A stretch of DNA of 64,000 nucleotides from Luteimonas rhizosphaerae (GTDB lineage: Bacteria; Pseudomonadota; Gammaproteobacteria; Xanthomonadales; Xanthomonadaceae). A model generated the notes under the pieces. That model was not told the DNA's origin. It ran no database searches and was given only the letters and a program-made list of their open reading frames with translations. The DNA is taken from positions 1 through 64,000 of the forward strand of contig NZ_NRQR01000008.1 of the NCBI RefSeq assembly GCF_002849595.1, read 5' to 3'. The position numbers and the translations under genes were made by a program. Position 1 is the stretch's first letter, and the number at the start of each line of letters is the position of its first letter. Positions 1-64,000 of this stretch are shown here, one piece after another.

Positions 1-329
1 AGGATCGCCGCGGCCGCCGACGGCAGGGCCGGCTTCTGCGCGGGCGCAGGCGGCGGTGCCCGCTGCGCGTCGCGCTCGGCCGCACGGCGGGCGAGACGCG
101 CACTGCGGGTGCGATATCGCTCGCGCGCCGCCCACGCGCGTTGCAGCTGCGCGCGCGCCGTCGCCACTGCGTCGTGGTCGTCGGGCGACAACGCCGCGAA
201 CGCGGCAGCGGGCCAGTTCTGCATCAGGCCGGCTTCGATCGCGGCGTCGACCGCATCGGCGCGCAGCAGCGACGCGATGTCGCGCAGGCGCGCGGCGGCG
301 GCCACGGGATCGGACGGGTCGGTATGCAC
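1..329 (-). CDS. Hypothetical protein, 3' end outside the window
   Basis: An open frame on the minus strand begins at a GTG 12 nt after the stop of the enoyl-CoA hydratase gene and runs off the left edge without a stop. The visible part (about 109 residues) is rich in Ala and Arg: an acidic start (VHTDPSDPV), a helical stretch, then a very basic Arg/Ala segment turning into a Pro/Ala-rich linker (APPPAPAQKPALPS). I recognise no domain. The close spacing suggests it is co-transcribed with the upstream crotonase gene. An internal ATG about 35 codons in is an alternative start. Confidence 0.5.
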   Translation of the reverse strand, partial: MHTDPSDPVAAAARLRDIASLLRADAVDAAIEAGLMQNWPAAAFAALSPDDHDAVATARAQLQRAWAARERYRTRSARLARRAAERDAQRAPPPAPAQKPALPSAAAAI

Positions 330-341
330 GGCGGCGGCCGC

Positions 342-1124
342 TCAGCGGTTCTGGAAGACCGGCTTGCGCCGCTCGAGAAACGCGCGCGTGCCTTCGCGCA
401 TGTCGTCGGTCGCGAACATCAGGCCGAACTGCGTCGATTCGTATTCGAGTCCCTCGCCGATGCCGCATTCGCCGCCCGTATTGACGCAGTCGAGCACGCC
501 GCGCAGCGCCAGCGGCGCCGCATTCGCCAGCTGGGTGGCGAGCGCCATCGTCTCGGTCTCGAGTTCCGCCGCAGGCACGACGCGATTGACGATCCCCAGC
601 GCCAGCGCGCGCGCCGCGTCGATCGGCGCGCCGGTCAGGCACAGCTCCAGCGTCGCGGCGCGACCCGCCAGACGCAGCAGGCGCTGGGTGCCGCCGAACC
701 CGGGGATCAGGCCGAGATTCACTTCGGGCTGCCCGACCTTCGCGGTGTCGGACGCGATGCGCAGATGGCAGCTCATCGCCAGTTCCAGCCCGCCGCCCAG
801 CGCGAATCCGTTGATCATCGCGATCACCGGTTTGGGCATCGTCTCGACGCGCCGCATCATGCGGCTGCCGCGCAGCGAGAAATCGCGGCCGTCGACGGCG
901 CGTAGATCCGCCATTTCGGCGATGTCGGCGCCGGCCACGAAGGCCTTGGGGCCCGCGCCGGTCAGCACCACCACGCGGACCGCGGGATCGGCGGCCGCGT
1001 CGTCGAAGGCGGCCTGCAGCGCGTCGAGCGTCGCCGAGTTCAGTGCATTCAGCTTCTCGGGACGGTGCACGGTGATCGTGCGGACGGCGTCGTGGTCGGC
1101 CACGCGCAGCGGGGAATCGGTCAT
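342..1124 (-). CDS. Enoyl-CoA hydratase (crotonase family)
   Basis: A 260-residue protein, the usual length for a single-domain enoyl-CoA hydratase, which adds water to 2-trans-enoyl-CoA in beta-oxidation. The oxyanion-hole region AFVAGADIAEM is followed by GGGLELAMSCHLRIAS and GQPEVNLGLIPGFGGTQRL, so both catalytic glutamates (in GLELA and QPEV) are present. That supports hydratase rather than isomerase activity. The N terminus (HRPEKLNALNSATLDAL) is also typical. The acyl-chain or aromatic-CoA specificity cannot be read from the sequence. It lies just upstream of the partial gene at the window edge, probably in one transcript. Confidence 0.9.
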   Translation of the reverse strand: MTDSPLRVADHDAVRTITVHRPEKLNALNSATLDALQAAFDDAAADPAVRVVVLTGAGPKAFVAGADIAEMADLRAVDGRDFSLRGSRMMRRVETMPKPVIAMINGFALGGGLELAMSCHLRIASDTAKVGQPEVNLGLIPGFGGTQRLLRLAGRAATLELCLTGAPIDAARALALGIVNRVVPAAELETETMALATQLANAAPLALRGVLDCVNTGGECGIGEGLEYESTQFGLMFATDDMREGTRAFLERRKPVFQNR

Positions 1125-1198
1125 CGTCTGGCTCCAGGCGGGTGCCGGCGCCGGACGGAACTTGTCGCCGGGCGCACGGTCGGATAAAGGCGTCAGTG

Positions 1199-1210
1199 GC
1201 GGTTAAGCGC
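1199..1210. promoter_or_regulatory. Possible regulator half-site upstream of the FKBP-like gene
   Basis: The 11-mer CGGTTAAGCGC lies about 100 bp upstream of the FKBP-like start. The same 11-mer forms the right arm of the perfect palindrome between the divergent PepSY genes at 49331-49377. The identity is seen directly; a shared regulator, possibly the response regulator encoded at 49719, is inferred. Confidence 0.3.
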
Positions 1211-1307
1211 TGCGGCCGCTATCCTATCGCGTCCAGATGGGGCGGTTCGAGACCGCCCTTTCTCGCGACAGGTGATATCGAAATCTGACCTAGCGGAGAT
1301 CCATGGA

Positions 1308-2000
1308 ATGAAGTTGCGTTTGATTGCGGCCGCAGTTGCGGCCATTACGTTCAGCGGCGCGGCACTCGCGCAGCAGCCGGCAGCGCCGGCCGCCTCGGCG
1401 AACGACAGGACGACGTTGAGCTACGCGTTGGGTTTCGATCTGGGCAACCGCCTGGCCGAGACGGGCGAGTCGGTCGACGTCAACACCATCATCAAGGGCC
1501 TGCAGGACGGCCACGGCCGCAAGGATCCGACGTACACGCCCGAGCAGATGGGAACCGCCTACACCGGCTTCCAGCAGCGCATGCAGACGAAGATCGTCGC
1601 CGAGCGTCGCGCCGCCCTGACCCAGAACGAGACGGCAGCGCCGACGTTCCTGTCCGAGTACAAAGCGCGCGAAGGCGTCGTGTCCCTGCCGAGCGGCGTG
1701 ATGTATCGCGTCGTCGAAGCGGGCGCGGGCGCCAAGCCGTCGGCCAACAGCCAGGTCGAAATCGCCTACCAGGCGCTGATCGTCCCGGCCGGCATCGGCC
1801 TGAGCTCCGAAGACCGCACGCCGCCGTTCCGCGTGTCCGACGCGCCGATCGCCGGTCTGCGCGAAGTGCTGCCGCTGATGCCGCTCAACGGCGTCTATGA
1901 GGTCGTCTTCCCGCCGGGACGTTTCGTCACGGGCGAGAACGCGCAGGAAATCGCGCGCCAGCCGGTCGGCGTCATGGTCAAGCTGCTCAGCGTCCAGTAA
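1308..2000 (+). CDS. FKBP-type peptidyl-prolyl isomerase-like protein, exported
   Basis: A 230-residue protein starting with a clear signal peptide (MKLRLIAAAVAAITFSGAALA), so it should be periplasmic. Residues about 30-115 match the Mip/FkpA-type N-terminal dimerisation domain (TLSYALGFDLGNRL, then a helical run ending QTKIVAERRA). The C-terminal part (GVMYRVVEAGAGAKPSANSQ onward) aligns with the FKBP fold but looks divergent: the usual FDSS and GW.EGL motifs are replaced, so isomerase activity is doubtful. I chose the ATG at 1308 because the signal peptide starts there and GGAG lies upstream; a GTG at 1272 would add 12 residues in front of the signal. Confidence 0.8.
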   Translation: MKLRLIAAAVAAITFSGAALAQQPAAPAASANDRTTLSYALGFDLGNRLAETGESVDVNTIIKGLQDGHGRKDPTYTPEQMGTAYTGFQQRMQTKIVAERRAALTQNETAAPTFLSEYKAREGVVSLPSGVMYRVVEAGAGAKPSANSQVEIAYQALIVPAGIGLSSEDRTPPFRVSDAPIAGLREVLPLMPLNGVYEVVFPPGRFVTGENAQEIARQPVGVMVKLLSVQ

Positions 2001-2188
2001 GTCCGCGTCGCGCGCCGGTTCCGGCGCGCCCGCATGTGTCACCTGCGCCGACGTGCTTCCCGCCGTCGGCGCAGTCGTTTCCGGCGTTCGCCGTTGGCGG
2101 CGCGAGCGTTCCGCCGCGCCGCGCGCGTCGATGCCTGCAGCGCGATGCCCGCGGCCTCAGGGCGTCGTCCCGCCGGTAGAATCGACGC

Positions 2189-2374
2189 ATGGATTCCATT
2201 CCCCGCGCCGTTCTGACGCCCTGCACCGGCGTCTGCACTCTCGATGCCGACGGTTTCTGTCACGGGTGCCTGCGCACCGGGCAGGAGATCGGCGACTGGC
2301 TCCAGCTCGGCGACGCCGAACGCGCGCGCATCATGGATGTCGTGCTGCCCGCCCGCGAGGCCCGCCGCTCGTGA
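2189..2374 (+). CDS. DUF1289 small cysteine-rich protein
   Basis: A 61-residue protein with the DUF1289 pattern: CTGVC, then FCHGCLRTGQEI and a conserved Trp. The four cysteines (C-x3-C-x8-C-x2-C) suggest binding of a metal or Fe-S centre; the function of the family is not established. Its TGA overlaps the GTG start of the following Nudix gene, so the two are very likely translationally coupled, an arrangement that is common for this family. Confidence 0.85.
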   Translation: MDSIPRAVLTPCTGVCTLDADGFCHGCLRTGQEIGDWLQLGDAERARIMDVVLPAREARRS

Positions 2375-3000
2375 CGCCCGCGCGCATCGCGGCCGATCTG
2401 CGACGCGTGCTGCATCCGCTCGACGGCGTGCCGACCGGGCGCGGCTGGAACATCGACGAACTCGACGGGCTGCTGCAACCCGACATCGCGCTGCGCGAGG
2501 CGGCGGTGCTGGTCGGGCTGGTGCATCGCGACACCGGCCTGCATGCGCTGCTGACCCGCCGCACCGAGACGTTGCGCCACCACGCCGGCCAGGTCAGCTT
2601 TCCGGGCGGCCGCATGGAGCCCGACGACGCCGGTCCGCTCGCGGCCGCGCTGCGCGAAGCGCAGGAAGAGATCGGCCTCGCGCCGGCGCAGTCGGAACCG
2701 TTGGGCTATCTCGATCCGCTGCTGACGATCACCGGTTATCGCGTGGTGCCGGTGGGCGCGCTGCTCGACCCCACGTTCGCGCCGCGACCGGATCCCGGTG
2801 AAGTCGCCGAGGTGTTCGAGACGCCGCTGGCCTTCCTGATGGCGCCGGACAAATTGCGCCGCGTGGATATCGAGTTCGGTGGCCGCATCCGCCACGTCCT
2901 CGAGTACGACACCGGTGACGACGCGCCGGCCAACCGGATCTGGGGCGTGACCGCGTCGATCCTGCTGAACCTGCGCCAGCATCTGGAGCGTTTGCCGTGA
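2371..3000 (+). CDS. nudL: CoA pyrophosphatase, Nudix family
   Basis: A 209-residue protein that should cleave CoA and its derivatives to 4'-phosphopantetheine and 3',5'-ADP. It has the CoA-specific motif (LLTRRTETLRHHAGQVSFPGG, residues ~69-89 in part) immediately before the Nudix box, whose core AALREAQEEIGL supplies the metal-binding glutamates. The GTG start overlaps the stop of the DUF1289 gene. The overlap and the downstream fit to NudL length decide this start; longer upstream extensions in the same frame would run through the DUF1289 gene. Confidence 0.9.
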   Translation: MTPARIAADLRRVLHPLDGVPTGRGWNIDELDGLLQPDIALREAAVLVGLVHRDTGLHALLTRRTETLRHHAGQVSFPGGRMEPDDAGPLAAALREAQEEIGLAPAQSEPLGYLDPLLTITGYRVVPVGALLDPTFAPRPDPGEVAEVFETPLAFLMAPDKLRRVDIEFGGRIRHVLEYDTGDDAPANRIWGVTASILLNLRQHLERLP

Positions 3001-3088
3001 ACCGGCAGACGACTGCCGCGACAGGCGTCGCGGTCCACGACCGCGCGATCATTTGTGTTCCCACCATGCCGGGCGCGATGCTGCCGCC

Positions 3089-3970
3089 ATGACCGATGCC
3101 TCGACCTCCGGCTGGACCACGCTGGTCGCCGCCGATGCACTCGCCGCCGCGCTCGATCGCCACGATCTGCGCATCGTCGATTGCCGGTTTTCGCTGGCTG
3201 CCGGTGGCGGCGCCGCGGATGCCGGCGAAGCGGCGTATCGCGAGGCGCATATACCCGGCGCGGTGTATGCGCATCTCGATCGCGATCTGTCGGGTTCGCA
3301 TGGTCCTTCGCTCGGGCGCCATCCCTGGCCGTCGGCCGATGCGTTCGGCGCGACGCTCGCGCGCTGGGGCGTGACGCCGTCGACGCAGGTCGTCGCCTAC
3401 GACGATGGCGACAGCGCGTTTGCGTCGCGCCTGTGGTGGCTGTTGCGCACGTTCGGGCATGCGCGCGTCGCGGTGCTCGACGGCGGCTGGGCGGCGTGGC
3501 GTGCGAGCGCGTTGCCGGTGACGGCGCGGGTCGATGCACCGGCGCCGGTCGCCGTGTCCGGCGCCTTCGACGAAAACCGGCTGGTGCGCGACGCATCGGC
3601 GCTGCAGGCGCATCTCGATGCTGGTGGCCTGCTGCTCGATGCACGCGCGGCGGCGCGCTTCCGCGGGGAGGTCGAGCCGATCGATCCGCGCGCGGGCCAC
3701 GTCCCCGGGGCGATCAACCGCGCGTATGCCGACAACCTCCACGACGGACGCTTCAAGTCGTCGGCCGTGCTGGCGACCGAATTCGATGCGCTGCTGGGGA
3801 CGCGGCATGCGCCTGTGGACGTCGTCGCGATGTGCGGCTCCGGCGTCACCGCCTGCCATCACCTGCTGGCGATGGCGCACGTGGCGCGCGACGGTGGCCG
3901 TCTGTACGCACCGTCCTGGAGCGGCTGGATCAACGATCCCACGCGCCCGGTCGCCGTCGGCGGGGCCTGA
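3089..3970 (+). CDS. sseA: Sulfurtransferase (tandem rhodanese, 3-mercaptopyruvate/thiosulfate type)
   Basis: A 293-residue two-domain rhodanese. The first domain is non-catalytic (IVDCRF, EAHIPGAVYAHLDRDLS, WWLLRTFGH, VLDGGWAAW). The second carries the active-site loop MCGSGVTACHH, in which the Cys accepts the sulfane sulfur. The CGSGVTA loop is the form usual for mercaptopyruvate sulfurtransferases. The expected partner region GHVPGAINRAYADNL is also present. The ATG at 3089 starts MTDASTSGW; an in-frame GTG upstream would add 12 unlikely residues. Confidence 0.88.
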   Translation: MTDASTSGWTTLVAADALAAALDRHDLRIVDCRFSLAAGGGAADAGEAAYREAHIPGAVYAHLDRDLSGSHGPSLGRHPWPSADAFGATLARWGVTPSTQVVAYDDGDSAFASRLWWLLRTFGHARVAVLDGGWAAWRASALPVTARVDAPAPVAVSGAFDENRLVRDASALQAHLDAGGLLLDARAAARFRGEVEPIDPRAGHVPGAINRAYADNLHDGRFKSSAVLATEFDALLGTRHAPVDVVAMCGSGVTACHHLLAMAHVARDGGRLYAPSWSGWINDPTRPVAVGGA

Positions 3971-4116
3971 TCCAGCCGGGCATCGCGAATCCTGCGCTGC
4001 CCGCATCGCACTTAGGAGCGCGCTCGCGCGCGTCATCGACGGAATCCGACACCGCTAGCCTGCCGGACGCGCCGTGAGCGAGGGTCAATCCCCGGCCGCC
4101 GGACCCGCCCCCGCCC

Positions 4117-4875
4117 TTACTTTCCCAGTCTGGCCACCAGCGCACGCAGGCCGGCCTGGGTATCCGGCGCATCCCAGGCGTCGAGAAACCGGTCGAGCTC
4201 GATGTTGTCGGGATGCAGCGCGTCGACGAGATCGGCGCGGGCGATCGCGCGGGTCTGCAGCATCGGCGCACGCGGCAGTGCAGCCAGCGACTCCAGCCAG
4301 GCGTGGGCGCGGATCGCGACCTCGTCGATGCCCGCCAGTTCGTCGACGAGGCCGAGGCGCAACGCCTCGTCGGCCTCGACCAGCAGCCCGGCGACGAGCA
4401 GGCGCTCGGACTGGCGCGCGCCGACCGCGCGACGCATCAACGCCTGGATGCCGCGCGGGGCCACCAGGCCGACCTGGGTCTCGTTGAGACCGATGCGGAA
4501 GGGACCGCTGGCCATCACGCGATGGTCGCAGCACAGCGCCAGCACGCAGCCGCCCGCGGGCGCGTGCCCGGCGATCGCGGCCGCCACCGGGATGGGCGCG
4601 CCGGCGAGCGCGCGCGCCGCGGCGAAAAACGCATTCCAGGCGTCGCGCAACGCGACCCGGTCCGGCAGCGCCAGCAGATGCGGGACATCGAGGCCGCCGG
4701 AAAACACTTTCGGGCCGCCCGCGAGCACCAGGCCGGCCATGCCGTCGGCGACGGCGGCGTCGATCGCGTCACGCAGCGCCAGGCACAGCGCGGGATTCAG
4801 CGCGTTGACCGGCGGACGCGCCAGCCGCAATTCGCGGATCGGGCCCTGGTCGACGGATTCCAGCAAGACGGTCAT
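4117..4875 (-). CDS. Delta3-delta2-enoyl-CoA isomerase-like crotonase
   Basis: A 252-residue crotonase-fold protein. It resembles mitochondrial ECI1-type isomerases: N-terminal RPPVNALNPAL, then VFSGGLDVPHLL, AGGCVLALCCDHRVM and IGLNETQVGLVAP. The glutamate of NETQVGL is the catalytic residue of ECI-type isomerases, while the first hydratase glutamate is replaced by Val (GGCVLA). That argues for isomerisation of 3-enoyl-CoA to 2-trans-enoyl-CoA, needed for unsaturated fatty acid degradation, rather than hydration. The ATG at 4875 begins MTVLLESVDQ. It lies downstream of the uvrA-thioesterase pair on the same strand. Confidence 0.85.
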   Translation of the reverse strand: MTVLLESVDQGPIRELRLARPPVNALNPALCLALRDAIDAAVADGMAGLVLAGGPKVFSGGLDVPHLLALPDRVALRDAWNAFFAAARALAGAPIPVAAAIAGHAPAGGCVLALCCDHRVMASGPFRIGLNETQVGLVAPRGIQALMRRAVGARQSERLLVAGLLVEADEALRLGLVDELAGIDEVAIRAHAWLESLAALPRAPMLQTRAIARADLVDALHPDNIELDRFLDAWDAPDTQAGLRALVARLGK

Positions 4876-4951
4876 GCGGCGATTCCCTGAGGACGGATCG
4901 CCGCATCTTAGCGGGTCGGCCGCGCGCATCCGGCGCGCAGCCTGGGTGCGA

Positions 4952-5361
4952 TCAGGCCGCGTCGACCAGCGCCTTGCGCTTGACCGAGTCGGGCAGCGGG
5001 GTCGGGCGGCCCGTCGCACGATCGATCCAGACCATGACCACGTGGCCGTCCGCATGCAGCACCGCACCATCGTCGGAGACGATGCGATGGCCGAGGGTCA
5101 CGCTCGACGTGCCGACGCGATCGGCCAGCAGTTCGACGACGATCCGCGCCGGGTACGGAATCGGCAACTTGTAGTTCATCTGTACCGCCGCGAGCAGCGG
5201 GGCGACCGCATCGGTCACCCACGGCTCGCCGAGCGAATCGAACCAGCGGATCCGCGCTTCCTCGAGGTAGGTCATGAAGTTCGAGTTGTTGACGTGGTTG
5301 AACGCGTCGAGATCGCGCCAGCGCAGCTCGATCGGCATCCGGATCAGCACCTTCGACTCGC

Positions 5362-5365
<4 letters not shown>
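4952..5365 (-). CDS. Acyl-CoA thioesterase, hotdog fold (YbgC/4HBT-like)
   Basis: A 137-residue hotdog-fold protein. The motif [20 protein letters not shown] carries the Asp and the HVNN segment characteristic of the 4-hydroxybenzoyl-CoA thioesterase-like family, and the rest ([32 protein letters not shown]) fits the beta-sheet core. It probably hydrolyses acyl-CoA thioesters; the chain specificity is unknown. Its ATG overlaps the uvrA stop as ATGA, so it is coupled to uvrA. The neighbouring enoyl-CoA isomerase downstream suggests a lipid-related job. Confidence 0.87.
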
Positions 5366-8412
<3,047 letters not shown>

Positions 8413-8752
8413 CGCCATCGGCGTCAGATCCAGGTTGTGGAACGGGGGAGAGAAGACAGTCGACGCGGGCCACGGAACGGCCAATCGGTCAGACTACCGA
8501 GCGGGTGATTTGGGGGCAAATCCCCGAAAGGCCAGCGTAGCGGGAGTCTGTCTCAGTCCGTGCGAATGGCGCGTCGGAAGCGCAGGCACCGCTGGCCTGG
8601 ATGCGCGAAGCCGTCCGATCGCGGAGACCCGCAAGGGCGCTGTACGCAGGAGGGCCGGTCCGATGCGCCTGCGGGAACGCCCGTTGCAGCCGGCCTGAGC
8701 CGGGGCCACCGCTCCCGATGACCGGGGATCCAGGAGGCGCCGATCGGGCGGT
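8413..8752. other. Intergenic region between divergent uvrA and rplU
   Basis: No gene is supported here. The stretch must hold the uvrA promoter on the minus strand, but I could not pick a convincing -35/-10 pair or SOS box for it. Short open frames on both strands have no ribosome binding site and no recognisable product. Confidence 0.5.
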
Positions 8753-8782
8753 TTGACCCTAATCCACTGAATCCCCTACAAT
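8753..8782 (+). promoter_or_regulatory. Sigma70-type promoter of rplU-rpmA
   Basis: TTGACC (-35) and TACAAT (-10) are separated by 18 bp and lie about 77 bp before the rplU start. This is a strong consensus-like promoter for the ribosomal protein pair. Confidence 0.75.
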
Positions 8783-8788
8783 TCCGCT

Positions 8789-8814
8789 CCTGTCCGCCCT
8801 CGATGGCGGACGGG
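8789..8814 (+). promoter_or_regulatory. Hairpin in the rplU leader
   Basis: GTCCGCC and GGCGGAC form a perfect 7-bp stem around a 6-nt loop, extendable by further pairs at the base. It lies in the 5' untranslated leader between the promoter and the rplU ribosome binding site. A role in ribosomal-protein autoregulation is plausible but inferred. Confidence 0.45.
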
Positions 8815-8858
8815 CACAAGAATAACTACAGAACCAACACCGATACGAGAGGCTCCAC

Positions 8859-9179
8859 ATGTACGCAGTACTGGTCACCGGCGGTAAGCAATACCGCGTG
8901 GCGCAGGGCGAAACGCTCCGCGTCGAGAAGCTCGAGGCCGAAGCCGGCAACGAGATCACGTTCGACAATGTCCTGATGCTGGGCGACAGCGACGGCATCA
9001 AGATCGGCGACGCCCTCAAGGGCGCCAGCGTCACCGCCAAGGTCGTCAGCCACGGCCGCGCCGACAAGATCCGCATCATCAAGTTCCGTCGCCGCAAGCA
9101 CCACATGAAGCGTCAGGGACATCGTCAGTACTACACCGAAATCGAGATCACCGGCATCGCCGGTGGCGACAAGAAGTAA
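8859..9179 (+). CDS. rplU: 50S ribosomal protein L21
   Basis: A 106-residue L21 ([18 protein letters not shown] start, [16 protein letters not shown] near the C terminus), which binds 23S rRNA in the large subunit. It is the first gene of the conserved rplU-rpmA-obg cluster, with a strong promoter and a hairpin leader upstream and rpmA only 12 nt downstream. Confidence 0.98.
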
Positions 9180-9191
9180 GGAGAAGCAGTC

Positions 9192-9452
9192 ATGGCACAC
9201 AAGAAGGGCGTAGGTTCCTCGCGCAACGGCCGCGACTCCAACCCGAAGTATCTGGGCGTCAAGATCTTCGGCGGTCAGGCCATCGAGGCCGGCAACATCA
9301 TCGTGCGTCAGCGCGGCACCCAGTTCCATCCGGGCGCCGGCGTCGGCCTGGGTCGCGACCACACGCTGTTCGCGCTGGTCGACGGCAAGGTCGCCTTCGC
9401 GACCAAGGGTCCGAAGAACCGCCGCACCGTCAGCGTCGTCGCCGAGGCCTGA
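9192..9452 (+). CDS. rpmA: 50S ribosomal protein L27
   Basis: An 86-residue L27 ([16 protein letters not shown]) whose N terminus reaches the peptidyl transferase centre. The sequence [20 protein letters not shown] is typical. It follows rplU directly and is closed by a strong rho-independent terminator, so obg is at least partly expressed from its own promoter. Confidence 0.98.
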
Positions 9453-9470
9453 GCCTCCCGCGACACGTGA

Positions 9471-10682
<1,212 letters not shown>

Positions 10683-10853
10683 GGCATGTGGCGCGCTGCG
10701 TGTCGCGCGCCGAAGCCTGCGGCAGCGCTGGAGGCGGGTCGGGCATCGCGCGGAGCGGTGCCCTCATGCGCAGGCGCAGGAACGCGCGCATCGATCGCTG
10801 CCGCGGTCGCCAAGTTTTGGTCCGGATCCTCACTACCGCGTCGGGCAGGACAC

Positions 10854-10880
10854 AAAAAACCCGGCGGCTGCCGGGTTTTT
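10854..10880. terminator. Bidirectional terminator between obg and rpsT
   Basis: CCCGGC and GCCGGG form the stem around a GGCT loop, flanked by a run of A on the left and T on the right. It can stop transcripts from both convergent genes. Confidence 0.9.
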
Positions 10881-10905
10881 CGACTGTCGCGTCAGGATCG
10901 ACGGA

Positions 10906-11175
10906 TCAGGCGGCCTTGAGAGCCTTGATGCGTGCGCTCAGGCGGCTCTTGTGGCGCGCCGCCTTGTTCTTGTGGATCAGGCCGCGCGAGCTGAAGCGAT
11001 CGAGGATCGGCTGTGCGACGTTGAATGCTTCCTGCGCGCCGGCGGCATCATTGGCGTCGAGCGCCTTGAGAACCTTCTTGACGGCGGTGCGGAGGTGCGA
11101 ACGCTGGGCGGAGTTGCGCGCGTTGCGCACGACGGTCTGCTTGGCGCGCTTCTTGGCGGACTTGATGTTGGCCAC
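10906..11175 (-). CDS. rpsT: 30S ribosomal protein S20
   Basis: An 89-residue S20 ([19 protein letters not shown]), which binds 16S rRNA in the small subunit; basic and helical throughout. It is transcribed away from murJ and ends in the shared terminator with obg. Confidence 0.98.
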
Positions 11176-11300
11176 AGTGGAATCCTGGAAACTGAAGGTG
11201 TGAAAATCCGGCCGGAACCGACCGGATGGAAATTTGAGCAGGAAATTATGGGTGATTCAGACACTTGCGTCAACCGGGCGGGCCTGAACGAGGCGTCGGC

Positions 11301-12896
11301 ATGAGCGCGCCCGATCCGGGCGCCGCCGCACCGGCTCCGAAGCGGGGCGGACTGCTGCGCTCCAGCGCGGTCTTCAGCGGCATGACCCTGCTGTCGCGGA
11401 TCGCCGGCTTCGGCCGGGACATGCTGCAGGCGACGCTGTTCGGCACCGGCGGGGCCATGAGCGCCTTCATCGTCGCCTACCGGATTCCGAACTTCCTGCG
11501 CCGGGTCTTCGCCGAGGGCTCGATGGCGATGGCCTTCGTGCCGGTGCTCAACGAGATCAAGGAACGCGGCGACAAGGCGGCGCTGAAAGGCTTCGTCGAC
11601 GCCATGGCCGGCGCCCTGTTCGCCGTGGTGCTGGTGGTCTGCGCGCTGGGCATGCTGGCCGCGCCGCTGGTCGCGCGCCTGTTCGCACCGGGCTGGGCGG
11701 ACCAGCCGGAACTGCTGGCGCAGACCGCGTTGATGCTGCGGATCACGTTTCCCTATCTGCTCTTCATCTCGATGATGTCGCTGGCGGCGTCGATCCTGAA
11801 CAGCCACGGCCGGTTCGGGCTGCCGGCATTCACCCCGGTGCTGCACAACCTGACGATGATCGCCGCGATGCTGTGGCTGGCCCCGCGTTTCGAGGTGCCG
11901 CCGCAGGGCCTGGCCTGGGGCGTGCTCGTCGCCGGTTTCCTGCAGCTCGCGCTGCTGTGGCCCGCGCTGGGGCGATACGGGCTGCGGCCGCGCCTGCGGG
12001 CCGGCTTCGGCCATGCCGACGTGCGCAAGGTCGGCCGGCTGATGCTGCCGACGCTGTTCTCGTCGTCGGTGGCGCAGGTGAACCTGCTGGTCGGCACCGC
12101 CTTCGCCTCGCTGCTGGCGGCCGGCAGCGTCGACTGGCTGTACTACTCCGACCGGCTGATCGAATTCCCGCTGGGCCTGTTCGGGGTCGCCCTGGGCACG
12201 GTGATCCTGCCCCACCTGTCGCGCCGGCATGCCGCGGAAGACAGCGCGGGCTACAGCGAATCGCTGGACTGGGGCCTGCGCATGGCGCTGCTCGCCGGCG
12301 TGCCGGCCGGTCTGGGGTTGCTGCTGCTCGCCGAGCCGATCACCGCGACGGTCTACAACTACGGCCAGTTCACTGCGTTCGACACCCGCATGGCGGCCGT
12401 GAGCCTGTCGGCGATGAGTCTCGGCGTGCCGGCCTTCATGCTGAGCAAGGTGCTGGCGCCGGCGTTCTATGCGCGGCAGGACACGAAGACGCCGATGCGC
12501 GCGGCGATCTGGACGGTGGCGGCGAACATCGTGCTGACGATCGCCCTGACCACGCCGCTGTGGCTGCACGACGTGCCCGGCGCGCATGGCGGCATCGCAC
12601 TGGCGACGGCGCTCGCGGGCGTGCTCAATGCGGTCCTGCTGTGGCGCTACCTGCGCCAGCGCGGCATCTTCGCCCCGCAGCCGGGCTGGGCGGCCTATCT
12701 GTTGCGGCTGGCGGGCGCCTGCGCGGTCATGGCCGCGGTGGTCGTGGGGCTGCGGCTGTGGATCGGCGATTGGACCGGCATTCCCGGGGTCGCGCATCGC
12801 GTCGGCTGGCTGCTGCTGGCGATCGGGGCCGGCGGCGCAGCCTACGTGGCGGCGATGATCGCATTCGGCCTGCGGCCACGGCATCTGCGGCATTGA
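11301..12896 (+). CDS. murJ: Lipid II flippase MurJ
   Basis: A 531-residue polytopic membrane protein of the MviN/MurJ family with about 14 membrane segments, which flips lipid II across the inner membrane for peptidoglycan synthesis. The hallmark N-terminal segment SRIAGFGRDMLQATLFG and the conserved AYRIPNFLRRVFAEG are present with their essential arginines. The ATG at 11301 opens a short Ala/Pro-rich cytoplasmic lead before the first helix; an in-frame start 12 codons earlier has no support. Divergent from rpsT, a common arrangement. Confidence 0.95.
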   Translation: MSAPDPGAAAPAPKRGGLLRSSAVFSGMTLLSRIAGFGRDMLQATLFGTGGAMSAFIVAYRIPNFLRRVFAEGSMAMAFVPVLNEIKERGDKAALKGFVDAMAGALFAVVLVVCALGMLAAPLVARLFAPGWADQPELLAQTALMLRITFPYLLFISMMSLAASILNSHGRFGLPAFTPVLHNLTMIAAMLWLAPRFEVPPQGLAWGVLVAGFLQLALLWPALGRYGLRPRLRAGFGHADVRKVGRLMLPTLFSSSVAQVNLLVGTAFASLLAAGSVDWLYYSDRLIEFPLGLFGVALGTVILPHLSRRHAAEDSAGYSESLDWGLRMALLAGVPAGLGLLLLAEPITATVYNYGQFTAFDTRMAAVSLSAMSLGVPAFMLSKVLAPAFYARQDTKTPMRAAIWTVAANIVLTIALTTPLWLHDVPGAHGGIALATALAGVLNAVLLWRYLRQRGIFAPQPGWAAYLLRLAGACAVMAAVVVGLRLWIGDWTGIPGVAHRVGWLLLAIGAGGAAYVAAMIAFGLRPRHLRH

Positions 12897-12999
12897 TCCG
12901 CTTCCGCGGCGGCGCGCTGCCTCCGAGACCGCGCCTGCCGCGGATGGCGGTCCTGTGGACGCTGGTCGCGCGCCGCGGCGCGCCCGCGGCCACCGTCGC

Positions 13000-13005
13000 T
13001 ATAAT
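13000..13005 (+). promoter_or_regulatory. -10 element upstream of ribF-ileS-lspA
   Basis: A perfect TATAAT lies about 57 bp upstream of the ribF start. No good -35 could be matched at the normal spacing. Confidence 0.45.
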
Positions 13006-13061
13006 GGACGGTCAACTTCCGGGGTGCAGCGTCCGCTGCCGCATCCGTGCAACGAGACGCC

Positions 13062-14060
13062 ATGAGCAGGCTGTTCCGCGACATCGCCGGCGATCCCCTG
13101 TGTGACGACGGCAGCGTCGTCTGCATCGGTGCGTTCGACGGCCTGCATCTGGGTCATCGGGCGTTGGTGGGGCATGCGGTGGCGCGGGCACGCGCCCTGC
13201 GGTTGCCTGCCGCGGCGCTGAGTTTCGAACCCTTGCCGCGCGAGTTCTTCGCCGCCGACGCGCCGCCGCCGCGGCTGGGTCCGGTGCGGGCGAAGGTTGA
13301 AGGCCTGCGCGCGCTGGGCGCGGACCTCGTCGGCCTGCTGCGGTTCGATGCGCGCATGGCGGCGATGACGCCGGACGATTTCGTGCGCCAGGTCCTCGTC
13401 TCGCGGTTGCGCGCGCGCGAGGTCTGGGTCGGTCCCGGGTTCCGCTTCGGCCATCGCCGCGCCGGCGACCTGGCCACGTTGCAGGCGCTTGGCGCCACGC
13501 ACGGCTTCGTCGCGGGTGAGATCGCGCCGCTGGTGGCCGACGGCGCGCGCGTGTCGAGCACCCGCATCCGCGCCGCGCTGGTCGAAGGCGATTTCACGAC
13601 CGCCGCCGGGCTGCTCGGCAAGCCCTACACGGTGTCGGGGCGGGTCGTGCGCGGCCGCCAGCTGGGGCGCACGCTGGGCTATCCGACGGCCAACCTGCGC
13701 TTCGGCGGCAAAGTGCCGGCGCTGCGCGGCATCTACGCCACGCGCGTGCACGGGGTCGAGGACCTGACCGGCGCCGCCGGCCCGTGGCCCTCGGTGTCGA
13801 GCTTCGGTACCCGGCCGACGGTCGGCGGCATCGAGCCGCTGCTCGAAGCGCATCTGTTCGATTTCGATGGCGACCTCTACGGGCGCCGCATCGAGGTCGA
13901 GTTCGTCGCGCGCCTGCGCGACGAGGAGAAGTTTTCCGATCTGCCGGCGCTGGTCGCGCAGATGGACCGCGATGCCGCGCTCGCGCGGCAGCTGCTCGGT
14001 CCGGCACCGCAGTCCGCGCCCCTGCGCGCGGCCTCCCCACGTACCGCGGCACAACGATAG
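13062..14060 (+). CDS. ribF: Bifunctional riboflavin kinase / FAD synthetase
   Basis: A 332-residue enzyme making FMN and then FAD from riboflavin. The N-terminal adenylyltransferase domain shows [13 protein letters not shown] (residues ~22-34) and [13 protein letters not shown]. The C-terminal kinase domain shows [11 protein letters not shown] with the metal-binding PTAN. The ATG at 13062 is preferred; an in-frame GTG five codons earlier lies directly upstream. It ends 8 nt before ileS in the conserved ribF-ileS-lspA-ispH order. Confidence 0.95.
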
Positions 14061-14068
14061 GGCTTCGC

Positions 14069-16966
14069 GTGAGCGCAGATTCCGGTTCCAACCCCTACAA
14101 GTCGACGATCCATCTGCCGGCGACCGACTTCCCGATGCGCGGCGACCTGCCCAAGCGCGAGCCGACGACGCTCGCGCGCTGGGAAGCCGACGGCCTGTAC
14201 GCGCAGCTGCGCGCGCACGCCAGGGGTCGCCCGCAGTTCGTGCTGCACGACGGTCCGCCGTATGCGAACGGCGCGATCCACCTGGGGCATGCGGTCAACA
14301 AGATCCTCAAGGACATCATCGTCAAGTCGAAGTCGATGGCCGGCTTCGACGCGCCGTACATCCCCGGCTGGGACTGCCACGGCCTGCCGATCGAGATCGC
14401 GATCGAGAAGAAGTGGGGCAAGGTGGGCGTCAAGCTCGATGCGGTCGAGTTCCGGCAGAAATGCCGCGAGTACGCCAACGAGCAGATCGACATCCAGCGC
14501 CGCGACTTCAAGCGCCTCGGTGTGCTCGGCGACTGGGAGAATCCGTACAGGACCCTCGATTTCCGCTTCGAGGCCAACGAGAGGCGCGCGCTGGCCAAGG
14601 TCGTCGACAACGGCCACCTGACCCGCGGCGTCAAGCCGGTGCACTGGTGCTTCGATTGCGGATCGGCCCTGGCCGAGGCCGAGATCGAATACGCCGACAA
14701 GGTGTCGCCGGCGGTCGACGTGGCCTATGCCGCGCGTGATTCCGCTGCCTTCGCGCACGCCTTCGGCGCGCTGCTGCCGGCCGACGTCGAGATCGCGTTG
14801 CCGATCTGGACCACCACGCCGTGGACGCTCCCGGCGTCGCTGGCGGTCTCGCTGGGCGCCGATCTGGAGTACACCCTGGTCGAAGGCCCCGCGCAGGGCG
14901 GCAAGCGCCGCTGGCTGGTGATCGCCGATGCGCTGGCCGAACGCGCCCTGCGTCGCTACGGTGTCGAAGGCGACGTGGTCGTGCATGGCCGCGCCGCCGG
15001 CAGTGCGCTCGAACACCTGCTGCTGGTGCACCCGTTCGCCGCGCCCGGCAGCGCCTACGCCGAGCGCGAGATCCCGGTGATCCTCGGCGACCACGTGTCG
15101 GCCGAGGACGGCACCGGCGCCGTGCACACCGCGCCGGGACATGGCCAGGACGACTACGTCGTCGGCAAGGCCTACGGCCTGCTCGATCGCTACACGGCGG
15201 GCCAGATCAATCCGGTCGACGGCCGCGGCGTCTATCTGCCGTCGACGCCGCCGGTCGGCGAGACCGTGCTGGCCGGGCTGCACATCTGGAAGGCCAACGA
15301 CGTCATCGTCGAGGCGCTGCGCGCCAACGGCACGCTGCTGGCGTTCGTCCGCTTCGAGCACAGTTATCCGCACTGCTGGCGCCACAAGACGCCGATCGCG
15401 TTCCGCGCCACGCCGCAGTGGTTCATCTCGATGTCGCAGGCCAACCTGCGCAACGACGCGCTGGCCGCGATCCAGGACGTGACCTGGTATCCCGGCTGGG
15501 GCCAGGCACGCATCGCCGGCATGGTCGAAGGGCGACCCGACTGGACGATCTCGCGCCAGCGCACCTGGGGCGTGCCGATCGCGTTGTTCGTGCATCGCGA
15601 GACCGGCGAGCCGCATCCGCGCAGCACCGAACTGATGCGCGCCGTCGCCGACCGCGTCGAGCAGCACGGCGTCGATGTCTGGTACACGCTCGATGCCGCC
15701 GAGCTGCTGGGCGACGACGCGCCGCACTACGACAAGATCACCGACATCCTCGATGTCTGGTTCGATTCCGGCGTGACCCACGAAGGCGTGCTGCTCGAGC
15801 GCGGCCTCGGCAAGCCGGCCGACCTCTATCTGGAAGGCTCCGACCAGCATCGCGGCTGGTTCCAGTCGTCGCTGCTGACCGGCGTGGCGATCGACAGGGC
15901 CGCGCCGTACCGCCAGTGCCTGACCCACGGGTTCACCGTCGACGAGCACGGCCGCAAGATGTCGAAGTCGCTGGGCAACGGCATCGAGCCGCAGGACATC
16001 ATGAAGACGCTCGGCGCGGACATCCTGCGTTTGTGGATCGCCTCGGCCGATTACAGCAACGAGATGTCGCTGTCGCAGGAGATCCTCAAGCGCAACGCCG
16101 ACGCCTACCGCCGCATCCGCAACACCGCGCGTTTCCTGCTCGGCAACCTCGTCGGGTTCGAACCCGCGCGGCACCTGCTGGCGCCCGCCGACATGGTCGC
16201 GCTGGACCGCTGGATCGTGCACCGCGCGCATGGCCTGCAGCAGAAGATCGCCGAGGCCTACGCGCGTTACGACTTCGCCGAGATCGTGCAGGCGCTGTCG
16301 AACTTCTGCAGCGTCGACCTCGGTTCGCTGTACCTCGATGTCACCAAGGACCGCCTGTACACGATGCCGGAGCATTCCGCCGGGCGTCGCAGCGCGCAGA
16401 CCGCGATGTACCACGTGCTGGAAGCCTTCGCGCGCTGGATCGCACCGATCCTCAGCTTCACCGCCGACGAGTTGTGGGCCTATCTGCCGGCCCCGGTGCA
16501 GGGCGAGCGCGAGGCGAACGTGCAGTTCGCGACCTGGTACGAGGGCCTGGCCGCGCTCGACGGCGAGGCGCCCTGGTCGCCGCAGGAGTTCGACCGCGTG
16601 CTGGAGCTGCGCGAGCGCGTGGCGAAGGTGCTGGAGCCGATGCGCGCGAGTGGCGAGATCGGCGCGGCGCTGGACGCCGAGATCGAGCTGCGCTGCGGCG
16701 TGTCCGACGCCAACTGGCTGTCGCCGGTCGTCGACGAACTGCGCTTCCTGCTGATCAGCGGTGACGTGCAGCTGGTCGAGGACGCCGGCGCGACCGGTAT
16801 CGGCATCGCGGCGCGGGTGACCGCCAAGGCGAAATGCGTGCGCTGCTGGCAGCGTCGCGGCGACGTCGGCGCGACGGCCGACCACCCCGAGCTGTGCGGG
16901 CGCTGCGTCACCAACATCGAGAGCGACGGCCGCGATGGCGGCGGCGAGACCCGGAGGTGGTTCTGA
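14069..16966 (+). CDS. ileS: Isoleucyl-tRNA synthetase
   Basis: A 965-residue class I synthetase charging tRNA-Ile. The HIGH signature appears as HLGH at residues ~71-74, KMSKS near residue 630, and the C-terminal zinc finger as CVRC..CGRC near residues 921-943. The editing CP1 domain lies between ([14 protein letters not shown]). The GTG start gives [13 protein letters not shown], right after the ribF stop. The stop overlaps the lspA start by one base (TGATG). It is slightly longer than the E. coli enzyme. Confidence 0.97.
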
Positions 16967-17463
16967 TGGCGGCGGTGAAACCCAATGCGCTGCCGTGGCT
17001 GGTGCTGTCGGTGGTCGTCATCGCGCTCGACCAGCTGACCAAGTGGTGGGTGCTGACCTCGCTGCCCGAGTACACCGCGATCCCGGTCATCGAGGGCGTC
17101 TGGAACTGGTACCGGACCTACAACACCGGCGCGGCGTTCAGTTTCCTGGCCGGCGCCGGCGGCTGGCAGAAGTGGTTCTTCACCATCCTCGCGTTCGGCA
17201 TCAGCGCCGTGCTCGCCTGGTGGCTGTCGCGCACGCCGCGCCGCGACTGGCGCACCGCGCTGCCGTTCGCGCTGGTGATCGGCGGCGCGATCGGCAACGT
17301 CATCGACCGCCAGATCCACGGCCATGTCGTCGATTTCATCCAGTGGCACTGGCAGGACTACTACTGGCCGGCGTTCAACATCGCCGATGCCGCGATCGTC
17401 GGTGGCGCGATCGGCATCGCGCTGTTCGGTTTATTCCAGGGCAAGGACAAGGACGCGCCGTAG
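16966..17463 (+). CDS. lspA: Lipoprotein signal peptidase (signal peptidase II)
   Basis: A 165-residue inner-membrane aspartyl protease with four membrane segments that cleaves lipoprotein signal peptides. The catalytic aspartates sit in GNVIDR (D114) and FNIADA (D141), and the conserved NTGAAFSF loop is present. Start and ileS stop overlap, indicating translational coupling. Confidence 0.97.
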
Positions 17464-17630
17464 CGCGCGTCACGCCTGGCGAGGGCAGGGGCCGCGGGCG
17501 GGGAGTGTGGGAGAGGTGCATCGGGCCGTCGCCTCCGGGTGGCATGGGGCGGGCGGAGGCGTTTCCCGGAACACACTGCGGCGCGTCCGTTGCCGCTGCA
17601 TTCCCGCAGCCTTCGGTAGACTAGGCGCCT

Positions 17631-18581
17631 ATGGACATCGTCCTCGCCAATCCCCGTGGTTTCTGCGCCGGTGTCGACCGTGCGATCGAGATCGTCAAGC
17701 GCGCCCTCGAGCTGCTCGGTGCGCCGATCTACGTGCGTCACGAAGTCGTGCACAACCGCTTCGTCGTCGAGGACCTGAAGCGCCGCGGCGCGATCTTCGT
17801 CGAGGAACTCGATGAGGTGCCCGACGGCAATACGGTGATCTTCAGCGCGCACGGCGTGTCGCAGGCGGTCCGCGAGGAGGCCACGCGCCGCGGGCTCAAG
17901 GTGTTCGACGCCACGTGCCCGCTGGTGACCAAGGTCCATCTCGAGGTCGCGCGGCATTGCCGGTCCGGGCGCGATGTCGTGCTGATCGGCCATGCCGGCC
18001 ATCCCGAGGTCGAAGGCACGATGGGCCAGTGGCGCGCCGAAGCCGGGCTGGGCTCGATCTACCTGGTCGAGGACGAAGCCGACGTCGCGGCGCTGGTCGT
18101 CAGCCAGCCCGAGAACTTCGCCTACACCACGCAGACCACGCTGTCGGTCGACGACACGCGCAGCGTCATCGCGGCCCTGCGGGCGAAATTTCCCGCGATC
18201 CAGGGGCCGAAGAACGACGACATCTGCTACGCCACGCAGAACCGCCAGGACGCGGTGCGCGATCTCGCGCGCCAGTGCGACCTGATCCTGGTCGTCGGCT
18301 CGCCCAACAGCTCCAATTCCAATCGCTTGCGCGAACTGGCCGAGCGCGACGGGGTCGAGGCGTATCTGATCGACGGTGCAGCCGAGATCGACCCGCGCTG
18401 GGTCGAGGGCCGCCGCCACATCGGCGTGACCGCCGGCGCATCGGCGCCGGACGTGCTGATCCAGGGCGTGCTCGAACGCCTGCGCGAGCTCGGCGCGGCG
18501 GGGATGCGCGAACTCGACGGCGAACCCGAGAACATGGTCTTCGCGCTCCCCCGCGAGCTGCGGGTCCAACTTGTCGATTGA
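17631..18581 (+). CDS. ispH: 4-hydroxy-3-methylbut-2-enyl diphosphate reductase
   Basis: A 316-residue Fe-S enzyme for the last step of the MEP isoprenoid pathway. The cluster cysteines are C12 (RGFCAGV), C96 (DATCPLV) and C199 (DICYATQ), and the substrate-binding histidines H41, H74 and H124 are all present. The gene is intact, but its last 153 bp are duplicated at the far end of the genomic island. The stop codon overlaps the -35 box of the following tRNA promoter. Confidence 0.97.
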
Positions 18582-18606
18582 CCGCGCGCCGCGCGCTCCC
18601 TAGAAT
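18578..18606 (+). promoter_or_regulatory. tRNA-Thr promoter, now reading into the island
   Basis: TTGACC and TAGAAT are separated by 17 bp; the -35 box overlaps the ispH stop codon. With the tRNA cut at nucleotide 43, transcription from here enters the island toward the integrase gene. Confidence 0.7.
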
Positions 18607-18617
18607 TCGCGTCCCAG

Positions 18618-18660
18618 GCCGGAATAGCTCAGTTGGTAGAGCGGCGCATTCGTAATGCGT
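18618..18660 (+). pseudogene. Truncated tRNA-Thr(CGT), 5' half
   Basis: Nucleotides 1-43 of tRNA-Thr: acceptor 5' strand, D arm, anticodon stem and loop with CGT. The variable loop, T arm and acceptor 3' strand are missing; island sequence follows directly. The complete gene is at 33226-33301. Confidence 0.93.
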
Positions 18661-18825
18661 CCAGAGCATTTTCCCAGCGCGCGGTGTGTATCGCCCGGCG
18701 CTTTCCACCAAGGTGGATGTCTTTGATCTGCTTGGAAATTTGCACCGATACGGATAGCTCTCATCCAAACATGGTTCCGAACGGCTCGATAGCTTTTTTG
18801 GCTTATCGACTGCTTAGGAGCCACG

Positions 18826-20004
18826 ATGCGAATTGCCTTCAACAAGCGCACTGCGACCCAGTCGCAGCCGAAGAGCAAGCCTTATGAGATCCGGGACGCC
18901 GTCACTCAAGGGCTGATTCTTCGCATACAGCCCAGTGGTCACAAGGCGTGGATCGTTACCTGGGCGCACGGTAAGCGAAAGACATTGGGATCGGTCGACC
19001 ATCTGAGCTTAGACGACGCCAGGGCCCACGCTCGTCAGGCTCTCTCAGAGGCTACTCAGCAGCGGCTACCGGCCCTCGCTGCAAAGAAGGCACCGGCGTG
19101 CTCGCTTCGCGAGTTTTTGGACGACTACTACGCTCCCTGGGCATCCACCGAGCTGCGCCGAGGTGAGCGATATGTGCTTCGTATCAAAGGGCGCTTTGCA
19201 GGGATGCTGGAGATGCCTATCTCGGACCTTGATGCCAAGCTTCTCAATAGTTGGTGGATGGCTCGGCTCGCAAACGTGACCGGTACGAAGCCTGTAGAGC
19301 GGGTGACAGCTCATCGAGACTTCGCTGCGCTTCGAGCCGCACTCTCGAAGGCGGTTGATTGGAAGCTGTTGGAGACCAACCCGCTACTCGGGCTGCGCCA
19401 GAAGTCGGTGCAGGGGCGAGAGATCGTCAGGTTCCTATCAAGCGCAGAAGAGTCGAGACTCCGGGCAGCAATGGCATCGAGGGATGCTGGGGCTAAGCAA
19501 ACGGATGCGCGTCGCTCTTTCAAAGATCATTTGACGCCGATTGTCGTGCTCGCGATGAACACCGGAATGCGGCGCGGTGAGATCCTCTCGCTGGAATGGG
19601 CGGATATCGACTTCGACGGTCGAACGATCCGTGTGCAGGCGCGGAATGCTAAGAGCGGGAAGCAGCGTCACATACCGTTGAACAACGAAGCCATCGACGT
19701 CCTCCGGGCGTGGAAGACCGAGTCAGTCGGCTCTCCAGGCGTATTTGCTCCGTCTGACATAAAGAAAGGGTGGGGCGCGCTGCTGACTACTGCAGCCATC
19801 ACCAACTTTCGCTTCCACGACCTGCGGCACCACTTCGCAAGTCGTCTGGTGAGCTCGGGCGTGGATCTGAACGTGGTCCGAGAGCTTCTTGGTCACTCAG
19901 ACCTGAAGATGACCTTGCGTTACGCGCACCTGTGCCCCACGCGTCTCGCTTCTGCAGTCGCGACACTCGATGCGGTTAGAAGCGACGTGTCTGCGTCGGT
20001 CTGA
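18826..20004 (+). CDS. Tyrosine recombinase / island integrase
   Basis: A 392-residue phage-type integrase. The N terminus (YEIRDAVTQGLILRIQPSG, TLGSVDHLSLDDARAHA) matches the DUF4102 arm-binding domain found in tRNA-targeting islands. A SAM-like core-binding domain follows, then the catalytic domain: Arg in NTGMRRGEI (~249), HDLRHHFASR (~332-341), LGHSDLKMT and the nucleophile Tyr in LRYAHL (~367). All catalytic residues are present, so it should be active. The ATG at 18826 has TAGGAG upstream. It lies 165 bp from the broken tRNA, as expected for the enzyme that inserted the island. Confidence 0.95.
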   Translation: MRIAFNKRTATQSQPKSKPYEIRDAVTQGLILRIQPSGHKAWIVTWAHGKRKTLGSVDHLSLDDARAHARQALSEATQQRLPALAAKKAPACSLREFLDDYYAPWASTELRRGERYVLRIKGRFAGMLEMPISDLDAKLLNSWWMARLANVTGTKPVERVTAHRDFAALRAALSKAVDWKLLETNPLLGLRQKSVQGREIVRFLSSAEESRLRAAMASRDAGAKQTDARRSFKDHLTPIVVLAMNTGMRRGEILSLEWADIDFDGRTIRVQARNAKSGKQRHIPLNNEAIDVLRAWKTESVGSPGVFAPSDIKKGWGALLTTAAITNFRFHDLRHHFASRLVSSGVDLNVVRELLGHSDLKMTLRYAHLCPTRLASAVATLDAVRSDVSASV

Positions 20005-20085
20005 GACATGAAGTCCTAGATCCAGCGTCGGGGAGTCCATTCCAATAGATCGGGTCTGGAGGTCGTGACGAAGCAACTCCATACA

Positions 20086-20122
20086 TGCGCCGCGCACTGG
20101 TAAGTGCCAGATGCGCGGCGCA
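20086..20122. terminator. Long GC-rich hairpin between convergent integrase and hypothetical gene
   Basis: TGCGCCGCGCACTGG pairs with CCAG-A-TGCGCGGCGCA (one bulged A) around a short loop, giving a 15-bp stem. There is no clear T tract, but the position between convergent genes fits a transcription stop. Confidence 0.55.
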
Positions 20123-20134
20123 AGCAAAGCAGCA

Positions 20135-20488
20135 CTAGCCGACACTCATACGAAACAAGTCTTGGGCTTCTGTAAGTGCTTCCGCCTCACGGGCGTTCAG
20201 CCTCACTACGTCCATGTCGACACGAACATTCAGCGAATCGGACGACTCATCGTAGTGGGCAGAAGCACCTCGCTTCTCGAAGAAATCGACGCACTCGTCA
20301 ATGAAGCCAGTAGGCAGACGCTGGCGCCCGGTACTGTTCTTCAGGTCATCGACTTCGACTGAGTAGTGATAAATCGTGTTGCCGGAGTGTGCTGAGCGGC
20401 TAATCCCCGCCCTCACGAAGGCGCCCATCTGGCCATTCAAGAACTGGCGATCTTCATCACGCATGTGGGTGTCCGCGTATCGCTGCAA
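20135..20488 (-). CDS. Hypothetical protein
   Basis: A protein of up to 117 residues with mixed polarity and normal composition (GNTIYHYSVEVDDL, FIDECVDFFEKRGASAHYD, ALTEAQDLFRM). I recognise no family. The frame opens at a TTG; an ATG eight codons in (20464) is the more natural start, but neither has a clear ribosome binding site. It is convergent with the integrase and downstream of the XRE regulator on the same strand. It could be a small accessory or regulatory protein of the island. Confidence 0.5.
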   Translation of the reverse strand: MQRYADTHMRDEDRQFLNGQMGAFVRAGISRSAHSGNTIYHYSVEVDDLKNSTGRQRLPTGFIDECVDFFEKRGASAHYDESSDSLNVRVDMDVVRLNAREAEALTEAQDLFRMSVG

Positions 20489-20591
20489 GTCAGCAACGGG
20501 ATCATAAGGAGTTCATAAGAATCTTACAAGAGTCAAGCAGCGATCAAGCAAGCGCGGGATTCGCCGTGCCAATTCTTTCTCTGCGCAACCT

Positions 20592-20924
20592 TCAGGTTCG
20601 ATTCGGGTGTGCCCGATCCTCTGCGAGAAGCAGCAGTTCCGTCCGCTGTGCTTCGTCAAGTTGGCTATAAGCCAAGATCAGACGAGCCAGATCGTCGCTG
20701 TCAGCTACGAGGTAGGCGAGCGGGACATCTAGAGCCTCAGCAATCGCTGCAGCAGTGTCGATATCTGGACGCGACGTGAGCTGCTCATACCGATTGATGC
20801 GGGTAGAGCCAGTTGGTTTGCTCAAGCCCAAAAGCGCTCCCAGCGCGCGCTGAGATGTCCCACGCAGTTCACGGGTCGCTTTGAGTCGCGCCGCGAACAT
20901 CGCACTGGCTGTGGGCTTAGGCAA
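20592..20924 (-). CDS. XRE-family transcriptional regulator
   Basis: A 110-residue protein with an N-terminal Cro/CI helix-turn-helix (FAARLKATRELRGTSQRALG, ALLGLSKPTGSTRINRYEQ) and a short C-terminal region including VPLAYLVADSDDLARLIL. The frame opens with TTG; an ATG at residue 9 (20900) is an alternative. It diverges from a membrane zinc-ribbon gene, and a perfect palindrome lies in the shared intergenic region, so it probably represses itself and that neighbour. Confidence 0.85.
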   Translation of the reverse strand: MPKPTASAMFAARLKATRELRGTSQRALGALLGLSKPTGSTRINRYEQLTSRPDIDTAAAIAEALDVPLAYLVADSDDLARLILAYSQLDEAQRTELLLLAEDRAHPNRT

Positions 20925-20982
20925 AGGAGTCTACGATCGAAGCTCGACCCCAATGTTGGCCCTTGGCACCTGTTCATGGCAG

Positions 20983-21001
20983 ATCTACAGTAGATGTAGA
21001 T
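20983..21001. promoter_or_regulatory. Candidate operator of the XRE regulator
   Basis: ATCTACA-GTAGA-TGTAGAT is a perfect inverted repeat with 7-bp arms and a 5-bp spacer, located between the divergent XRE and zinc-ribbon genes. The size fits a dimeric Cro/CI-type site. Binding is inferred. Confidence 0.6.
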
Positions 21002-21042
21002 AGCAGGCTTGCATGGTTGCAAGTCATCCTCAAGGGGGCGGT

Positions 21043-21510
21043 ATGAAAGGCTTCGGTCAACTATTGATAGGCGCGGGACTCGTATGGGTCGTTTTCGCGC
21101 TTCAGCTCGACACGAGCGTTCCAGTGCCTGGTATGGGGCGAGTGCAGAACTTCTCGCTGATGGAGCAACGTCAGACGCAGTTGATGCTTTCGGGCGGCAC
21201 GGTTCTCGTCGGGGTCCTGCTGTTCGGCTTCGGTGCAGTCCGAGAGCGGTACGAGGAGGAAGGCGACGAACGCGTCTGCCCACATTGCGCAGAGCCGATT
21301 CGTTGGGAGGCTAGGTTGTGCAAGCACTGCGGGAAAGGCGTTCCAAATCCTGTAGACGAGGAGACCGGTTTCGACCTAGATGACCTAGCGCCCGAAGCTT
21401 TTGAGGAGCCAATCGATGAGCACGAGGCGGGACGCAGGTACACCTATCGCGAGCTAAGGGAAGCCGCTGAAGAGGGCGAGCGCGCATATGAGCAGGCCGA
21501 GAAACCGTAG
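21043..21510 (+). CDS. Membrane protein with zinc ribbon
   Basis: A 155-residue protein with two N-terminal membrane segments (GFGQLLIGAGLVWVVFAL and MLSGGTVLVGVLLFGFGA) followed by a cytoplasmic zinc ribbon (CPHCAEPI..ARLCKHCGK) and an acidic tail with AAEEGERAYEQAEKP. The ATG at 21043 is chosen because AAGGGGG lies just upstream; an ATG ten codons earlier lacks one. Divergent from the XRE gene and sharing its palindrome. Function unknown. Confidence 0.75.
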   Translation: MKGFGQLLIGAGLVWVVFALQLDTSVPVPGMGRVQNFSLMEQRQTQLMLSGGTVLVGVLLFGFGAVRERYEEEGDERVCPHCAEPIRWEARLCKHCGKGVPNPVDEETGFDLDDLAPEAFEEPIDEHEAGRRYTYRELREAAEEGERAYEQAEKP

Positions 21511-21597
21511 TTAGGGCTTTGGTCCCCTCCGACCCCGTAGCAAAAGCCGGGTACGATGAGTGTCTACCCACTCGCCCGGTCTAAGGGGACTGAAGAT

Positions 21598-23154
21598 ATG
21601 GCTACTAGTGTCAATCTGGACGCTCTGATACCGCGCGAAGATTTTGAGGCGGCTTCGCCCAATGACGATGCATCTAGGCCCCCCGGGATAACAATTCGTG
21701 ACTTAGAGGCTGGGGCTTTCTTTTATCAGGCATTGCGAAAGCCTGATTTTCAGCGTGAATCGTCAGAATGGGACCCGGCCCGCGTCACTGGCCTTATTAA
21801 AACTTTCATCCAAGGTGACTTGATCCCCGCCGTCATTCTTTGGAAACACAGAGAGTATCTTTTTGTTATAGATGGCGCTCACCGGCTTAGCGCGCTAATT
21901 GCGTGGGTACTGGATGACTATGGGGATGGTGAAGTTTCCCAAAAGTATTACGGTCATTCTGTTTCTCAGGACCAGAAGGCACAGGCTGACAAAGTCCGGC
22001 GACTCGTGAATAAAGAGGTGGGCTCCTATGCAGACTTGCAGAAAGCAAACGCAAGTCCTGAACTATTTGGGCCCGATATGATTGGTCGTGCAAGAGCGCT
22101 GGCGAGCAGAACTCTTACACTTCAGTGGGTAGTGGGTAGCTTCACGGTCGCCGAGGATTCATTCATCAGAATTAATCAGCAAGCCGCAAACATAACTCCG
22201 CAAGAGCTTCAGCTGATTCGAGGAAGAAAACGCCCTGACGTTATTGCAGCCAGAGCAATCATGCGGCGCGGAAGTGGTCATCTGAGTTCCTCACGTTTCT
22301 CTGATGAAAATCTTAAGCAAATCAAGGAAATTTCACAGGCGGTTTTTAATCTGCTGTTTGAGCCAGAAATGACATACCCGGTTAAGTCTCTAAATCTTCC
22401 CGTCGGAGGGGGCGCTTACTCTGGAACCGCTTTGAAGATGGTCCACGACTTTATTGTCTTGAGTGTGGGCCAAATCAAGGATGAGGCCGACGATGTAGGT
22501 GCTCGTACTATTGAGATTTTGAAGAGGACGCGTAGGTCGGCCGAGCTGATTTGTAGCAACGTGGCCGGATCAATGGGACTGCATCCTGCTATTTATTTCT
22601 ATAGCTGGACTGGTAAGCAGCAGCCCATCCTTTTTCTTACGGTCGCTGACATGATCTTAGAGCACGAGCGGAACAAAACGCTCTCGCTATTCTTAAATCG
22701 GCGCAAGGCTTTCGAAGATTTTATAATAGGTAATAGAGCACTTCTTAACCAGATTGTTCGTAAATTTGGAACTAAAGACTCTGGAAAGAATCATTTGAAA
22801 GCTTTCTATCAGGAGGTTTTCAAGGCTATTGATGCAGGCGTGACTGGCGATGCCATTTCTGAGCAAGTCATTCGCCACAAAGCATTTACATACTTGCAAC
22901 CTTCCGAAAGCCCTTACTCCGGCGTCTCGGCCGGACGCTACGACGCCGCAGTCAAGTCTGGGTTGGTAATTGGCGAGCTCATCCCAGGCGCCCTTCGCTG
23001 TGGCATCTGTGGGGGGCTGGTGCCTTCTCAAGCGATTTCAATTGATCACAGACAGGAAATTTCCGCAGGTGGCGACTCAAAGATATCTAATCTCCAAGTT
23101 GCTCATCCGCGCTGCAACAACGAGAAGACGCCGCCGTTGAGCTCAATTTTCTGA
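21598..23154 (+). CDS. ParB/DUF262-like domain fused to HNH endonuclease
   Basis: A 518-residue protein. Residues ~35-110 resemble DUF262/ParB-like NTPase-nuclease domains: DFQRESSEWDPARVTGLI, GDLIPAVILW and the DGxHR signature in VIDGAHRLSAL, with a later FIRINQQAANITPQEL typical of DUF262. The C terminus has an HNH motif with zinc cysteines (CGICGGL, ISIDHRQEISAGGDSKISNL, HPRCNNEKTP). DUF262 plus an HNH-type nuclease is the design of GmrSD and SspE restriction factors, so a single-gene anti-phage nuclease is likely. AAGGGG lies upstream of the ATG at 21598. Markedly AT-rich compared with the chromosome, a sign of transfer. Confidence 0.72.
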   Translation: MATSVNLDALIPREDFEAASPNDDASRPPGITIRDLEAGAFFYQALRKPDFQRESSEWDPARVTGLIKTFIQGDLIPAVILWKHREYLFVIDGAHRLSALIAWVLDDYGDGEVSQKYYGHSVSQDQKAQADKVRRLVNKEVGSYADLQKANASPELFGPDMIGRARALASRTLTLQWVVGSFTVAEDSFIRINQQAANITPQELQLIRGRKRPDVIAARAIMRRGSGHLSSSRFSDENLKQIKEISQAVFNLLFEPEMTYPVKSLNLPVGGGAYSGTALKMVHDFIVLSVGQIKDEADDVGARTIEILKRTRRSAELICSNVAGSMGLHPAIYFYSWTGKQQPILFLTVADMILEHERNKTLSLFLNRRKAFEDFIIGNRALLNQIVRKFGTKDSGKNHLKAFYQEVFKAIDAGVTGDAISEQVIRHKAFTYLQPSESPYSGVSAGRYDAAVKSGLVIGELIPGALRCGICGGLVPSQAISIDHRQEISAGGDSKISNLQVAHPRCNNEKTPPLSSIF

Positions 23155-23251
23155 CTTAAGCCATCGGCATCATGACTCGCTTCCATTATAGGCAAGTTGC
23201 GCCAGCGCTCATCGGTAGCGAGTTGAGCCGCAGCTTGCGCGCGTGACTTGA

Positions 23252-23446
23252 GCTCAAGCTGCCGCTGCCATCGCCGACGAACCCGAGCCCGATGTGGCCG
23301 CCGCTGGCCACGGCCGGACCATCATCAACATCAGGCCCGAGCACCTCGATGCTTGGCTCAACCCAGACCCAAACGATCTTGCCGCGCTCTACGCGATCTT
23401 CGACGATAAACGGCACCCCTGCTACGAGTACCGGGAAGCGGCCTAA
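23252..23446 (+). pseudogene. Remnant of an SOS response-associated peptidase (SRAP/YedK) gene, 3' end
   Basis: Sixty-four codons after an in-frame TGA encode AAAIADEPEPDVAAAG, then RTIINIRPEHLDAWLNPDP and NDLAALYAIFDDK to a TAA. This resembles the C-terminal tail of SRAP/HMCES-family proteins, which crosslink to abasic sites. No start or catalytic N-terminal Cys (MCGR) is found upstream, so only the tail survives. The assignment is from memory of the family pattern. Confidence 0.5.
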
Positions 23447-23667
23447 TGCTAGGGAACCGCAACTCAAACGCATGACCTTGGCCCCCCAAGTGCGATGCAG
23501 TCTTCTCGGGAGTTGCGATGAGTAGGCAGCGGCTCAGGCTCGCGAGAGCGCAAAAAGCGTTGTGTTATGAGCCGATTCGAGCAGCTATCATCTAAGTATG
23601 AAGCGGTACCGGGAGGTCCTCGACATAGACGGCGCGAACTCTACGCAGTTCCTAAGCGGCGCCTAGG

Positions 23668-24111
23668 TTACGGTTTAGTCAGCTCAGGCCACTTGTGCGA
23701 GTCAAGGGCTTTAGTAAGCATCATAAGCCGGTGCCGGAACGCGTCATCACCCTTCCCAGCAACGGCAAAAAGCGTGGCACTTAAGCCTTCGCAGTCGTCT
23801 ACAGCCTCTGCGAGCGCGGTCAAGCCAGCTTCCGTGATCCTGATTCGAGTGTATCGATGGTCAAAAGTGTCCTGTCTGGACTCGCGTTGGATCAGTCCAT
23901 CCTTTTCCAGCCCCTTCACCACCGTTGACACTGTAGAGGATGACGCTCTCAAGACCTTCGCCAAGTCTCTTGGTAGGGCGTTATCGCGAGTTTGGAGATG
24001 GGCGAGGACAAGATAGCGACGAACGTCACGCGTGCTGCGCTTGAGCCGCTTTCGAAGGTGTTGGTCGAATGCGCAACATAGCGCGATTAGCTCAGCTAGT
24101 TCGTCGGTCAT
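23668..24111 (-). CDS. MarR-family transcriptional regulator
   Basis: A 147-residue winged-helix regulator: a helical dimerisation start (ALCCAFDQHLRKRLKRST), DNA-binding part (LVLAHLQTRDNALPRDLAK, SSSTVSTVVKGLEKDGLIQR) and wing (DHRYTRIRITEAG). It diverges from the 344-residue unknown gene, and a perfect 12-bp inverted repeat sits in between, so it is probably autoregulated and controls that neighbour. Confidence 0.85.
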   Translation of the reverse strand: MTDELAELIALCCAFDQHLRKRLKRSTRDVRRYLVLAHLQTRDNALPRDLAKVLRASSSTVSTVVKGLEKDGLIQRESRQDTFDHRYTRIRITEAGLTALAEAVDDCEGLSATLFAVAGKGDDAFRHRLMMLTKALDSHKWPELTKP

Positions 24112-24130
24112 GCGGGCATTCTAGCGATTG

Positions 24131-24174
24131 ATTTCATGGGACCTATCTCGGCGTCGAGGTACGTCCCATGAAAT
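24131..24174. promoter_or_regulatory. Perfect 12-bp inverted repeat, candidate MarR operator
   Basis: ATTTCATGGGAC and GTCCCATGAAAT are exact inverses separated by 20 bp. They lie 19 bp from the MarR start and about 50 bp from the divergent gene, a fitting position for a shared operator. The arms could also form an RNA hairpin in the leader of the rightward gene. Confidence 0.6.
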
Positions 24175-24225
24175 GCCTCGGTATGGTCCTGAAGGGCACT
24201 TGCGCCCTTATAGGAGGAACCAGCC

Positions 24226-25260
24226 ATGCAGAAGACGCCCAAGAAGAAGTCAGGGACTCTGGTCATAGCCGCTCGCGCCAGAGCAGGGGACTTGGCAGCC
24301 CTACGACGGATCGGCGATCCCGATGCCCGGCTCCGGGGAGAGAGCCGCTTCCAGCGGCAGTACATCCAGCGTGAGCTGCTTGCAAAGGAGCCCTTGTTGC
24401 AGCAGTCGACTTGGATTGAGTATGGCTACTTGACCCCTATGGAGCGCACTGAGTTGTTCGCTGAAGAGTTTCGAGAAGCCAGCCTTCATGCGTACGCCAA
24501 GTACGTTGATCTTGGCGTCCGATTGAACAGGGAGCCGCTGGAGGCCAGTTTCGGAAAGAACTCGGTGGCCGAGATGAACTCACTATGGAAGGCCAGGCAG
24601 AAGGCAGACGAGCTGGGAGTTCCCTACGACCTATTCGTTGAGACTCTGCTGGAGGGGAAAATGACTGGCGACAAGTGGAAGCGGCCGCCGAGGCCAAACC
24701 AGTTGCTCTCTGGCAAACACACCGAAGCTAGACTGCGTGGCCGGCCCACTTGGAAAGAGGTCAGCGATCGCCTATTTCTGCCTCATTGGGACCGGCGGTT
24801 TTTCGCGCCGAGAGCGGTCGACGACCCGGTGCAGGCGGCGGCGATGCAGGCATTACGCAATGACGTGTTGCGGGCATCTGATCGACCACAGCGACTTGCC
24901 AGGTACTTGGGTCTCCCCGGCTTGTTGTCGCTTAAATGCGCCCGTACTTTGTTTACATCCGACATAGTAGAGGAGTCGTTAGCGCTGGGGCCCTTCGTGG
25001 AAGCTGACGAGTCGACCGAGGGCCACGAGTACCGTCCTGCCTGCTTCGGAAACAGGAGCGTAACGCGAGGGTCGCCCTGTTGTAACTGTGTAGTTGCGAC
25101 TGCGTGTGCCAGCTTCAGGCGCAAAGTCACCCAAATGCTTGTAGAGGCAACCGGTAGCAGTGACCCTCGACTGGCGCATAGAAGGAGAGTGGACCGTGAG
25201 CGGCAACGAAAGCATCGCCACAGGAAGCGCCGGCAGCGCACGGTGGCTGCGAGTCCATAG
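24226..25260 (+). CDS. Unknown protein with C-terminal cysteine cluster and basic tail
   Basis: A 344-residue protein that I do not recognise. The N terminus is basic (MQKTPKKKSGTL). The middle is helical and charged (WIEYGYLTPMERTELFAEEF). Near the C terminus PACFGNR and SPCCNCVVATACASF give a C-x10-C/CxxC-x5-C cluster that may bind zinc or an Fe-S centre. The tail is strongly basic (RERQRKHRHRKRRQR), suggesting nucleic-acid binding. GGAGGA lies at a good distance before the ATG. It sits opposite a MarR gene behind a perfect palindrome, so it is likely the regulated partner. Confidence 0.7.
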   Translation: MQKTPKKKSGTLVIAARARAGDLAALRRIGDPDARLRGESRFQRQYIQRELLAKEPLLQQSTWIEYGYLTPMERTELFAEEFREASLHAYAKYVDLGVRLNREPLEASFGKNSVAEMNSLWKARQKADELGVPYDLFVETLLEGKMTGDKWKRPPRPNQLLSGKHTEARLRGRPTWKEVSDRLFLPHWDRRFFAPRAVDDPVQAAAMQALRNDVLRASDRPQRLARYLGLPGLLSLKCARTLFTSDIVEESLALGPFVEADESTEGHEYRPACFGNRSVTRGSPCCNCVVATACASFRRKVTQMLVEATGSSDPRLAHRRRVDRERQRKHRHRKRRQRTVAASP

Positions 25261-25380
25261 GTCTGGAGCAGAGGTGTCACGACTCCCTTTAAAGCTAAGA
25301 ACAAAATCTTTAAGAGCTTTACTGCTATATGGATTGCCGGATTTTATTTGCAGGATGCAGGTAGGTTTGAGGTGAATTAA

Positions 25381-25553
25381 GGTGGGCCTTCGGTGTCTCG
25401 GGCCTACGGCCCTCCCCCCCGACGGTCCACCTGCGCGCCTTCGGCGCGAAAAAGCTTTCCCCGGCAGTTGAACTTAAGCTGCTTAAGAACGCTGATCTCG
25501 CTCGGCCTTCGGCCTCCCTTGACCAGCGTTGTGGACGCCGCTTCGCGTCGTCC
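25381..25553. ncRNA. Array of five hairpins, candidate structured RNA or DNA element
   Basis: The gene-free stretch holds five consecutive foldable units: 25381-25431 (GGTGGGCC with GGTCCACC, enclosing GGGCC-TAC-GGCCC); 25434-25448 (CGCGCC-TTC-GGCGCG); 25473-25487 (CTTAAG-CTG-CTTAAG); 25488-25530 (AACGCTG with CAGCGTT enclosing GGCC-TTC-GGCC); 25533-25553 (GGACG-C-CGC-TTC-GCG-T-CGTCC). Three share a TTC triloop. It lies between the unknown gene at 24226 and the broken HNH gene. Function and strand are unknown; no coding frame in it is convincing. Confidence 0.5.
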
Positions 25554-25708
25554 AGCATATTTTTCCCACAACTTCGTTCTAAACAGCAGCGGAGAAGGCG
25601 AAGCCCTTTTGGAGGGACAGGCCATTCCGGTCTCCAAGTCATAGCAAGTTAGAGTCAGGGCTAGAACAGCGGTATCTTCCTCTGTCGCCTCACTACAAGG
25701 ATGTATCC

Positions 25709-26633
25709 ATGGCAAATCAAGAGGGCTCTAAGTGGAGCAGCCTTGAGCTTGCAGCAGCAGTTGCGGCGTACAGGAAGATGGAAGAGCTTGCAGCAAACGG
25801 TGAGCCCTTCAAAAAAACCGGTTTTTACAAGGCTTTGGAAGCTCGCTTTGGAAGGGAGGCTGGCGCTTTCGAGCGACGAATGCAGAACATTTCCGCAGTG
25901 CTGGAAAGCATGGGTGAGCCGTGGCTCAAGGGCCTAGCGCCAGCCCGGAACGTAGGGCCGTCGGCTGACGGTCAATTGCGCAAGATCCTGAGGCCAGGCG
26001 GGCTTCCTCCGTATCACGCCAAGCTGCCGGCAATGCGTGCCTGGCTCATTGAAGTTGCACGTTCAGCCGAATCTCCGCGCAGGCTTGGGGGCACTTGGTC
26101 ACGAGTCGAGGCAGCGGGGAGAGCCGATCTTGACCGCGCTCGTTGTGAGCAAGGGCACTGGGAAATGCTCTGCAGGCTTAGAGCGAGAGTTCGGGATATC
26201 GGATGACGAAGCCGAGCGCCAGAAGCTGTACCGCTTCTGGAAGGATGTAGAGGCTGACCGACACTCGCAGCCCGACACCGAGCCTGCTGACGCAACATTG
26301 GAGGAGCGCGCGAGCAAGTTCGCACGCCAGGCTGTGAGGCCCCAGCAGCAGGCATTTCGTAAGAGCGTCTACATCGATTTCAATGAGGCATGCGCGATCA
26401 GCGGGTGCAGCATACGAAGCACGCTGGACGCCGCGCATCTCACGGGTCGCAGTTGGCGCAAGGGGCACAACAAGGCGAGCGACGGTTTGCTACTCCGCAA
26501 AGACCTGCACGCGCTGTACGACGCGGGCCTGCTAGGCGTCGACAAGGTAGGGCGTGTGACGATTTCAGACAGCGCGCGGGATCACTACGATAGCTACCAC
26601 GGAGTGACGCTTGCTAAGCGTCGAAGTAAGTAG
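25709..26633 (+). pseudogene. HNH endonuclease gene broken by a +1 frameshift
   Basis: The first frame (MANQEGSKWSSLELAAAVAA to about VARSAESPRRLG) has the N-terminal domain common to HNH restriction-type endonucleases (YRKMEELAANG, ERRMQNISAVLESMGEPW). The second frame continues with ALGHESRQRGEPILTALVV, KCSAGLEREFG and an HNH-like end (CAISGCSIRSTLDAAHL, DGLLLRKDLHALYDAGL, HGVTLAKRRSK). The frames meet at the run of five G at 26087-26091. Removing one G joins them into 924 nt, a 307-residue protein, with natural sequence across the joint. AAGGA precedes the ATG. It may be a true inactivation or a base-calling error. Confidence 0.82.
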
Positions 26634-26863
26634 CGTGCGGCAGGCCCAGAGGCTGGCTGAATGCGTGTTTGGGCGCTGTCTGAGGGGGTGGGAGCTAGCC
26701 CTGTAGCGCTCGATAGCTGATGCGTCCCAAATCGCTTCCTAGCGCGTCTGAGGCGTAAGACTTGACCGGCTTACGAGGCACTTACCGCGCAAAGAGGGGC
26801 AAACGCATGCGCTTGTAAGCGATTGATCTGAAAGGGACTGATGTAAGCGTGCGTCATCTAGAT
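26634..26863. other. Intergenic region upstream of the PD-(D/E)XK-like gene
   Basis: No gene is supported. The region contains several short near-repeats of CTTAC/GTAAG and leads into the palindrome at 26864. It probably carries the promoter of the downstream nuclease gene, but I could not pick a clear -35/-10. Confidence 0.4.
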
Positions 26864-26884
26864 CGTGGCATCAGATATGCCACG
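26864..26884. promoter_or_regulatory. Palindrome CGTGGCAT-N5-ATGCCACG, copy 1
   Basis: Perfect 8-bp arms with spacer CAGAT, 80 bp before the start of the PD-(D/E)XK-like gene. The same arms recur at 29747-29767 upstream of the DUF2971 gene. Dimeric-protein operator is the likely role. Confidence 0.65.
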
Positions 26885-26964
26885 CTCGTCGACAGGGCTT
26901 TGGGAAGGCCTAGCGAGTCTGTGGCACTAGCGCCGTGCAAAGGACAAAATCTAAGGGGGAAGGG

Positions 26965-28398
26965 ATGCGCGTTTCAACGCACTACAAGCTGAAGAGAAAG
27001 CAGGCGGAATTGGATTTCGTGGATGTTCCTCTTGATACAGACCTTCCCGTCTTTGTCGAGCCTACGGCGATACGCGCTTTAGAAACGCCTTGGTCGAGCC
27101 ATTGCGTGGCCTTGCTGCAAAGCTTCTTTAAGACTGTGCTGGACGCCGTAAAGCGAGGCGACAAAGCGATGGCTGTTGCTCTGCTTTCGTCCCTTAATGA
27201 GCGAAATGACTTCCACTTGGGTTACTCGTCCGGTCGTTCGCGTGGACATGCATTTGGTGCGGGCTCCGCTGGATCAGTTTGGAACTCACTGCTCACAAGT
27301 AAGGCCGCCAAGTCGGGTGTTCTTTCTGATCTCGAAGACACCTCTCTCCTAATCGAGGGCGTGGGAGCCGACATGATCTCGGATGCTGTGTGCAACATAA
27401 TTCGAGGGCCGCTCATCCAATACACTCAGGATATGTGCCGCTACTACGGTATTCCCATGGTTTCTGGCGTAGCATCGGGACCATGCTGGGATGCCCATTC
27501 CAAGAATTGGGTCGCCACCCACGTCGAGCTGCCATTGCCCAAAGGAGAAGTTCTGTTGCTCGTTCCCAAGTCTATAGTGCGTTTGGCAGGCGCATACGAC
27601 CCGGGTAAGTATTATCGACACTACCTTTTACCAGAGCTTCAGAAGCAGCATTTAGCAAGTGGTTCGAGCCTGGTAGAGGTTCTAAAAAGCAAGAAGAGAC
27701 GCGTTACCAAGAAGGCGCTTACTAATTACTATGGCGCGGGAAAGGACGCGATCGCCAGTTTGACCGAGTCGAATCCCGATGTGCTCGAAAAATACAAAAT
27801 TGACAAAGAGCAGGATCCTACTCCGCCCATTAGCAACAGCTATCTAGCAAGCCTCGAGAACTCCACAAACCCTTCACTATCTGATCTTTTAGAGAAGGTG
27901 CTGGAAGTTCCAGCAGGGAAGCCCGGAGCGACCCAGTACGAGCGGGCGATGGAAGGCCTACTTAGTGCCCTTTTCTATCCATCATTGATTCATCCGGTGA
28001 GCCAGTCCGGTATCAATAATCGACGGAAGATCATCGACATAAGATATAGCAATGCAGCCAAGGAAGGATTCTTCGCATGGCTATCTAAGCACTATCCATC
28101 GCCATATGTGTTCGTTGAGTGCAAAAACTATACTGAAGACGTGAAAAATCCAGAACTCGATCAGTTGTCAGGCAGGTTTTCGCCCTCAAGAGGTCAGTTT
28201 GGGATACTAATCTGTAGGTCTGTCAGCGACCGGAGTAAGATCAATTTGATGTGTCGGGACACCGCGAAGGATGGGCGCGGTTACATGATTGTCTTAGACG
28301 ACGCTGACCTTAAAGCGCTAGTGGCGGCGGGTCCGGCAATGCATCACGACGCGACGAGAACGATCCTAAATGACAGGTTCGATGCGCTTGTGAACTAG
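26965..28398 (+). CDS. PD-(D/E)XK-like nuclease, putative defence protein
   Basis: A 477-residue protein. The C-terminal third carries a restriction-like core: Asp in RRKIIDIRYSN, then E-x-K in YVFVECKNYTED, followed by LDQLSGRFSPSRGQFGILIC, which matches the Mrr-like PD-(D/E)XK fold. The N-terminal two thirds (TDLPVFVEPTAIRAL, NDFHLGYSSGRSRGHAFGAG, LLIEGVGADMISDAVCN) are conserved-looking but unknown to me. The ATG at 26965 has GGGGGAAGGG directly upstream; the GTG ten codons earlier is less likely. Two small membrane-protein genes follow on the same strand and may form a unit with it. Confidence 0.7.
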   Translation: MRVSTHYKLKRKQAELDFVDVPLDTDLPVFVEPTAIRALETPWSSHCVALLQSFFKTVLDAVKRGDKAMAVALLSSLNERNDFHLGYSSGRSRGHAFGAGSAGSVWNSLLTSKAAKSGVLSDLEDTSLLIEGVGADMISDAVCNIIRGPLIQYTQDMCRYYGIPMVSGVASGPCWDAHSKNWVATHVELPLPKGEVLLLVPKSIVRLAGAYDPGKYYRHYLLPELQKQHLASGSSLVEVLKSKKRRVTKKALTNYYGAGKDAIASLTESNPDVLEKYKIDKEQDPTPPISNSYLASLENSTNPSLSDLLEKVLEVPAGKPGATQYERAMEGLLSALFYPSLIHPVSQSGINNRRKIIDIRYSNAAKEGFFAWLSKHYPSPYVFVECKNYTEDVKNPELDQLSGRFSPSRGQFGILICRSVSDRSKINLMCRDTAKDGRGYMIVLDDADLKALVAAGPAMHHDATRTILNDRFDALVN

Positions 28399-28460
28399 CA
28401 GGCTGATCTACGCACGATGTTCTTCATAAATTCATCTAAGCTTTTCCTCGGTGATTAAAT

Positions 28461-28988
28461 ATGTATACAGCTTTTGAGCTTGCCAACATTTTGTTCGGGA
28501 TGATCGGGGTGTCGGTGCTATCGATGATCGGCTTGCTTTTTGCGCGATTTTCGCGGGAAAGTCGGGCTCAATCTTTCTGGGCGAGGAGGATGGAAACAGC
28601 CAGGGCACTGGCGCTACCCTTGGACCAGCGGCAAGCCTTGCGGGTGGCGCTTATGTCCGATGAAATGCCAGTCGCAAGAAGGGATGAAGTTCAGCACTTG
28701 CAACTAGTGGCAAATGGGTTGGAGGTTGCTGAGCACATAGCACTTGGAATAAATAACGGGGTCTATGAGCGAGACTTGGCTATAAAGTTATACGGTTCAA
28801 TCTTAGTCCGCGTGTTTTTCGCGAACCTAGAGCGGGTCTACGCTAGCCGGGAGGCGGAAAGCGACTTGAATAAACTCTACGAATCAATTTCGTTCTACGA
28901 GCTCGAGAGATTTGTCAGGTCTCTTGATAAGGAGGAGTCCGGTGAGCTTGGCGCTGGATTCCCGGCGGTGGGGGCGCGAAATGACTAA
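28461..28988 (+). CDS. DUF4760-like membrane protein
   Basis: A 175-residue protein with one N-terminal membrane segment (ANILFGMIGVSVLSMIGLLF) and a helical cytoplasmic part (VANGLEVAEHIALGINNGVY, ILVRVFFANLERVYASREA) that resembles DUF4760 proteins. Function unknown. Its last 8 nt overlap the next gene, indicating coupled translation. Confidence 0.65.
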   Translation: MYTAFELANILFGMIGVSVLSMIGLLFARFSRESRAQSFWARRMETARALALPLDQRQALRVALMSDEMPVARRDEVQHLQLVANGLEVAEHIALGINNGVYERDLAIKLYGSILVRVFFANLERVYASREAESDLNKLYESISFYELERFVRSLDKEESGELGAGFPAVGARND

Positions 28989-29451
28989 TCCTAGAAATGC
29001 ATTCAAGGCCTACGAAGAGCACGCCCAGAAGCAAGGATTAAGTCCGGTTGCTATGCATTTGTCATATGCGTTTCACGAAGAGCAATTGCGTGAAATTATC
29101 GACAGGGAGCTAGCAAAGGGCGTGCAGTTTGATCAGGTCGACGTTGCGGGTCATGACAGCACTCTCACGTCTAGGCTCAATATCGAGAACAATTTTCGGC
29201 GAGCGAAGGAACTCATCGATAAGGAGATGTCCAGTTTTGTCACCGCTGCGACGAAAAAGGGTGGACTTAAGGGTTTCGCTTTAGCGGTTCTTAGTAGTGT
29301 TGTCGCTGCATTTTTATATTCCATAGTTGTTTTTATAATCGTTATCACCTCTCAGGACCAAGTGAGGCAGTTCCTCGCGGGAGTGGACGGTGCATCAGTT
29401 CAAAGCGGGCAGAGCGAGCGCGCGAGGATTGAGGAGCAACCTAGTGAGTAG
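28981..29451 (+). CDS. Small membrane-anchored protein, coupled to the DUF4760-like gene
   Basis: A 156-residue protein with a soluble, charged N-terminal part (FKAYEEHAQKQG, FRRAKELIDKEMSSF) and one C-terminal membrane segment (LAVLSSVVAAFLYSIVVFII) followed by a short polar tail. No family recognised. The ATG at 28981 overlaps the end of the upstream gene in another frame, so the pair probably acts together at the membrane, perhaps as the effector or sensor side of a defence unit. Confidence 0.65.
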   Translation: MTNPRNAFKAYEEHAQKQGLSPVAMHLSYAFHEEQLREIIDRELAKGVQFDQVDVAGHDSTLTSRLNIENNFRRAKELIDKEMSSFVTAATKKGGLKGFALAVLSSVVAAFLYSIVVFIIVITSQDQVRQFLAGVDGASVQSGQSERARIEEQPSE

Positions 29452-29746
29452 CCATCTGCTAATCGAGTCGAGGTGCTTTCATGCTGAGCTCTTGCCGCCA
29501 GTCTCCTAGCGCTTGACCCTATGAGTGCTTTCGCGACGCTTGCTGGAGAGCTAGGACCAAGTATCCAAAGTTCAAAGCGGATAAGAAGCTTTCCGTGGAC
29601 CGGGTGCGCGAATGAGTTCCGCTCAAGCGCTTGCTTGACTTAAGCTTCGCGTGACTTACAGCGCACTTATTCAAGCCATAGGGTCTTTGCTGCCGCGTTT
29701 AACTTACTGATTCTTGGGCAAGTACTGCGAGCTAGGGCTCAGAGGG
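29452..29746. other. Intergenic region upstream of the DUF2971 gene
   Basis: No convincing gene. Stop codons are frequent in all frames. It separates the membrane-protein pair from the DUF2971 gene and leads into the second copy of the GTGGCAT palindrome. Confidence 0.45.
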
Positions 29747-29767
29747 CGTGGCATCATGTATGCCACG
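29747..29767. promoter_or_regulatory. Palindrome CGTGGCAT-N5-ATGCCACG, copy 2
   Basis: Arms identical to those at 26864-26884, spacer CATGT, 148 bp before the DUF2971 gene. The repeated architecture in front of two different cargo genes points to a common regulator. Confidence 0.65.
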
Positions 29768-29914
29768 ATCAATGCTCGATGCGGTCGCGTGGAATCTGCA
29801 TCTTCATTGGATGGAGCCGCGTACAGGTTGCCCCGAGGTGAGAAGCGGAACCGATCGACGTAGAGCGGACCAGCGCCTGCATGCAGCGTGAGCAGTGGAT
29901 AAGGAAAACTGTAG

Positions 29915-30772
29915 ATGTTGATTGAGCGTGAATACCGAGCTACTCAAGATGAACTGCTGTACCACTATTGTTCTCCGGAAACCTTTCTGGCGATATGTAG
30001 CAGCAAGACATTGCGATTATCAGATATTTTTTCAATGAATGATTTTCTGGAAATGCATTGGGGATATGCAAGGTGGGCGCATGTTGCAACGAAGAGAGCC
30101 GAGAACTCTGAGGCGAAGCTTGTCGAGTCAATTGATCACGTTGTGTCATCTTCGACGTTTAATGTCCTCCCCCTAGCGGCGTGCTTTTCTTTGGGAGGTG
30201 ACATGTTAAGCCAGTGGCGCGCCTATGCTCAAAATGGATTGGGTTTTTCGCTTGGTTTCAAGGCAGATTCGCTTTGTCAGATGGCAGCTAGGCCATTGCG
30301 GGTGCTTTATGACCAGGAGAAACAAGAGCGAGAGATTGAAGATTTTATTGCGACGATGGAGAAGGTGGCCGAGGCTGAAGGTCACGAAAGTGACGACTTC
30401 TTTGAATTTTGCACTTGCTTTGCTTGCGACTTGGCTGCATTGAAAAATCCGTCGTTCTCTGAAGAGCAGGAAGTGCGCCTAATTCACTTGGTTAATTTTG
30501 TTAGAAGTAACGATTCGATTAAGATTCAGAGCTATGGGGGGACATCGTTTGGACACGAAGCTCCGCCCCTCCCAATTGGATTCAGCATGAGGGGTTCGGT
30601 TCCAGTGCCCCACATCGATATGAGTTTCTTAGATTCTGAAGGGAATCATCCTCTTGCTCGCGTGATTCTAGGGCCGAAAAACGAGGCGTTGGCCTCCGCA
30701 ATATCAGTATTCTTAGAAACTGTTGGTTTAGGCGGTGTCGAGGTGCTGAAGTCGCAGTCGTCTTATAGGTAA
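29915..30772 (+). CDS. DUF2971 protein
   Basis: A 285-residue protein matching DUF2971: YHYCSPETFLAICSSKTLRL, then FSMNDFLEM, and CFSLGGDMLSQWRAYAQNG, which corresponds to the conserved S..xDxxxxWxxYxxxxxG signature. Proteins of this family are often found in accessory and defence-rich regions; their biochemical activity is not settled. AT-rich and unlike the flanking chromosome. The second GTGGCAT palindrome lies upstream. Confidence 0.8.
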   Translation: MLIEREYRATQDELLYHYCSPETFLAICSSKTLRLSDIFSMNDFLEMHWGYARWAHVATKRAENSEAKLVESIDHVVSSSTFNVLPLAACFSLGGDMLSQWRAYAQNGLGFSLGFKADSLCQMAARPLRVLYDQEKQEREIEDFIATMEKVAEAEGHESDDFFEFCTCFACDLAALKNPSFSEEQEVRLIHLVNFVRSNDSIKIQSYGGTSFGHEAPPLPIGFSMRGSVPVPHIDMSFLDSEGNHPLARVILGPKNEALASAISVFLETVGLGGVEVLKSQSSYR

Positions 30773-30840
30773 TCTCCTGCAAGGGCCCTGCGAGGTGATG
30801 CATATTATTCAAATTACTAAAGCAATCAATAGTAGCTGCA

Positions 30841-31524
30841 ATGGCCGAGATTAAAGATTGGCAGATTCAGTCAGCTTGGTGGGCCTCCGGCATCTTCGCT
30901 ACTGGGGCAGTCTGGTATTTTCTATCGAGAGGTGATTTCTTCGCTGCGGGTGTGGGTGCGGCGGCGGCGCTATGCCTCGCGGCGGTCGCGATCGTTCTTC
31001 ACGTTTGGAAGGATCGTCAGGCTGCATCTACATTAGCCGGCTTGAGCGACGATACCTCCGAGTCTTATGTCCAACGCTACAGGGATGAGCCTAGTCACAT
31101 CCGCTTCATTAGGCATCTTCCTCGAGCGAGAAGAGTGGCCAAGGGAGAGGCTCAAGAGGGATGGGATACGGGCGTGACACTTGATATGCGCGAAGCCAGC
31201 TACACGTACATCGAGTTTCTCAAGTCGGTCTGGCTTAGGTTGGCAGAGTTCTACCCCGCTAATCATTTTGAGGGCGGCAGTCCTAGTCAATACATCTCTG
31301 ACCAAATCCAGCGGCAATACAGGTACCACAGCGCTCGGCATGAGCCAGATGGCAGTGGAACCGGCGGGACGATTGTTGGTGTCTTGACAGCTGGCGATGT
31401 CGCTGACGATCTAGAGCAGATGATTGAGGAAGCTGTGGAGAGCGTGTTTGGATATGACGAAAATTTTGATACGGGTGGATGGCTCGCGGACTGGCGCAAC
31501 GACTCGCTAGAAGAGGGCTCCTGA
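30841..31524 (+). CDS. Small two-helix membrane protein
   Basis: A 227-residue protein with two N-terminal membrane segments (AWWASGIFATGAVWYFL and AAALCLAAVAIVLHVW) and a soluble C-terminal part (YVQRYRDEPSHIRFIRHLPR, WLRLAEFYPANHFEGG, acidic end). No family recognised. It follows the DUF2971 gene and its last 18 nt overlap the end of the convergent KAP NTPase gene. Association with that NTPase is possible. Confidence 0.65.
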   Translation: MAEIKDWQIQSAWWASGIFATGAVWYFLSRGDFFAAGVGAAAALCLAAVAIVLHVWKDRQAASTLAGLSDDTSESYVQRYRDEPSHIRFIRHLPRARRVAKGEAQEGWDTGVTLDMREASYTYIEFLKSVWLRLAEFYPANHFEGGSPSQYISDQIQRQYRYHSARHEPDGSGTGGTIVGVLTAGDVADDLEQMIEEAVESVFGYDENFDTGGWLADWRNDSLEEGS

Positions 31525-32892
31525 AGCCCTCGCTAAATGAGTGACGATAGTTGACACGCGCGAGCGCCTAGTGAAGGACTGCTCCCAAAGCAATTCCGAG
31601 AAAAGCGCAGCTCCTTGTTCTCGATCTTCCTCTCGGAGGACATCGTGAGCGTTACTTTCCCAACATGCCAGAATGAACGAGATCATTTTCAACACGGGCA
31701 CGTCGTCCTCGGTATAGGTCGAGATCGACTTCTGTAGGAAGCCCTTCACACCCGCTTCGTCAATTGGTGCCCGGTACTGGTCTCTAACCAAGAAGCGTCC
31801 AACCAAGATAAATGTGAGCAGTGGTACGCTTAGCGGCGTTGTTTGCTCCGAGGACCATAGGAACTTGAGCCGAATAACCACTTGCTGCCAGTCCCGCATC
31901 GTCAAAGCTTCAGAGTGCTGCTCCAGTAGGCTCTTGAAGAACTCACGCCCTCTTCTCTCGATCGGTGCCTGAGCCGTCTGACTAACTCCGAGCTGCTCGA
32001 AGATTGCTTCTCTCACAAGGTCAGTGGGGGCTGGAGGCAGTGGAAGTCGAACGTCAATAAGTCTGCGGAAGTAGCTATCAGCGTCCAGCTCCGGGCTATA
32101 GGCCGCTCTTGCGGACTGAGCGAGCACGTTCCAGTCGTAGGACAGAATGAAAACGATCCCTGGGGTCTCAAAGTAGTGCTTCATACGCTCGATGAGCGAG
32201 ATGGTGTAGTCCGGCCTGCAACGGTCTAAATCATCAACGATGACGATGACTCTTGGCGAGCGGTCGCGATCCTTACCTTTTGCCGTGCGAACCAGTTCTG
32301 CCAGGCTTCTATGAAAGGCGTCGCCCTCGTCATCGATGTCGATCTCTTCTTTAACTGCATGCTCTGCTACAGCGCCCGCGACTTCTCCTAAGGTCGACGC
32401 AGCTATCGCATCTCCGCCGGACGCAACTACGGCTGCTGTCGTGATGCCCTTTGCCGCAGGACTGAACGTGATGCGAGCTGCCGAAGAGATGCGTTTATAC
32501 AGAGCCGCAGCGCTCTCCAGAAGCCGTTCTCGCGCTTCTTCATACGCCGGCACGTCTTCGCGTTCGAGCGCATCCTTCAGAAGGTCGGTCGCTTGGACTA
32601 CAGCTTTGGTGAAGCTGATCAGAGGGTCGCGTTTAGCCTCAGCTTTCCAAGCGTCCAGGACGACCACGGCCCAGTCGGGGGCGCTATGCCGAAGATCCTT
32701 CTCAAACATTTCGAGGAAGTAGCTTTTCCCCGTTCCCCACTGACCTTCCAGGCCGATTACCCATGAGTCGCTCTCGGCGCTCGCTATCGCAGAGCGAAGC
32801 AGTGCGGCGAAGTCTTTTCTACTGAGTTGATCGGCGGCGAATGGATCATCCGACGTGATCGCGCGATTGGTGGGGCGGTACAGAGTCGCCAT
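31507..32892 (-). CDS. KAP-family P-loop NTPase
   Basis: A 461-residue NTPase of the KAP group. Walker A is GQWGTGKS (residues ~50-57) and Walker B is VIVIVDDLDRC; a hydrophobic insert (AAKGITTAAVVASGGDAIAA) lies between them, where KAP proteins usually carry membrane helices. YTISLIERMKHYFETPGIVF and FILSYDWNVLAQS are typical downstream motifs. KAP NTPases act at membranes and are part of several defence systems. The ATG at 32892 opens MATLYRPTNRAITSDDPF; an upstream start 15 codons earlier is possible. Convergent with the small membrane protein. Confidence 0.85.
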   Translation of the reverse strand: MATLYRPTNRAITSDDPFAADQLSRKDFAALLRSAIASAESDSWVIGLEGQWGTGKSYFLEMFEKDLRHSAPDWAVVVLDAWKAEAKRDPLISFTKAVVQATDLLKDALEREDVPAYEEARERLLESAAALYKRISSAARITFSPAAKGITTAAVVASGGDAIAASTLGEVAGAVAEHAVKEEIDIDDEGDAFHRSLAELVRTAKGKDRDRSPRVIVIVDDLDRCRPDYTISLIERMKHYFETPGIVFILSYDWNVLAQSARAAYSPELDADSYFRRLIDVRLPLPPAPTDLVREAIFEQLGVSQTAQAPIERRGREFFKSLLEQHSEALTMRDWQQVVIRLKFLWSSEQTTPLSVPLLTFILVGRFLVRDQYRAPIDEAGVKGFLQKSISTYTEDDVPVLKMISFILACWESNAHDVLREEDREQGAALFSELLWEQSFTRRSRVSTIVTHLARASGALF

Positions 32893-33036
32893 CGGCTGTC
32901 CAGCATCCAGGTGGTCCTCGTTGCACATTACAAGCACTGAGAGCTACTGAGCAGAGGCAGGCTGAGCCGAGAGGAGTGTCATGATCAGGCCTATGACTTG
33001 ATTTAAGAGGCTCGGCTTATCAGGCACTTACGCTTC

Positions 33037-33189
33037 ACCGCCGGCGCATCGGCGCCGGACGTGCTGATCCAGGGCGTGCTCGAACGCCTGCGCGAGCTCG
33101 GCGCGGCGGGGATGCGCGAACTCGACGGCGAACCCGAGAACATGGTCTTCGCGCTGCCCCGCGAGCTGCGGGTCCAACTTGTCGATTGA
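33037..33189 (+). pseudogene. 3' fragment of ispH
   Basis: The last 51 codons of ispH including the TGA, with one C-to-G change at 33156 relative to the intact gene. There is no start or upstream part; it is a passenger of the island boundary. Confidence 0.93.
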
Positions 33190-33214
33190 CCGCGCGCCGC
33201 GCGCTCCCTAGAAT
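33186..33214 (+). promoter_or_regulatory. Promoter of the intact tRNA-Thr
   Basis: TTGACC and TAGAAT are 17 bp apart and end 11 bp before the tRNA. The -35 box overlaps the stop codon of the ispH fragment, which explains why a functional copy needs the ispH end. Confidence 0.8.
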
Positions 33215-33225
33215 TCGCGTCCCAG

Positions 33226-33301
33226 GCCGGAATAGCTCAGTTGGTAGAGCGGCGCATTCGTAATGCGTAGGTCGTAGGTTCGATTCCTATTTCCGGCACC
33301 A
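33226..33301 (+). tRNA. tRNA-Thr(CGT)
   Basis: A 76-nt tRNA with encoded CCA. The acceptor pairs GCCGGAA/TTCCGGC, the D arm is GCTC/GAGC, the anticodon stem GCGCA/TGCGT encloses TTCGTAA with anticodon CGT, and the T arm is GTAGG/CCTAT. Nucleotides 1-43 belong to the island-borne repeat and the rest is the chromosomal 3' half. Confidence 0.97.
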
Positions 33302-33312
33302 GCGTCACGAGC

Positions 33313-33341
33313 ACGGGCAGCCCATCGGGTTGCCCGTTTTC
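33313..33341 (+). terminator. Terminator after tRNA-Thr
   Basis: ACGGGCAGCCC and GGGTTGCCCGT form an 11-bp stem (one G-T pair) with an ATC loop, followed by TTTT. Confidence 0.9.
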
Positions 33342-33350
33342 GTTGCGGCG

Positions 33351-34406
33351 TTAGGGCGCGACCACGCGGTTGCGGCCCGCGGCCTTGGCGCGATACAGCG
33401 CGGCGTCGGCTTCGCGGATCCACAGATCGGGCGCCTCGTGGCCGGCATGCAGCGCGGCCACGCCGATGCTGACCGTGCACGCCAGTCCCGGCTCCGCTTC
33501 GAACGCCAGCTCGGCGATGCGCGCGCGGATGCGCTCGCCGAGGTCGAGCGCCGCAGGCAGGCCGCCGTCGTGGATCAGCACCGCGAACTCGTCACCGCCG
33601 ATACGCGCGGGGACGTCGTGCTCGCGGACGCATTCGCGCAGCACCTGGGCGACGGCCCGGATGACCAGGTCGCCCATGCCATGGCCGCAGCGGTCGTTGA
33701 TGCTCTTGAACTCGTCGATGTCCACCAGCAGCAGCGCCGCCTGGCGGCCGTCGCGATGGAAGCGCGCATGGGCGAGCAGCATGCGCGCATCGAAGTGCCG
33801 GCGGTTGGGCAGATCGCTGCTGACATCGGTGCGGTTGAGGCGCTCGAGCAGGCGGTTCTGGCGCGTGATCTTCTGGCCCAGGCGGTAGGTCACCGTGCTC
33901 AGGGCCATGTGGTAGCCGAACAGCAGGGGCAGGCAGGCGAGCAGGGTCTGCGTCGACAGCGTCGACGAGAACGGGAAACCCAGCAGTGCCCACGTCGCCA
34001 GGAATGCCGTCGCGATGGCGAGCACCGCGCGCGCCAGCAGCCGCCAGCCGCCGGCCGCGAGCCGGTCGGTGCACAGCACGCTCAGCAGTACCGCGCTGGG
34101 CAAGGGGCTGACCGCCATCGCCGCGATCCAGGCGCCGCCCATCGCGGCATCGATGACGAGGTGCCGGTATTCGGCCTTGACCGGCCGGCGCGCGCGGGAC
34201 GCGAGCAGGCGTGCCAGCTGCGGCCACAGCAGCGCGTTGGCGAGCAGCAGCGCCCACAGCCAGCCCGGCGCGGCGCGTTCCCACAGCACCGATGCGATCG
34301 GCAGCGCGCACAAGGCCGTGCCCAGCATGCGCATGCGGTGCATGCGCACCACGAACCGTGCCGACGGCGTGCGGCGTCGTTCGACGATGTCGTCGTAATA
34401 CGGCAT
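33351..34406 (-). CDS. Diguanylate cyclase with MASE2 membrane domain
   Basis: A 351-residue protein. The N terminus (RRRTPSARFVVRMHRMRMLG and several membrane helices) fits the MASE2 sensor domain of AdrA/DgcC-type cyclases. The C-terminal GGDEF domain has NRTDVSSDLPNRRHFD, the active site RIGGDEFAVL and an intact inhibitory RxxD site (REHD) five residues before it. It should make c-di-GMP and be feedback-inhibited. The ATG at 34406 gives MPYYDDIVERRRTPS; divergent from radA. Confidence 0.92.
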   Translation of the reverse strand: MPYYDDIVERRRTPSARFVVRMHRMRMLGTALCALPIASVLWERAAPGWLWALLLANALLWPQLARLLASRARRPVKAEYRHLVIDAAMGGAWIAAMAVSPLPSAVLLSVLCTDRLAAGGWRLLARAVLAIATAFLATWALLGFPFSSTLSTQTLLACLPLLFGYHMALSTVTYRLGQKITRQNRLLERLNRTDVSSDLPNRRHFDARMLLAHARFHRDGRQAALLLVDIDEFKSINDRCGHGMGDLVIRAVAQVLRECVREHDVPARIGGDEFAVLIHDGGLPAALDLGERIRARIAELAFEAEPGLACTVSIGVAALHAGHEAPDLWIREADAALYRAKAAGRNRVVAP

Positions 34407-34540
34407 GGGAAACCGGGCGCGCGGTGTGACGGGTTGCACAGTGTCGCGCAACTGCGGCGGAGCGCGCACGGCCGCGTGGGTCTCGGCCGGTGCGACCGGG
34501 CGCAGGTATCCTGCCGCGACCCCCCGCGACTGGAACCTCC

Positions 34541-35929
<1,389 letters not shown>

Positions 35930-35969
35930 CGTACCGCGACGGCGAGCACGCGCTGGCTAGAATGCGGCG

Positions 35970-36536
35970 ATGCCCCGCCCTTCCACGATGACCGTCGCGC
36001 GCGTCGTTTCCATCGTCCTGCATCCTTTCGTCGTGTTCGCAGCGCTCGCCTTGCTCGCGGCCTGGCGGGTCGAGCCCGCGTCGCTCGCACGCACCGCCCT
36101 CGGCATCGGCACGGCGATCGCCATCGTGTCTGCTTTCATCTGGCAGCGGCGCTGTAGTGGGCACTGGCAGACGGTCGATGCCTCACGACGGCAGGAGCGG
36201 CCGCTGCTGTACGCGCTCGCGCTGCTGGTCGCCGGTGGCTACTGGCTGTGGATGGGCGGGCGCGGGTCGACAACGTCGAACGGCGTGCTCGCCACGGTCG
36301 CGATGCTGTGCGTCGCCGGCATCGCCAACCGCTGGATCAAGCTGTCGTTGCACCTGGCGAGCCTGGCATTCGCGGGTGTCGCCCTGTGGCCGCTGTGGTC
36401 GGCGGCGTCGCTCGCAGCACTGGGGGCGCTGCCCCTGCTGGCCTGGGCGCGTCTGCGGATGTCGCGGCATACGCTGCCCGAAGTCATCGGCGGCGCCGCA
36501 TTGGGACTGGCGACGGGCGCGATCCTGCTCGTGTAG
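35970..36536 (+). CDS. PAP2-like membrane protein
   Basis: A 188-residue protein with about five membrane segments. It keeps weak traces of PAP2 phosphatase motifs (SRRQERPLLYAL; SLHLASLAFAG; RMSRHTLPEVIGGAALG), but the canonical PSGH and the catalytic histidines are not clearly preserved, so activity is uncertain. Shortly downstream of radA on the same strand. Confidence 0.65.
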   Translation: MPRPSTMTVARVVSIVLHPFVVFAALALLAAWRVEPASLARTALGIGTAIAIVSAFIWQRRCSGHWQTVDASRRQERPLLYALALLVAGGYWLWMGGRGSTTSNGVLATVAMLCVAGIANRWIKLSLHLASLAFAGVALWPLWSAASLAALGALPLLAWARLRMSRHTLPEVIGGAALGLATGAILLV

Positions 36537-36615
36537 GCGCGCGCTGGCGCGCGAGGGACGTTCAACGAAACGGGCCATCGCGTGCGCGCCTGCAGGGCGC
36601 CGAGGCGCGGCGCGA

Positions 36616-38187
36616 TCAATGGCCGCCGCTGGCCGCGCCGCCGAGCTTTGCCGCGAATGGCGGCCTGGCGATCCAGACGAACACGATCACCAGCAGGAAC
36701 AGGATGCCGAGCAGGTGGAAGATCTCGTTGAAGCCGAGCTGCGCGGCCTGCTGCGAGATCATCTGGTTGAGCGCCAGCGCCCCGCGTTGCGGATCGCCCT
36801 GGCCGAGCGTGGCGACGGTCTGCTGGATCGCCGGATCCTGCGCGGCGATGTGTTCGGTCAGCTGCGCGTGATGCACGGTGCTGCGCTGGTTCCAGCCCCA
36901 GGTGGTCAACGACGCGGCGAAGCTGCCGCCGAGCGTGCGGCAGAACGTCGCCAGGCCGGAGCCCGCGGCGATCTCGTGCGGCTCCAGGTCCGACAGCAGG
37001 ATCGTCAACACCGGCATGAAGAACAGCGCGACGCCCAGGCCCTGCCACAGCTGCACGGTGGCGATGTGCTGGAAGTCGACGTCGAGGTTGAAGCCCGAGC
37101 GCAGGAAGCTGGTGAACGCCATGACGATGAAGGCGAAGCTGGCGAGGATGCGCAGGTCGAAGCGCGTCGCGTACTTGCCGACCAGCGGCGTCAGCAGCAC
37201 CGGCAGGATGCCGATGGGCGCGGTCGCGAACCCGGCCCAGATCGGCGTGTAGCCGAGGTTGCGCTGCAGCCACAGGGGGACCAGCAGGCCGACGGCGAAG
37301 AACGCGGAGTAGCCAAGCACCATCGCGATCGTGCCGAAGGCGAAATTGCGGTGCCGGAACAGGCGCAGGTTGACGATCGGGTCCTTCTCGGTGAGTTCCC
37401 AGATCAGGAACACCGCCAGTCCCAGCACCGCGACGATCGCGAGCACGACGATCTTCGTCGAGGCGAACCAGTCCTCGTCGTTGCCGAGGTCGAGCAGGGT
37501 CTGCAGCGCGCCGACGCCGAGGATCAGGGTGACCAGGCCGACGTAATCCATCTTCGGCGTTTCGAGCGTCTCCGGCCGGCCGCGCAGCTGGTTGGCGACG
37601 ACGAGGCTGGCGAAGATGCCGATGGGCACGTTGATGAAGAAGATCCATTCCCAGCTGTAGTTGTCGGTGATCCAGCCGCCGAGGATCGGCCCGCAGATCG
37701 GCGCGACCACGGTCACCATCGCCAGCAGCGCGATCGCCTGCCCGCGTTTGGCCGGTGGATAGATCGAGATCAGCAGCGCCTGGGTCACCGGATACATCGG
37801 CCCGGCGACGAAGCCCTGCAGGGCGCGCGCGACGACCAGCAGGCCCATGCTCGATGCCAGCCCGCACAGCAGCGAGGCGATGACGAACGCGAACGTCGCC
37901 CAGACGAACAGTTTCCGCTCGCCGAAGCGGCGGGTCATGTAGCCGGTCAGCGGCAGGGCGATCGCGTTGCTGACCGCGAACGAGGTGATGACCCAGGTGG
38001 CCTGGTTGGAACTCGCGCCGAGATTGCCGGCGATCGTCGGCAGCGACACGTTGGCGATCGTGATGTCGAGCACCTGCATGAACGACGCCAGCGCGAGGCC
38101 GATCGTCGTCAGCGCGAGATTCGGCGGACGGAACGCGGTCGGCGCGGCTTGCGCCGGCGCCGCATCGTCTGCAGTCGTGGAAGCCAT
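36616..38187 (-). CDS. emrB: MFS multidrug transporter, EmrB/DHA2 type
   Basis: A 523-residue, 14-helix major facilitator of the DHA2 family that drives drug efflux with proton antiport. Typical are LALASFMQVLDITIANVSLP, the motif A loop YMTRRFGERKLF and GFVAGPMYPVTQALLI; motif C appears as GPILGGWITDNYSWEWIF. Last gene of the marR-OMF-emrA-emrB operon. Because emrA is disrupted, the tripartite pump may be non-functional. Confidence 0.93.
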   Translation of the reverse strand: MASTTADDAAPAQAAPTAFRPPNLALTTIGLALASFMQVLDITIANVSLPTIAGNLGASSNQATWVITSFAVSNAIALPLTGYMTRRFGERKLFVWATFAFVIASLLCGLASSMGLLVVARALQGFVAGPMYPVTQALLISIYPPAKRGQAIALLAMVTVVAPICGPILGGWITDNYSWEWIFFINVPIGIFASLVVANQLRGRPETLETPKMDYVGLVTLILGVGALQTLLDLGNDEDWFASTKIVVLAIVAVLGLAVFLIWELTEKDPIVNLRLFRHRNFAFGTIAMVLGYSAFFAVGLLVPLWLQRNLGYTPIWAGFATAPIGILPVLLTPLVGKYATRFDLRILASFAFIVMAFTSFLRSGFNLDVDFQHIATVQLWQGLGVALFFMPVLTILLSDLEPHEIAAGSGLATFCRTLGGSFAASLTTWGWNQRSTVHHAQLTEHIAAQDPAIQQTVATLGQGDPQRGALALNQMISQQAAQLGFNEIFHLLGILFLLVIVFVWIARPPFAAKLGGAASGGH

Positions 38188-38217
38188 GATCGGTACTCGC
38201 GGTGGGGAACGCGCGAC

Positions 38218-39272
38218 TCAGCGGGCCGCGGTCGCGGTCGTCGGCAGGTTCTGTTCGATGGTGCGCGCGATCAGCGCATCGGCCGCCTGCAGCTCGTCGG
38301 CATAGGCACGGGTCGACAGCAGCGGCGTCGCGTTGCGCGCGCTGTCGGCAGCGAGCACCGGGCCGTCCTGGTCGCGGATCGACACGTCGACATGCATGCT
38401 CAGCCCGAGTCGCAGCGGATGCGCGGCGACCTGCGCTGGGTCGAGTTCGATCCGCACCGGCACGCGCTGCACGATCTTGATCCAGTTGCCGCTGGCGTTC
38501 TGCGCCGGCAGCAGCGAGAACGCGCTGCCCGTGCCCAGCCCGAGGCTCGCGACGTGGCCGTCGTAGCGCACGTCGCTGCCGTAGAGATCGGCGTGCACGT
38601 CCACGGGCTGGCCGATGCGCATCTTCGTCAGCTGGGTTTCCTTGAAGTTCGCCTCGACCCACACCTGTTCGAGCGGCACGATCGTCATCAGGGTGTTGCC
38701 CGGCTGCACGCGCTGGCCCAGCTGGACCTCGCGCCTGGCGACGTGGCCCGACACCGGCGCGACGATCGCCGTGCGTTCGCGGTTGAGATAGGCCTGGCGC
38801 AGCTGCGACGCGGCGGCTTCGACCTGCGGCTGGCTGGCGATCTCGGTCGACGCTTCACGTCCGCGCGCGCCTGGGCCACCGCGACCTGGCGCGCGGCGAG
38901 TTCCGCCTGGCCGGATTCAACGCTGCTGTAGAGGCCGCGCACCTCGCGCACGGTGCCGGCGAGATGGGCGACGGCCTGATCGAAGGCGACCTGCGCATCG
39001 TTCGGATCGAGGTGCACCAGCGCCTGGCCCGCGTCGACCTTCATGCCGTCGTCGGCGTCGATCGACACGACCGTGCCCATCGTCTGCGGCACGATGCTGA
39101 CGACGTTGCCCTGCACGTAGGCATCGTCGGTGTCCTCGTGCCAGCGCACGACCAGCAGGTAGTAGGCAAGCCAGGCGACGAACGCGACCACGGCGACGAG
39201 CGCGAGCAGCAGCAGGGCGCGACGGCGCTTGTGGTTCGGCGGGGACGGAGGCGCGGAAGTCTGTGCGTTCAT
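38218..39272 (-). pseudogene. emrA: emrA (HlyD-type adaptor) with internal deletion and frameshift
   Basis: The first frame encodes an N-terminal cytoplasmic and membrane anchor (ALLLLALVAVVAFVAWLAYY), the lipoyl half (DDAYVQGNVVSIVPQTMGTV) and part of the hairpin, ending sensibly at ARADVKRR. Another frame then resumes with TEIASQPQVEAAASQL, APVSGHVARREVQLGQRVQP and TGSAFSLLPAQNASGNWIKI to the end. The switch lies at about 38845-38860. Compared with E. coli EmrA, roughly 45-50 residues of coiled coil are missing at that point, so a deletion not divisible by three broke the gene. Start overlaps the OMF stop (ATGA). Confidence 0.85.
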
Positions 39273-40777
39273 GGCGTGATCGCCCGGGCAAGGTCATGGA
39301 GGGAGGAGGGGGGCGCATCCAGCGCGAGGCCGCCGCCGAGCGCGCGGTCCAGATCGACCGTGGCCTCGAGGCGTTGCGCGCGCAGCGTCGCGCGTTGCTG
39401 TTCGAGTTCGAACAGTGGGCGTTGCGCGGCCAGCACGTCGAGCTGGGTGCCGAGGCCCGCGTCGTAACGCGAACGGGCCAGCGACATCGCCGCCTGCGCG
39501 GATGCCAGCGCGTCGTCGACGGTGCGCAGCCGGGCATCGAGTGCGCGCGCCGCCTGCAGCGCATCGGTGACCTCGCGCAGTGCGCCCACCAGCGTCTGGT
39601 TGTACGTGGCCACGGCGACGTCGTACTCGGCGTCGCGTTGCGCCAGCCCGCTGCGCAGGCGGCCGCCATCGAAGACCGGCAGGCTCAGCGCGGGGCCGCC
39701 GATTCCGAACAGCGCATCGTTGCCGAACAGGTCCAACAGGCCGCCGGACGCGACGCCGACGAGCGCACTGAGGTTGATGCTGGGCTTAAACGCCGCCCTG
39801 GCCGCATCGATGCCGCGCGCGGCCGCTTCAATCCGCCAGCGCGCGGCGACGACGTCGGCGCGGTGCCCGAGCAGCTCGCTCGGCAGCAGCGCCGGCACGC
39901 CGGGCGACGGCGTCGCGAGCAGGCGCGGGGCGGTGATCGCCAGACCGCGGTCCGGCCCCTTGCCGAGCAGGGCGGCGAGCGCGTTGCGCAGCGCATCGAT
40001 CTGCTGCTGTGCGGCCTGTGCCTGCTGGCGGGCAATGCCGATCGCGGTGTCGGCGTTGTGCAGCTGCAGCTGGTTGTCGAGACCGGCGTCGACGCGCTGC
40101 CGGCTCAGGTCACGCAGCTGCGACGCGCGCGCCTGTTCGCGCTCGGCAATGGCGTGGGCATCGAAGGCCTGTGCCAGTGCGATGTACGCCTGCGCCACAT
40201 TGGCGGAAAGCGTGAGTCGCGCGGCCTGTGCATCGACGGCAGCCGCACGCGCCTGGCCGACGGCGGCTTCGTACTGCGCGCGCTGGCCGCCCCACAGGTC
40301 GGGCGCATAGGCGAACTGCAGCATCAGCACCGCGCTCGCGTTGAACTCGCCGCCCGCCGGTTCGGGAACCAGCGTCTCCGGCAACCGCACGCCGCTGGCG
40401 CGCGCGCTGGCGCCGAGCGTCGGCCGGCGCGCGGCATCGGCCAGGCCTGCCTGCGCCTGGGCGACGCGGGTGCGCGCCTCCGCCGCGGCCAGCGACGGGC
40501 TGTCGCGCAGCGCCTCGGCGATCAACGCATCGAGTTGCGGATCACCGAGGGCGGTCCACCAGTCGGCCGTCGGAAAGTCGGCCGCGGTGAATGCGTCACC
40601 GGTCGCGGCGTGCGACGACAGGCTGCGCGCGCTGTGCAAGGCGTCGGCATCGGCGGGCGCCAGTTGCGGCTGCAGGCCGCCGCTGCTGGCGCAACCGGCC
40701 AGGGACAGCGCGGACGCCAGCAACAGCACGGCCGGCGCCCGGCGGGGGGCGCGTCGAAAATGCGTGGACATGGTCAT
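39269..40777 (-). CDS. Outer-membrane factor lipoprotein (NodT/OprM-like)
   Basis: A 502-residue TolC-like channel. The lipobox LSLAGC lies at the end of the signal peptide. Two OMF repeats are visible (DWWTALGDPQLDALIAEALR; FDGGRLRSGLAQRDAEYDVA). The ATG at 40777 overlaps the marR stop (ATGA), and the stop overlaps the emrA start, so the whole operon is coupled. It should form the outer-membrane exit of the EmrAB pump. Confidence 0.93.
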   Translation of the reverse strand: MTMSTHFRRAPRRAPAVLLLASALSLAGCASSGGLQPQLAPADADALHSARSLSSHAATGDAFTAADFPTADWWTALGDPQLDALIAEALRDSPSLAAAEARTRVAQAQAGLADAARRPTLGASARASGVRLPETLVPEPAGGEFNASAVLMLQFAYAPDLWGGQRAQYEAAVGQARAAAVDAQAARLTLSANVAQAYIALAQAFDAHAIAEREQARASQLRDLSRQRVDAGLDNQLQLHNADTAIGIARQQAQAAQQQIDALRNALAALLGKGPDRGLAITAPRLLATPSPGVPALLPSELLGHRADVVAARWRIEAAARGIDAARAAFKPSINLSALVGVASGGLLDLFGNDALFGIGGPALSLPVFDGGRLRSGLAQRDAEYDVAVATYNQTLVGALREVTDALQAARALDARLRTVDDALASAQAAMSLARSRYDAGLGTQLDVLAAQRPLFELEQQRATLRAQRLEATVDLDRALGGGLALDAPPSSLHDLARAITP

Positions 40778-41229
40778 TCGCCCGGAAAGGAAAGGTTGTC
40801 GCGGATCTGTTCGAGCAGGCGGGTCAGCTGGCGCTGCTCTTCTTCGGACATGCCGGTCATCGCGCGCACGCGTACGCGCCGGCCGCACTGGTCGATCTCG
40901 CTCCAGATCGTGCGGCCGAGGTCGGTCAGATCGATCTGCAGGGCGCGCCGGTCACGCGGATCCACGACCCGCGTGACCAGGCCGCGCGCCACCAGCTTGT
41001 CGATCAGCCGCGTCATCGCACCGGGATTCAGATCCGCGGCGCGTGCGAGCTCGGTGGCGCCGACGGTGCCCGTGGCGATCTTCTTCAGCGTGATGTACTG
41101 GCTGAACGTGAGTTCGTGGCCCGCGTCGGCGAGCTCACGCGCCATCCGCGCCCACATGTTGTCGCGGACCTGCCGGATCAGCAGCGCGAGCGCCGACGCG
41201 CTTTCGTTGGGGGCGAGAGGGGCTGGCAT
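40774..41229 (-). CDS. MarR-family regulator of the efflux operon
   Basis: A 151-residue winged-helix repressor (ELTFSQYITLKKIATGTVGA, LNPGAMTRLIDKLVARGLV, DPRDRRALQIDLT). It heads the marR-OMF-emrA-emrB operon and probably represses it until a drug-like ligand binds. The ATG at 41229 gives MPAPLAPNESASAL; a TTG nine codons earlier is a weak alternative. Confidence 0.9.
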   Translation of the reverse strand: MPAPLAPNESASALALLIRQVRDNMWARMARELADAGHELTFSQYITLKKIATGTVGATELARAADLNPGAMTRLIDKLVARGLVTRVVDPRDRRALQIDLTDLGRTIWSEIDQCGRRVRVRAMTGMSEEEQRQLTRLLEQIRDNLSFPGE

Positions 41230-41519
41230 GGCGCGGCATGTTCCTCGCCTCTGCAATAGTTGTCAATGCAAGTATTGTCCCGGCAATGGAATGCAGCGAT
41301 TCGACGGGGTGGCATGGGAGGGAGATGCGGATAGCACGCGACGCGATCAGCGCGTGCGAGGAGGTGACGAGGTCTCGCGCAGATCGATGACTGCGTCGGC
41401 TCGGCCAGGAATGCGGGGCGACCCTCGGCGCGGGTGGCGCGCTTCGAGATACGAGCTTCGACACAGGTCGTCGCCTACCAGCCCCGGAGCGGGCCCGCTG
41501 GGTCCGGCACGCGGGTGGA

Positions 41520-42299
41520 TCAGGCGCGTTGCAGCACCAGCTCCAGGACGAACTTGCTGCCGAAGAAGGCCAGCACCAGTAGCGCCATCGCGGCGAGCGT
41601 CCAGCCGACCGCGCGGGTGCCGCGCCAGCCGTGGCGCCAGCGCCCCAGCAGCAGGCCGCCGAAGGACAGCCACGACAGCACGCTGAGCACGGTCTTGTGC
41701 ATCAGGTGCTGGGCGAAGAAGTCCTCGACGAACACCACGCCAGTCAGCAGCGTCGCCGTCAGCAGCACGAAGCCCACGGCGATCGTGCGGAACAGCAGCG
41801 ATTCGAGTTCGGTCAGCGGCGGCAGGGCGCGCAGCCAGCGGTGGAATTCGCGGCGCCGCATCGCACGTTCCTGTGCCCACAACAGCATCGCCAGCAGGGC
41901 GGCGACCGCCAGCGTGGCGTAGGCCAGCAGGGCGCACCAGGCATGCAGCTGCAGGCGCCAGTCGAGGGCGTCGGCAGTGGGATGCGGCGCTCGACCGTAG
42001 GCGACCAGCGCCAGCGCGGCCAGCGGAAACACGATGACGCCGAGCGCCGCGACGCGTCCGCGGATGTCGTAGAGCACGGTCAGTGCGGCCATGCCCAGTC
42101 CGACCAGCGACAGGGCGGCGAAGAAATGCAGTTCGGTGCCGACATCGCGCCAGACCAGCACATGGCTGGCCGCGTGCAGGACGATCGCGCTCAGCGCCGG
42201 CAGCGCCCAGATCGCGTTGGGCGTCCCACGCGCGACGCCGCGCACCAGCAGCGCGGCGGCGGCCAGGTAGAGCAGGGCTGCGATGAGAACGATTGTCAT
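41520..42299 (-). CDS. Cytochrome c assembly protein, CcsA/YpjD-like
   Basis: A 259-residue protein with eight predicted membrane segments. It carries the heme-handling pattern of the CcsA/CcmC superfamily: LHAASHVLVW, WRLQLHAWCALLAYATL and HKTVLSVLSWLSFGGLLLGR. It stands alone opposite ffh, the classic ypjD-ffh arrangement of proteobacteria. A role in heme export or cytochrome c maturation is inferred. Confidence 0.85.
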   Translation of the reverse strand: MTIVLIAALLYLAAAALLVRGVARGTPNAIWALPALSAIVLHAASHVLVWRDVGTELHFFAALSLVGLGMAALTVLYDIRGRVAALGVIVFPLAALALVAYGRAPHPTADALDWRLQLHAWCALLAYATLAVAALLAMLLWAQERAMRRREFHRWLRALPPLTELESLLFRTIAVGFVLLTATLLTGVVFVEDFFAQHLMHKTVLSVLSWLSFGGLLLGRWRHGWRGTRAVGWTLAAMALLVLAFFGSKFVLELVLQRA

Positions 42300-42796
42300 C
42301 GCGGAAGTGTCGCACAGGAGGTCGTCTGGCTGGGGTCTGTCGAGGCTTCGCAAGCGGGCTGACGGGCCGCGTGTGTGTCCGGTGCTCGATGTGCGGGTGG
42401 GGTTGCGGCCGAATCGCGAGGGCGCCGGTGTGCGTGCCGCCGGTGCCTGGGCAAGAGGCGAGGCCTGCGGTTGGCGTCGCGACGGAACGAGCGGCCGTTT
42501 CGCAGTGTCCGGGATGGCTGGCTGGCCAGCGCGGGTCTGCGCGGGAGCGCGCACGCAACCGGGACCGAATCCGGCATGGCGGGACGGCAGGGCGACAGCG
42601 GCCTGTCGCAGGCGAGGGCCGGTCCCCATTCCGCGCATCGCCGCGGGACCCACGGGCAGGCGCGCAGGTTGCGCCCGGATCCCAGGCGCACACGTGCCGG
42701 GCCAGGCACGCGCCGTCCCATGACAGCCGGTGCCGGATCACCGTCTCCAAACCCGGGGCCCGCTAATGCCGCGGCGGCCCGGTACGCCCCGCAAGC
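42300..42796. other. Intergenic region between ypjD-like gene and ffh
   Basis: About 500 bp without a supported gene. All long open frames here are GC-driven and lack ribosome binding sites. It must carry the divergent promoters; only the ffh -10 box is clear. Confidence 0.5.
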
Positions 42797-42802
42797 TATA
42801 AT
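42797..42802 (+). promoter_or_regulatory. -10 element of the ffh promoter
   Basis: A perfect TATAAT 30 bp before the ffh start, followed by CGCCGCC. The same TATAAT-plus-GC pattern precedes rpsP and rplS. The -35 is not obvious. Confidence 0.55.
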
Positions 42803-42832
42803 CGCCGCCCGTTTTCGCAGCGCGAGTGCCGC

Positions 42833-44203
42833 ATGTTCGAGTCCCTGACCCAGCGCCTGTCCGGCACCATGGAGCGCCTGCGTGGCCGCGGTCGCCTGAC
42901 CGAGGACAACATCCGCGAGGCGACGCGCGAGGTCCGCATCGCGCTGCTCGAGGCCGATGTCGCGCTGCCGGTCGTGCAGGCGCTGATCGAAGGCATCAAG
43001 ACGCGCGCGGTCGGTCAGGAAGTGCTGAAGTCGCTGACGCCCGGCCAGGCGCTGATCAAGGTCGTCCGCGACGAGCTGACTGCGGTCATGGGCGCCGAGG
43101 CGACCGAGCTCAACCTCAACGTGCCGGCACCGGCGGTGATTCTGATGGCCGGCCTGCAGGGCGCGGGCAAGACGACGACCGTCGGCAAGCTCGCCAAGCA
43201 CCTGAAGGAAAAGCGCAAGAAGAAGGTCATGGTGGTCAGCGCCGACGTCTACCGGCCGGCCGCGATCGAACAGCTGAAGACGCTCGCCCAGCAGGTCGAC
43301 GTGACGTTCTTCGCCTCAGACGCGTCGCAGCAGCCGGTCGACATCGTCCGCGCGGCGATCGCCGATGCGAAGAAGTCCTTCATCGACGTGCTGATCGTCG
43401 ACACCGCCGGACGCCTCGCGATCGACGAGGCGATGATGGCCGAGATCCAGGCGCTGCACGCCGCGGTCAAGCCGGTCGAGACGCTGTTCGTCGTCGATTC
43501 GATGACCGGCCAGGACGCCGCCAATACCGCCAAGGCGTTCGGCGAGGCGCTGCCGCTGACCGGCGTGGTGCTGACCAAGACCGACGGCGACGCCCGCGGC
43601 GGCGCCGCGCTCTCCGTGCGCCACATCACCGGCAAGCCGATCAAGTTCGTCGGTACCGGCGAGAAGGTCGACGGCCTCGACGTGTTCCATCCCGAGCGCG
43701 TCGCCAGCCGCATCCTCGACATGGGCGACGTGCTGTCGCTGGTCGAACAGGTCGAGCACCAGGTCGACAAGGACAAGGCGCAGAAGCTCGCCCAGAAGGT
43801 CGCCAAGGGCAAGAAGTTCGACCTCAACGACATGCGCGACCAGCTCGAACAGATGCAGAACATGGGCGGCATCGGCAGCCTGATGGAAAAGCTGCCCGGT
43901 CTCGGCCAGGTGCCCGAGCACCTGAAGCAACAGGCGGCGCAGAGCAAGGAAGTGCCGCGGATGATCGCGATCATCGGCTCGATGACGAAGAAGGAACGCC
44001 GCAATCCGAACCTGCTCAACGGCTCGCGCCGCGCGCGCATCGCCGCCGGGTCCGGCACCGCGCCGTCCGACGTCAACAAGCTGATGAAGCAGTTCATGCA
44101 GATGGAAAAGATGATGGGCAAGATGGCCCGCGGCGGCATGAAAGGCATGATGCGCGGCCTGCAGGGCATGATGGGCGGCCGCGGCGGCATGCCGTTCCGT
44201 TGA
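42833..44203 (+). CDS. ffh: Signal recognition particle protein Ffh
   Basis: A 456-residue SRP54-type GTPase that targets nascent membrane proteins. The N domain ([20 protein letters not shown]) is followed by the G domain ([25 protein letters not shown]) and a methionine-rich M domain ([35 protein letters not shown]) for 4.5S RNA and signal-sequence binding. Confidence 0.98.
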
Positions 44204-44207
44204 GGCG

Positions 44208-45278
44208 ATGACGCACCCGGCGCGCCAGCGGTCCGACGCCTTCTGCGCGCGCTTTGGCCTGCGCCTGCCGATCCTGCTTTCGCCGATGGCTGGCGCCTGC
44301 CCGGTGGCCTTGTCGGCGGCGGTCGCGGATGCCGGCGGCATGGGCGCGATGGGCGCGGTGCTGTCGCCGCCCGATGCCATTGGCGACTGGATGCGCGACT
44401 TCCGTGCGGCGTCCGCCGGGCCGGCGCAGATCAATCTCTGGATTCCCGATCCCGCGCCGCGCCGCGACGCCGCGGCCGAAGCGCGCACGCGTGACTGGCT
44501 GGCGCAGTGGGGCCCCGACGTGCCCGCGGATGCGGGCGATGCGGGGCCGCCGGATTTCGACGCGCAGTGCGCCGCATTGCTGGCCGCGAGACCAGCGGTG
44601 GCTTCGTCGATCATGGGCGTGTTCCCCGCGGCCTTCGTCGCCGAGCTCAGGGCCGCCGGCATCGCCTGGTTCGCGTGTGCGACGACGCTCGACGAAGCGC
44701 GCGCCGCCGAAGCCGCAGGCGCCGATGCGGTCGTCGCGCAGGGCTTCGAAGCCGGCGGTCATCGCGGTGCGTTCGAAGCTGCGCATGCGGAGCGCCAGCT
44801 GACCGGTCTGTTCGCGCTGGTGCCGCGTCTCGTCGACCGGCTGCGGATCCCGGTGATCGCTGCGGGCGGCATCGCCGATGGACGCGGGATCGCCGCGGCG
44901 TTGACGCTCGGCGCGAGTGCCGTGCAGATCGGCACCGGCCTGCTGCGCGCGCCGGAAGCGGCGCTGGCGCCGGCCTGGGCGTCGGCGCTGGCGACGACCG
45001 AACCGGAGCAGACCTGGCCGACGCGCGCGTTTTCCGGTCGCCTCGGCCGGGCGATCGCGACGGCCTACGTGCAGGCGTCGGCGACGGAGGCCGCACCGCC
45101 GCCGCAACCGTATCCCGTGCAGCGCGCGCTGACCGCGCCGATGCGCCAGGCCGCGTCGCGCGCGGATACACTCGACGGCATGCAGGCCTGGGCCGGGCAG
45201 GCGGCGTGGTTGGCGACGGCCGAGCCGGCGCAGGCGCTCGTGTCGCGTTGGTGGGCCGAGGCGGACGCGCTGCTGTGA
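44208..45278 (+). CDS. Nitronate monooxygenase (2-nitropropane dioxygenase family)
   Basis: A 356-residue FMN-dependent TIM-barrel enzyme. It shows [46 protein letters not shown] and [19 protein letters not shown], the flavin- and phosphate-binding loops of the family. Its stop overlaps the GTG start of the aminotransferase gene, and it starts 5 nt after ffh. Confidence 0.9.
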
Positions 45279-46072
45279 TCCGCGTGTACCGCGACGATGG
45301 CCAACTGGCGCATGCCGACGACCTCGCGCCTCCGGCGCTGCGCAACGACGGCCATTTCACGACGTTCCAGCTGCGGGATCGTGCGGTCCTCGGTCTGGAT
45401 CTGCACGTGCAACGGCTGGTCGCGGCGAGCCGGTCCCTGTTCGACGCTACGCTCGATCCCGCGCGGGTGGTCGATGCGCTGCGCCGGGCGCTGGACGCGT
45501 CGCACACACGCGACGCGTCGGTGCGGATCACGGTGTGCCCGCGCACGACAGGCGCGCCGTCGGCGGCGCATCCGATGGACCTGCTGGTCTCGCTCGCGCC
45601 CGCGGGCGAGCCGGCGACGGCGCCACTGCGGTTGCGGTCGTTCGTGTTCCAGCGCTACCGGGCGGCGATCAAGCATGCCGGCACCTTCCCGTTGTTCGAT
45701 CACCAGCGACGCGCGCGCGAGACGGGCGCGGACGATGCGCTGTTCGTCGATGCGGCCGGCGATGTGCTGGAGGGGTCGGTCTGGAACCTCGGACTCTGGG
45801 ATGGCCGGACCCTGGTCTGGCCGGCTGGCGACGCGCTGCGCGGCACCCGCGAACGCCTGCTGCAGGCGGGCCTCGCGGCGCTGGGCGTTGCGCAGTGCAC
45901 GCGGGGCGTGGCCCTGGCCGAACTGGACGCGCCGCTGGCGGCATTCGCCTGCAACGCGCGGGGCCAGCAGGCGATCGCGTCGGTCGATGGCCGCACCCTG
46001 GCGCACGATTCCGCGCTGGCGTCGCTGCTGGCGGACGCGCTGGCGACACAGCCCTGGCAACCGGTGGGCTGA
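45275..46072 (+). CDS. Class IV aminotransferase-like protein (PabC/BCAT fold)
   Basis: A 265-residue PLP enzyme of fold type IV, the family of aminodeoxychorismate lyase, branched-chain and D-amino-acid aminotransferases. The PLP lysine is in [10 protein letters not shown], and [12 protein letters not shown] corresponds to the conserved E-G-S-x-x-N segment. It starts [20 protein letters not shown]. The GTG start overlaps the upstream stop. The exact substrate is open; aminodeoxychorismate lyase is one possibility. Confidence 0.8.
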
Positions 46073-46124
46073 GCTAGCGCACGGCGACGCCCGGGGTGCT
46101 TGCGCGAGGCCCGGAAATTCCCGT

Positions 46125-46130
46125 TATAAT
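46125..46130 (+). promoter_or_regulatory. -10 element of the rpsP operon
   Basis: TATAAT 52 bp before the rpsP ATG, with TTGCGC 19 bp upstream as a weak -35. Confidence 0.55.
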
Positions 46131-46182
46131 CGCCGGCTTACCTCGCCACCCTGGCGACTGGGCAACACAGGAAGCAAAGCAA

Positions 46183-46452
46183 ATGGTCAAGATTCGTCTG
46201 ACGCGCGGTGGCGCCAAGAAGCGTCCGTTCTACCACATCATCGTCACCGACTCGCGCAGCGCGCGCGACGGCCGCAACATCGAGCGCGTGGGTTACTACA
46301 ACCCGGTCGCGACGGGCGGCGAGCAGCGCGTGGTGCTGGATACGGCGCGCGTCGATCACTGGATCGGCAACGGCGCCCAGATGACCGACAAGGTCCGCGC
46401 CCTGTACAAGGAAGCGGGCGTCAAGGCAGCAGCCGCGGCTCCGGCCGCCTGA
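46183..46452 (+). CDS. rpsP: 30S ribosomal protein S16
   Basis: An 89-residue S16 ([32 protein letters not shown]) with an Ala-rich tail. It opens the conserved rpsP-rimM-trmD-rplS cluster; AGGAAG lies before the ATG, which rules out the longer in-frame extension. Confidence 0.98.
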
Positions 46453-46458
46453 TGCGCG

Positions 46459-46479
46459 GGCCGCGCTCCGTGCGCGGCC
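46459..46479 (+). terminator. Intercistronic hairpin between rpsP and rimM
   Basis: GGCCGCGC and GCGCGGCC form an 8-bp stem with a 5-nt loop, followed by GTTTC. It probably attenuates transcription after the abundant ribosomal protein. Confidence 0.6.
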
Positions 46480-46489
46480 GTTTCTCGCA

Positions 46490-47017
46490 ATGAACGACCA
46501 GGCGCGCCAGCCTGCCCAGCGCATGATCCAGCTGGGCAAGGTCCATGGCGCGTTCGGCGTGCGTGGCGAACTGAAACTCGAATCGTTCACCGAGCCGCGT
46601 AGCGCGATCTTCCGTTACCAGCCCTGGGTACTGCGCGACGCGCGCGGCGCCGAGCGTCCGTTCGACGGCGCCACGGGTCGCGAAACGCCCAAGGGCGTCG
46701 TCGCGACGTTGCCCGGCGTCGAGGATCGCGATGCCGCCGAGGCGATGCGCGGCATCGAGGTCTGGGTGTCGCGCGATGCGATGCCGCCACCGCGCCCGGG
46801 CGAGTACTACTGGGTCGATCTCGAAGGCCTGCGCGTGCGCAACGTGGATGGGGTCGAGTTCGGCGTCGTTTCGCACCTGTTCTCGACCGGCGCCAACGAT
46901 GTGCTGGTGGCGCAGGGCGAACGCGAGCGGATGATTCCGTTCGTGACCCCGGAGTACGTCGTGTCGGTGGATTTCGATACGGGCGTGGTCACCGTGGACT
47001 GGGATCCCGAGTTCTAG
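46490..47017 (+). CDS. rimM: 16S rRNA processing protein RimM
   Basis: A 175-residue 30S maturation factor binding S19. The RimM barrel ([20 protein letters not shown]) and PRC-barrel ([40 protein letters not shown]) are both present. Confidence 0.97.
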
Positions 47018-47217
47018 TCGCCGCGTGTTGCGGTGTGGCGGACGCATGGCGCCAGGGCGCGGTGTCCGCGAGCAGGTCCGGTCATCCGGAAGTCGAGCGA
47101 TGCACCAGGTCGTCCTTGGAACGAGCGCGGCGTTGCTCGACGTGGGGCGACAGTCCCGCAGATCTCCCGCCGCGACTCCGACACCACGCCATCCGCCATC
47201 GAGTTTCCGATTCCGCC

Positions 47218-47979
47218 ATGCGCATCGACGTCATCAGCCTGTTCCCCGAATTCATCGCCCAGTGCGCGGCGGTGGGTGTGGTCGGGCGCGCGCGCGAGCG
47301 GGGCCTGCTGACGCTGGAAGGCTGGAATCCGCGCGACTACGCGGACGGCAGCTATCGCCGCGTCGACGACCGCCCGTTCGGCGGCGGCCCGGGCATGGTG
47401 ATGATGATCGAGCCGCTGCGGGCCGTGATCCAGGCCGCGCGCGAGGCCGATCCGGCGCCCGCCAAGGTGATCTACATGAGCCCGCAGGGGCGCCCGCTGA
47501 CCCAGCCGCGCGTACGTGAACTGGCGACGCGCGAGCGCCTGATCCTGTTGTGCGGCCGCTATGAAGGCGTCGACGAGCGTCTGCTGGCCGCGGAAGTCGA
47601 CGAGGAGATCTCGATCGGCGACTACGTGCTCTCGGGCGGCGAACTGGCCGCCGCGGTGATCGTCGATGCCGTCGCGCGGCTGCAGGACGGCGTGCTCAAC
47701 GACGCGGACTCGGCCGACCAGGACAGTTTCGAGGGCGACGGCCTGCTCGACTGCCCGCACTACACCCGCCCGGTGTCGCACGCGTTCGGGGCGGTGCCGG
47801 ACGTGCTGCTGTCGGGCAACCATGCCGAGATCGCGAAATGGCGGCGGCAGCAGGCGCTCGGCCGGACCTGGCTGCGGCGGCCCGAGCTGCTCGACGAAGC
47901 GGGCCTCGGCAAGGCCGACCGCCGCTTGCTGGACGCGTTCCGGGCCGGCCACGCCTGTGACGATCCCGGCGACACGTGA
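47218..47979 (+). CDS. trmD: tRNA (guanine37-N1) methyltransferase
   Basis: A 253-residue SPOUT methyltransferase making m1G37. It begins [12 protein letters not shown] and shows [38 protein letters not shown] and CPHYTRPV, which form the trefoil knot and the catalytic Asp region. A 200-bp gap without a gene separates it from rimM. Confidence 0.97.
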
Positions 47980-48019
47980 AGCCGGAGCGGGGTGGTGGCA
48001 TTCGCCCGGCAGGTGCCTC

Positions 48020-48025
48020 TATAAT
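48020..48025 (+). promoter_or_regulatory. -10 element of rplS
   Basis: TATAAT 72 bp before rplS, within the trmD-rplS gap. It suggests separate transcription of rplS, which is needed in larger amounts than TrmD. Confidence 0.5.
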
Positions 48026-48097
48026 GCGCGGCTAACCGTTTCACCGAGCCAGAGCGTGCGTCCACGTGCACCACGCCTATAACGACACCAACAGGCA

Positions 48098-48571
48098 ATG
48101 ACCATGACCACCAAGCCCTCCCTGAACACCCTGCTGCAGGACTTCGAGAAAGACCAGTCGCAGCGCGAACTTCCCGAATTCGGCCCCGGCGACACCGTCG
48201 TCGTCAACGTCAAGGTCAAGGAAGGCAACCGCGAGCGCGTGCAGGCCTATGAAGGCGTGGTCATCGCCAAGAAGAACGCCGGTCTGAATTCCGCGTTCAC
48301 CGTCCGCAAGATCTCGCACGGCTTCGGCGTCGAGCGCGTGTTCCAGACCCACAGCGCGATCATCGAGTCGCTGCAGGTCAAGCGTCGCGGTTCCGTGCGC
48401 GCGGGCAAGCTGTACTACCTGCGTGGCCTGGAAGGCAAGAAGGCGCGCATCAAGGAAGACCTGTCCGCGACCGCCAAGGCCAAGAACGAGAAGGCCCGCG
48501 CCGACGAAGCCAATGCCGCCGCCGCCAAGCAGGCGCAGCAGCAGGCCGACAAGGCCGCCAGCGCCGATTGA
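48098..48571 (+). CDS. rplS: 50S ribosomal protein L19
   Basis: A 157-residue L19 ([40 protein letters not shown]). It has an unusually long Lys/Ala-rich C-terminal tail ([20 protein letters not shown]) of about 40 residues beyond the E. coli length, a trait seen in this bacterial group. Start at 48098 or two codons later. Confidence 0.97.
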
Positions 48572-48595
48572 TCGGAGCCGGCTTCGATGTCGCAC

Positions 48596-48619
48596 GACGG
48601 CCGCCGCAAGGCGGCCGTC
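48596..48619 (+). terminator. Strong hairpin after rplS
   Basis: GACGGCCGCC and GGCGGCCGTC make a perfect 10-bp stem with a GCAA loop. The T tract is weak (TGCGTTT), but the position fits a terminator. Confidence 0.7.
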
Positions 48620-48859
48620 TGCGTTTGGGGCACGTCGTCCGCGCCGGGGCCTTGCGCCGAGGGCCGGACTGGACACGGGTGACCGCACAAGGGAGCGTCG
48701 ATCGACCGGAACGAGACGGCGGGCCACAGCGGCATGCGTTCGGGATGTCGCGCGGACGCCCGTGACAGGCACCGGCATGGCGCCGGAACACGCATCGCCT
48801 GCTCGCATGCACGATCGATGGCGCATTCGCGCCCCGCGTCATCCTGTGCCCGCCTCCTA
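48620..48859. other. Intergenic region between rplS and the PepSY gene
   Basis: About 240 bp of convergent intergenic sequence. I see no gene and no repeat in it. Confidence 0.5.
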
Positions 48860-48860
48860 C

Positions 48861-48893
48861 GAAAAAGGCGCCGGACAGATTGCCCGGCGCCTC
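48861..48893 (-). terminator. Terminator of the leftward PepSY gene
   Basis: On the minus strand AGGCGCCGGG pairs with CCGGCGCCT, followed by TTTTTCG. Confidence 0.85.
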
Positions 48894-48927
48894 GTATCGT
48901 CGCCCCGCGGGCCTGGCCCGCGTCGGT

Positions 48928-49263
48928 TCAGTCGAGATCGGTGTCGAGCAGGCGACCGGTCTGCGCCGAATACTCGAGATCGACCGAACGACCGTCGCGC
49001 TGCCGGATTTCGATGTCGTACTCGCCGTCGTCGTACGACACTTCAGTGACCTGGCCCGGATGACGACGCTGGGCGTCGGCGAGGATGGCGTCGAGCGAGG
49101 CGTCGTTGCGCGGGGTGCGCGGATCGGCCTTGGCGGCGGCGGCCGCGTGCTGCCGATCGGCCTGGCCCCTCGCGGTGGCGGCGTCCTGTGCGAACGCGAC
49201 GGGAATGGCGATCGCCGAGGCGGCGATGGCGGCGACGAGAAGCGTGGTGTGCAGACGGGACAT
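48928..49263 (-). CDS. PepSY-domain periplasmic protein
   Basis: A 111-residue protein with a signal peptide (LLVAAIAASAIAIPVAFAQ) and a C-terminal PepSY-like domain (DASLDAILADAQRRHPGQVT, VSYDDGEYDIEIRQRDGRSV). GGAG lies before the ATG at 49263. PepSY proteins are thought to modulate periplasmic proteases or sensors. Divergent from a second PepSY gene that heads a two-component operon, with a perfect palindrome in between. Confidence 0.87.
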   Translation of the reverse strand: MSRLHTTLLVAAIAASAIAIPVAFAQDAATARGQADRQHAAAAAKADPRTPRNDASLDAILADAQRRHPGQVTEVSYDDGEYDIEIRQRDGRSVDLEYSAQTGRLLDTDLD

Positions 49264-49330
49264 GCGGATCTCCTGAAGTAGAGGGTGGAATCGACACCGG
49301 TGGTCCGGCTTGCGATGCAGTCTCCGGATC

Positions 49331-49377
49331 GCGCTTAACCGCCTTCTGATCGGAATGTTCACGATCCGGTTAAGCGC
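49331..49377. promoter_or_regulatory. Perfect palindrome between divergent PepSY genes
   Basis: GCGCTTAACCG and CGGTTAAGCGC are exact inverses separated by 25 bp. The location between two PepSY genes and next to an OmpR-type regulator suggests binding sites of that regulator controlling both directions. Confidence 0.6.
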
Positions 49378-49395
49378 AATCGCCAGACTGACGGC

Positions 49396-49719
49396 ATGCG
49401 CACCGCTTCTCTTCTGACTGCCGCCGTCGTGTCGTTCGCCCTTACCGGCGCGCACATGCCGTTGCATGCCGACAGCGACAAGCCGCCGCGCGTCGATGCG
49501 GCCTACGCACGCGACGGCGTGCGCCGCGGCGAGCTGGTGCGGCTGGAAGTCCTGCTGGCCGACGCCGAACAGCGGTATCCCGGGCGCGTCGTCGAAGTGG
49601 ACCTCGACGATGACGACGACGAATACGAGATCGAGATCCTGATGGCGGACGGCCGCGTCGCCGAACTGACCTACGATGCGCGCGACGGGCGCCTGCTCGA
49701 GATCGAGATCGACGACTGA
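49396..49719 (+). CDS. PepSY-domain exported protein
   Basis: A 107-residue protein with a signal peptide (LLTAAVVSFALTGAHMPLHA) and a PepSY-like domain (LLADAEQRYPGRVVEVDLDD, EYEIEILMADGRVAEL) that is very acidic (a run of five Asp). Its stop overlaps the start of the response regulator gene (TGATG), tying it to the two-component system, perhaps as a periplasmic input or feedback factor. Confidence 0.85.
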   Translation: MRTASLLTAAVVSFALTGAHMPLHADSDKPPRVDAAYARDGVRRGELVRLEVLLADAEQRYPGRVVEVDLDDDDDEYEIEILMADGRVAELTYDARDGRLLEIEIDD

Positions 49720-50381
49720 TGCGGATTCTTCTGGCCGAGGACGATGCGGAACTGGCCGATCGCGTCGCCGCGGCGCTGGGCGCGGCCGGTTTCGCGGTGG
49801 ATCGCGTCGACGACGGCGCCGAGGCCGAGTTCCGCGGCCAGACCGAGGCCTACGACGCCGCCGTGCTCGACCTCGGCCTGCCCGGGCTCGACGGCGTGTC
49901 CGTGCTGCACCGCTGGCGCGAGGCCGGGCAGACGCTGCCGGTGCTGGTGCTGACCGCGCGTAGCCGCTGGCACGACAAACTCGCCGGCTTCAACGCGGGC
50001 GCCGACGATTACCTGACCAAGCCGTTCCAGATCGAGGAACTGGTGCTGCGCCTGCACGCGCTGATCCGCCGCAGCGCCGGCCATGCATCGCCTCGCCTGC
50101 GGTGTGGCCCGCTGGAGCTCGACGCGCACGCGGGCCGCTTCGCGCTCGATGGCGATCCGCTGGCGCTGACCGCGCAGGAGTACCGGATCCTCGCCTATCT
50201 GATGCACCACGCGGACCGCGTCGTCAGCCGCGCCGAACTCGGCGAGCACGTCTACGACAATGGCTACGATCCCGATTCCAACGTGCTCGACGTGCTGATC
50301 GGCCGCATCCGTCGCAAACTCGGCGTCGCCCTGCTGCACACCGTGCGCGGGCAGGGCTTCCGGCTCGCGGACGCGCCTTGA
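49719..50381 (+). CDS. OmpR/PhoP-type response regulator
   Basis: A 220-residue regulator. The receiver domain has the acidic pair in LAEDDAEL, the phosphorylated Asp in AAVLDLGLPGLDG (~51), the Thr in VLVLTARSRW and the Lys in DYLTKPFQIEEL. The C-terminal winged helix (ALTAQEYRILAYLMHHADRV, GRIRRKLG) binds DNA. Composition is closest to PhoP/QseB-like regulators. Coupled to both neighbours by overlapping codons. Confidence 0.93.
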   Translation: MRILLAEDDAELADRVAAALGAAGFAVDRVDDGAEAEFRGQTEAYDAAVLDLGLPGLDGVSVLHRWREAGQTLPVLVLTARSRWHDKLAGFNAGADDYLTKPFQIEELVLRLHALIRRSAGHASPRLRCGPLELDAHAGRFALDGDPLALTAQEYRILAYLMHHADRVVSRAELGEHVYDNGYDPDSNVLDVLIGRIRRKLGVALLHTVRGQGFRLADAP

Positions 50382-50386
50382 CCGGC

Positions 50387-51718
50387 ATGCGCGCGATGTC
50401 GCTGCGCTGGCGGCTGTGGCTGGCCGGCGCCGCGGGCGTGGGGGTCGCCACGCTGGTGGCCGGCAGCGTGCTGGGCGCGTTGTTCGAACGCTCCGGCCAG
50501 CGCGCACTCGACCGCCGGCTCGACGACGATTTCGCCACGCTCGCCGCACTGGTCGAAGCGCGCCCCGACGGCGGCTGGCAGCTGCGTCGCCAGCCGGCCG
50601 ACGAGCGCTATGCGCGGGTGTTCTCCGGCTGGTACTGGCGGGTGGGCACCGGCGCCGACAGCCAGCAGGCGCGCTCGCTGTGGGACGGCGAGATCGACAT
50701 CGCCGTGCCGGACGCGCCGGGTCCTGCGGTCTGGAGCGAGACCACCGGACCGCGCGGCCAGCAGTTGCGCGTGCGCCTGCAGCAGCTGCGCCTGCCGAAC
50801 GTCGATGCGCCGGTGCCGATCCTCGTCGCCGGCGACCGCGCCGACGTCATCGCCGAAACCCGCGATTTCCGCCGCAACGCGATGGTGGCGTTCGCCGCGG
50901 CCGCCGCGACCCTGCTCGCGTTGCTGGCCTGGCAGGTCGAATGGGGCCTGCGTCCATTGCGGCGGATGCGCCGGACCCTGGCGCGCGTGCGCAACGGCGA
51001 CGACATCCGCTTCGGCAGCGAGCGCTGGCCCGCCGAAGCCGCGCCGCTGGCGCAGCAGATCGACGACCTGCTCGACGAACACGGCCGTCGGGTCGCGCGC
51101 GCGCGCCACGCCGCGGCCGATCTCGCGCATGCGCTGAAGACGCCGCTGACGGTGCTGTCGGCCGAAGCGCAGCGGCCCGGTCCGGGCACCGCCGGCGTCG
51201 TCACCGCGCAGGTGGCGCGCATGCGCGCGGAGATCGAACGGCGGCTCGCGAGCGGCTTCGCGACCGACGGGCGCCAGCGCACGCCGGTCGCGCCGGTCGT
51301 CGACGCGCTGTGCGCCCTGTTCGCACGGGCTAGCGACGGGGGCATCGCGCTGCAGGCGGACATTGCCGGCGATCTGGTGTTCGCCGGCGCACGCGAGGAT
51401 CTGGAAGAGATGCTCGGCAACCTCGTCGACAACGCCGTCAAATGGGCGCGCGGCCGGGTGCAGATCGAGGCGACGCGCGAGGCGCAGCGCCTGCGCGTCA
51501 CGGTCATCGACGACGGCCCCGGCATGCCCGCCGATCTGCTGGCGACGGCGCTGCAGCGCGGCGCACGCCTGGACACGCAGGTGCCGGGGCATGGCCTGGG
51601 ACTGTCGATCGTCGACGACATCGCCAGCAGCTACGATGGCCGCCTGATGCTCGACACCTCTCCCGACGGCCTGCGCGCGGCGCTCGATCTGCCCGCCGGC
51701 GATGCCGCGACGCCATGA
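50387..51718 (+). CDS. Sensor histidine kinase (PhoQ-like)
   Basis: A 443-residue membrane kinase with two membrane helices (LWLAGAAGVGVATLVAGSVL and AMVAFAAAAATLLALLAW) around a periplasmic domain of about 130 residues. The H box is AADLAHALKTPLTVLSAEA, with the HxLKTPL form seen in PhoQ-like kinases; the N box is NLVDNAVKWA and the G boxes DDGPGMPAD and GHGLGLSIVDD. The ATG at 50387 follows the regulator stop; an ATG three codons later or an overlapping TTG are alternatives. Its stop overlaps the Hsp15-like gene. Confidence 0.92.
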   Translation: MRAMSLRWRLWLAGAAGVGVATLVAGSVLGALFERSGQRALDRRLDDDFATLAALVEARPDGGWQLRRQPADERYARVFSGWYWRVGTGADSQQARSLWDGEIDIAVPDAPGPAVWSETTGPRGQQLRVRLQQLRLPNVDAPVPILVAGDRADVIAETRDFRRNAMVAFAAAAATLLALLAWQVEWGLRPLRRMRRTLARVRNGDDIRFGSERWPAEAAPLAQQIDDLLDEHGRRVARARHAAADLAHALKTPLTVLSAEAQRPGPGTAGVVTAQVARMRAEIERRLASGFATDGRQRTPVAPVVDALCALFARASDGGIALQADIAGDLVFAGAREDLEEMLGNLVDNAVKWARGRVQIEATREAQRLRVTVIDDGPGMPADLLATALQRGARLDTQVPGHGLGLSIVDDIASSYDGRLMLDTSPDGLRAALDLPAGDAATP

Positions 51719-52113
51719 CCGTACCGACGGCCAGCGTGCGCCTGGACCTGTGGCTGTGGGCGGCGCGTTTCTTCAAGACCCGCGCGCTGGCCAAACAGGC
51801 GATCGAGACCGGCAAGGTCGACGTCGACGGCCAGCGCGCCAAGCCGGCTCGCGCGGTGCGGATCGGCGATGCGCTGCGCATCGCGCGCGGCGAGGAGCAG
51901 TTCGAGATCGAAGTCCAGGCGCTGTCGGATTCGCGCGGTCCGGCTGCGGTCGCGCGGACGCTGTATGCGGAATCCGAAGTCTCGCGTCTCGCCCGCGACG
52001 CACGCATGGCCGAACTGCGCGCCGCACGTGCCGGTTACCAGGCGCCGGAGCACAAGCCCGACAAGCGCGCGCGCAAGTTGATCCGCGCGCTCGGCGATAT
52101 CGACGCGATCTGA
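51715..52113 (+). CDS. hslR: S4-domain RNA-binding protein, Hsp15-like
   Basis: A 132-residue protein with an N-terminal S4 domain (VRLDLWLWAARFFKTRALAK, IETGKVDVDGQRAKPARAV) and a basic C-terminal helix (PEHKPDKRARKLIRALGDID), as in the heat-shock protein Hsp15, which recycles stalled 50S subunits carrying nascent chains. Start overlaps the kinase stop (ATGA). Confidence 0.9.
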   Translation: MTVPTASVRLDLWLWAARFFKTRALAKQAIETGKVDVDGQRAKPARAVRIGDALRIARGEEQFEIEVQALSDSRGPAAVARTLYAESEVSRLARDARMAELRAARAGYQAPEHKPDKRARKLIRALGDIDAI

Positions 52114-52117
52114 GCGC

Positions 52118-53065
52118 TCAGGCCGGCAACCAGTCGCGCAGCAGCGTTTCGGACACATCCCACAGCCGCGCCGCCATCGCCGCATCGCGTTGCGTGTCGC
52201 TCTGCCGGGCCGGCGCGAAATCGCGCCAGAAGTCGCCGCTGCGACCCGCGACGTCCGGCGAGGCCGCCAGCCAGCACGGCGTCGCCGCGCCCTGCGCCAC
52301 GCTGCGCGCATCCTCGCGATAGCGGCTGCCGACGTTGCGCAGGATGTTGCTGCGCACGTGGCCGGGCGAGACGCAGTTGGAGGTCGCGCGCGTGCCGGCC
52401 AGCCGCCGCGCGAGTTCCAGCGAGAACAGGCCGTTGGCGAGTTTGGAATGCGCGTAGCGCGCCTCCCAGGTGGCGCCGGACAGATCGTCGAACTGGATGC
52501 CGCCGGGCGGCGCGTTGCGCTCGTCGCCGCTGCCGAGCACGACGACGCGGCCCTGCGGCGCGGCGATGACGCGATCGAGCAGGCGTCGCACCAGCAGGTG
52601 GTGGCCGAGATGGTTGACCACGAAGGTCTTCTCGAGGCCGTCGATCTGTTCGAGGTCGCCGAGCACGATGCCGGCGTTGCAGACCAGCGCGTCGACCGGC
52701 ACGTCCAGCGCACGGATCGCCTCGCTGCAGGCGCCCACCGAGTCGAAGTCCGCGAGATCCAGCACCACCGGTGTCGCCCGGCCGTCGACCGCCGCGCACG
52801 CGGCCTCGCCCTTGGCACGCGACCGCGCCGTGCCGATCACGTGCGCGCCACGCAGTGCCAGCACGCGCATCGTTTCCTGGCCGATGCCGGAATTGCAGCC
52901 GGTGACGACGATCGTCCTGCCGCGCAGGTCGAGTCCTGCGGTCGCGTCTTCGGCCGTGGTGGTGGGCCCGAGGCGCGGCACCGCCGCGAAGACGGGCACG
53001 GCCGACGAAAGGGCGGCGAGGAGACCGGATTGCAGCAGCAGACGACGGCGTGGATCGACGGACAT
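52118..53065 (-). CDS. Short-chain dehydrogenase with Tat-like leader
   Basis: A 315-residue SDR. The cofactor loop TGCNSGIGQ, the NAG motif (LVCNAGIV), Ser in VVVLGSGDE and the Y-x3-K pair in YAHSKLANG are present, and the sequence is closest to the retinol-dehydrogenase/WWOX-like branch. Unusually, it starts with DPRRRLLLQSGLLAALSSAV, a twin-arginine-type leader, so the enzyme may be exported folded with its cofactor. Convergent with the Hsp15-like gene. Confidence 0.85.
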   Translation of the reverse strand: MSVDPRRRLLLQSGLLAALSSAVPVFAAVPRLGPTTTAEDATAGLDLRGRTIVVTGCNSGIGQETMRVLALRGAHVIGTARSRAKGEAACAAVDGRATPVVLDLADFDSVGACSEAIRALDVPVDALVCNAGIVLGDLEQIDGLEKTFVVNHLGHHLLVRRLLDRVIAAPQGRVVVLGSGDERNAPPGGIQFDDLSGATWEARYAHSKLANGLFSLELARRLAGTRATSNCVSPGHVRSNILRNVGSRYREDARSVAQGAATPCWLAASPDVAGRSGDFWRDFAPARQSDTQRDAAMAARLWDVSETLLRDWLPA

Positions 53066-53083
53066 GGCGCGACGGTTCCCAAC

Positions 53084-53111
53084 AAAAAAGGCGCCCCAGT
53101 GTAGGGCGCCT
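53084..53111 (-). terminator. Terminator after katG
   Basis: On the minus strand GGCGCCC pairs with GGGCGCC around an 7-nt loop, followed by six T. Confidence 0.9.
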
Positions 53112-53169
53112 CGTGGCCGGGTTCCGCGCCGGGCAGCCGCCGGCGCGGAATGGTCTGCAGCGTCGTCGC

Positions 53170-55650
<2,481 letters not shown>

Positions 55651-55702
55651 CTATCGGACCAGCGGGCGGGATGCGCGTCGTAGAGCTTTGCCGGGCAGCG
55701 GC

Positions 55703-58300
<2,598 letters not shown>

Positions 58301-58563
58301 CAAATCACTCGGCGGGCCGGCCGCATAGTCTGCCTGAAACGGCTCGCGTCGGCCCCCGAATCCGGGCCCGGCGCCGCGTCGCGACGGGCCGGAAACCCCG
58401 GTCGCACGCGTCCGGAATTGTGTTAGGTTTCCGTCAAGACAAGCGATTGTCGGACGTTCCGGTCATGTCCCCACGCGCGACCGGAACGGCGGGGCTTCCC
58501 GATGGCGCAACGCCGTCGGGCGACGGTTTTTTCGAAAACCACACATGTCATTCGGGGGACACC

Positions 58564-61119
58564 ATGGATACACGCCAGTTGCGTCGCAGCCTGCTCAGTC
58601 ACGCCGTCGTCGTCGCGCTCGCCGCGACGGTTCTGCCCGCCGCCCACGCCCAGTCGACGCCCGACGATCCGGACACGCCGACCACGCTGTCGGCGATCAC
58701 GGTGACCGCGCAGAAGCGCGAGGAAGCGCTGCAGGACGTGCCGATCGTCATCAACGTGCTGCCCGAACAGCTGCTGCAGGACACCGGCGTGCGCGACATC
58801 AAGGACATGCAGGTGCTGGTGCCCGGCCTCACCGTCACCAGCACGCAGTCGGCGGCGCAGACCACCGCGCGCATCCGCGGCATCGGCACGGTGGGCGACA
58901 ACCCGGGCCTGGAATCCTCGGTCGGCATCGTCATCGACGGCGTCTACCGCGCGCGCAACAGCGTGGGTTTCGGCGATCTCGGCGAAATGGAGCGCATCGA
59001 AGTGCTCAAGGGGCCGCAGGGCACCGTGTTCGGCAAGAACACCTCGGCCGGCGTCATCAACGTGATCACCCGGCGGCCGAGCTACACGCAGTCGGCGGAA
59101 GGCGAAGTCACGGTCGGCAACTACGGCCTGATCGGCGTGTCCGGCGCGTATAACGACGCGCTCAGCGACAATGCCGCGTTCCGGATCTACGCGACCAAGC
59201 GCAAGCGCGACGGCGTCGACAACGTCGACACCTCGGGCGGCCCGCGCGTGGAGACCGACGACGGCGACCAGAACTACCACTCGATGCGCGGCCAGCTGCT
59301 GTTCGAGCCGACGCCGAACCTCAACATCAACTTCATCGGCGACTACACCAGCCGCGAAGAGAACTGCTGCGTGTCGGTGACGACCCAGCGCGGCCCGACC
59401 GCCCCGATCATCGATGCGCTGACGCCGGGCGGCGAGGGCGTGATTCCGGTCGTGGATCTCGACCGCCGCCTCGCCTACGCCAACCGTACGACCGAACAGG
59501 ATCTCAAGGACAAGGGCGTTTCGGCCGAGGTCAACTGGACCACGCCCTGGGCCAACGACGCGGTGCTGACCTCGATCACCGCCTTCCGCGACTGGAAGGC
59601 GATCACCAGCATCGATTTCGACTACAGCGGCGCCGACATCCTTTACCGCCCGCCGAACGAGGACGGGTCGGTGGTGAAGTTCGAGAATTTCAGCCAGGAA
59701 CTGCGCTTGACCGGGTCGAGCGACAAACTCGACTGGATGGTCGGCCTGTTCTACGCGGACGAGGATCTGGGCCGAAACGACTCGTACTATTTCGGCGCCG
59801 CCTACGAGCCCTATATGTCGACCGCCGTCGCCTCGCAGGTGCTGCCCGCGCTGGCGGCGCAGCTCGCGCCGCTGGGGCTGACGGTCAACACCGCGAATCC
59901 GGCGACGTTCCTGTCGCAGGTCAGCGGACGTCCGTTCGGCACCAACTTCACCGGCCAGGGCGCGCTCGACCGCTACGAGCAGAGCGCGAAGAGCGCGGCG
60001 TTCTTCACCAACAACACCTTCCACGCGACCGACGCGCTGGATATCACCCTGGGTCTGCGCTACACCCGCGAGAAGAAGACCCTGCAGTCGGATTACGCGA
60101 ACCCCAGCGGGGCGCAGGGCTGCGCGGCGACGCTGGCCAATCCGGGCGCGCGCGTCGGCGGGGCGCTGGCGCAGCGCATCAACGGCTTCGCCAGCCTGCC
60201 GCCCGCGCTGCAGCAGCAGCTGCTGGCGGGCCTGGTGCCGGCGATCGCGCCGCAGGTCGCCGGCTTCATGTGCCTGCCGTGGGCCAACATCGCGCACAAC
60301 GGGCGCAGCACGTTCCAGGAGCGCACGGAGAAGGAATGGTCGGGCACCTTGAAGGTCGCCTACGACTGGTCGGACGACGTGATGACCTACGTCTCGGGTT
60401 CGCGCGGCTACAAGGCCGGCGGCTTCAACCTGGACCGCGTGCAGGTCGGCATCACGCCGGTCGACGACACCTCGTTCGCCGGCGAATTCGTCGACAGCTA
60501 CGAGCTGGGCATCAAGACCAACTGGGCCGAGGGCAACCTGCTGCTCAACGCGGCGCTGTTCCACCAGACCTACGAGGACTTCCAGCTCAACAGCTTCCTC
60601 GGCACCGCGTTCGTCGTGCGGTCGATCCCCGAAGTCACCTCGCGCGGCATCGACGCCGAGGTGCTGTGGCAGACCCGCATGCCCGGCCTGATGCTGCAGG
60701 GTGGTGTGACGTACGCGGAGACCGAGTACGGCGACGACATCGTGCCCGACCTGCCGCTGCTGCCGGGCGGGCAGATGAGCTTCGCGCCGGAGTGGTCGGG
60801 CAATGCCTCGGCCACCTACCAGTGGGACATCGGCTCGACGCTGCAGGGCCGCTTCAATATCGGCGCGAAGTACATGTCGGAATACAACACCGGCTCGGAC
60901 CTCAAGCCGGAGAAGATGCAGGACGCCTACACCCTGCTCAACGCACGCGTCGGCTTCGGCCGCCAGGACCAGCGCTGGATGCTGGAATTCTGGGGCCAGA
61001 ACCTGACCGACGAGACCTACAAGCAGGTCGGCATCGACGCGCCGATCCAGACCGGTTCGTTCAACGCCTTCCTCGGGGCGCCACGCACCTACGGCATGAC
61101 GCTGCGCGTCCGCTACTGA
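58564..61119 (+). CDS. TonB-dependent receptor
   Basis: An 851-residue outer-membrane receptor. Signal peptide (ALAATVLPAAHAQ), TonB-box-like segment LSAITVTAQKREEALQDVP, plug domain (RIRGIGTVGDN, EVLKGPQGTVFGKNTSAGVI) and a beta-barrel ending in Tyr after TYGMTLRVRY. The sequence resembles the xanthomonad receptors of unknown or carbohydrate/iron-type ligands; the ligand cannot be told. GGGGGA lies before the ATG. Confidence 0.93.
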   Translation: MDTRQLRRSLLSHAVVVALAATVLPAAHAQSTPDDPDTPTTLSAITVTAQKREEALQDVPIVINVLPEQLLQDTGVRDIKDMQVLVPGLTVTSTQSAAQTTARIRGIGTVGDNPGLESSVGIVIDGVYRARNSVGFGDLGEMERIEVLKGPQGTVFGKNTSAGVINVITRRPSYTQSAEGEVTVGNYGLIGVSGAYNDALSDNAAFRIYATKRKRDGVDNVDTSGGPRVETDDGDQNYHSMRGQLLFEPTPNLNINFIGDYTSREENCCVSVTTQRGPTAPIIDALTPGGEGVIPVVDLDRRLAYANRTTEQDLKDKGVSAEVNWTTPWANDAVLTSITAFRDWKAITSIDFDYSGADILYRPPNEDGSVVKFENFSQELRLTGSSDKLDWMVGLFYADEDLGRNDSYYFGAAYEPYMSTAVASQVLPALAAQLAPLGLTVNTANPATFLSQVSGRPFGTNFTGQGALDRYEQSAKSAAFFTNNTFHATDALDITLGLRYTREKKTLQSDYANPSGAQGCAATLANPGARVGGALAQRINGFASLPPALQQQLLAGLVPAIAPQVAGFMCLPWANIAHNGRSTFQERTEKEWSGTLKVAYDWSDDVMTYVSGSRGYKAGGFNLDRVQVGITPVDDTSFAGEFVDSYELGIKTNWAEGNLLLNAALFHQTYEDFQLNSFLGTAFVVRSIPEVTSRGIDAEVLWQTRMPGLMLQGGVTYAETEYGDDIVPDLPLLPGGQMSFAPEWSGNASATYQWDIGSTLQGRFNIGAKYMSEYNTGSDLKPEKMQDAYTLLNARVGFGRQDQRWMLEFWGQNLTDETYKQVGIDAPIQTGSFNAFLGAPRTYGMTLRVRY

Positions 61120-61139
61120 TCGCAACGCGGCGTGACACG

Positions 61140-61167
61140 ACGGGCGGGCCGGCTTCGGTCCGCCCGT
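61140..61167 (+). terminator. Hairpin after the TonB receptor gene
   Basis: ACGGGCGG and CCGCCCGT pair, with an inner CCG/CGG stem; there is no T tract, so termination is only probable. Confidence 0.55.
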
Positions 61168-61238
61168 TCGCATGTCGGGGCGGACGCGCGGCGCGGGGAT
61201 TTGCGGTACAACGGCAGGCCTTCCCGCGGGCGCGCACG

Positions 61239-61751
61239 ATGATCCAGGCCGACATTCCCTCCGACGCGACGCTGCAGGCGCTGGCCGAACGCACCGGTCA
61301 TCTGCTGCGCGACGCGCACCATCGCCTCGTCACCGCCGAGAGCTGCACCGGCGGCTGGATCGCGAAGACGATGACCGACATCGCCGGCTGCTCGGACTGG
61401 TTCGATTGCGGGCTGGCGGCCTACAGCTACGAGGCCAAGCAGGCGCTGCTCGGCGTCACCCCGCATACGCTGGAACGCCACGGCGCGGTCAGCCGCGAGA
61501 CCGTCATCGAGATGGTGTCCGGCGCGCTGGTGAACTCGGGCGCGAGCATCGCGGTCGCGGTGACCGGCATCGCCGGCCCCGGCGGCGGTAGCGAGGACAA
61601 GCCGGTCGGCACGGTGTGGATCGGCTGGAAGCGGCGCGGCGGCTACGCGCGTGCCCAGGATTTCCTGTTCGCCGGGGATCGCGATGCGGTGCGCCGGCAG
61701 ACCGTCGAAGCGGCGCTGCACGGACTGGCGACGACGGTCGCGGAACGCTGA
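61239..61751 (+). CDS. pncC: Nicotinamide-nucleotide amidohydrolase, CinA family
   Basis: A 170-residue stand-alone CinA C-terminal domain that deamidates NMN in pyridine nucleotide recycling. Hallmarks are LVTAESCTGGWIA, YEAKQALLGV, AVTGIAGPGGGSEDKPVGTV. The ATG at 61239 opens MIQADIPSD. Upstream in-frame extension lies inside the TonB receptor gene and is not real. Confidence 0.93.
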   Translation: MIQADIPSDATLQALAERTGHLLRDAHHRLVTAESCTGGWIAKTMTDIAGCSDWFDCGLAAYSYEAKQALLGVTPHTLERHGAVSRETVIEMVSGALVNSGASIAVAVTGIAGPGGGSEDKPVGTVWIGWKRRGGYARAQDFLFAGDRDAVRRQTVEAALHGLATTVAER

Positions 61752-61875
61752 CGCGAGGCCTGCGTCGGCCGCAAGGCCGATGCGGGCGTGCACGCAGGGA
61801 CTGGACACGTCACGGGCCTCGACGTTTGCAGGACTCCGGCGGATCGCGAGCGCGACTGCGGCCGCGTGGCGACGG

Positions 61876-63117
61876 TCAGTCGTCGCCGGGCGCCACGTCC
61901 ACCCACACCAGACGGTGATCGCTGCCGCCGACGATGTCGGCATGGGGCGCGTCGCTGCGCGGCCAGAACACGCCGCTGTCGACCAGCGCCTGGCCCGTCG
62001 ACGGCAAGACGTAATCGAGCCGCAGATTGCCGACACGCGGGCCGAAGCTGCCGGTGTCGTGCGCCGCGGCACCGCGATGTCCGGCATTCGCGCCGCCGCC
62101 GGTCGCCGCGGCTTCGATCGCGCCTTCGCTGCGCGGCGTCGCCATGCGCAGCACGCGCGGATGCTCGAGCAGTTCGCGGATCGCGTCGTGGTCACCGGAT
62201 CCGTCGGTCGGATCGTTGTTCAGATCGCCGAGGATCACGAAGCGCGCCTCCGGCGCCAGACCGCCGCAGGTGCCGGCGTCGTCGCAGAGCCAGGGCCGCG
62301 GGCCGGGGGTGATGTAGTCGCGCCACAGGCGGATCTCGTCGCGATTGCGCGCGACGTTGCGCTGCTCCGGGCCATCGAACGCGGGCGGCGTGGGATGCGC
62401 GGCCAGCACGTGCAGGACGCCGTGCGGCGTGCGTACCGGCACGTCCCAGTGGGACTTCGACGACAGCCGCAGCTGCGACCACACCGCATCCGCATGGAAC
62501 GGGCGACCCGTGTCGGGCACCACGGGTCGCGCGGCGTCGGGCATCGTCTGCCAGCGCAGTTGCTGGAACGTGCGCACGGCATCGGCATCGATCGGATACC
62601 GCGACAGCAGCAGCATGCCGTACTGGCCCGGATGCAGGCCGTAACCCCAGGCATCGTTGCCGCGGTCGCGGCCGTCGCCGCCGACCGTGCCGTTGCCGTC
62701 GAGGTCCAGGCCGCTCGGCACGCCGGTGTTGACCGGTGCGAGGTAGCGGTAGGGATAGCGCAGCGGCGCCCCGCCACCGGTCTGCGGACGTTCGAGAAAG
62801 GCGCGCTGGAACAGGTCGGCGGCGCTGCCGTCGGCGACATAGTCGAATTCGTTGAGCAGCACGATGTCGGGGCGGACCTGCTGCAGCACTGCGGCGATCC
62901 GCTGGGCATCGGCGTCGTCGGCCTGCAGCCGCGCGAGCAGGCCACCGGCCTCGTCGCTGTAGAGCGAGGCGTTGTAGGTGGCGATGCGCAGCGTATCCGC
63001 GCGCGGCGCTGCCAGCGCGCCGGTGGACGGCGGGCGTCGATCGCCTGCAGCGCTGCAGGCCACGACGACGAGCAGCACCGGTGCGAGCAGCGACAGCAGC
63101 AGGGCGGTGCGGGTCAT
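61876..63117 (-). CDS. Endonuclease/exonuclease/phosphatase-family lipoprotein
   Basis: A 413-residue protein with a lipoprotein-type signal ([17 protein letters not shown]), so it should be membrane-anchored outside the cytoplasm. The catalytic domain has the EEP pattern: [11 protein letters not shown] (Asn), [11 protein letters not shown] (Glu), [26 protein letters not shown] and [12 protein letters not shown] (Asp-His). It probably cleaves phosphodiesters of extracellular nucleic acids or other esters. Start overlaps the bpt stop (ATGA). Confidence 0.88.
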
Positions 63118-63866
63118 GCCGTCATCTCCGGTGGCAGCACGCGCCACTGGCGGCCATCGAAGCCTTCGAGCGGGCGGAACTTGCGTTTGTAATCCATCTT
63201 GCGGTGTCCATCGATCCAGTAGCCGAGATACAGATGCTGCCTGCCGTCGCGTCGCGCCCAGGCGATCTGCCGCAGGATCGCCAGTGTGCCGAGGCCGCGT
63301 GACGCTTCGTCGGGGTCGAAGAAGGTGTAGACGGCCGACAGCGCGTCGTCCGACAGATCGGTAACCGCGACCGCGACCAGTCGCCCGTGCAGGCGCAGTT
63401 CCAGCAGCCGCCCCTCGTTCCAGCTGCCGATCAGGAACTGGTCGAACTCGTGCGCGCCATGGTCGTCCATGCCGCCGCCCGGATGGCGCGACGCGAGATA
63501 CCGGCGATACAGCGCCAGGCGCTCGTCGTCGCGCTCCGACGGCACCACGCGAGATTCAATGTCGAGATTGCGCGCCAGCGTGCGGCGCTGGCTCCGGCTG
63601 GGTTCGAACGTCGCGACCGGAATGCGCACCGCGACGCAGGCGCGGCAGCCGGTGCAATGCGGGCGATAGACGATGTCGCCCGAGCGGCGGAATCCCCAGC
63701 GCAGCGCCTGCGGATAGAACGCCGGCAGGCGCGGGTCGCGCGGATCGAGCACGAGATCGCGCGCAGTGCGGTCGGGCAGGTAGCCGCAGTCGTGGGCGCC
63801 GGTGTGGAACAGCCGCATGTCGGCCGTGGCGATCGCGTCCGGTTCGGTGCGGGCGTTGGTCTGCAT
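63114..63866 (-). CDS. bpt: Aspartate/glutamate leucyltransferase (N-end rule)
   Basis: A 250-residue aminoacyl-tRNA protein transferase that tags proteins for ClpSAP degradation. It shows [56 protein letters not shown] and [19 protein letters not shown]. The CxxC..CxxC-like cysteines near the N terminus fit the Bpt/Ate family. Often labelled ate; leucyl transfer is inferred from bacterial family members. Confidence 0.92.
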
Positions 63867-64000
63867 GCGGTCAGCATAGCGCCGGGCGTCGCAGGCATTG
63901 CGATCCGCGCACGCCGTCCGCCAGCTGAACCGGCCTGGCGACGGGTCAACCGATCGACGGGAGGGCGCGTTGATCCCTGCACAAGGCGGCGCCGTGCCGC

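Follow-up and report, generated by a model that had tools for sequence, protein, structure and literature searches.

A genomic island of Luteimonas rhizosphaerae that appears to restore tRNA-Thr(CGT) from a captured host promoter and 5' half

tRNA genes are classic landing sites for integrating elements, and in the usual account the element restores the 3' end of the gene while the host promoter is kept. Tycheposons are recognized by their hallmark genes together with a tRNA-flanked layout. Table 1 of the Islander survey counts 3760 islands with a 3' fragment and 159 with a 5' fragment, 3919 in total (PMC4383910). Members of the 5'-fragment class, as set out in that paper, combine a tyrosine integrase with an intact tRNA that is preceded by a displaced 5' fragment, as does the island described here; the word 'promoter' is absent from the main text. 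In pTN3-like archaeal elements, according to the accessible sections of their description, attB likewise lies in the 5' half of the tRNA, and transcription of the rebuilt tRNA is driven by a promoter of the element; however, that promoter is the one of the integrase, whose gene is split, whereas the present island has a whole integrase gene and a copy of the host tRNA promoter (PMC8371274). Phages with tRNA-dependent lysogeny also integrate in tRNA genes through a short core, but, in the portion of the account available, they leave the tRNA unrebuilt and carry a separate one (PMC10865867). We rejected this arrangement for our locus, in which the tRNA is rebuilt and the sole intact tRNA-Thr of the stretch lies at the junction. 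Our searches of open-licence papers turned up no account of a 5'-restoring tRNA island that captures a promoter or a gene tail, which is weak evidence of absence.

The locus lies in a 64-kb stretch of the L. rhizosphaerae genome (hereafter the window; contig NZ_NRQR01000008.1, positions 1 to 64,000), and features are on the forward strand unless stated otherwise. A 14.6-kb low-GC island (GC 0.49–0.60, against mostly 0.68–0.73 outside, with steps near both junctions) is enclosed by two copies of a 232-nt block, at 18429–18660 and 33037–33268, which differ by a single mismatch, C at 18548 and G at 33156. The repeat search of 14000–38000 returned one direct-repeat family only (18417–18660 and 33025–33268, 244 nt, 98%), and together with the alignment it bears out the flanking repeat noticed in the initial annotation. 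Each block consists of the last 153 nt of ispH, stop codon included, a 36-nt leader and nt 1–43 of tRNA-Thr(CGT). The left, host copy includes the tail of the intact resident ispH (17631–18581, an open reading frame of 316 aa whose flank is conserved in genus relatives) and stops at tRNA nt 43, leaving a displaced 5' half at 18618–18660. The right, element-borne copy has an ispH tail without a start, and runs into the only intact tRNA-Thr(CGT) of the window, found by ARAGORN at 33226–33301 and followed on the host side by a terminator-like stem-loop (33313–33337). The element thus has an intact tRNA at one end and the cognate fragment at the other, in the same orientation, which is the arrangement of the Islander 5'-fragment class. 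The design had been called rare and 5'-reconstituting; it does belong to a minority class (159/3919, PMC4383910), but islands with 5' fragments were already known.

The island encodes a tyrosine integrase of 392 aa in one open frame outside the core (18826–20004; Pfam Phage_integrase 8.6e-31 and Arm-DNA-bind_3 6.3e-10, PHROG integrase 2.8e-65) and, on the reverse strand at 20592–20924, an HTH regulator resembling phage repressors and control proteins (HTH_3 3.3e-11; PADLOC Control_protein 3.2e-16). Its predicted cargo comprises a protein with GmrSD_N and HNH domain matches (21556–23154), an HNH nuclease (26037–26633; HNH_2 1.2e-8, PADLOC HNH 4.9e-11), the candidate defence protein PDC-M36A (26935–28398; PADLOC 1.1e-41), a DUF2971 protein with a weak PADLOC match to PDC-S31 (29915–30772; DUF2971 6.5e-11), and, on the reverse strand at 31507–32937, a KAP P-loop NTPase that is a candidate for defence system PDC-S20 (KAP_NTPase 8.1e-38; PADLOC 1.3e-61).

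Both blocks contain a sigma-70-type consensus match, TTGACC-17-TAGAAT, at 18578–18606 and 33186–33214 (mean in shuffled sequence, 0.1). The left match would be the original tRNA promoter, now stranded and facing the integrase gene, and the right one is the predicted promoter supplied by the element to the rebuilt tRNA. The position of the left match confirms that the stop codon of ispH (18579–18581) falls within the −35 box. It had also been argued that a working copy must include the end of ispH; the last few nucleotides do seem to be needed, but beyond those the claim was overstated. Since the promoter needs only these few nucleotides, and since a related element in genome G052 shares only 48 nt upstream of the tRNA, the greater part of the 153-nt ispH segment is probably a passenger.

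The related genomes show what the site looks like without the island. All 29 genus loci for which both flanks were compared have one junction between the ispH end and the tRNA, which answers the comparison proposed in the initial annotation with a single site throughout. Alignments that start in the block and continue into the right flank are unbroken over 1369 nt in five of these (L003, L008, L010, L013 and L015) and over 1115 nt in L016. In one locus (L006, genome G017) a 3' fragment lies about 1 kb downstream, so that only this type of island can be said to be absent there. Among the matches listed for 52 genomes, a second copy of the ispH end and tRNA occurs in G023 only, on another contig of a genome rated 5% contaminated. 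The integrase was found in one of 52 genus genomes at E<=1e-60, the window's own, and again in that genome only at E<=1e-90 among the 101 searched as relatives. At the mismatch, 28 of the 29 relatives agree with the right copy; the change lies in the resident ispH. Capture from a close relative, which had been read from the mismatch, is therefore not supported; a local copy followed by mutation fits as well as arrival from a conspecific, and dating by the single mismatch was rejected, as it does not separate these histories.

The two nearest integrases, both from Pseudoxanthomonas (L032 in G052 and L078 in G053; 63–65% identity), belong to islands with the same design at the same tRNA. In the former, nt 1–38 of the tRNA lie 4.6 kb before the integrase gene and the intact tRNA about 20 kb beyond this half; in the latter, nt 1–41 lie 3.5 kb before it and the intact tRNA about 26 kb beyond. 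The sister clade follows the opposite design. Stenotrophomonas islands at tRNA-Thr(CGT) (L038, L040, L047 and L054) resemble the window in integrase subfamily (53–54% identity), tRNA and putative anticodon-loop crossover; unlike the window, they restore the 3' half, with the intact tRNA on the integrase side and a 3' fragment at the far end. In our careful integrase tree, built from 27 rows of our own choosing after 11 of 80 rows with short or broken integrases had been dropped, the window groups with L032 and L078 (100/99), and these three join the 3'-design clade of Stenotrophomonas (96/97). The restored half switches at least twice on this tree; a preceding tree that scored L034, L035 and L044 as 5' design gave three changes, and the count is two when they are left out. 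The assignment of L041, L042 and L050 to the 3' design depends on fragments off the contig of the intact gene. In L034 the integrase gene adjoins an intact tRNA-Ala, the 5' half of which was not found in its genome nor in 29 kb searched more closely; L035 (G064) has its tRNA half and intact gene on separate contigs; and L044 has a half beside the integrase gene, with no intact partner seen. A third arrangement is seen in L033 and L037, each of which has a complete copy of the tRNA on either side. The integrase search gave three loci in viral contigs (best 41%), two Vibrio plasmid records (35%, E<=1e-40) and one phage record (40.5%), and an exact, attP-like pattern of promoter and 5' half had no matches in viral contigs. 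The comparisons with Pseudoxanthomonas and Stenotrophomonas support the 5'-restoring reading of the island, in which the element brought the promoter and 5' half; the initial annotation had noticed neither these parallel cases nor the stranded promoter that faces the integrase gene.

Fragment ends of related islands point to the site of exchange, with 5' fragments ending at nt 38–41 and 3' fragments mostly beginning at nt 28–33. We infer a crossover in the 7-nt anticodon loop TTCGTAA (nt 32–38), at 18649–18655 (attL) and 33257–33263 (attR); it is placed there because the sister clade uses the same tRNA with the 3' design. The intact tRNA would accordingly be a hybrid of an element 5' half and a host 3' half. 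Putative integrase arm-site pairs occur beside the integrase gene (18800–18816) and at the far end (33014–33030, a match to the pair pattern), six nt 5' of the captured block, which begins just inside this site. The motif GGCTTA is present in 16 of 23 element-end segments, against a mean of 2.7 of 23 and a maximum of 9 in 2000 draws of random interior segments, a contrast to be read knowing that the motif was partly derived from the same ends. The pair pattern has three matches in the 64 kb, the third of them at 26768, within the island but away from any ATTCGTAA core; interiors hold 6 matches in 76.5 kb, and an arm-type end precedes the tRNA in 12 of 30 Pseudoxanthomonas loci.

Sharing of sequence upstream of the tRNA extends to other islands of the 5' design. 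In G069, the 5' half of a tRNA-Ala (602404–602441) and its intact copy (617426–617501) have 187 nt upstream in common, 4 of them mismatched; this stretch takes in the tail of a host gene with a Pfam Beta-lactamase match. Across 11 half/intact pairs, the shared length is −1, 4, 27, 32, 32, 35, 48, 79, 86, 187 and 189 nt, at least 27 nt in nine, whereas 20 loci of the 3' design (those among 79 loci that had been entered manually and for which both copies were available) share −7 to 41 nt past the tRNA, and 17 of them 10 nt or less. The difference gives a Mann-Whitney p of 0.001 on rows that are not independent, and p = 0.04 when G105 and G064 alone join the first four 5'-design pairs measured. 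In these two genomes (4 and −1 nt; the G064 copies are on different contigs) the upstream sequences are unalike; thus, a shared promoter copy is not universal, and the rule 'always shared', drawn from four pairs, was rejected, as it fails in 2 of 11. At the tRNA-Thr(CGT) site of other genomes there are promoters unlike the stranded one. In particular, the element promoter of G053 differs from its own stranded copy and has an ungapped match to the left copy of G052 over the 53 nt before the tRNA. Since the nearest integrases share the design in another genus and the G053 promoter is unlike its own, such blocks seem to travel in the clade.

We therefore favour, with a probability of roughly 0.86, an element with an anticodon-loop crossover that restores the tRNA from a captured host promoter and 5' half. 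Its tyrosine integrase would recombine within the 7-nt loop of tRNA-Thr(CGT), and the element would carry the host-derived promoter and 5' half at the end opposite the integrase gene, between the putative arm-type site and the core. Integration would split the host tRNA, stranding the host promoter and 5' half before the integrase gene, and the working tRNA would be rebuilt at the far end, where the element promoter and 5' half join the host 3' half. The ispH segment would be a passenger picked up with the promoter, possibly through illegitimate joining immediately inside the arm-type site, during faulty excision or between occupied and empty chromosomes. The most substantial competing account, to which we give a sizeable minority share of belief, is that integration at first left the tRNA unrestored and that local duplication or sister-chromosome recombination then added a block that has not travelled. 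The right copy differs from the resident one at 1 of 232 nt, while the closest other species stands at 90% identity, it keeps the common base, and capture in situ is a natural first step for such elements; the shared design of the two nearest integrases in another genus and the G053 promoter argue the other way. Because so little separates the right copy from the resident one, later gene conversion could also mask a different origin.

Entry by RecA-mediated recombination, with the integrase incidental, is improbable and was rejected as the main reading: 232 nt with one mismatch are in general enough for homologous recombination, but the block ends at the anticodon stem, and related elements, whose fragment ends cluster at the anticodon loop, have much less sequence in common with the host. 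Least credible is a wrong assembly join at a repeat; a 232-nt repeat can outrun a short read, yet the copies differ by one base, GC steps lie near both junctions and the layout recurs in other genomes, and this too was dismissed as the main reading. A further proposal, which we regard as rather unlikely, concerns what the block is for: it might double as a constitutive integrase promoter, the host copy serving the integrated and the element copy the excised state. In integrated ICEKp1, according to the accessible part of its description, the integrase gene is read from the tRNA promoter (PMC13023037). In the window, the integrase gene begins 165 nt past the stranded half, and a strict search found no terminator after the core (only a weak 5-pair stem is seen), nor in G064, while stem-loops were found in 5 of 7 segments (G052, G053 twice, L044 and G069). 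However, the integrase genes of L032 and L078 lie 3.5–4.6 kb away and beyond a terminator, and driving the integrase is therefore not a general purpose of the 5' design.

Judged from the genomes compared, the recurrence of the 5' design shows that it is a variant and not a single-genome oddity. It is tempting, at slightly less than even odds, to propose that one tyrosine-integrase family can switch the restored tRNA half, because its crossover is a near-symmetric anticodon loop, and that the 5'-restoring forms act as promoter cassettes, each insertion displacing the resident promoter and putting that of the element in its place; in lineages such as Pseudoxanthomonas, the chromosomal tRNA-Thr(CGT) may now often depend on a promoter that came with a mobile element, and the same site would hold stacked elements as well as one-gene cassettes that have no integrase nearby. 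Sister integrases with opposite solutions at one tRNA provide a natural experiment on changing the restored half. The copied blocks record the uptake of adjacent host DNA by an element, akin to a specialised transducing phage, and suggest a route by which a housekeeping RNA gene may come under the promoter of a mobile element.

The island differs in GC content (0.49–0.60) from most of the sequence outside it (mostly 0.68–0.73), and a repeat search of 14000–38000 found one long direct repeat, at ~18.4–33.3 kb. The two copies agree without gaps over 232 nt (18429–18660 and 33037–33268), with a single mismatch, C at 18548 versus G at 33156. This block comprises 153 nt of the ispH end including the stop, a 36-nt leader, and nt 1–43 of tRNA-Thr(CGT), the sole intact copy of which in the window lies at 33226–33301. 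Upstream of the tRNA start, both copies carry a sigma-70-type site, TTGACC-17-TAGAAT, with 10 of 12 consensus letters and 0.1 such matches expected in shuffles. The ispH stop codon lies inside its -35 box, as the initial annotation had claimed. This overlap is not universal in the genus, since in G040, G007, G048 and other genomes the ispH end and the promoter-tRNA match are on opposite strands, ~0.1 kb apart.

All 52 genus genomes have some match to the ispH-end/tRNA query, that of G043 being no more than a weak match to a tRNA. Each of the 29 loci compared by their flanks shows a single ispH-end-to-tRNA join. Where the tRNA start pattern was found (26 loci; the other three lack it), ispH always ends no more than 120 nt from the tRNA. 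Starting in the block, the alignment runs on without a break into the right-hand flank for 1369 nt in L003, L008, L010, L013 and L015, and extends for 1115 nt in L016; in L006, a 3' fragment is present downstream of the tRNA. The window's integrase has no match at E<=1e-60 in the other genomes among these 52. Fragments of the tRNA-Thr(CGT) 3' end also lie downstream of the intact gene in two genus relatives, G036 (L198:4681–4729) and G017 (L199:4268–4323), where five integrase queries found no match in 10 and 7 kb of sequence, respectively. Provided that the junctions are the integrase's work, the left copy of the block belongs to the host and the right one, as far as the crossover, to the element. 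At the mismatch, the right copy has G, as have 28 of the 29 relatives (the remaining one has T), and hence the derived base sits in the resident ispH, where it is synonymous (CTG to CTC). The mismatch fits equally capture from the same strain with later mutation, or arrival from a conspecific. Identity to the closest other species is only 90% at the block, which would place its source in the same species or a very close relative, unless the copies have been evened out by gene conversion.

Scanning genome contigs for related integrases yielded 79 loci. The two nearest, both from Pseudoxanthomonas (L032 in G052, L078 in G053), have a tRNA-Thr 5' half upstream of int (nt 1–38 and 1–41), with the intact tRNA ~20 and ~26 kb beyond it, respectively. 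Integrases 53–54% identical in Stenotrophomonas (L038, L040, L047, L054) use tRNA-Thr(CGT) in the usual 3' design: the int side holds the intact tRNA, the far end a 3' fragment from nt 32. The 5' fragments extend to nt 38–43 and 3' fragments mostly begin at nt 28–33, so that the two kinds have the seven-nt anticodon loop in common. A careful tree of 27 rows chosen by the analyst groups the window's integrase with L032 and L078 (100/99), and this clade with the Stenotrophomonas one (96/97). The restored half changed at least twice on this tree and also on a 69-row quick tree, counting best-supported labels only. A second tRNA offers a parallel: upstream of an intact tRNA-Ala(CGC) in Stenotrophomonas sp. 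Iso1 (L045, G069) lies a related integrase, with the displaced 5' half (nt 1–38) 15 kb off; 187 nt upstream of the tRNA are alike in both copies, with four mismatches, and take in the last part of a gene matching Pfam Beta-lactamase (serine hydrolase type), so that capture of an upstream host gene end occurred there too. L035 and L044 look similar, but are split over contigs or without a partner, and in L034 a 5' half was sought and not found. Two further related integrases belong to islands between two complete tRNA copies (L033:8084–8160 and 18585–18661; L037:9773–9848 and 17947–18022); the upstream identity ends 1–4 nt before the tRNA, and thus the downstream copy does not have the promoter in common.

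A need for a promoter would predict a longer shared stretch in the 5' design. In 20 loci of the 3' design, the sequence in common stops between -7 and 41 nt past the tRNA (<=10 nt in 17). In 11 half/intact pairs of the 5' design, ungapped agreement upstream of nt 1 spans 189 (window), 187 (G069), 86 (G091), 79 (G094, 15 mismatches), 48 (G052), 35 (G053), 32 and 32 (G099, two halves), 27 (G104), 4 (G105) and -1 nt (G064). The designs thus differ in the predicted direction; Mann-Whitney comparison, on rows related to one another, gave p 0.0004 for the initial four pairs, 0.04 once G105 and G064 were included, and 0.001 for all 11. The promoter is not common to both copies in G105 and G064, where the intact tRNA is still preceded by a -10-like box (by eye). 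The 189 nt of the window exceed what the promoter requires by ~150 nt.

Among 23 element-end segments picked by the analyst, GGCTTA was the top over-represented hexamer, present in 16; random interior segments averaged 2.7 and never exceeded 9 in 2000 draws. It is often paired, 11 nt apart, and the pair pattern has three matches in the window. Those at 18800, just 5' of int, and 33014, six nt before the captured block, are putative arm-type integrase sites. If this reading is right, host DNA would lie between arm and core, and the site would stay usable. The third pair (26768–26784) is inside the island with no ATTCGTAA core near, and may mark where an older element ended. Int starts 165 nt past the stranded 5' half, which points at it together with the host promoter. 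A strict search for terminators after the core found them in five of seven segments and none in the window, where a weak stem follows, or in G064. In ICEKp1, int is reported to be read from a tRNA promoter in the integrated state (PMC13023037); as a side hypothesis, the same promoter would here precede int in both integrated and excised states. The cargo appears to be a group of candidate defence proteins: a GmrSD_N/HNH protein, an HNH nuclease, a PDC-M36A protein, a DUF2971 protein and a PDC-S20-type KAP NTPase.

In Islander, 159 islands have a 5' fragment and 3760 a 3' fragment (PMC4383910), and several 5'-distal cases are cited in PMC6563490. According to one review, a rebuilt bacterial tRNA retains its original promoter with very few exceptions, and an element promoter serves in pTN3-like archaeal elements (PMC8371274). 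The literature searched, mostly without subscription papers, yielded no description of a restored-half switch between sister integrases at one tRNA, of promoters captured more than once together with upstream gene tails, or of traces of promoter replacement.

Such traces may be present in Pseudoxanthomonas, where tRNA-Thr(CGT) 5' halves (E<=1e-10) occur in 7 of 38 genomes (G052, G053, G091, G094, G099, G104, G105). Several of these show other arrangements at the same tRNA. Mini-elements of 0.93 and 0.97 kb in G091 (L183:1268–1305 and 300–375) and G104 (L177:18098–18135 and 19070–19145) hold one related ORF (by eye) between a 5' half and an intact tRNA, with no related integrase within the ~20 kb fetched, and look like non-autonomous one-gene cassettes. 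G099 has a tandem array (L179, L180, L181) with two 5' halves, one full integrase gene and one cut (residues 1–187 only), as well as more bare CATTCGTAA cores with a terminator-like repeat after each. In G105, a 9.3-kb insert (L184:9641–18994) without a related integrase has its 5' half directly 3' of ispH, and the sequence 5' of the intact tRNA is unlike that of the half; its large ORFs look like candidate Zorya defence genes. The element promoter of G053 is unlike its own stranded copy, and equals the G052 left copy over 53 ungapped nt. That left copy also bears the arm pair, and is hence probably itself an element end. Among 30 intact loci, each from a different genome of the 38, the arm pair is upstream in 12, a count weakened a little by the motif having been partly learned from two of these genomes, and none of the 12 has ispH within 120 nt; ispH is adjacent in nine, none with the arm pair, and the remaining nine have neither (Fisher p 0.004 for arm pair versus ispH adjacency). 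In the window's own genus, the pair occurs in 0 of 26 loci. The arm-pair loci are taken, on this sequence pattern, as rebuilt tRNA genes that would still be on an element promoter after the rest of the element decayed.

Follow-up and report, generated by a model that had tools for sequence, protein, structure and literature searches.

SaPIs are satellite islands that carry their own initiator and an iteron-type origin. The same combination is found in the PLE satellites (PMC7145576), and in the island SGI1 the origin, oriV, directly follows rep and contains iterons and AT-rich regions (PMC7433901). At the origin of phage G4, three stem-loops support priming by primase with SSB alone (PMC6783573), and in the promoters of phage N4 a C-G closing pair and a loop with a 5' G and a 3' A are required for supercoil-driven extrusion (PMC4496689). 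Here, we describe a hairpin array from an integrative island of Luteimonas rhizosphaerae, located within a 64,000-nucleotide stretch of DNA (NZ_NRQR01000008.1, positions 1 to 64,000) that was analysed as a whole and is hereafter called the window. The array is a conserved element and not a local curiosity. It probably acts in cis at the DNA level and is linked to an uncharacterised protein of the island. On the best functional reading it would belong to the origin at which a family of integrative islands replicates, a reading to which we assign a probability of roughly 40%.

Like oriV of SGI1, the locus is non-coding, sits in an integrative island just past a gene for a (here putative) initiator, and combines short repeats with AT-rich DNA. 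The repeats of SGI1 are four 17-bp iterons, accompanied by a DnaA box and a known Rep (PMC7433901), whereas the locus described here has 8-mer repeats, often in inverted pairs, no enrichment of DnaA boxes and an uncharacterised protein; hairpins are not mentioned in the text of the SGI1 oriV paper (PMC7433901). Like the array, the G4 origin comprises several adjacent stem-loops that can serve on single-stranded DNA (PMC6783573). Its phage sequence is fixed, however, and is primed by DnaG together with SSB, while the stems here vary and covary, and priming is a proposal. The early promoters of the N4 virion RNA polymerase (vRNAP) are likewise short hairpins whose template strand carries a C(GNA)G triloop (PMC4496689). 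Each, however, has a single hairpin with a partly conserved stem and starts transcription at a fixed site, in contrast to an array with compound stems and varying sequence in an island in which no N4-type polymerase was seen. Compared with SaPI and PLE, the 344-aa protein encoded upstream of the array has no family or fold match to initiators, and the status of the island as a satellite is putative. The features of the locus are collected in Table 1.

Table 1. Positions of the hairpin array, its neighbouring elements and the surrounding island in the window.
Feature	Position	Strand	Remarks
Genomic island with the module	18661-33268	.	~14.6 kb, between direct repeats
Integrase, Arm-DNA-bind_3/phage-type	18826-20004		Near left end of island; Pfam
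MarR-family regulator	23668-24111	-	Pfam MarR, E 1.5e-9; divergent neighbour of gene 24226-25260
Gene for 344-aa protein	24226-25260	+	Candidate partner or initiator; directly upstream of array
TGTCACGA, window copy of TGTMACGM site	25275-25282	+	
AT-rich trough	25287-25346	.	Candidate unwinding element; 30% GC in 60 bp versus 55% in neighbourhood
Hairpin array	25380-25553		Five foldable units
Hairpin A, compound stem	25380-25432	+	Fold, covariation, covariance model R1 (75.5 bits)
Hairpin B, CGCGCC-TTC-GGCGCG	25434-25448	+	Fold, covariation, R1; minus-strand loop GAA
Palindrome repeat CTTAAG-CTG-CTTAAG	25473-25487	.	Sequence
Hairpin C	25488-25530	+	Outer 7-bp AACGCTG/CAGCGTT around inner GGCC-TTC-GGCC
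Hairpin D, GGACG.CGC-TTC-GCG.CGTCC	25533-25553	+	Folds, R1
HNH cargo ORF, split in two frames	25709-26633		PDC-S36 and HNH models

The island lies between direct repeats (18451-18660 and 33059-33268) of at least 210 bp with one mismatch, which end in the anticodon region of a tRNA-Thr. The repeat, which exceeds the usual length of an att core, takes in the terminal portion of an ispH-like gene together with the 5' part of the tRNA-Thr. The integrase of the island matches Phage_integrase with an arm-binding domain, and the neighbours of the array include a GmrSD/HNH protein, the MarR regulator and the gene for the 344-aa protein ahead of it, and cargo after it. MarR-like genes of one cluster (c3) occupy the same place in 9 other islands, the MarR gene of the window standing outside that cluster. 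Of the 20 loci compared, 17 had an integrase relative within the compared stretch and 9 carried an HTH regulator belonging to a single cluster; the cargo varies. Islands of this family carry candidate antiviral genes. In the window, the cargo includes a PDC-M36A-like protein and an HNH gene that the sequence-only reading had described as broken and lying 155 bp past the array; the ORF is indeed split in two frames, with a gap of 156 bp. An intact 328-aa relative of this ORF occurs in locus L133, 1149 bp past the gene. A search of the literature on phrog_2500, the phage protein family to which the 344-aa protein is related, and on islands of this kind found no paper on the module.

All five foldable units previously proposed for the array are present in the sequence, as are the three TTC triloops (hairpins B, C and D). 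The compound stem of hairpin A has an outer helix of 9 bp (AGGTGGGCC/GGTCCACCT, including one G.U), a middle helix of 4 bp (TCGG/CCGA) and an inner helix of 5 bp (GGGCC-TAC-GGCCC) whose loop of TAC reads GTA on the minus strand. Folded as RNA, the plus strand of 25370-25570 reaches -86.3 kcal/mol (z -4.48, with 0 of 200 shuffles as good), in agreement with the earlier claim that the density of hairpins exceeds chance; the minus strand (z -2.48) is weaker than the plus strand yet beats nearly all shuffles. Under DNA parameters, the strands come out much alike (z -3.49 for plus and -3.92 for minus). Beyond the window, 400 kb of this genome contained no further cluster of the array's loop type, defined as at least three C(TNC)G/C(GNA)G hairpins within 300 bp. 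The only other C(TNC)G triloop cluster found in 464 kb lies within the window at ~15154-15317, in the coding sequence of ileS, and is probably a chance product of coding repeats such as GCCTACGGC. The five units had been read as a single array, but as the covariance model described below gives a second match in the window (25486-25549, 20.4 bits, E 0.42) and in L133 (26 bits, E 0.03), the scores suggest a tandem pair of a compound and a simple hairpin with the second pair degenerate. Hairpin C is likely a degenerate second copy of A, and D likely a second copy of B. Units like hairpin C, with a stem enclosing a hairpin, also occur in L025, L026 and L132-L134, and the CTTAAG-CTG-CTTAAG palindrome has no conserved counterpart in the other loci whose sequences were compared.

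The sequence-only reading had proposed covariation at homologous loci as the check on its claim, and both covariation and conservation of the array in related islands were found. Diverged islands carry the same architecture past the gene in a different sequence, with a shared order of outer stem, internal loop, short helix, UC-GGGCC-UUC-GGCCC-UC and then a GC hairpin with a UUC loop. Alignment by MAFFT with RNAalifold missed the outer stem because the internal loops vary in length, so the pair counts come from rows cut by hand (A6, A8), in which internal loops and one bulged base are omitted and the L026 row of A6 has filler in columns outside the count. Compensatory changes were present in 11 of 15 hand-aligned pairs. 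The covariation score on the hand-cut rows, several of which come from related loci, was 0.669 versus 0.182 for shuffled rows and at most 0.162 for slid ones, the other row set being much alike. As a check on the hand-cut rows, a natural-sequence alignment (A7) of the uncut core sequences made with MAFFT gave 0.170 versus 0.081, which is weaker but above all shuffles.

A covariance model (R1) built from nine sequences detects the module in every member used for building, and also at 40 bits in L137, which is absent from the model and whose protein has ~28% identity to the query. In searches of whole genomes (E <1e-3), 12 of the 17 gene-bearing genomes have exactly one copy, beside the gene and with none elsewhere; four (G336, G447, G645 and G400) have no match, and in G563 the sole match is weak and away from the gene. 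With one copy in its own genome, the array was rejected as a REP/BIME repeat. Across 101 relatives, R1 gave only weak matches aside from the window's own. A search for DNA similarity in relatives returned only fragments of a few dozen bases.

The earlier proposal left open whether the array is a structured RNA or a DNA site, and the DNA half is better supported. The main rival of the origin reading is a structured non-coding RNA, or a 5' leader of the cargo operon, transcribed from the array, bound by the island protein and acting as a regulator or an antitermination-type element, which we consider rather unlikely. The strong plus-strand fold, the covariation of the stems, the conserved basic tail on the 344-aa protein and the cargo that often follows in the same direction would all fit such an RNA. 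Fold z-scores across ten loci (L137 not included), however, are about equal for both strands, with no preference for plus. When G.U pairs were disallowed in folding, the 1x1 mismatches comprised 5 G.U on the plus strand against 14 A.C (G.U on the minus strand), a count that includes spurious helices and so shows no more than that the mismatches do not favour a plus-strand RNA. The segment 25100-25800 has no sigma-70-like promoter and no site with a GC stem and an immediate T run, which agrees with the earlier exclusion of a simple terminator, and no relevant Rfam family matched the array at gathering or relaxed thresholds. The retron- or guide-like RNA suggested in the sequence-only reading is without support, as a Pfam scan revealed no reverse transcriptase in ten neighbouring ORFs, including both sides of the array, and no guided nuclease among the island proteins scanned. 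In an NCBIfam search with the HNH domain of 21556-23154, IscB was listed far below the cut-off. Protein coding was discounted in the same reading, and no ORF across the segment falls in a family common to other loci.

Finally, of 32 triloops on stems of at least 5 bp, 24 are C(TNC)G, which is C(GNA)G on the minus strand, compared with a genome background of 2.5%; the gene strand itself has no C(GNA)G loop among them. This C(TNC)G rule is kept even where a UNCG tetraloop could not form (hairpin D of the window, hairpin A of L026 and the 5' hairpins of L025, L133 and L134), which speaks against an RNA. Strand-symmetric folding, few G.U pairs and C(GNA)G loops on the minus strand thus favour a DNA element over a plus-strand RNA, and the loop bias is the most telling of the three observations; an RNA from the minus strand may be compatible with them. 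If the array does act as an RNA, it would represent a strongly covarying non-coding RNA that Rfam lacks.

The same loops raise the possibility that the hairpins are promoters on extruded or single-stranded DNA for the polymerase of an infecting phage, similar to the N4 virion RNA polymerase, such that infection would turn on the island and its defence cargo. The C(GNA)G loop on the template strand for plus transcription, in 24 of the 32 triloops, fits the N4 extrusion rule, and GCTGC-TCC-GCAGC in the early region of a S. maltophilia Schitovirus has CTGC-TNC-GCAG in common with hairpins of L133 and L134. However, the TAC and TGC loops of the window, L025, L137 and L058 place a pyrimidine in the middle of the minus-strand loop, where N4 vRNAP recognises a purine, and the distance past the hairpins varies. 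As the same phage stretch holds more C(GNA)G hairpins, the likeness may be chance, and we regard this explanation as very unlikely. The phage sequence in question is that of Stenotrophomonas phage Pokken (L172, at about 95 and 1656), where GCTGC-TCC-GCAGC and GGCTGC-TCC-GCAGCC resemble N4-type vRNAP promoters; the hairpins of L133 and L134 that share CTGC-TNC-GCAG with this early region lie upstream of the array.

The origin reading depends further on the gene beside the array, in the loci compared an initiator-like gene of an integrative island with the array just 3' of it, its initiator role being putative. The N-terminal half of the 344-aa protein matches phrog_2500 (E 1e-17; motif ARQ.AD..G.PY...P.PNQ), a phage family without assigned function that occurs in many phages and phage-plasmids. 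The C-terminus carries a four-cysteine cluster (CX11CX2CX5C), a possible Fe-S or Zn site, and a basic tail. Full-length homologs with both C-terminal features occur in islands of Xanthomonadaceae, in one genome from another family of the same order and in some alphaproteobacteria. The protein had no match in Pfam, NCBIfam or PADLOC, and no helicase or primase domain was seen in it. The AlphaFold model is confident (pLDDT 89.8), all-helical and had no match in the PDB or among BFVD viral models, nor in a second look by VIA-align, which is no proof of a new fold. Relatives of phrog_2500 in phages and phage-plasmids lie near genes for DnaB-type helicases and, in two of three cases inspected, also near PhoH; no convincing hairpin clusters were found near the phage genes. 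A partial second phrog_2500-type gene sits just upstream of the main gene in L133, L134, L132, L138 and L024, and none was seen in the window.

Between this gene and the hairpins, recurrent elements were found that count for a DNA element alongside the array. In 12 of 16 loci, those of alphaproteobacteria among them, TGTCACGC sites (TGTMACGM) lie between gene and array, within ~260 bp past the stop codon or, in L133, shortly ahead of it; in several loci they form inverted pairs 15-80 bp apart. Some loci have several TGTMACGM sites, but the window, with a single one, and the L022 group, with none, show no evident true iterons. A deep AT trough past the stop codon, which in the window begins in a recurrent CCCTTAAAAGCTA-like box, was found in 17 of 17 loci and ranks within the lowest 0.4% of 60-bp windows in its 11-kb neighbourhood in all but the Ruegeria locus (1.5%), although a promoter region could also explain the AT-richness. 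The elements thus follow in the order gene, sites, AT trough and hairpins. DnaA boxes were not enriched (3 found versus 1.9 expected). Some phage and satellite origins do without a DnaA box.

From this arrangement, we infer how an origin of this type might operate. The phrog_2500/four-cysteine protein, or a partner, would bind the TGTCACGC sites just past its own gene, and the adjacent AT-rich segment would melt. The GC-rich segment, once single-stranded or extruded by supercoiling, could then fold in the cell into hairpins whose minus-strand C(GNA)G triloops would be unusually stable, and these might keep SSB off and position a primase or helicase for replication, in the manner of the three stem-loops of the phage G4 origin. 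An origin here would be the replication module of an apparently unnamed, defence-carrying island family of Xanthomonadaceae, including opportunistic Stenotrophomonas, and would provide a first functional handle on phrog_2500 as well as a naturally occurring collection of C(GNA)G DNA hairpins that covary. An improbable extension combines this scheme with phage sensing, such that a self-extruding C(GNA)G hairpin array would be recognised in its structured form by the phrog_2500/four-cysteine protein or by a phage polymerase, and infection would start both island replication and defence expression.

Two other functions of mobile DNA, like the phage-polymerase promoter, are less likely than an origin or a structured RNA. 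An oriT, or another transfer or recombination site serving conjugative mobilisation or cargo exchange, would suit a mobile island with an integrase and hairpins at the border of conserved core and variable cargo, but is quite improbable: most S. maltophilia-group islands share a block that starts at the integrase and extends ~1.4 kb beyond the gene, and they diverge into cargo there and not at the hairpins; the window and S. maltophilia regions have no similarity to plasmids (72,556 records), and Pfam revealed no relaxase among the scanned island proteins of the window. Least probable is a cos- or pac-like packaging site of a phage satellite. The island is small, has an integrase and carries defence cargo along with a phage-related gene, but no similarity to 50,697 phage records was found, and no capsid, terminase or satellite hallmark gene was noticed in the island gene lists. 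An integron attC site was also set aside, as the multi-hairpin layout appears unlike the one long hairpin of attC.

Two further observations concern the DNA past the gene. A GTTCTAGATATAAAG-like motif, possibly a cargo promoter, occurs 340-580 bp past the gene in L133, L134, L132, L026, L029 and L137. In L024, the non-coding-looking DNA that extends from the hairpins to the cargo (~9700-10640) is ~90-95% identical among most S. maltophilia-group islands and holds strongly conserved blocks.
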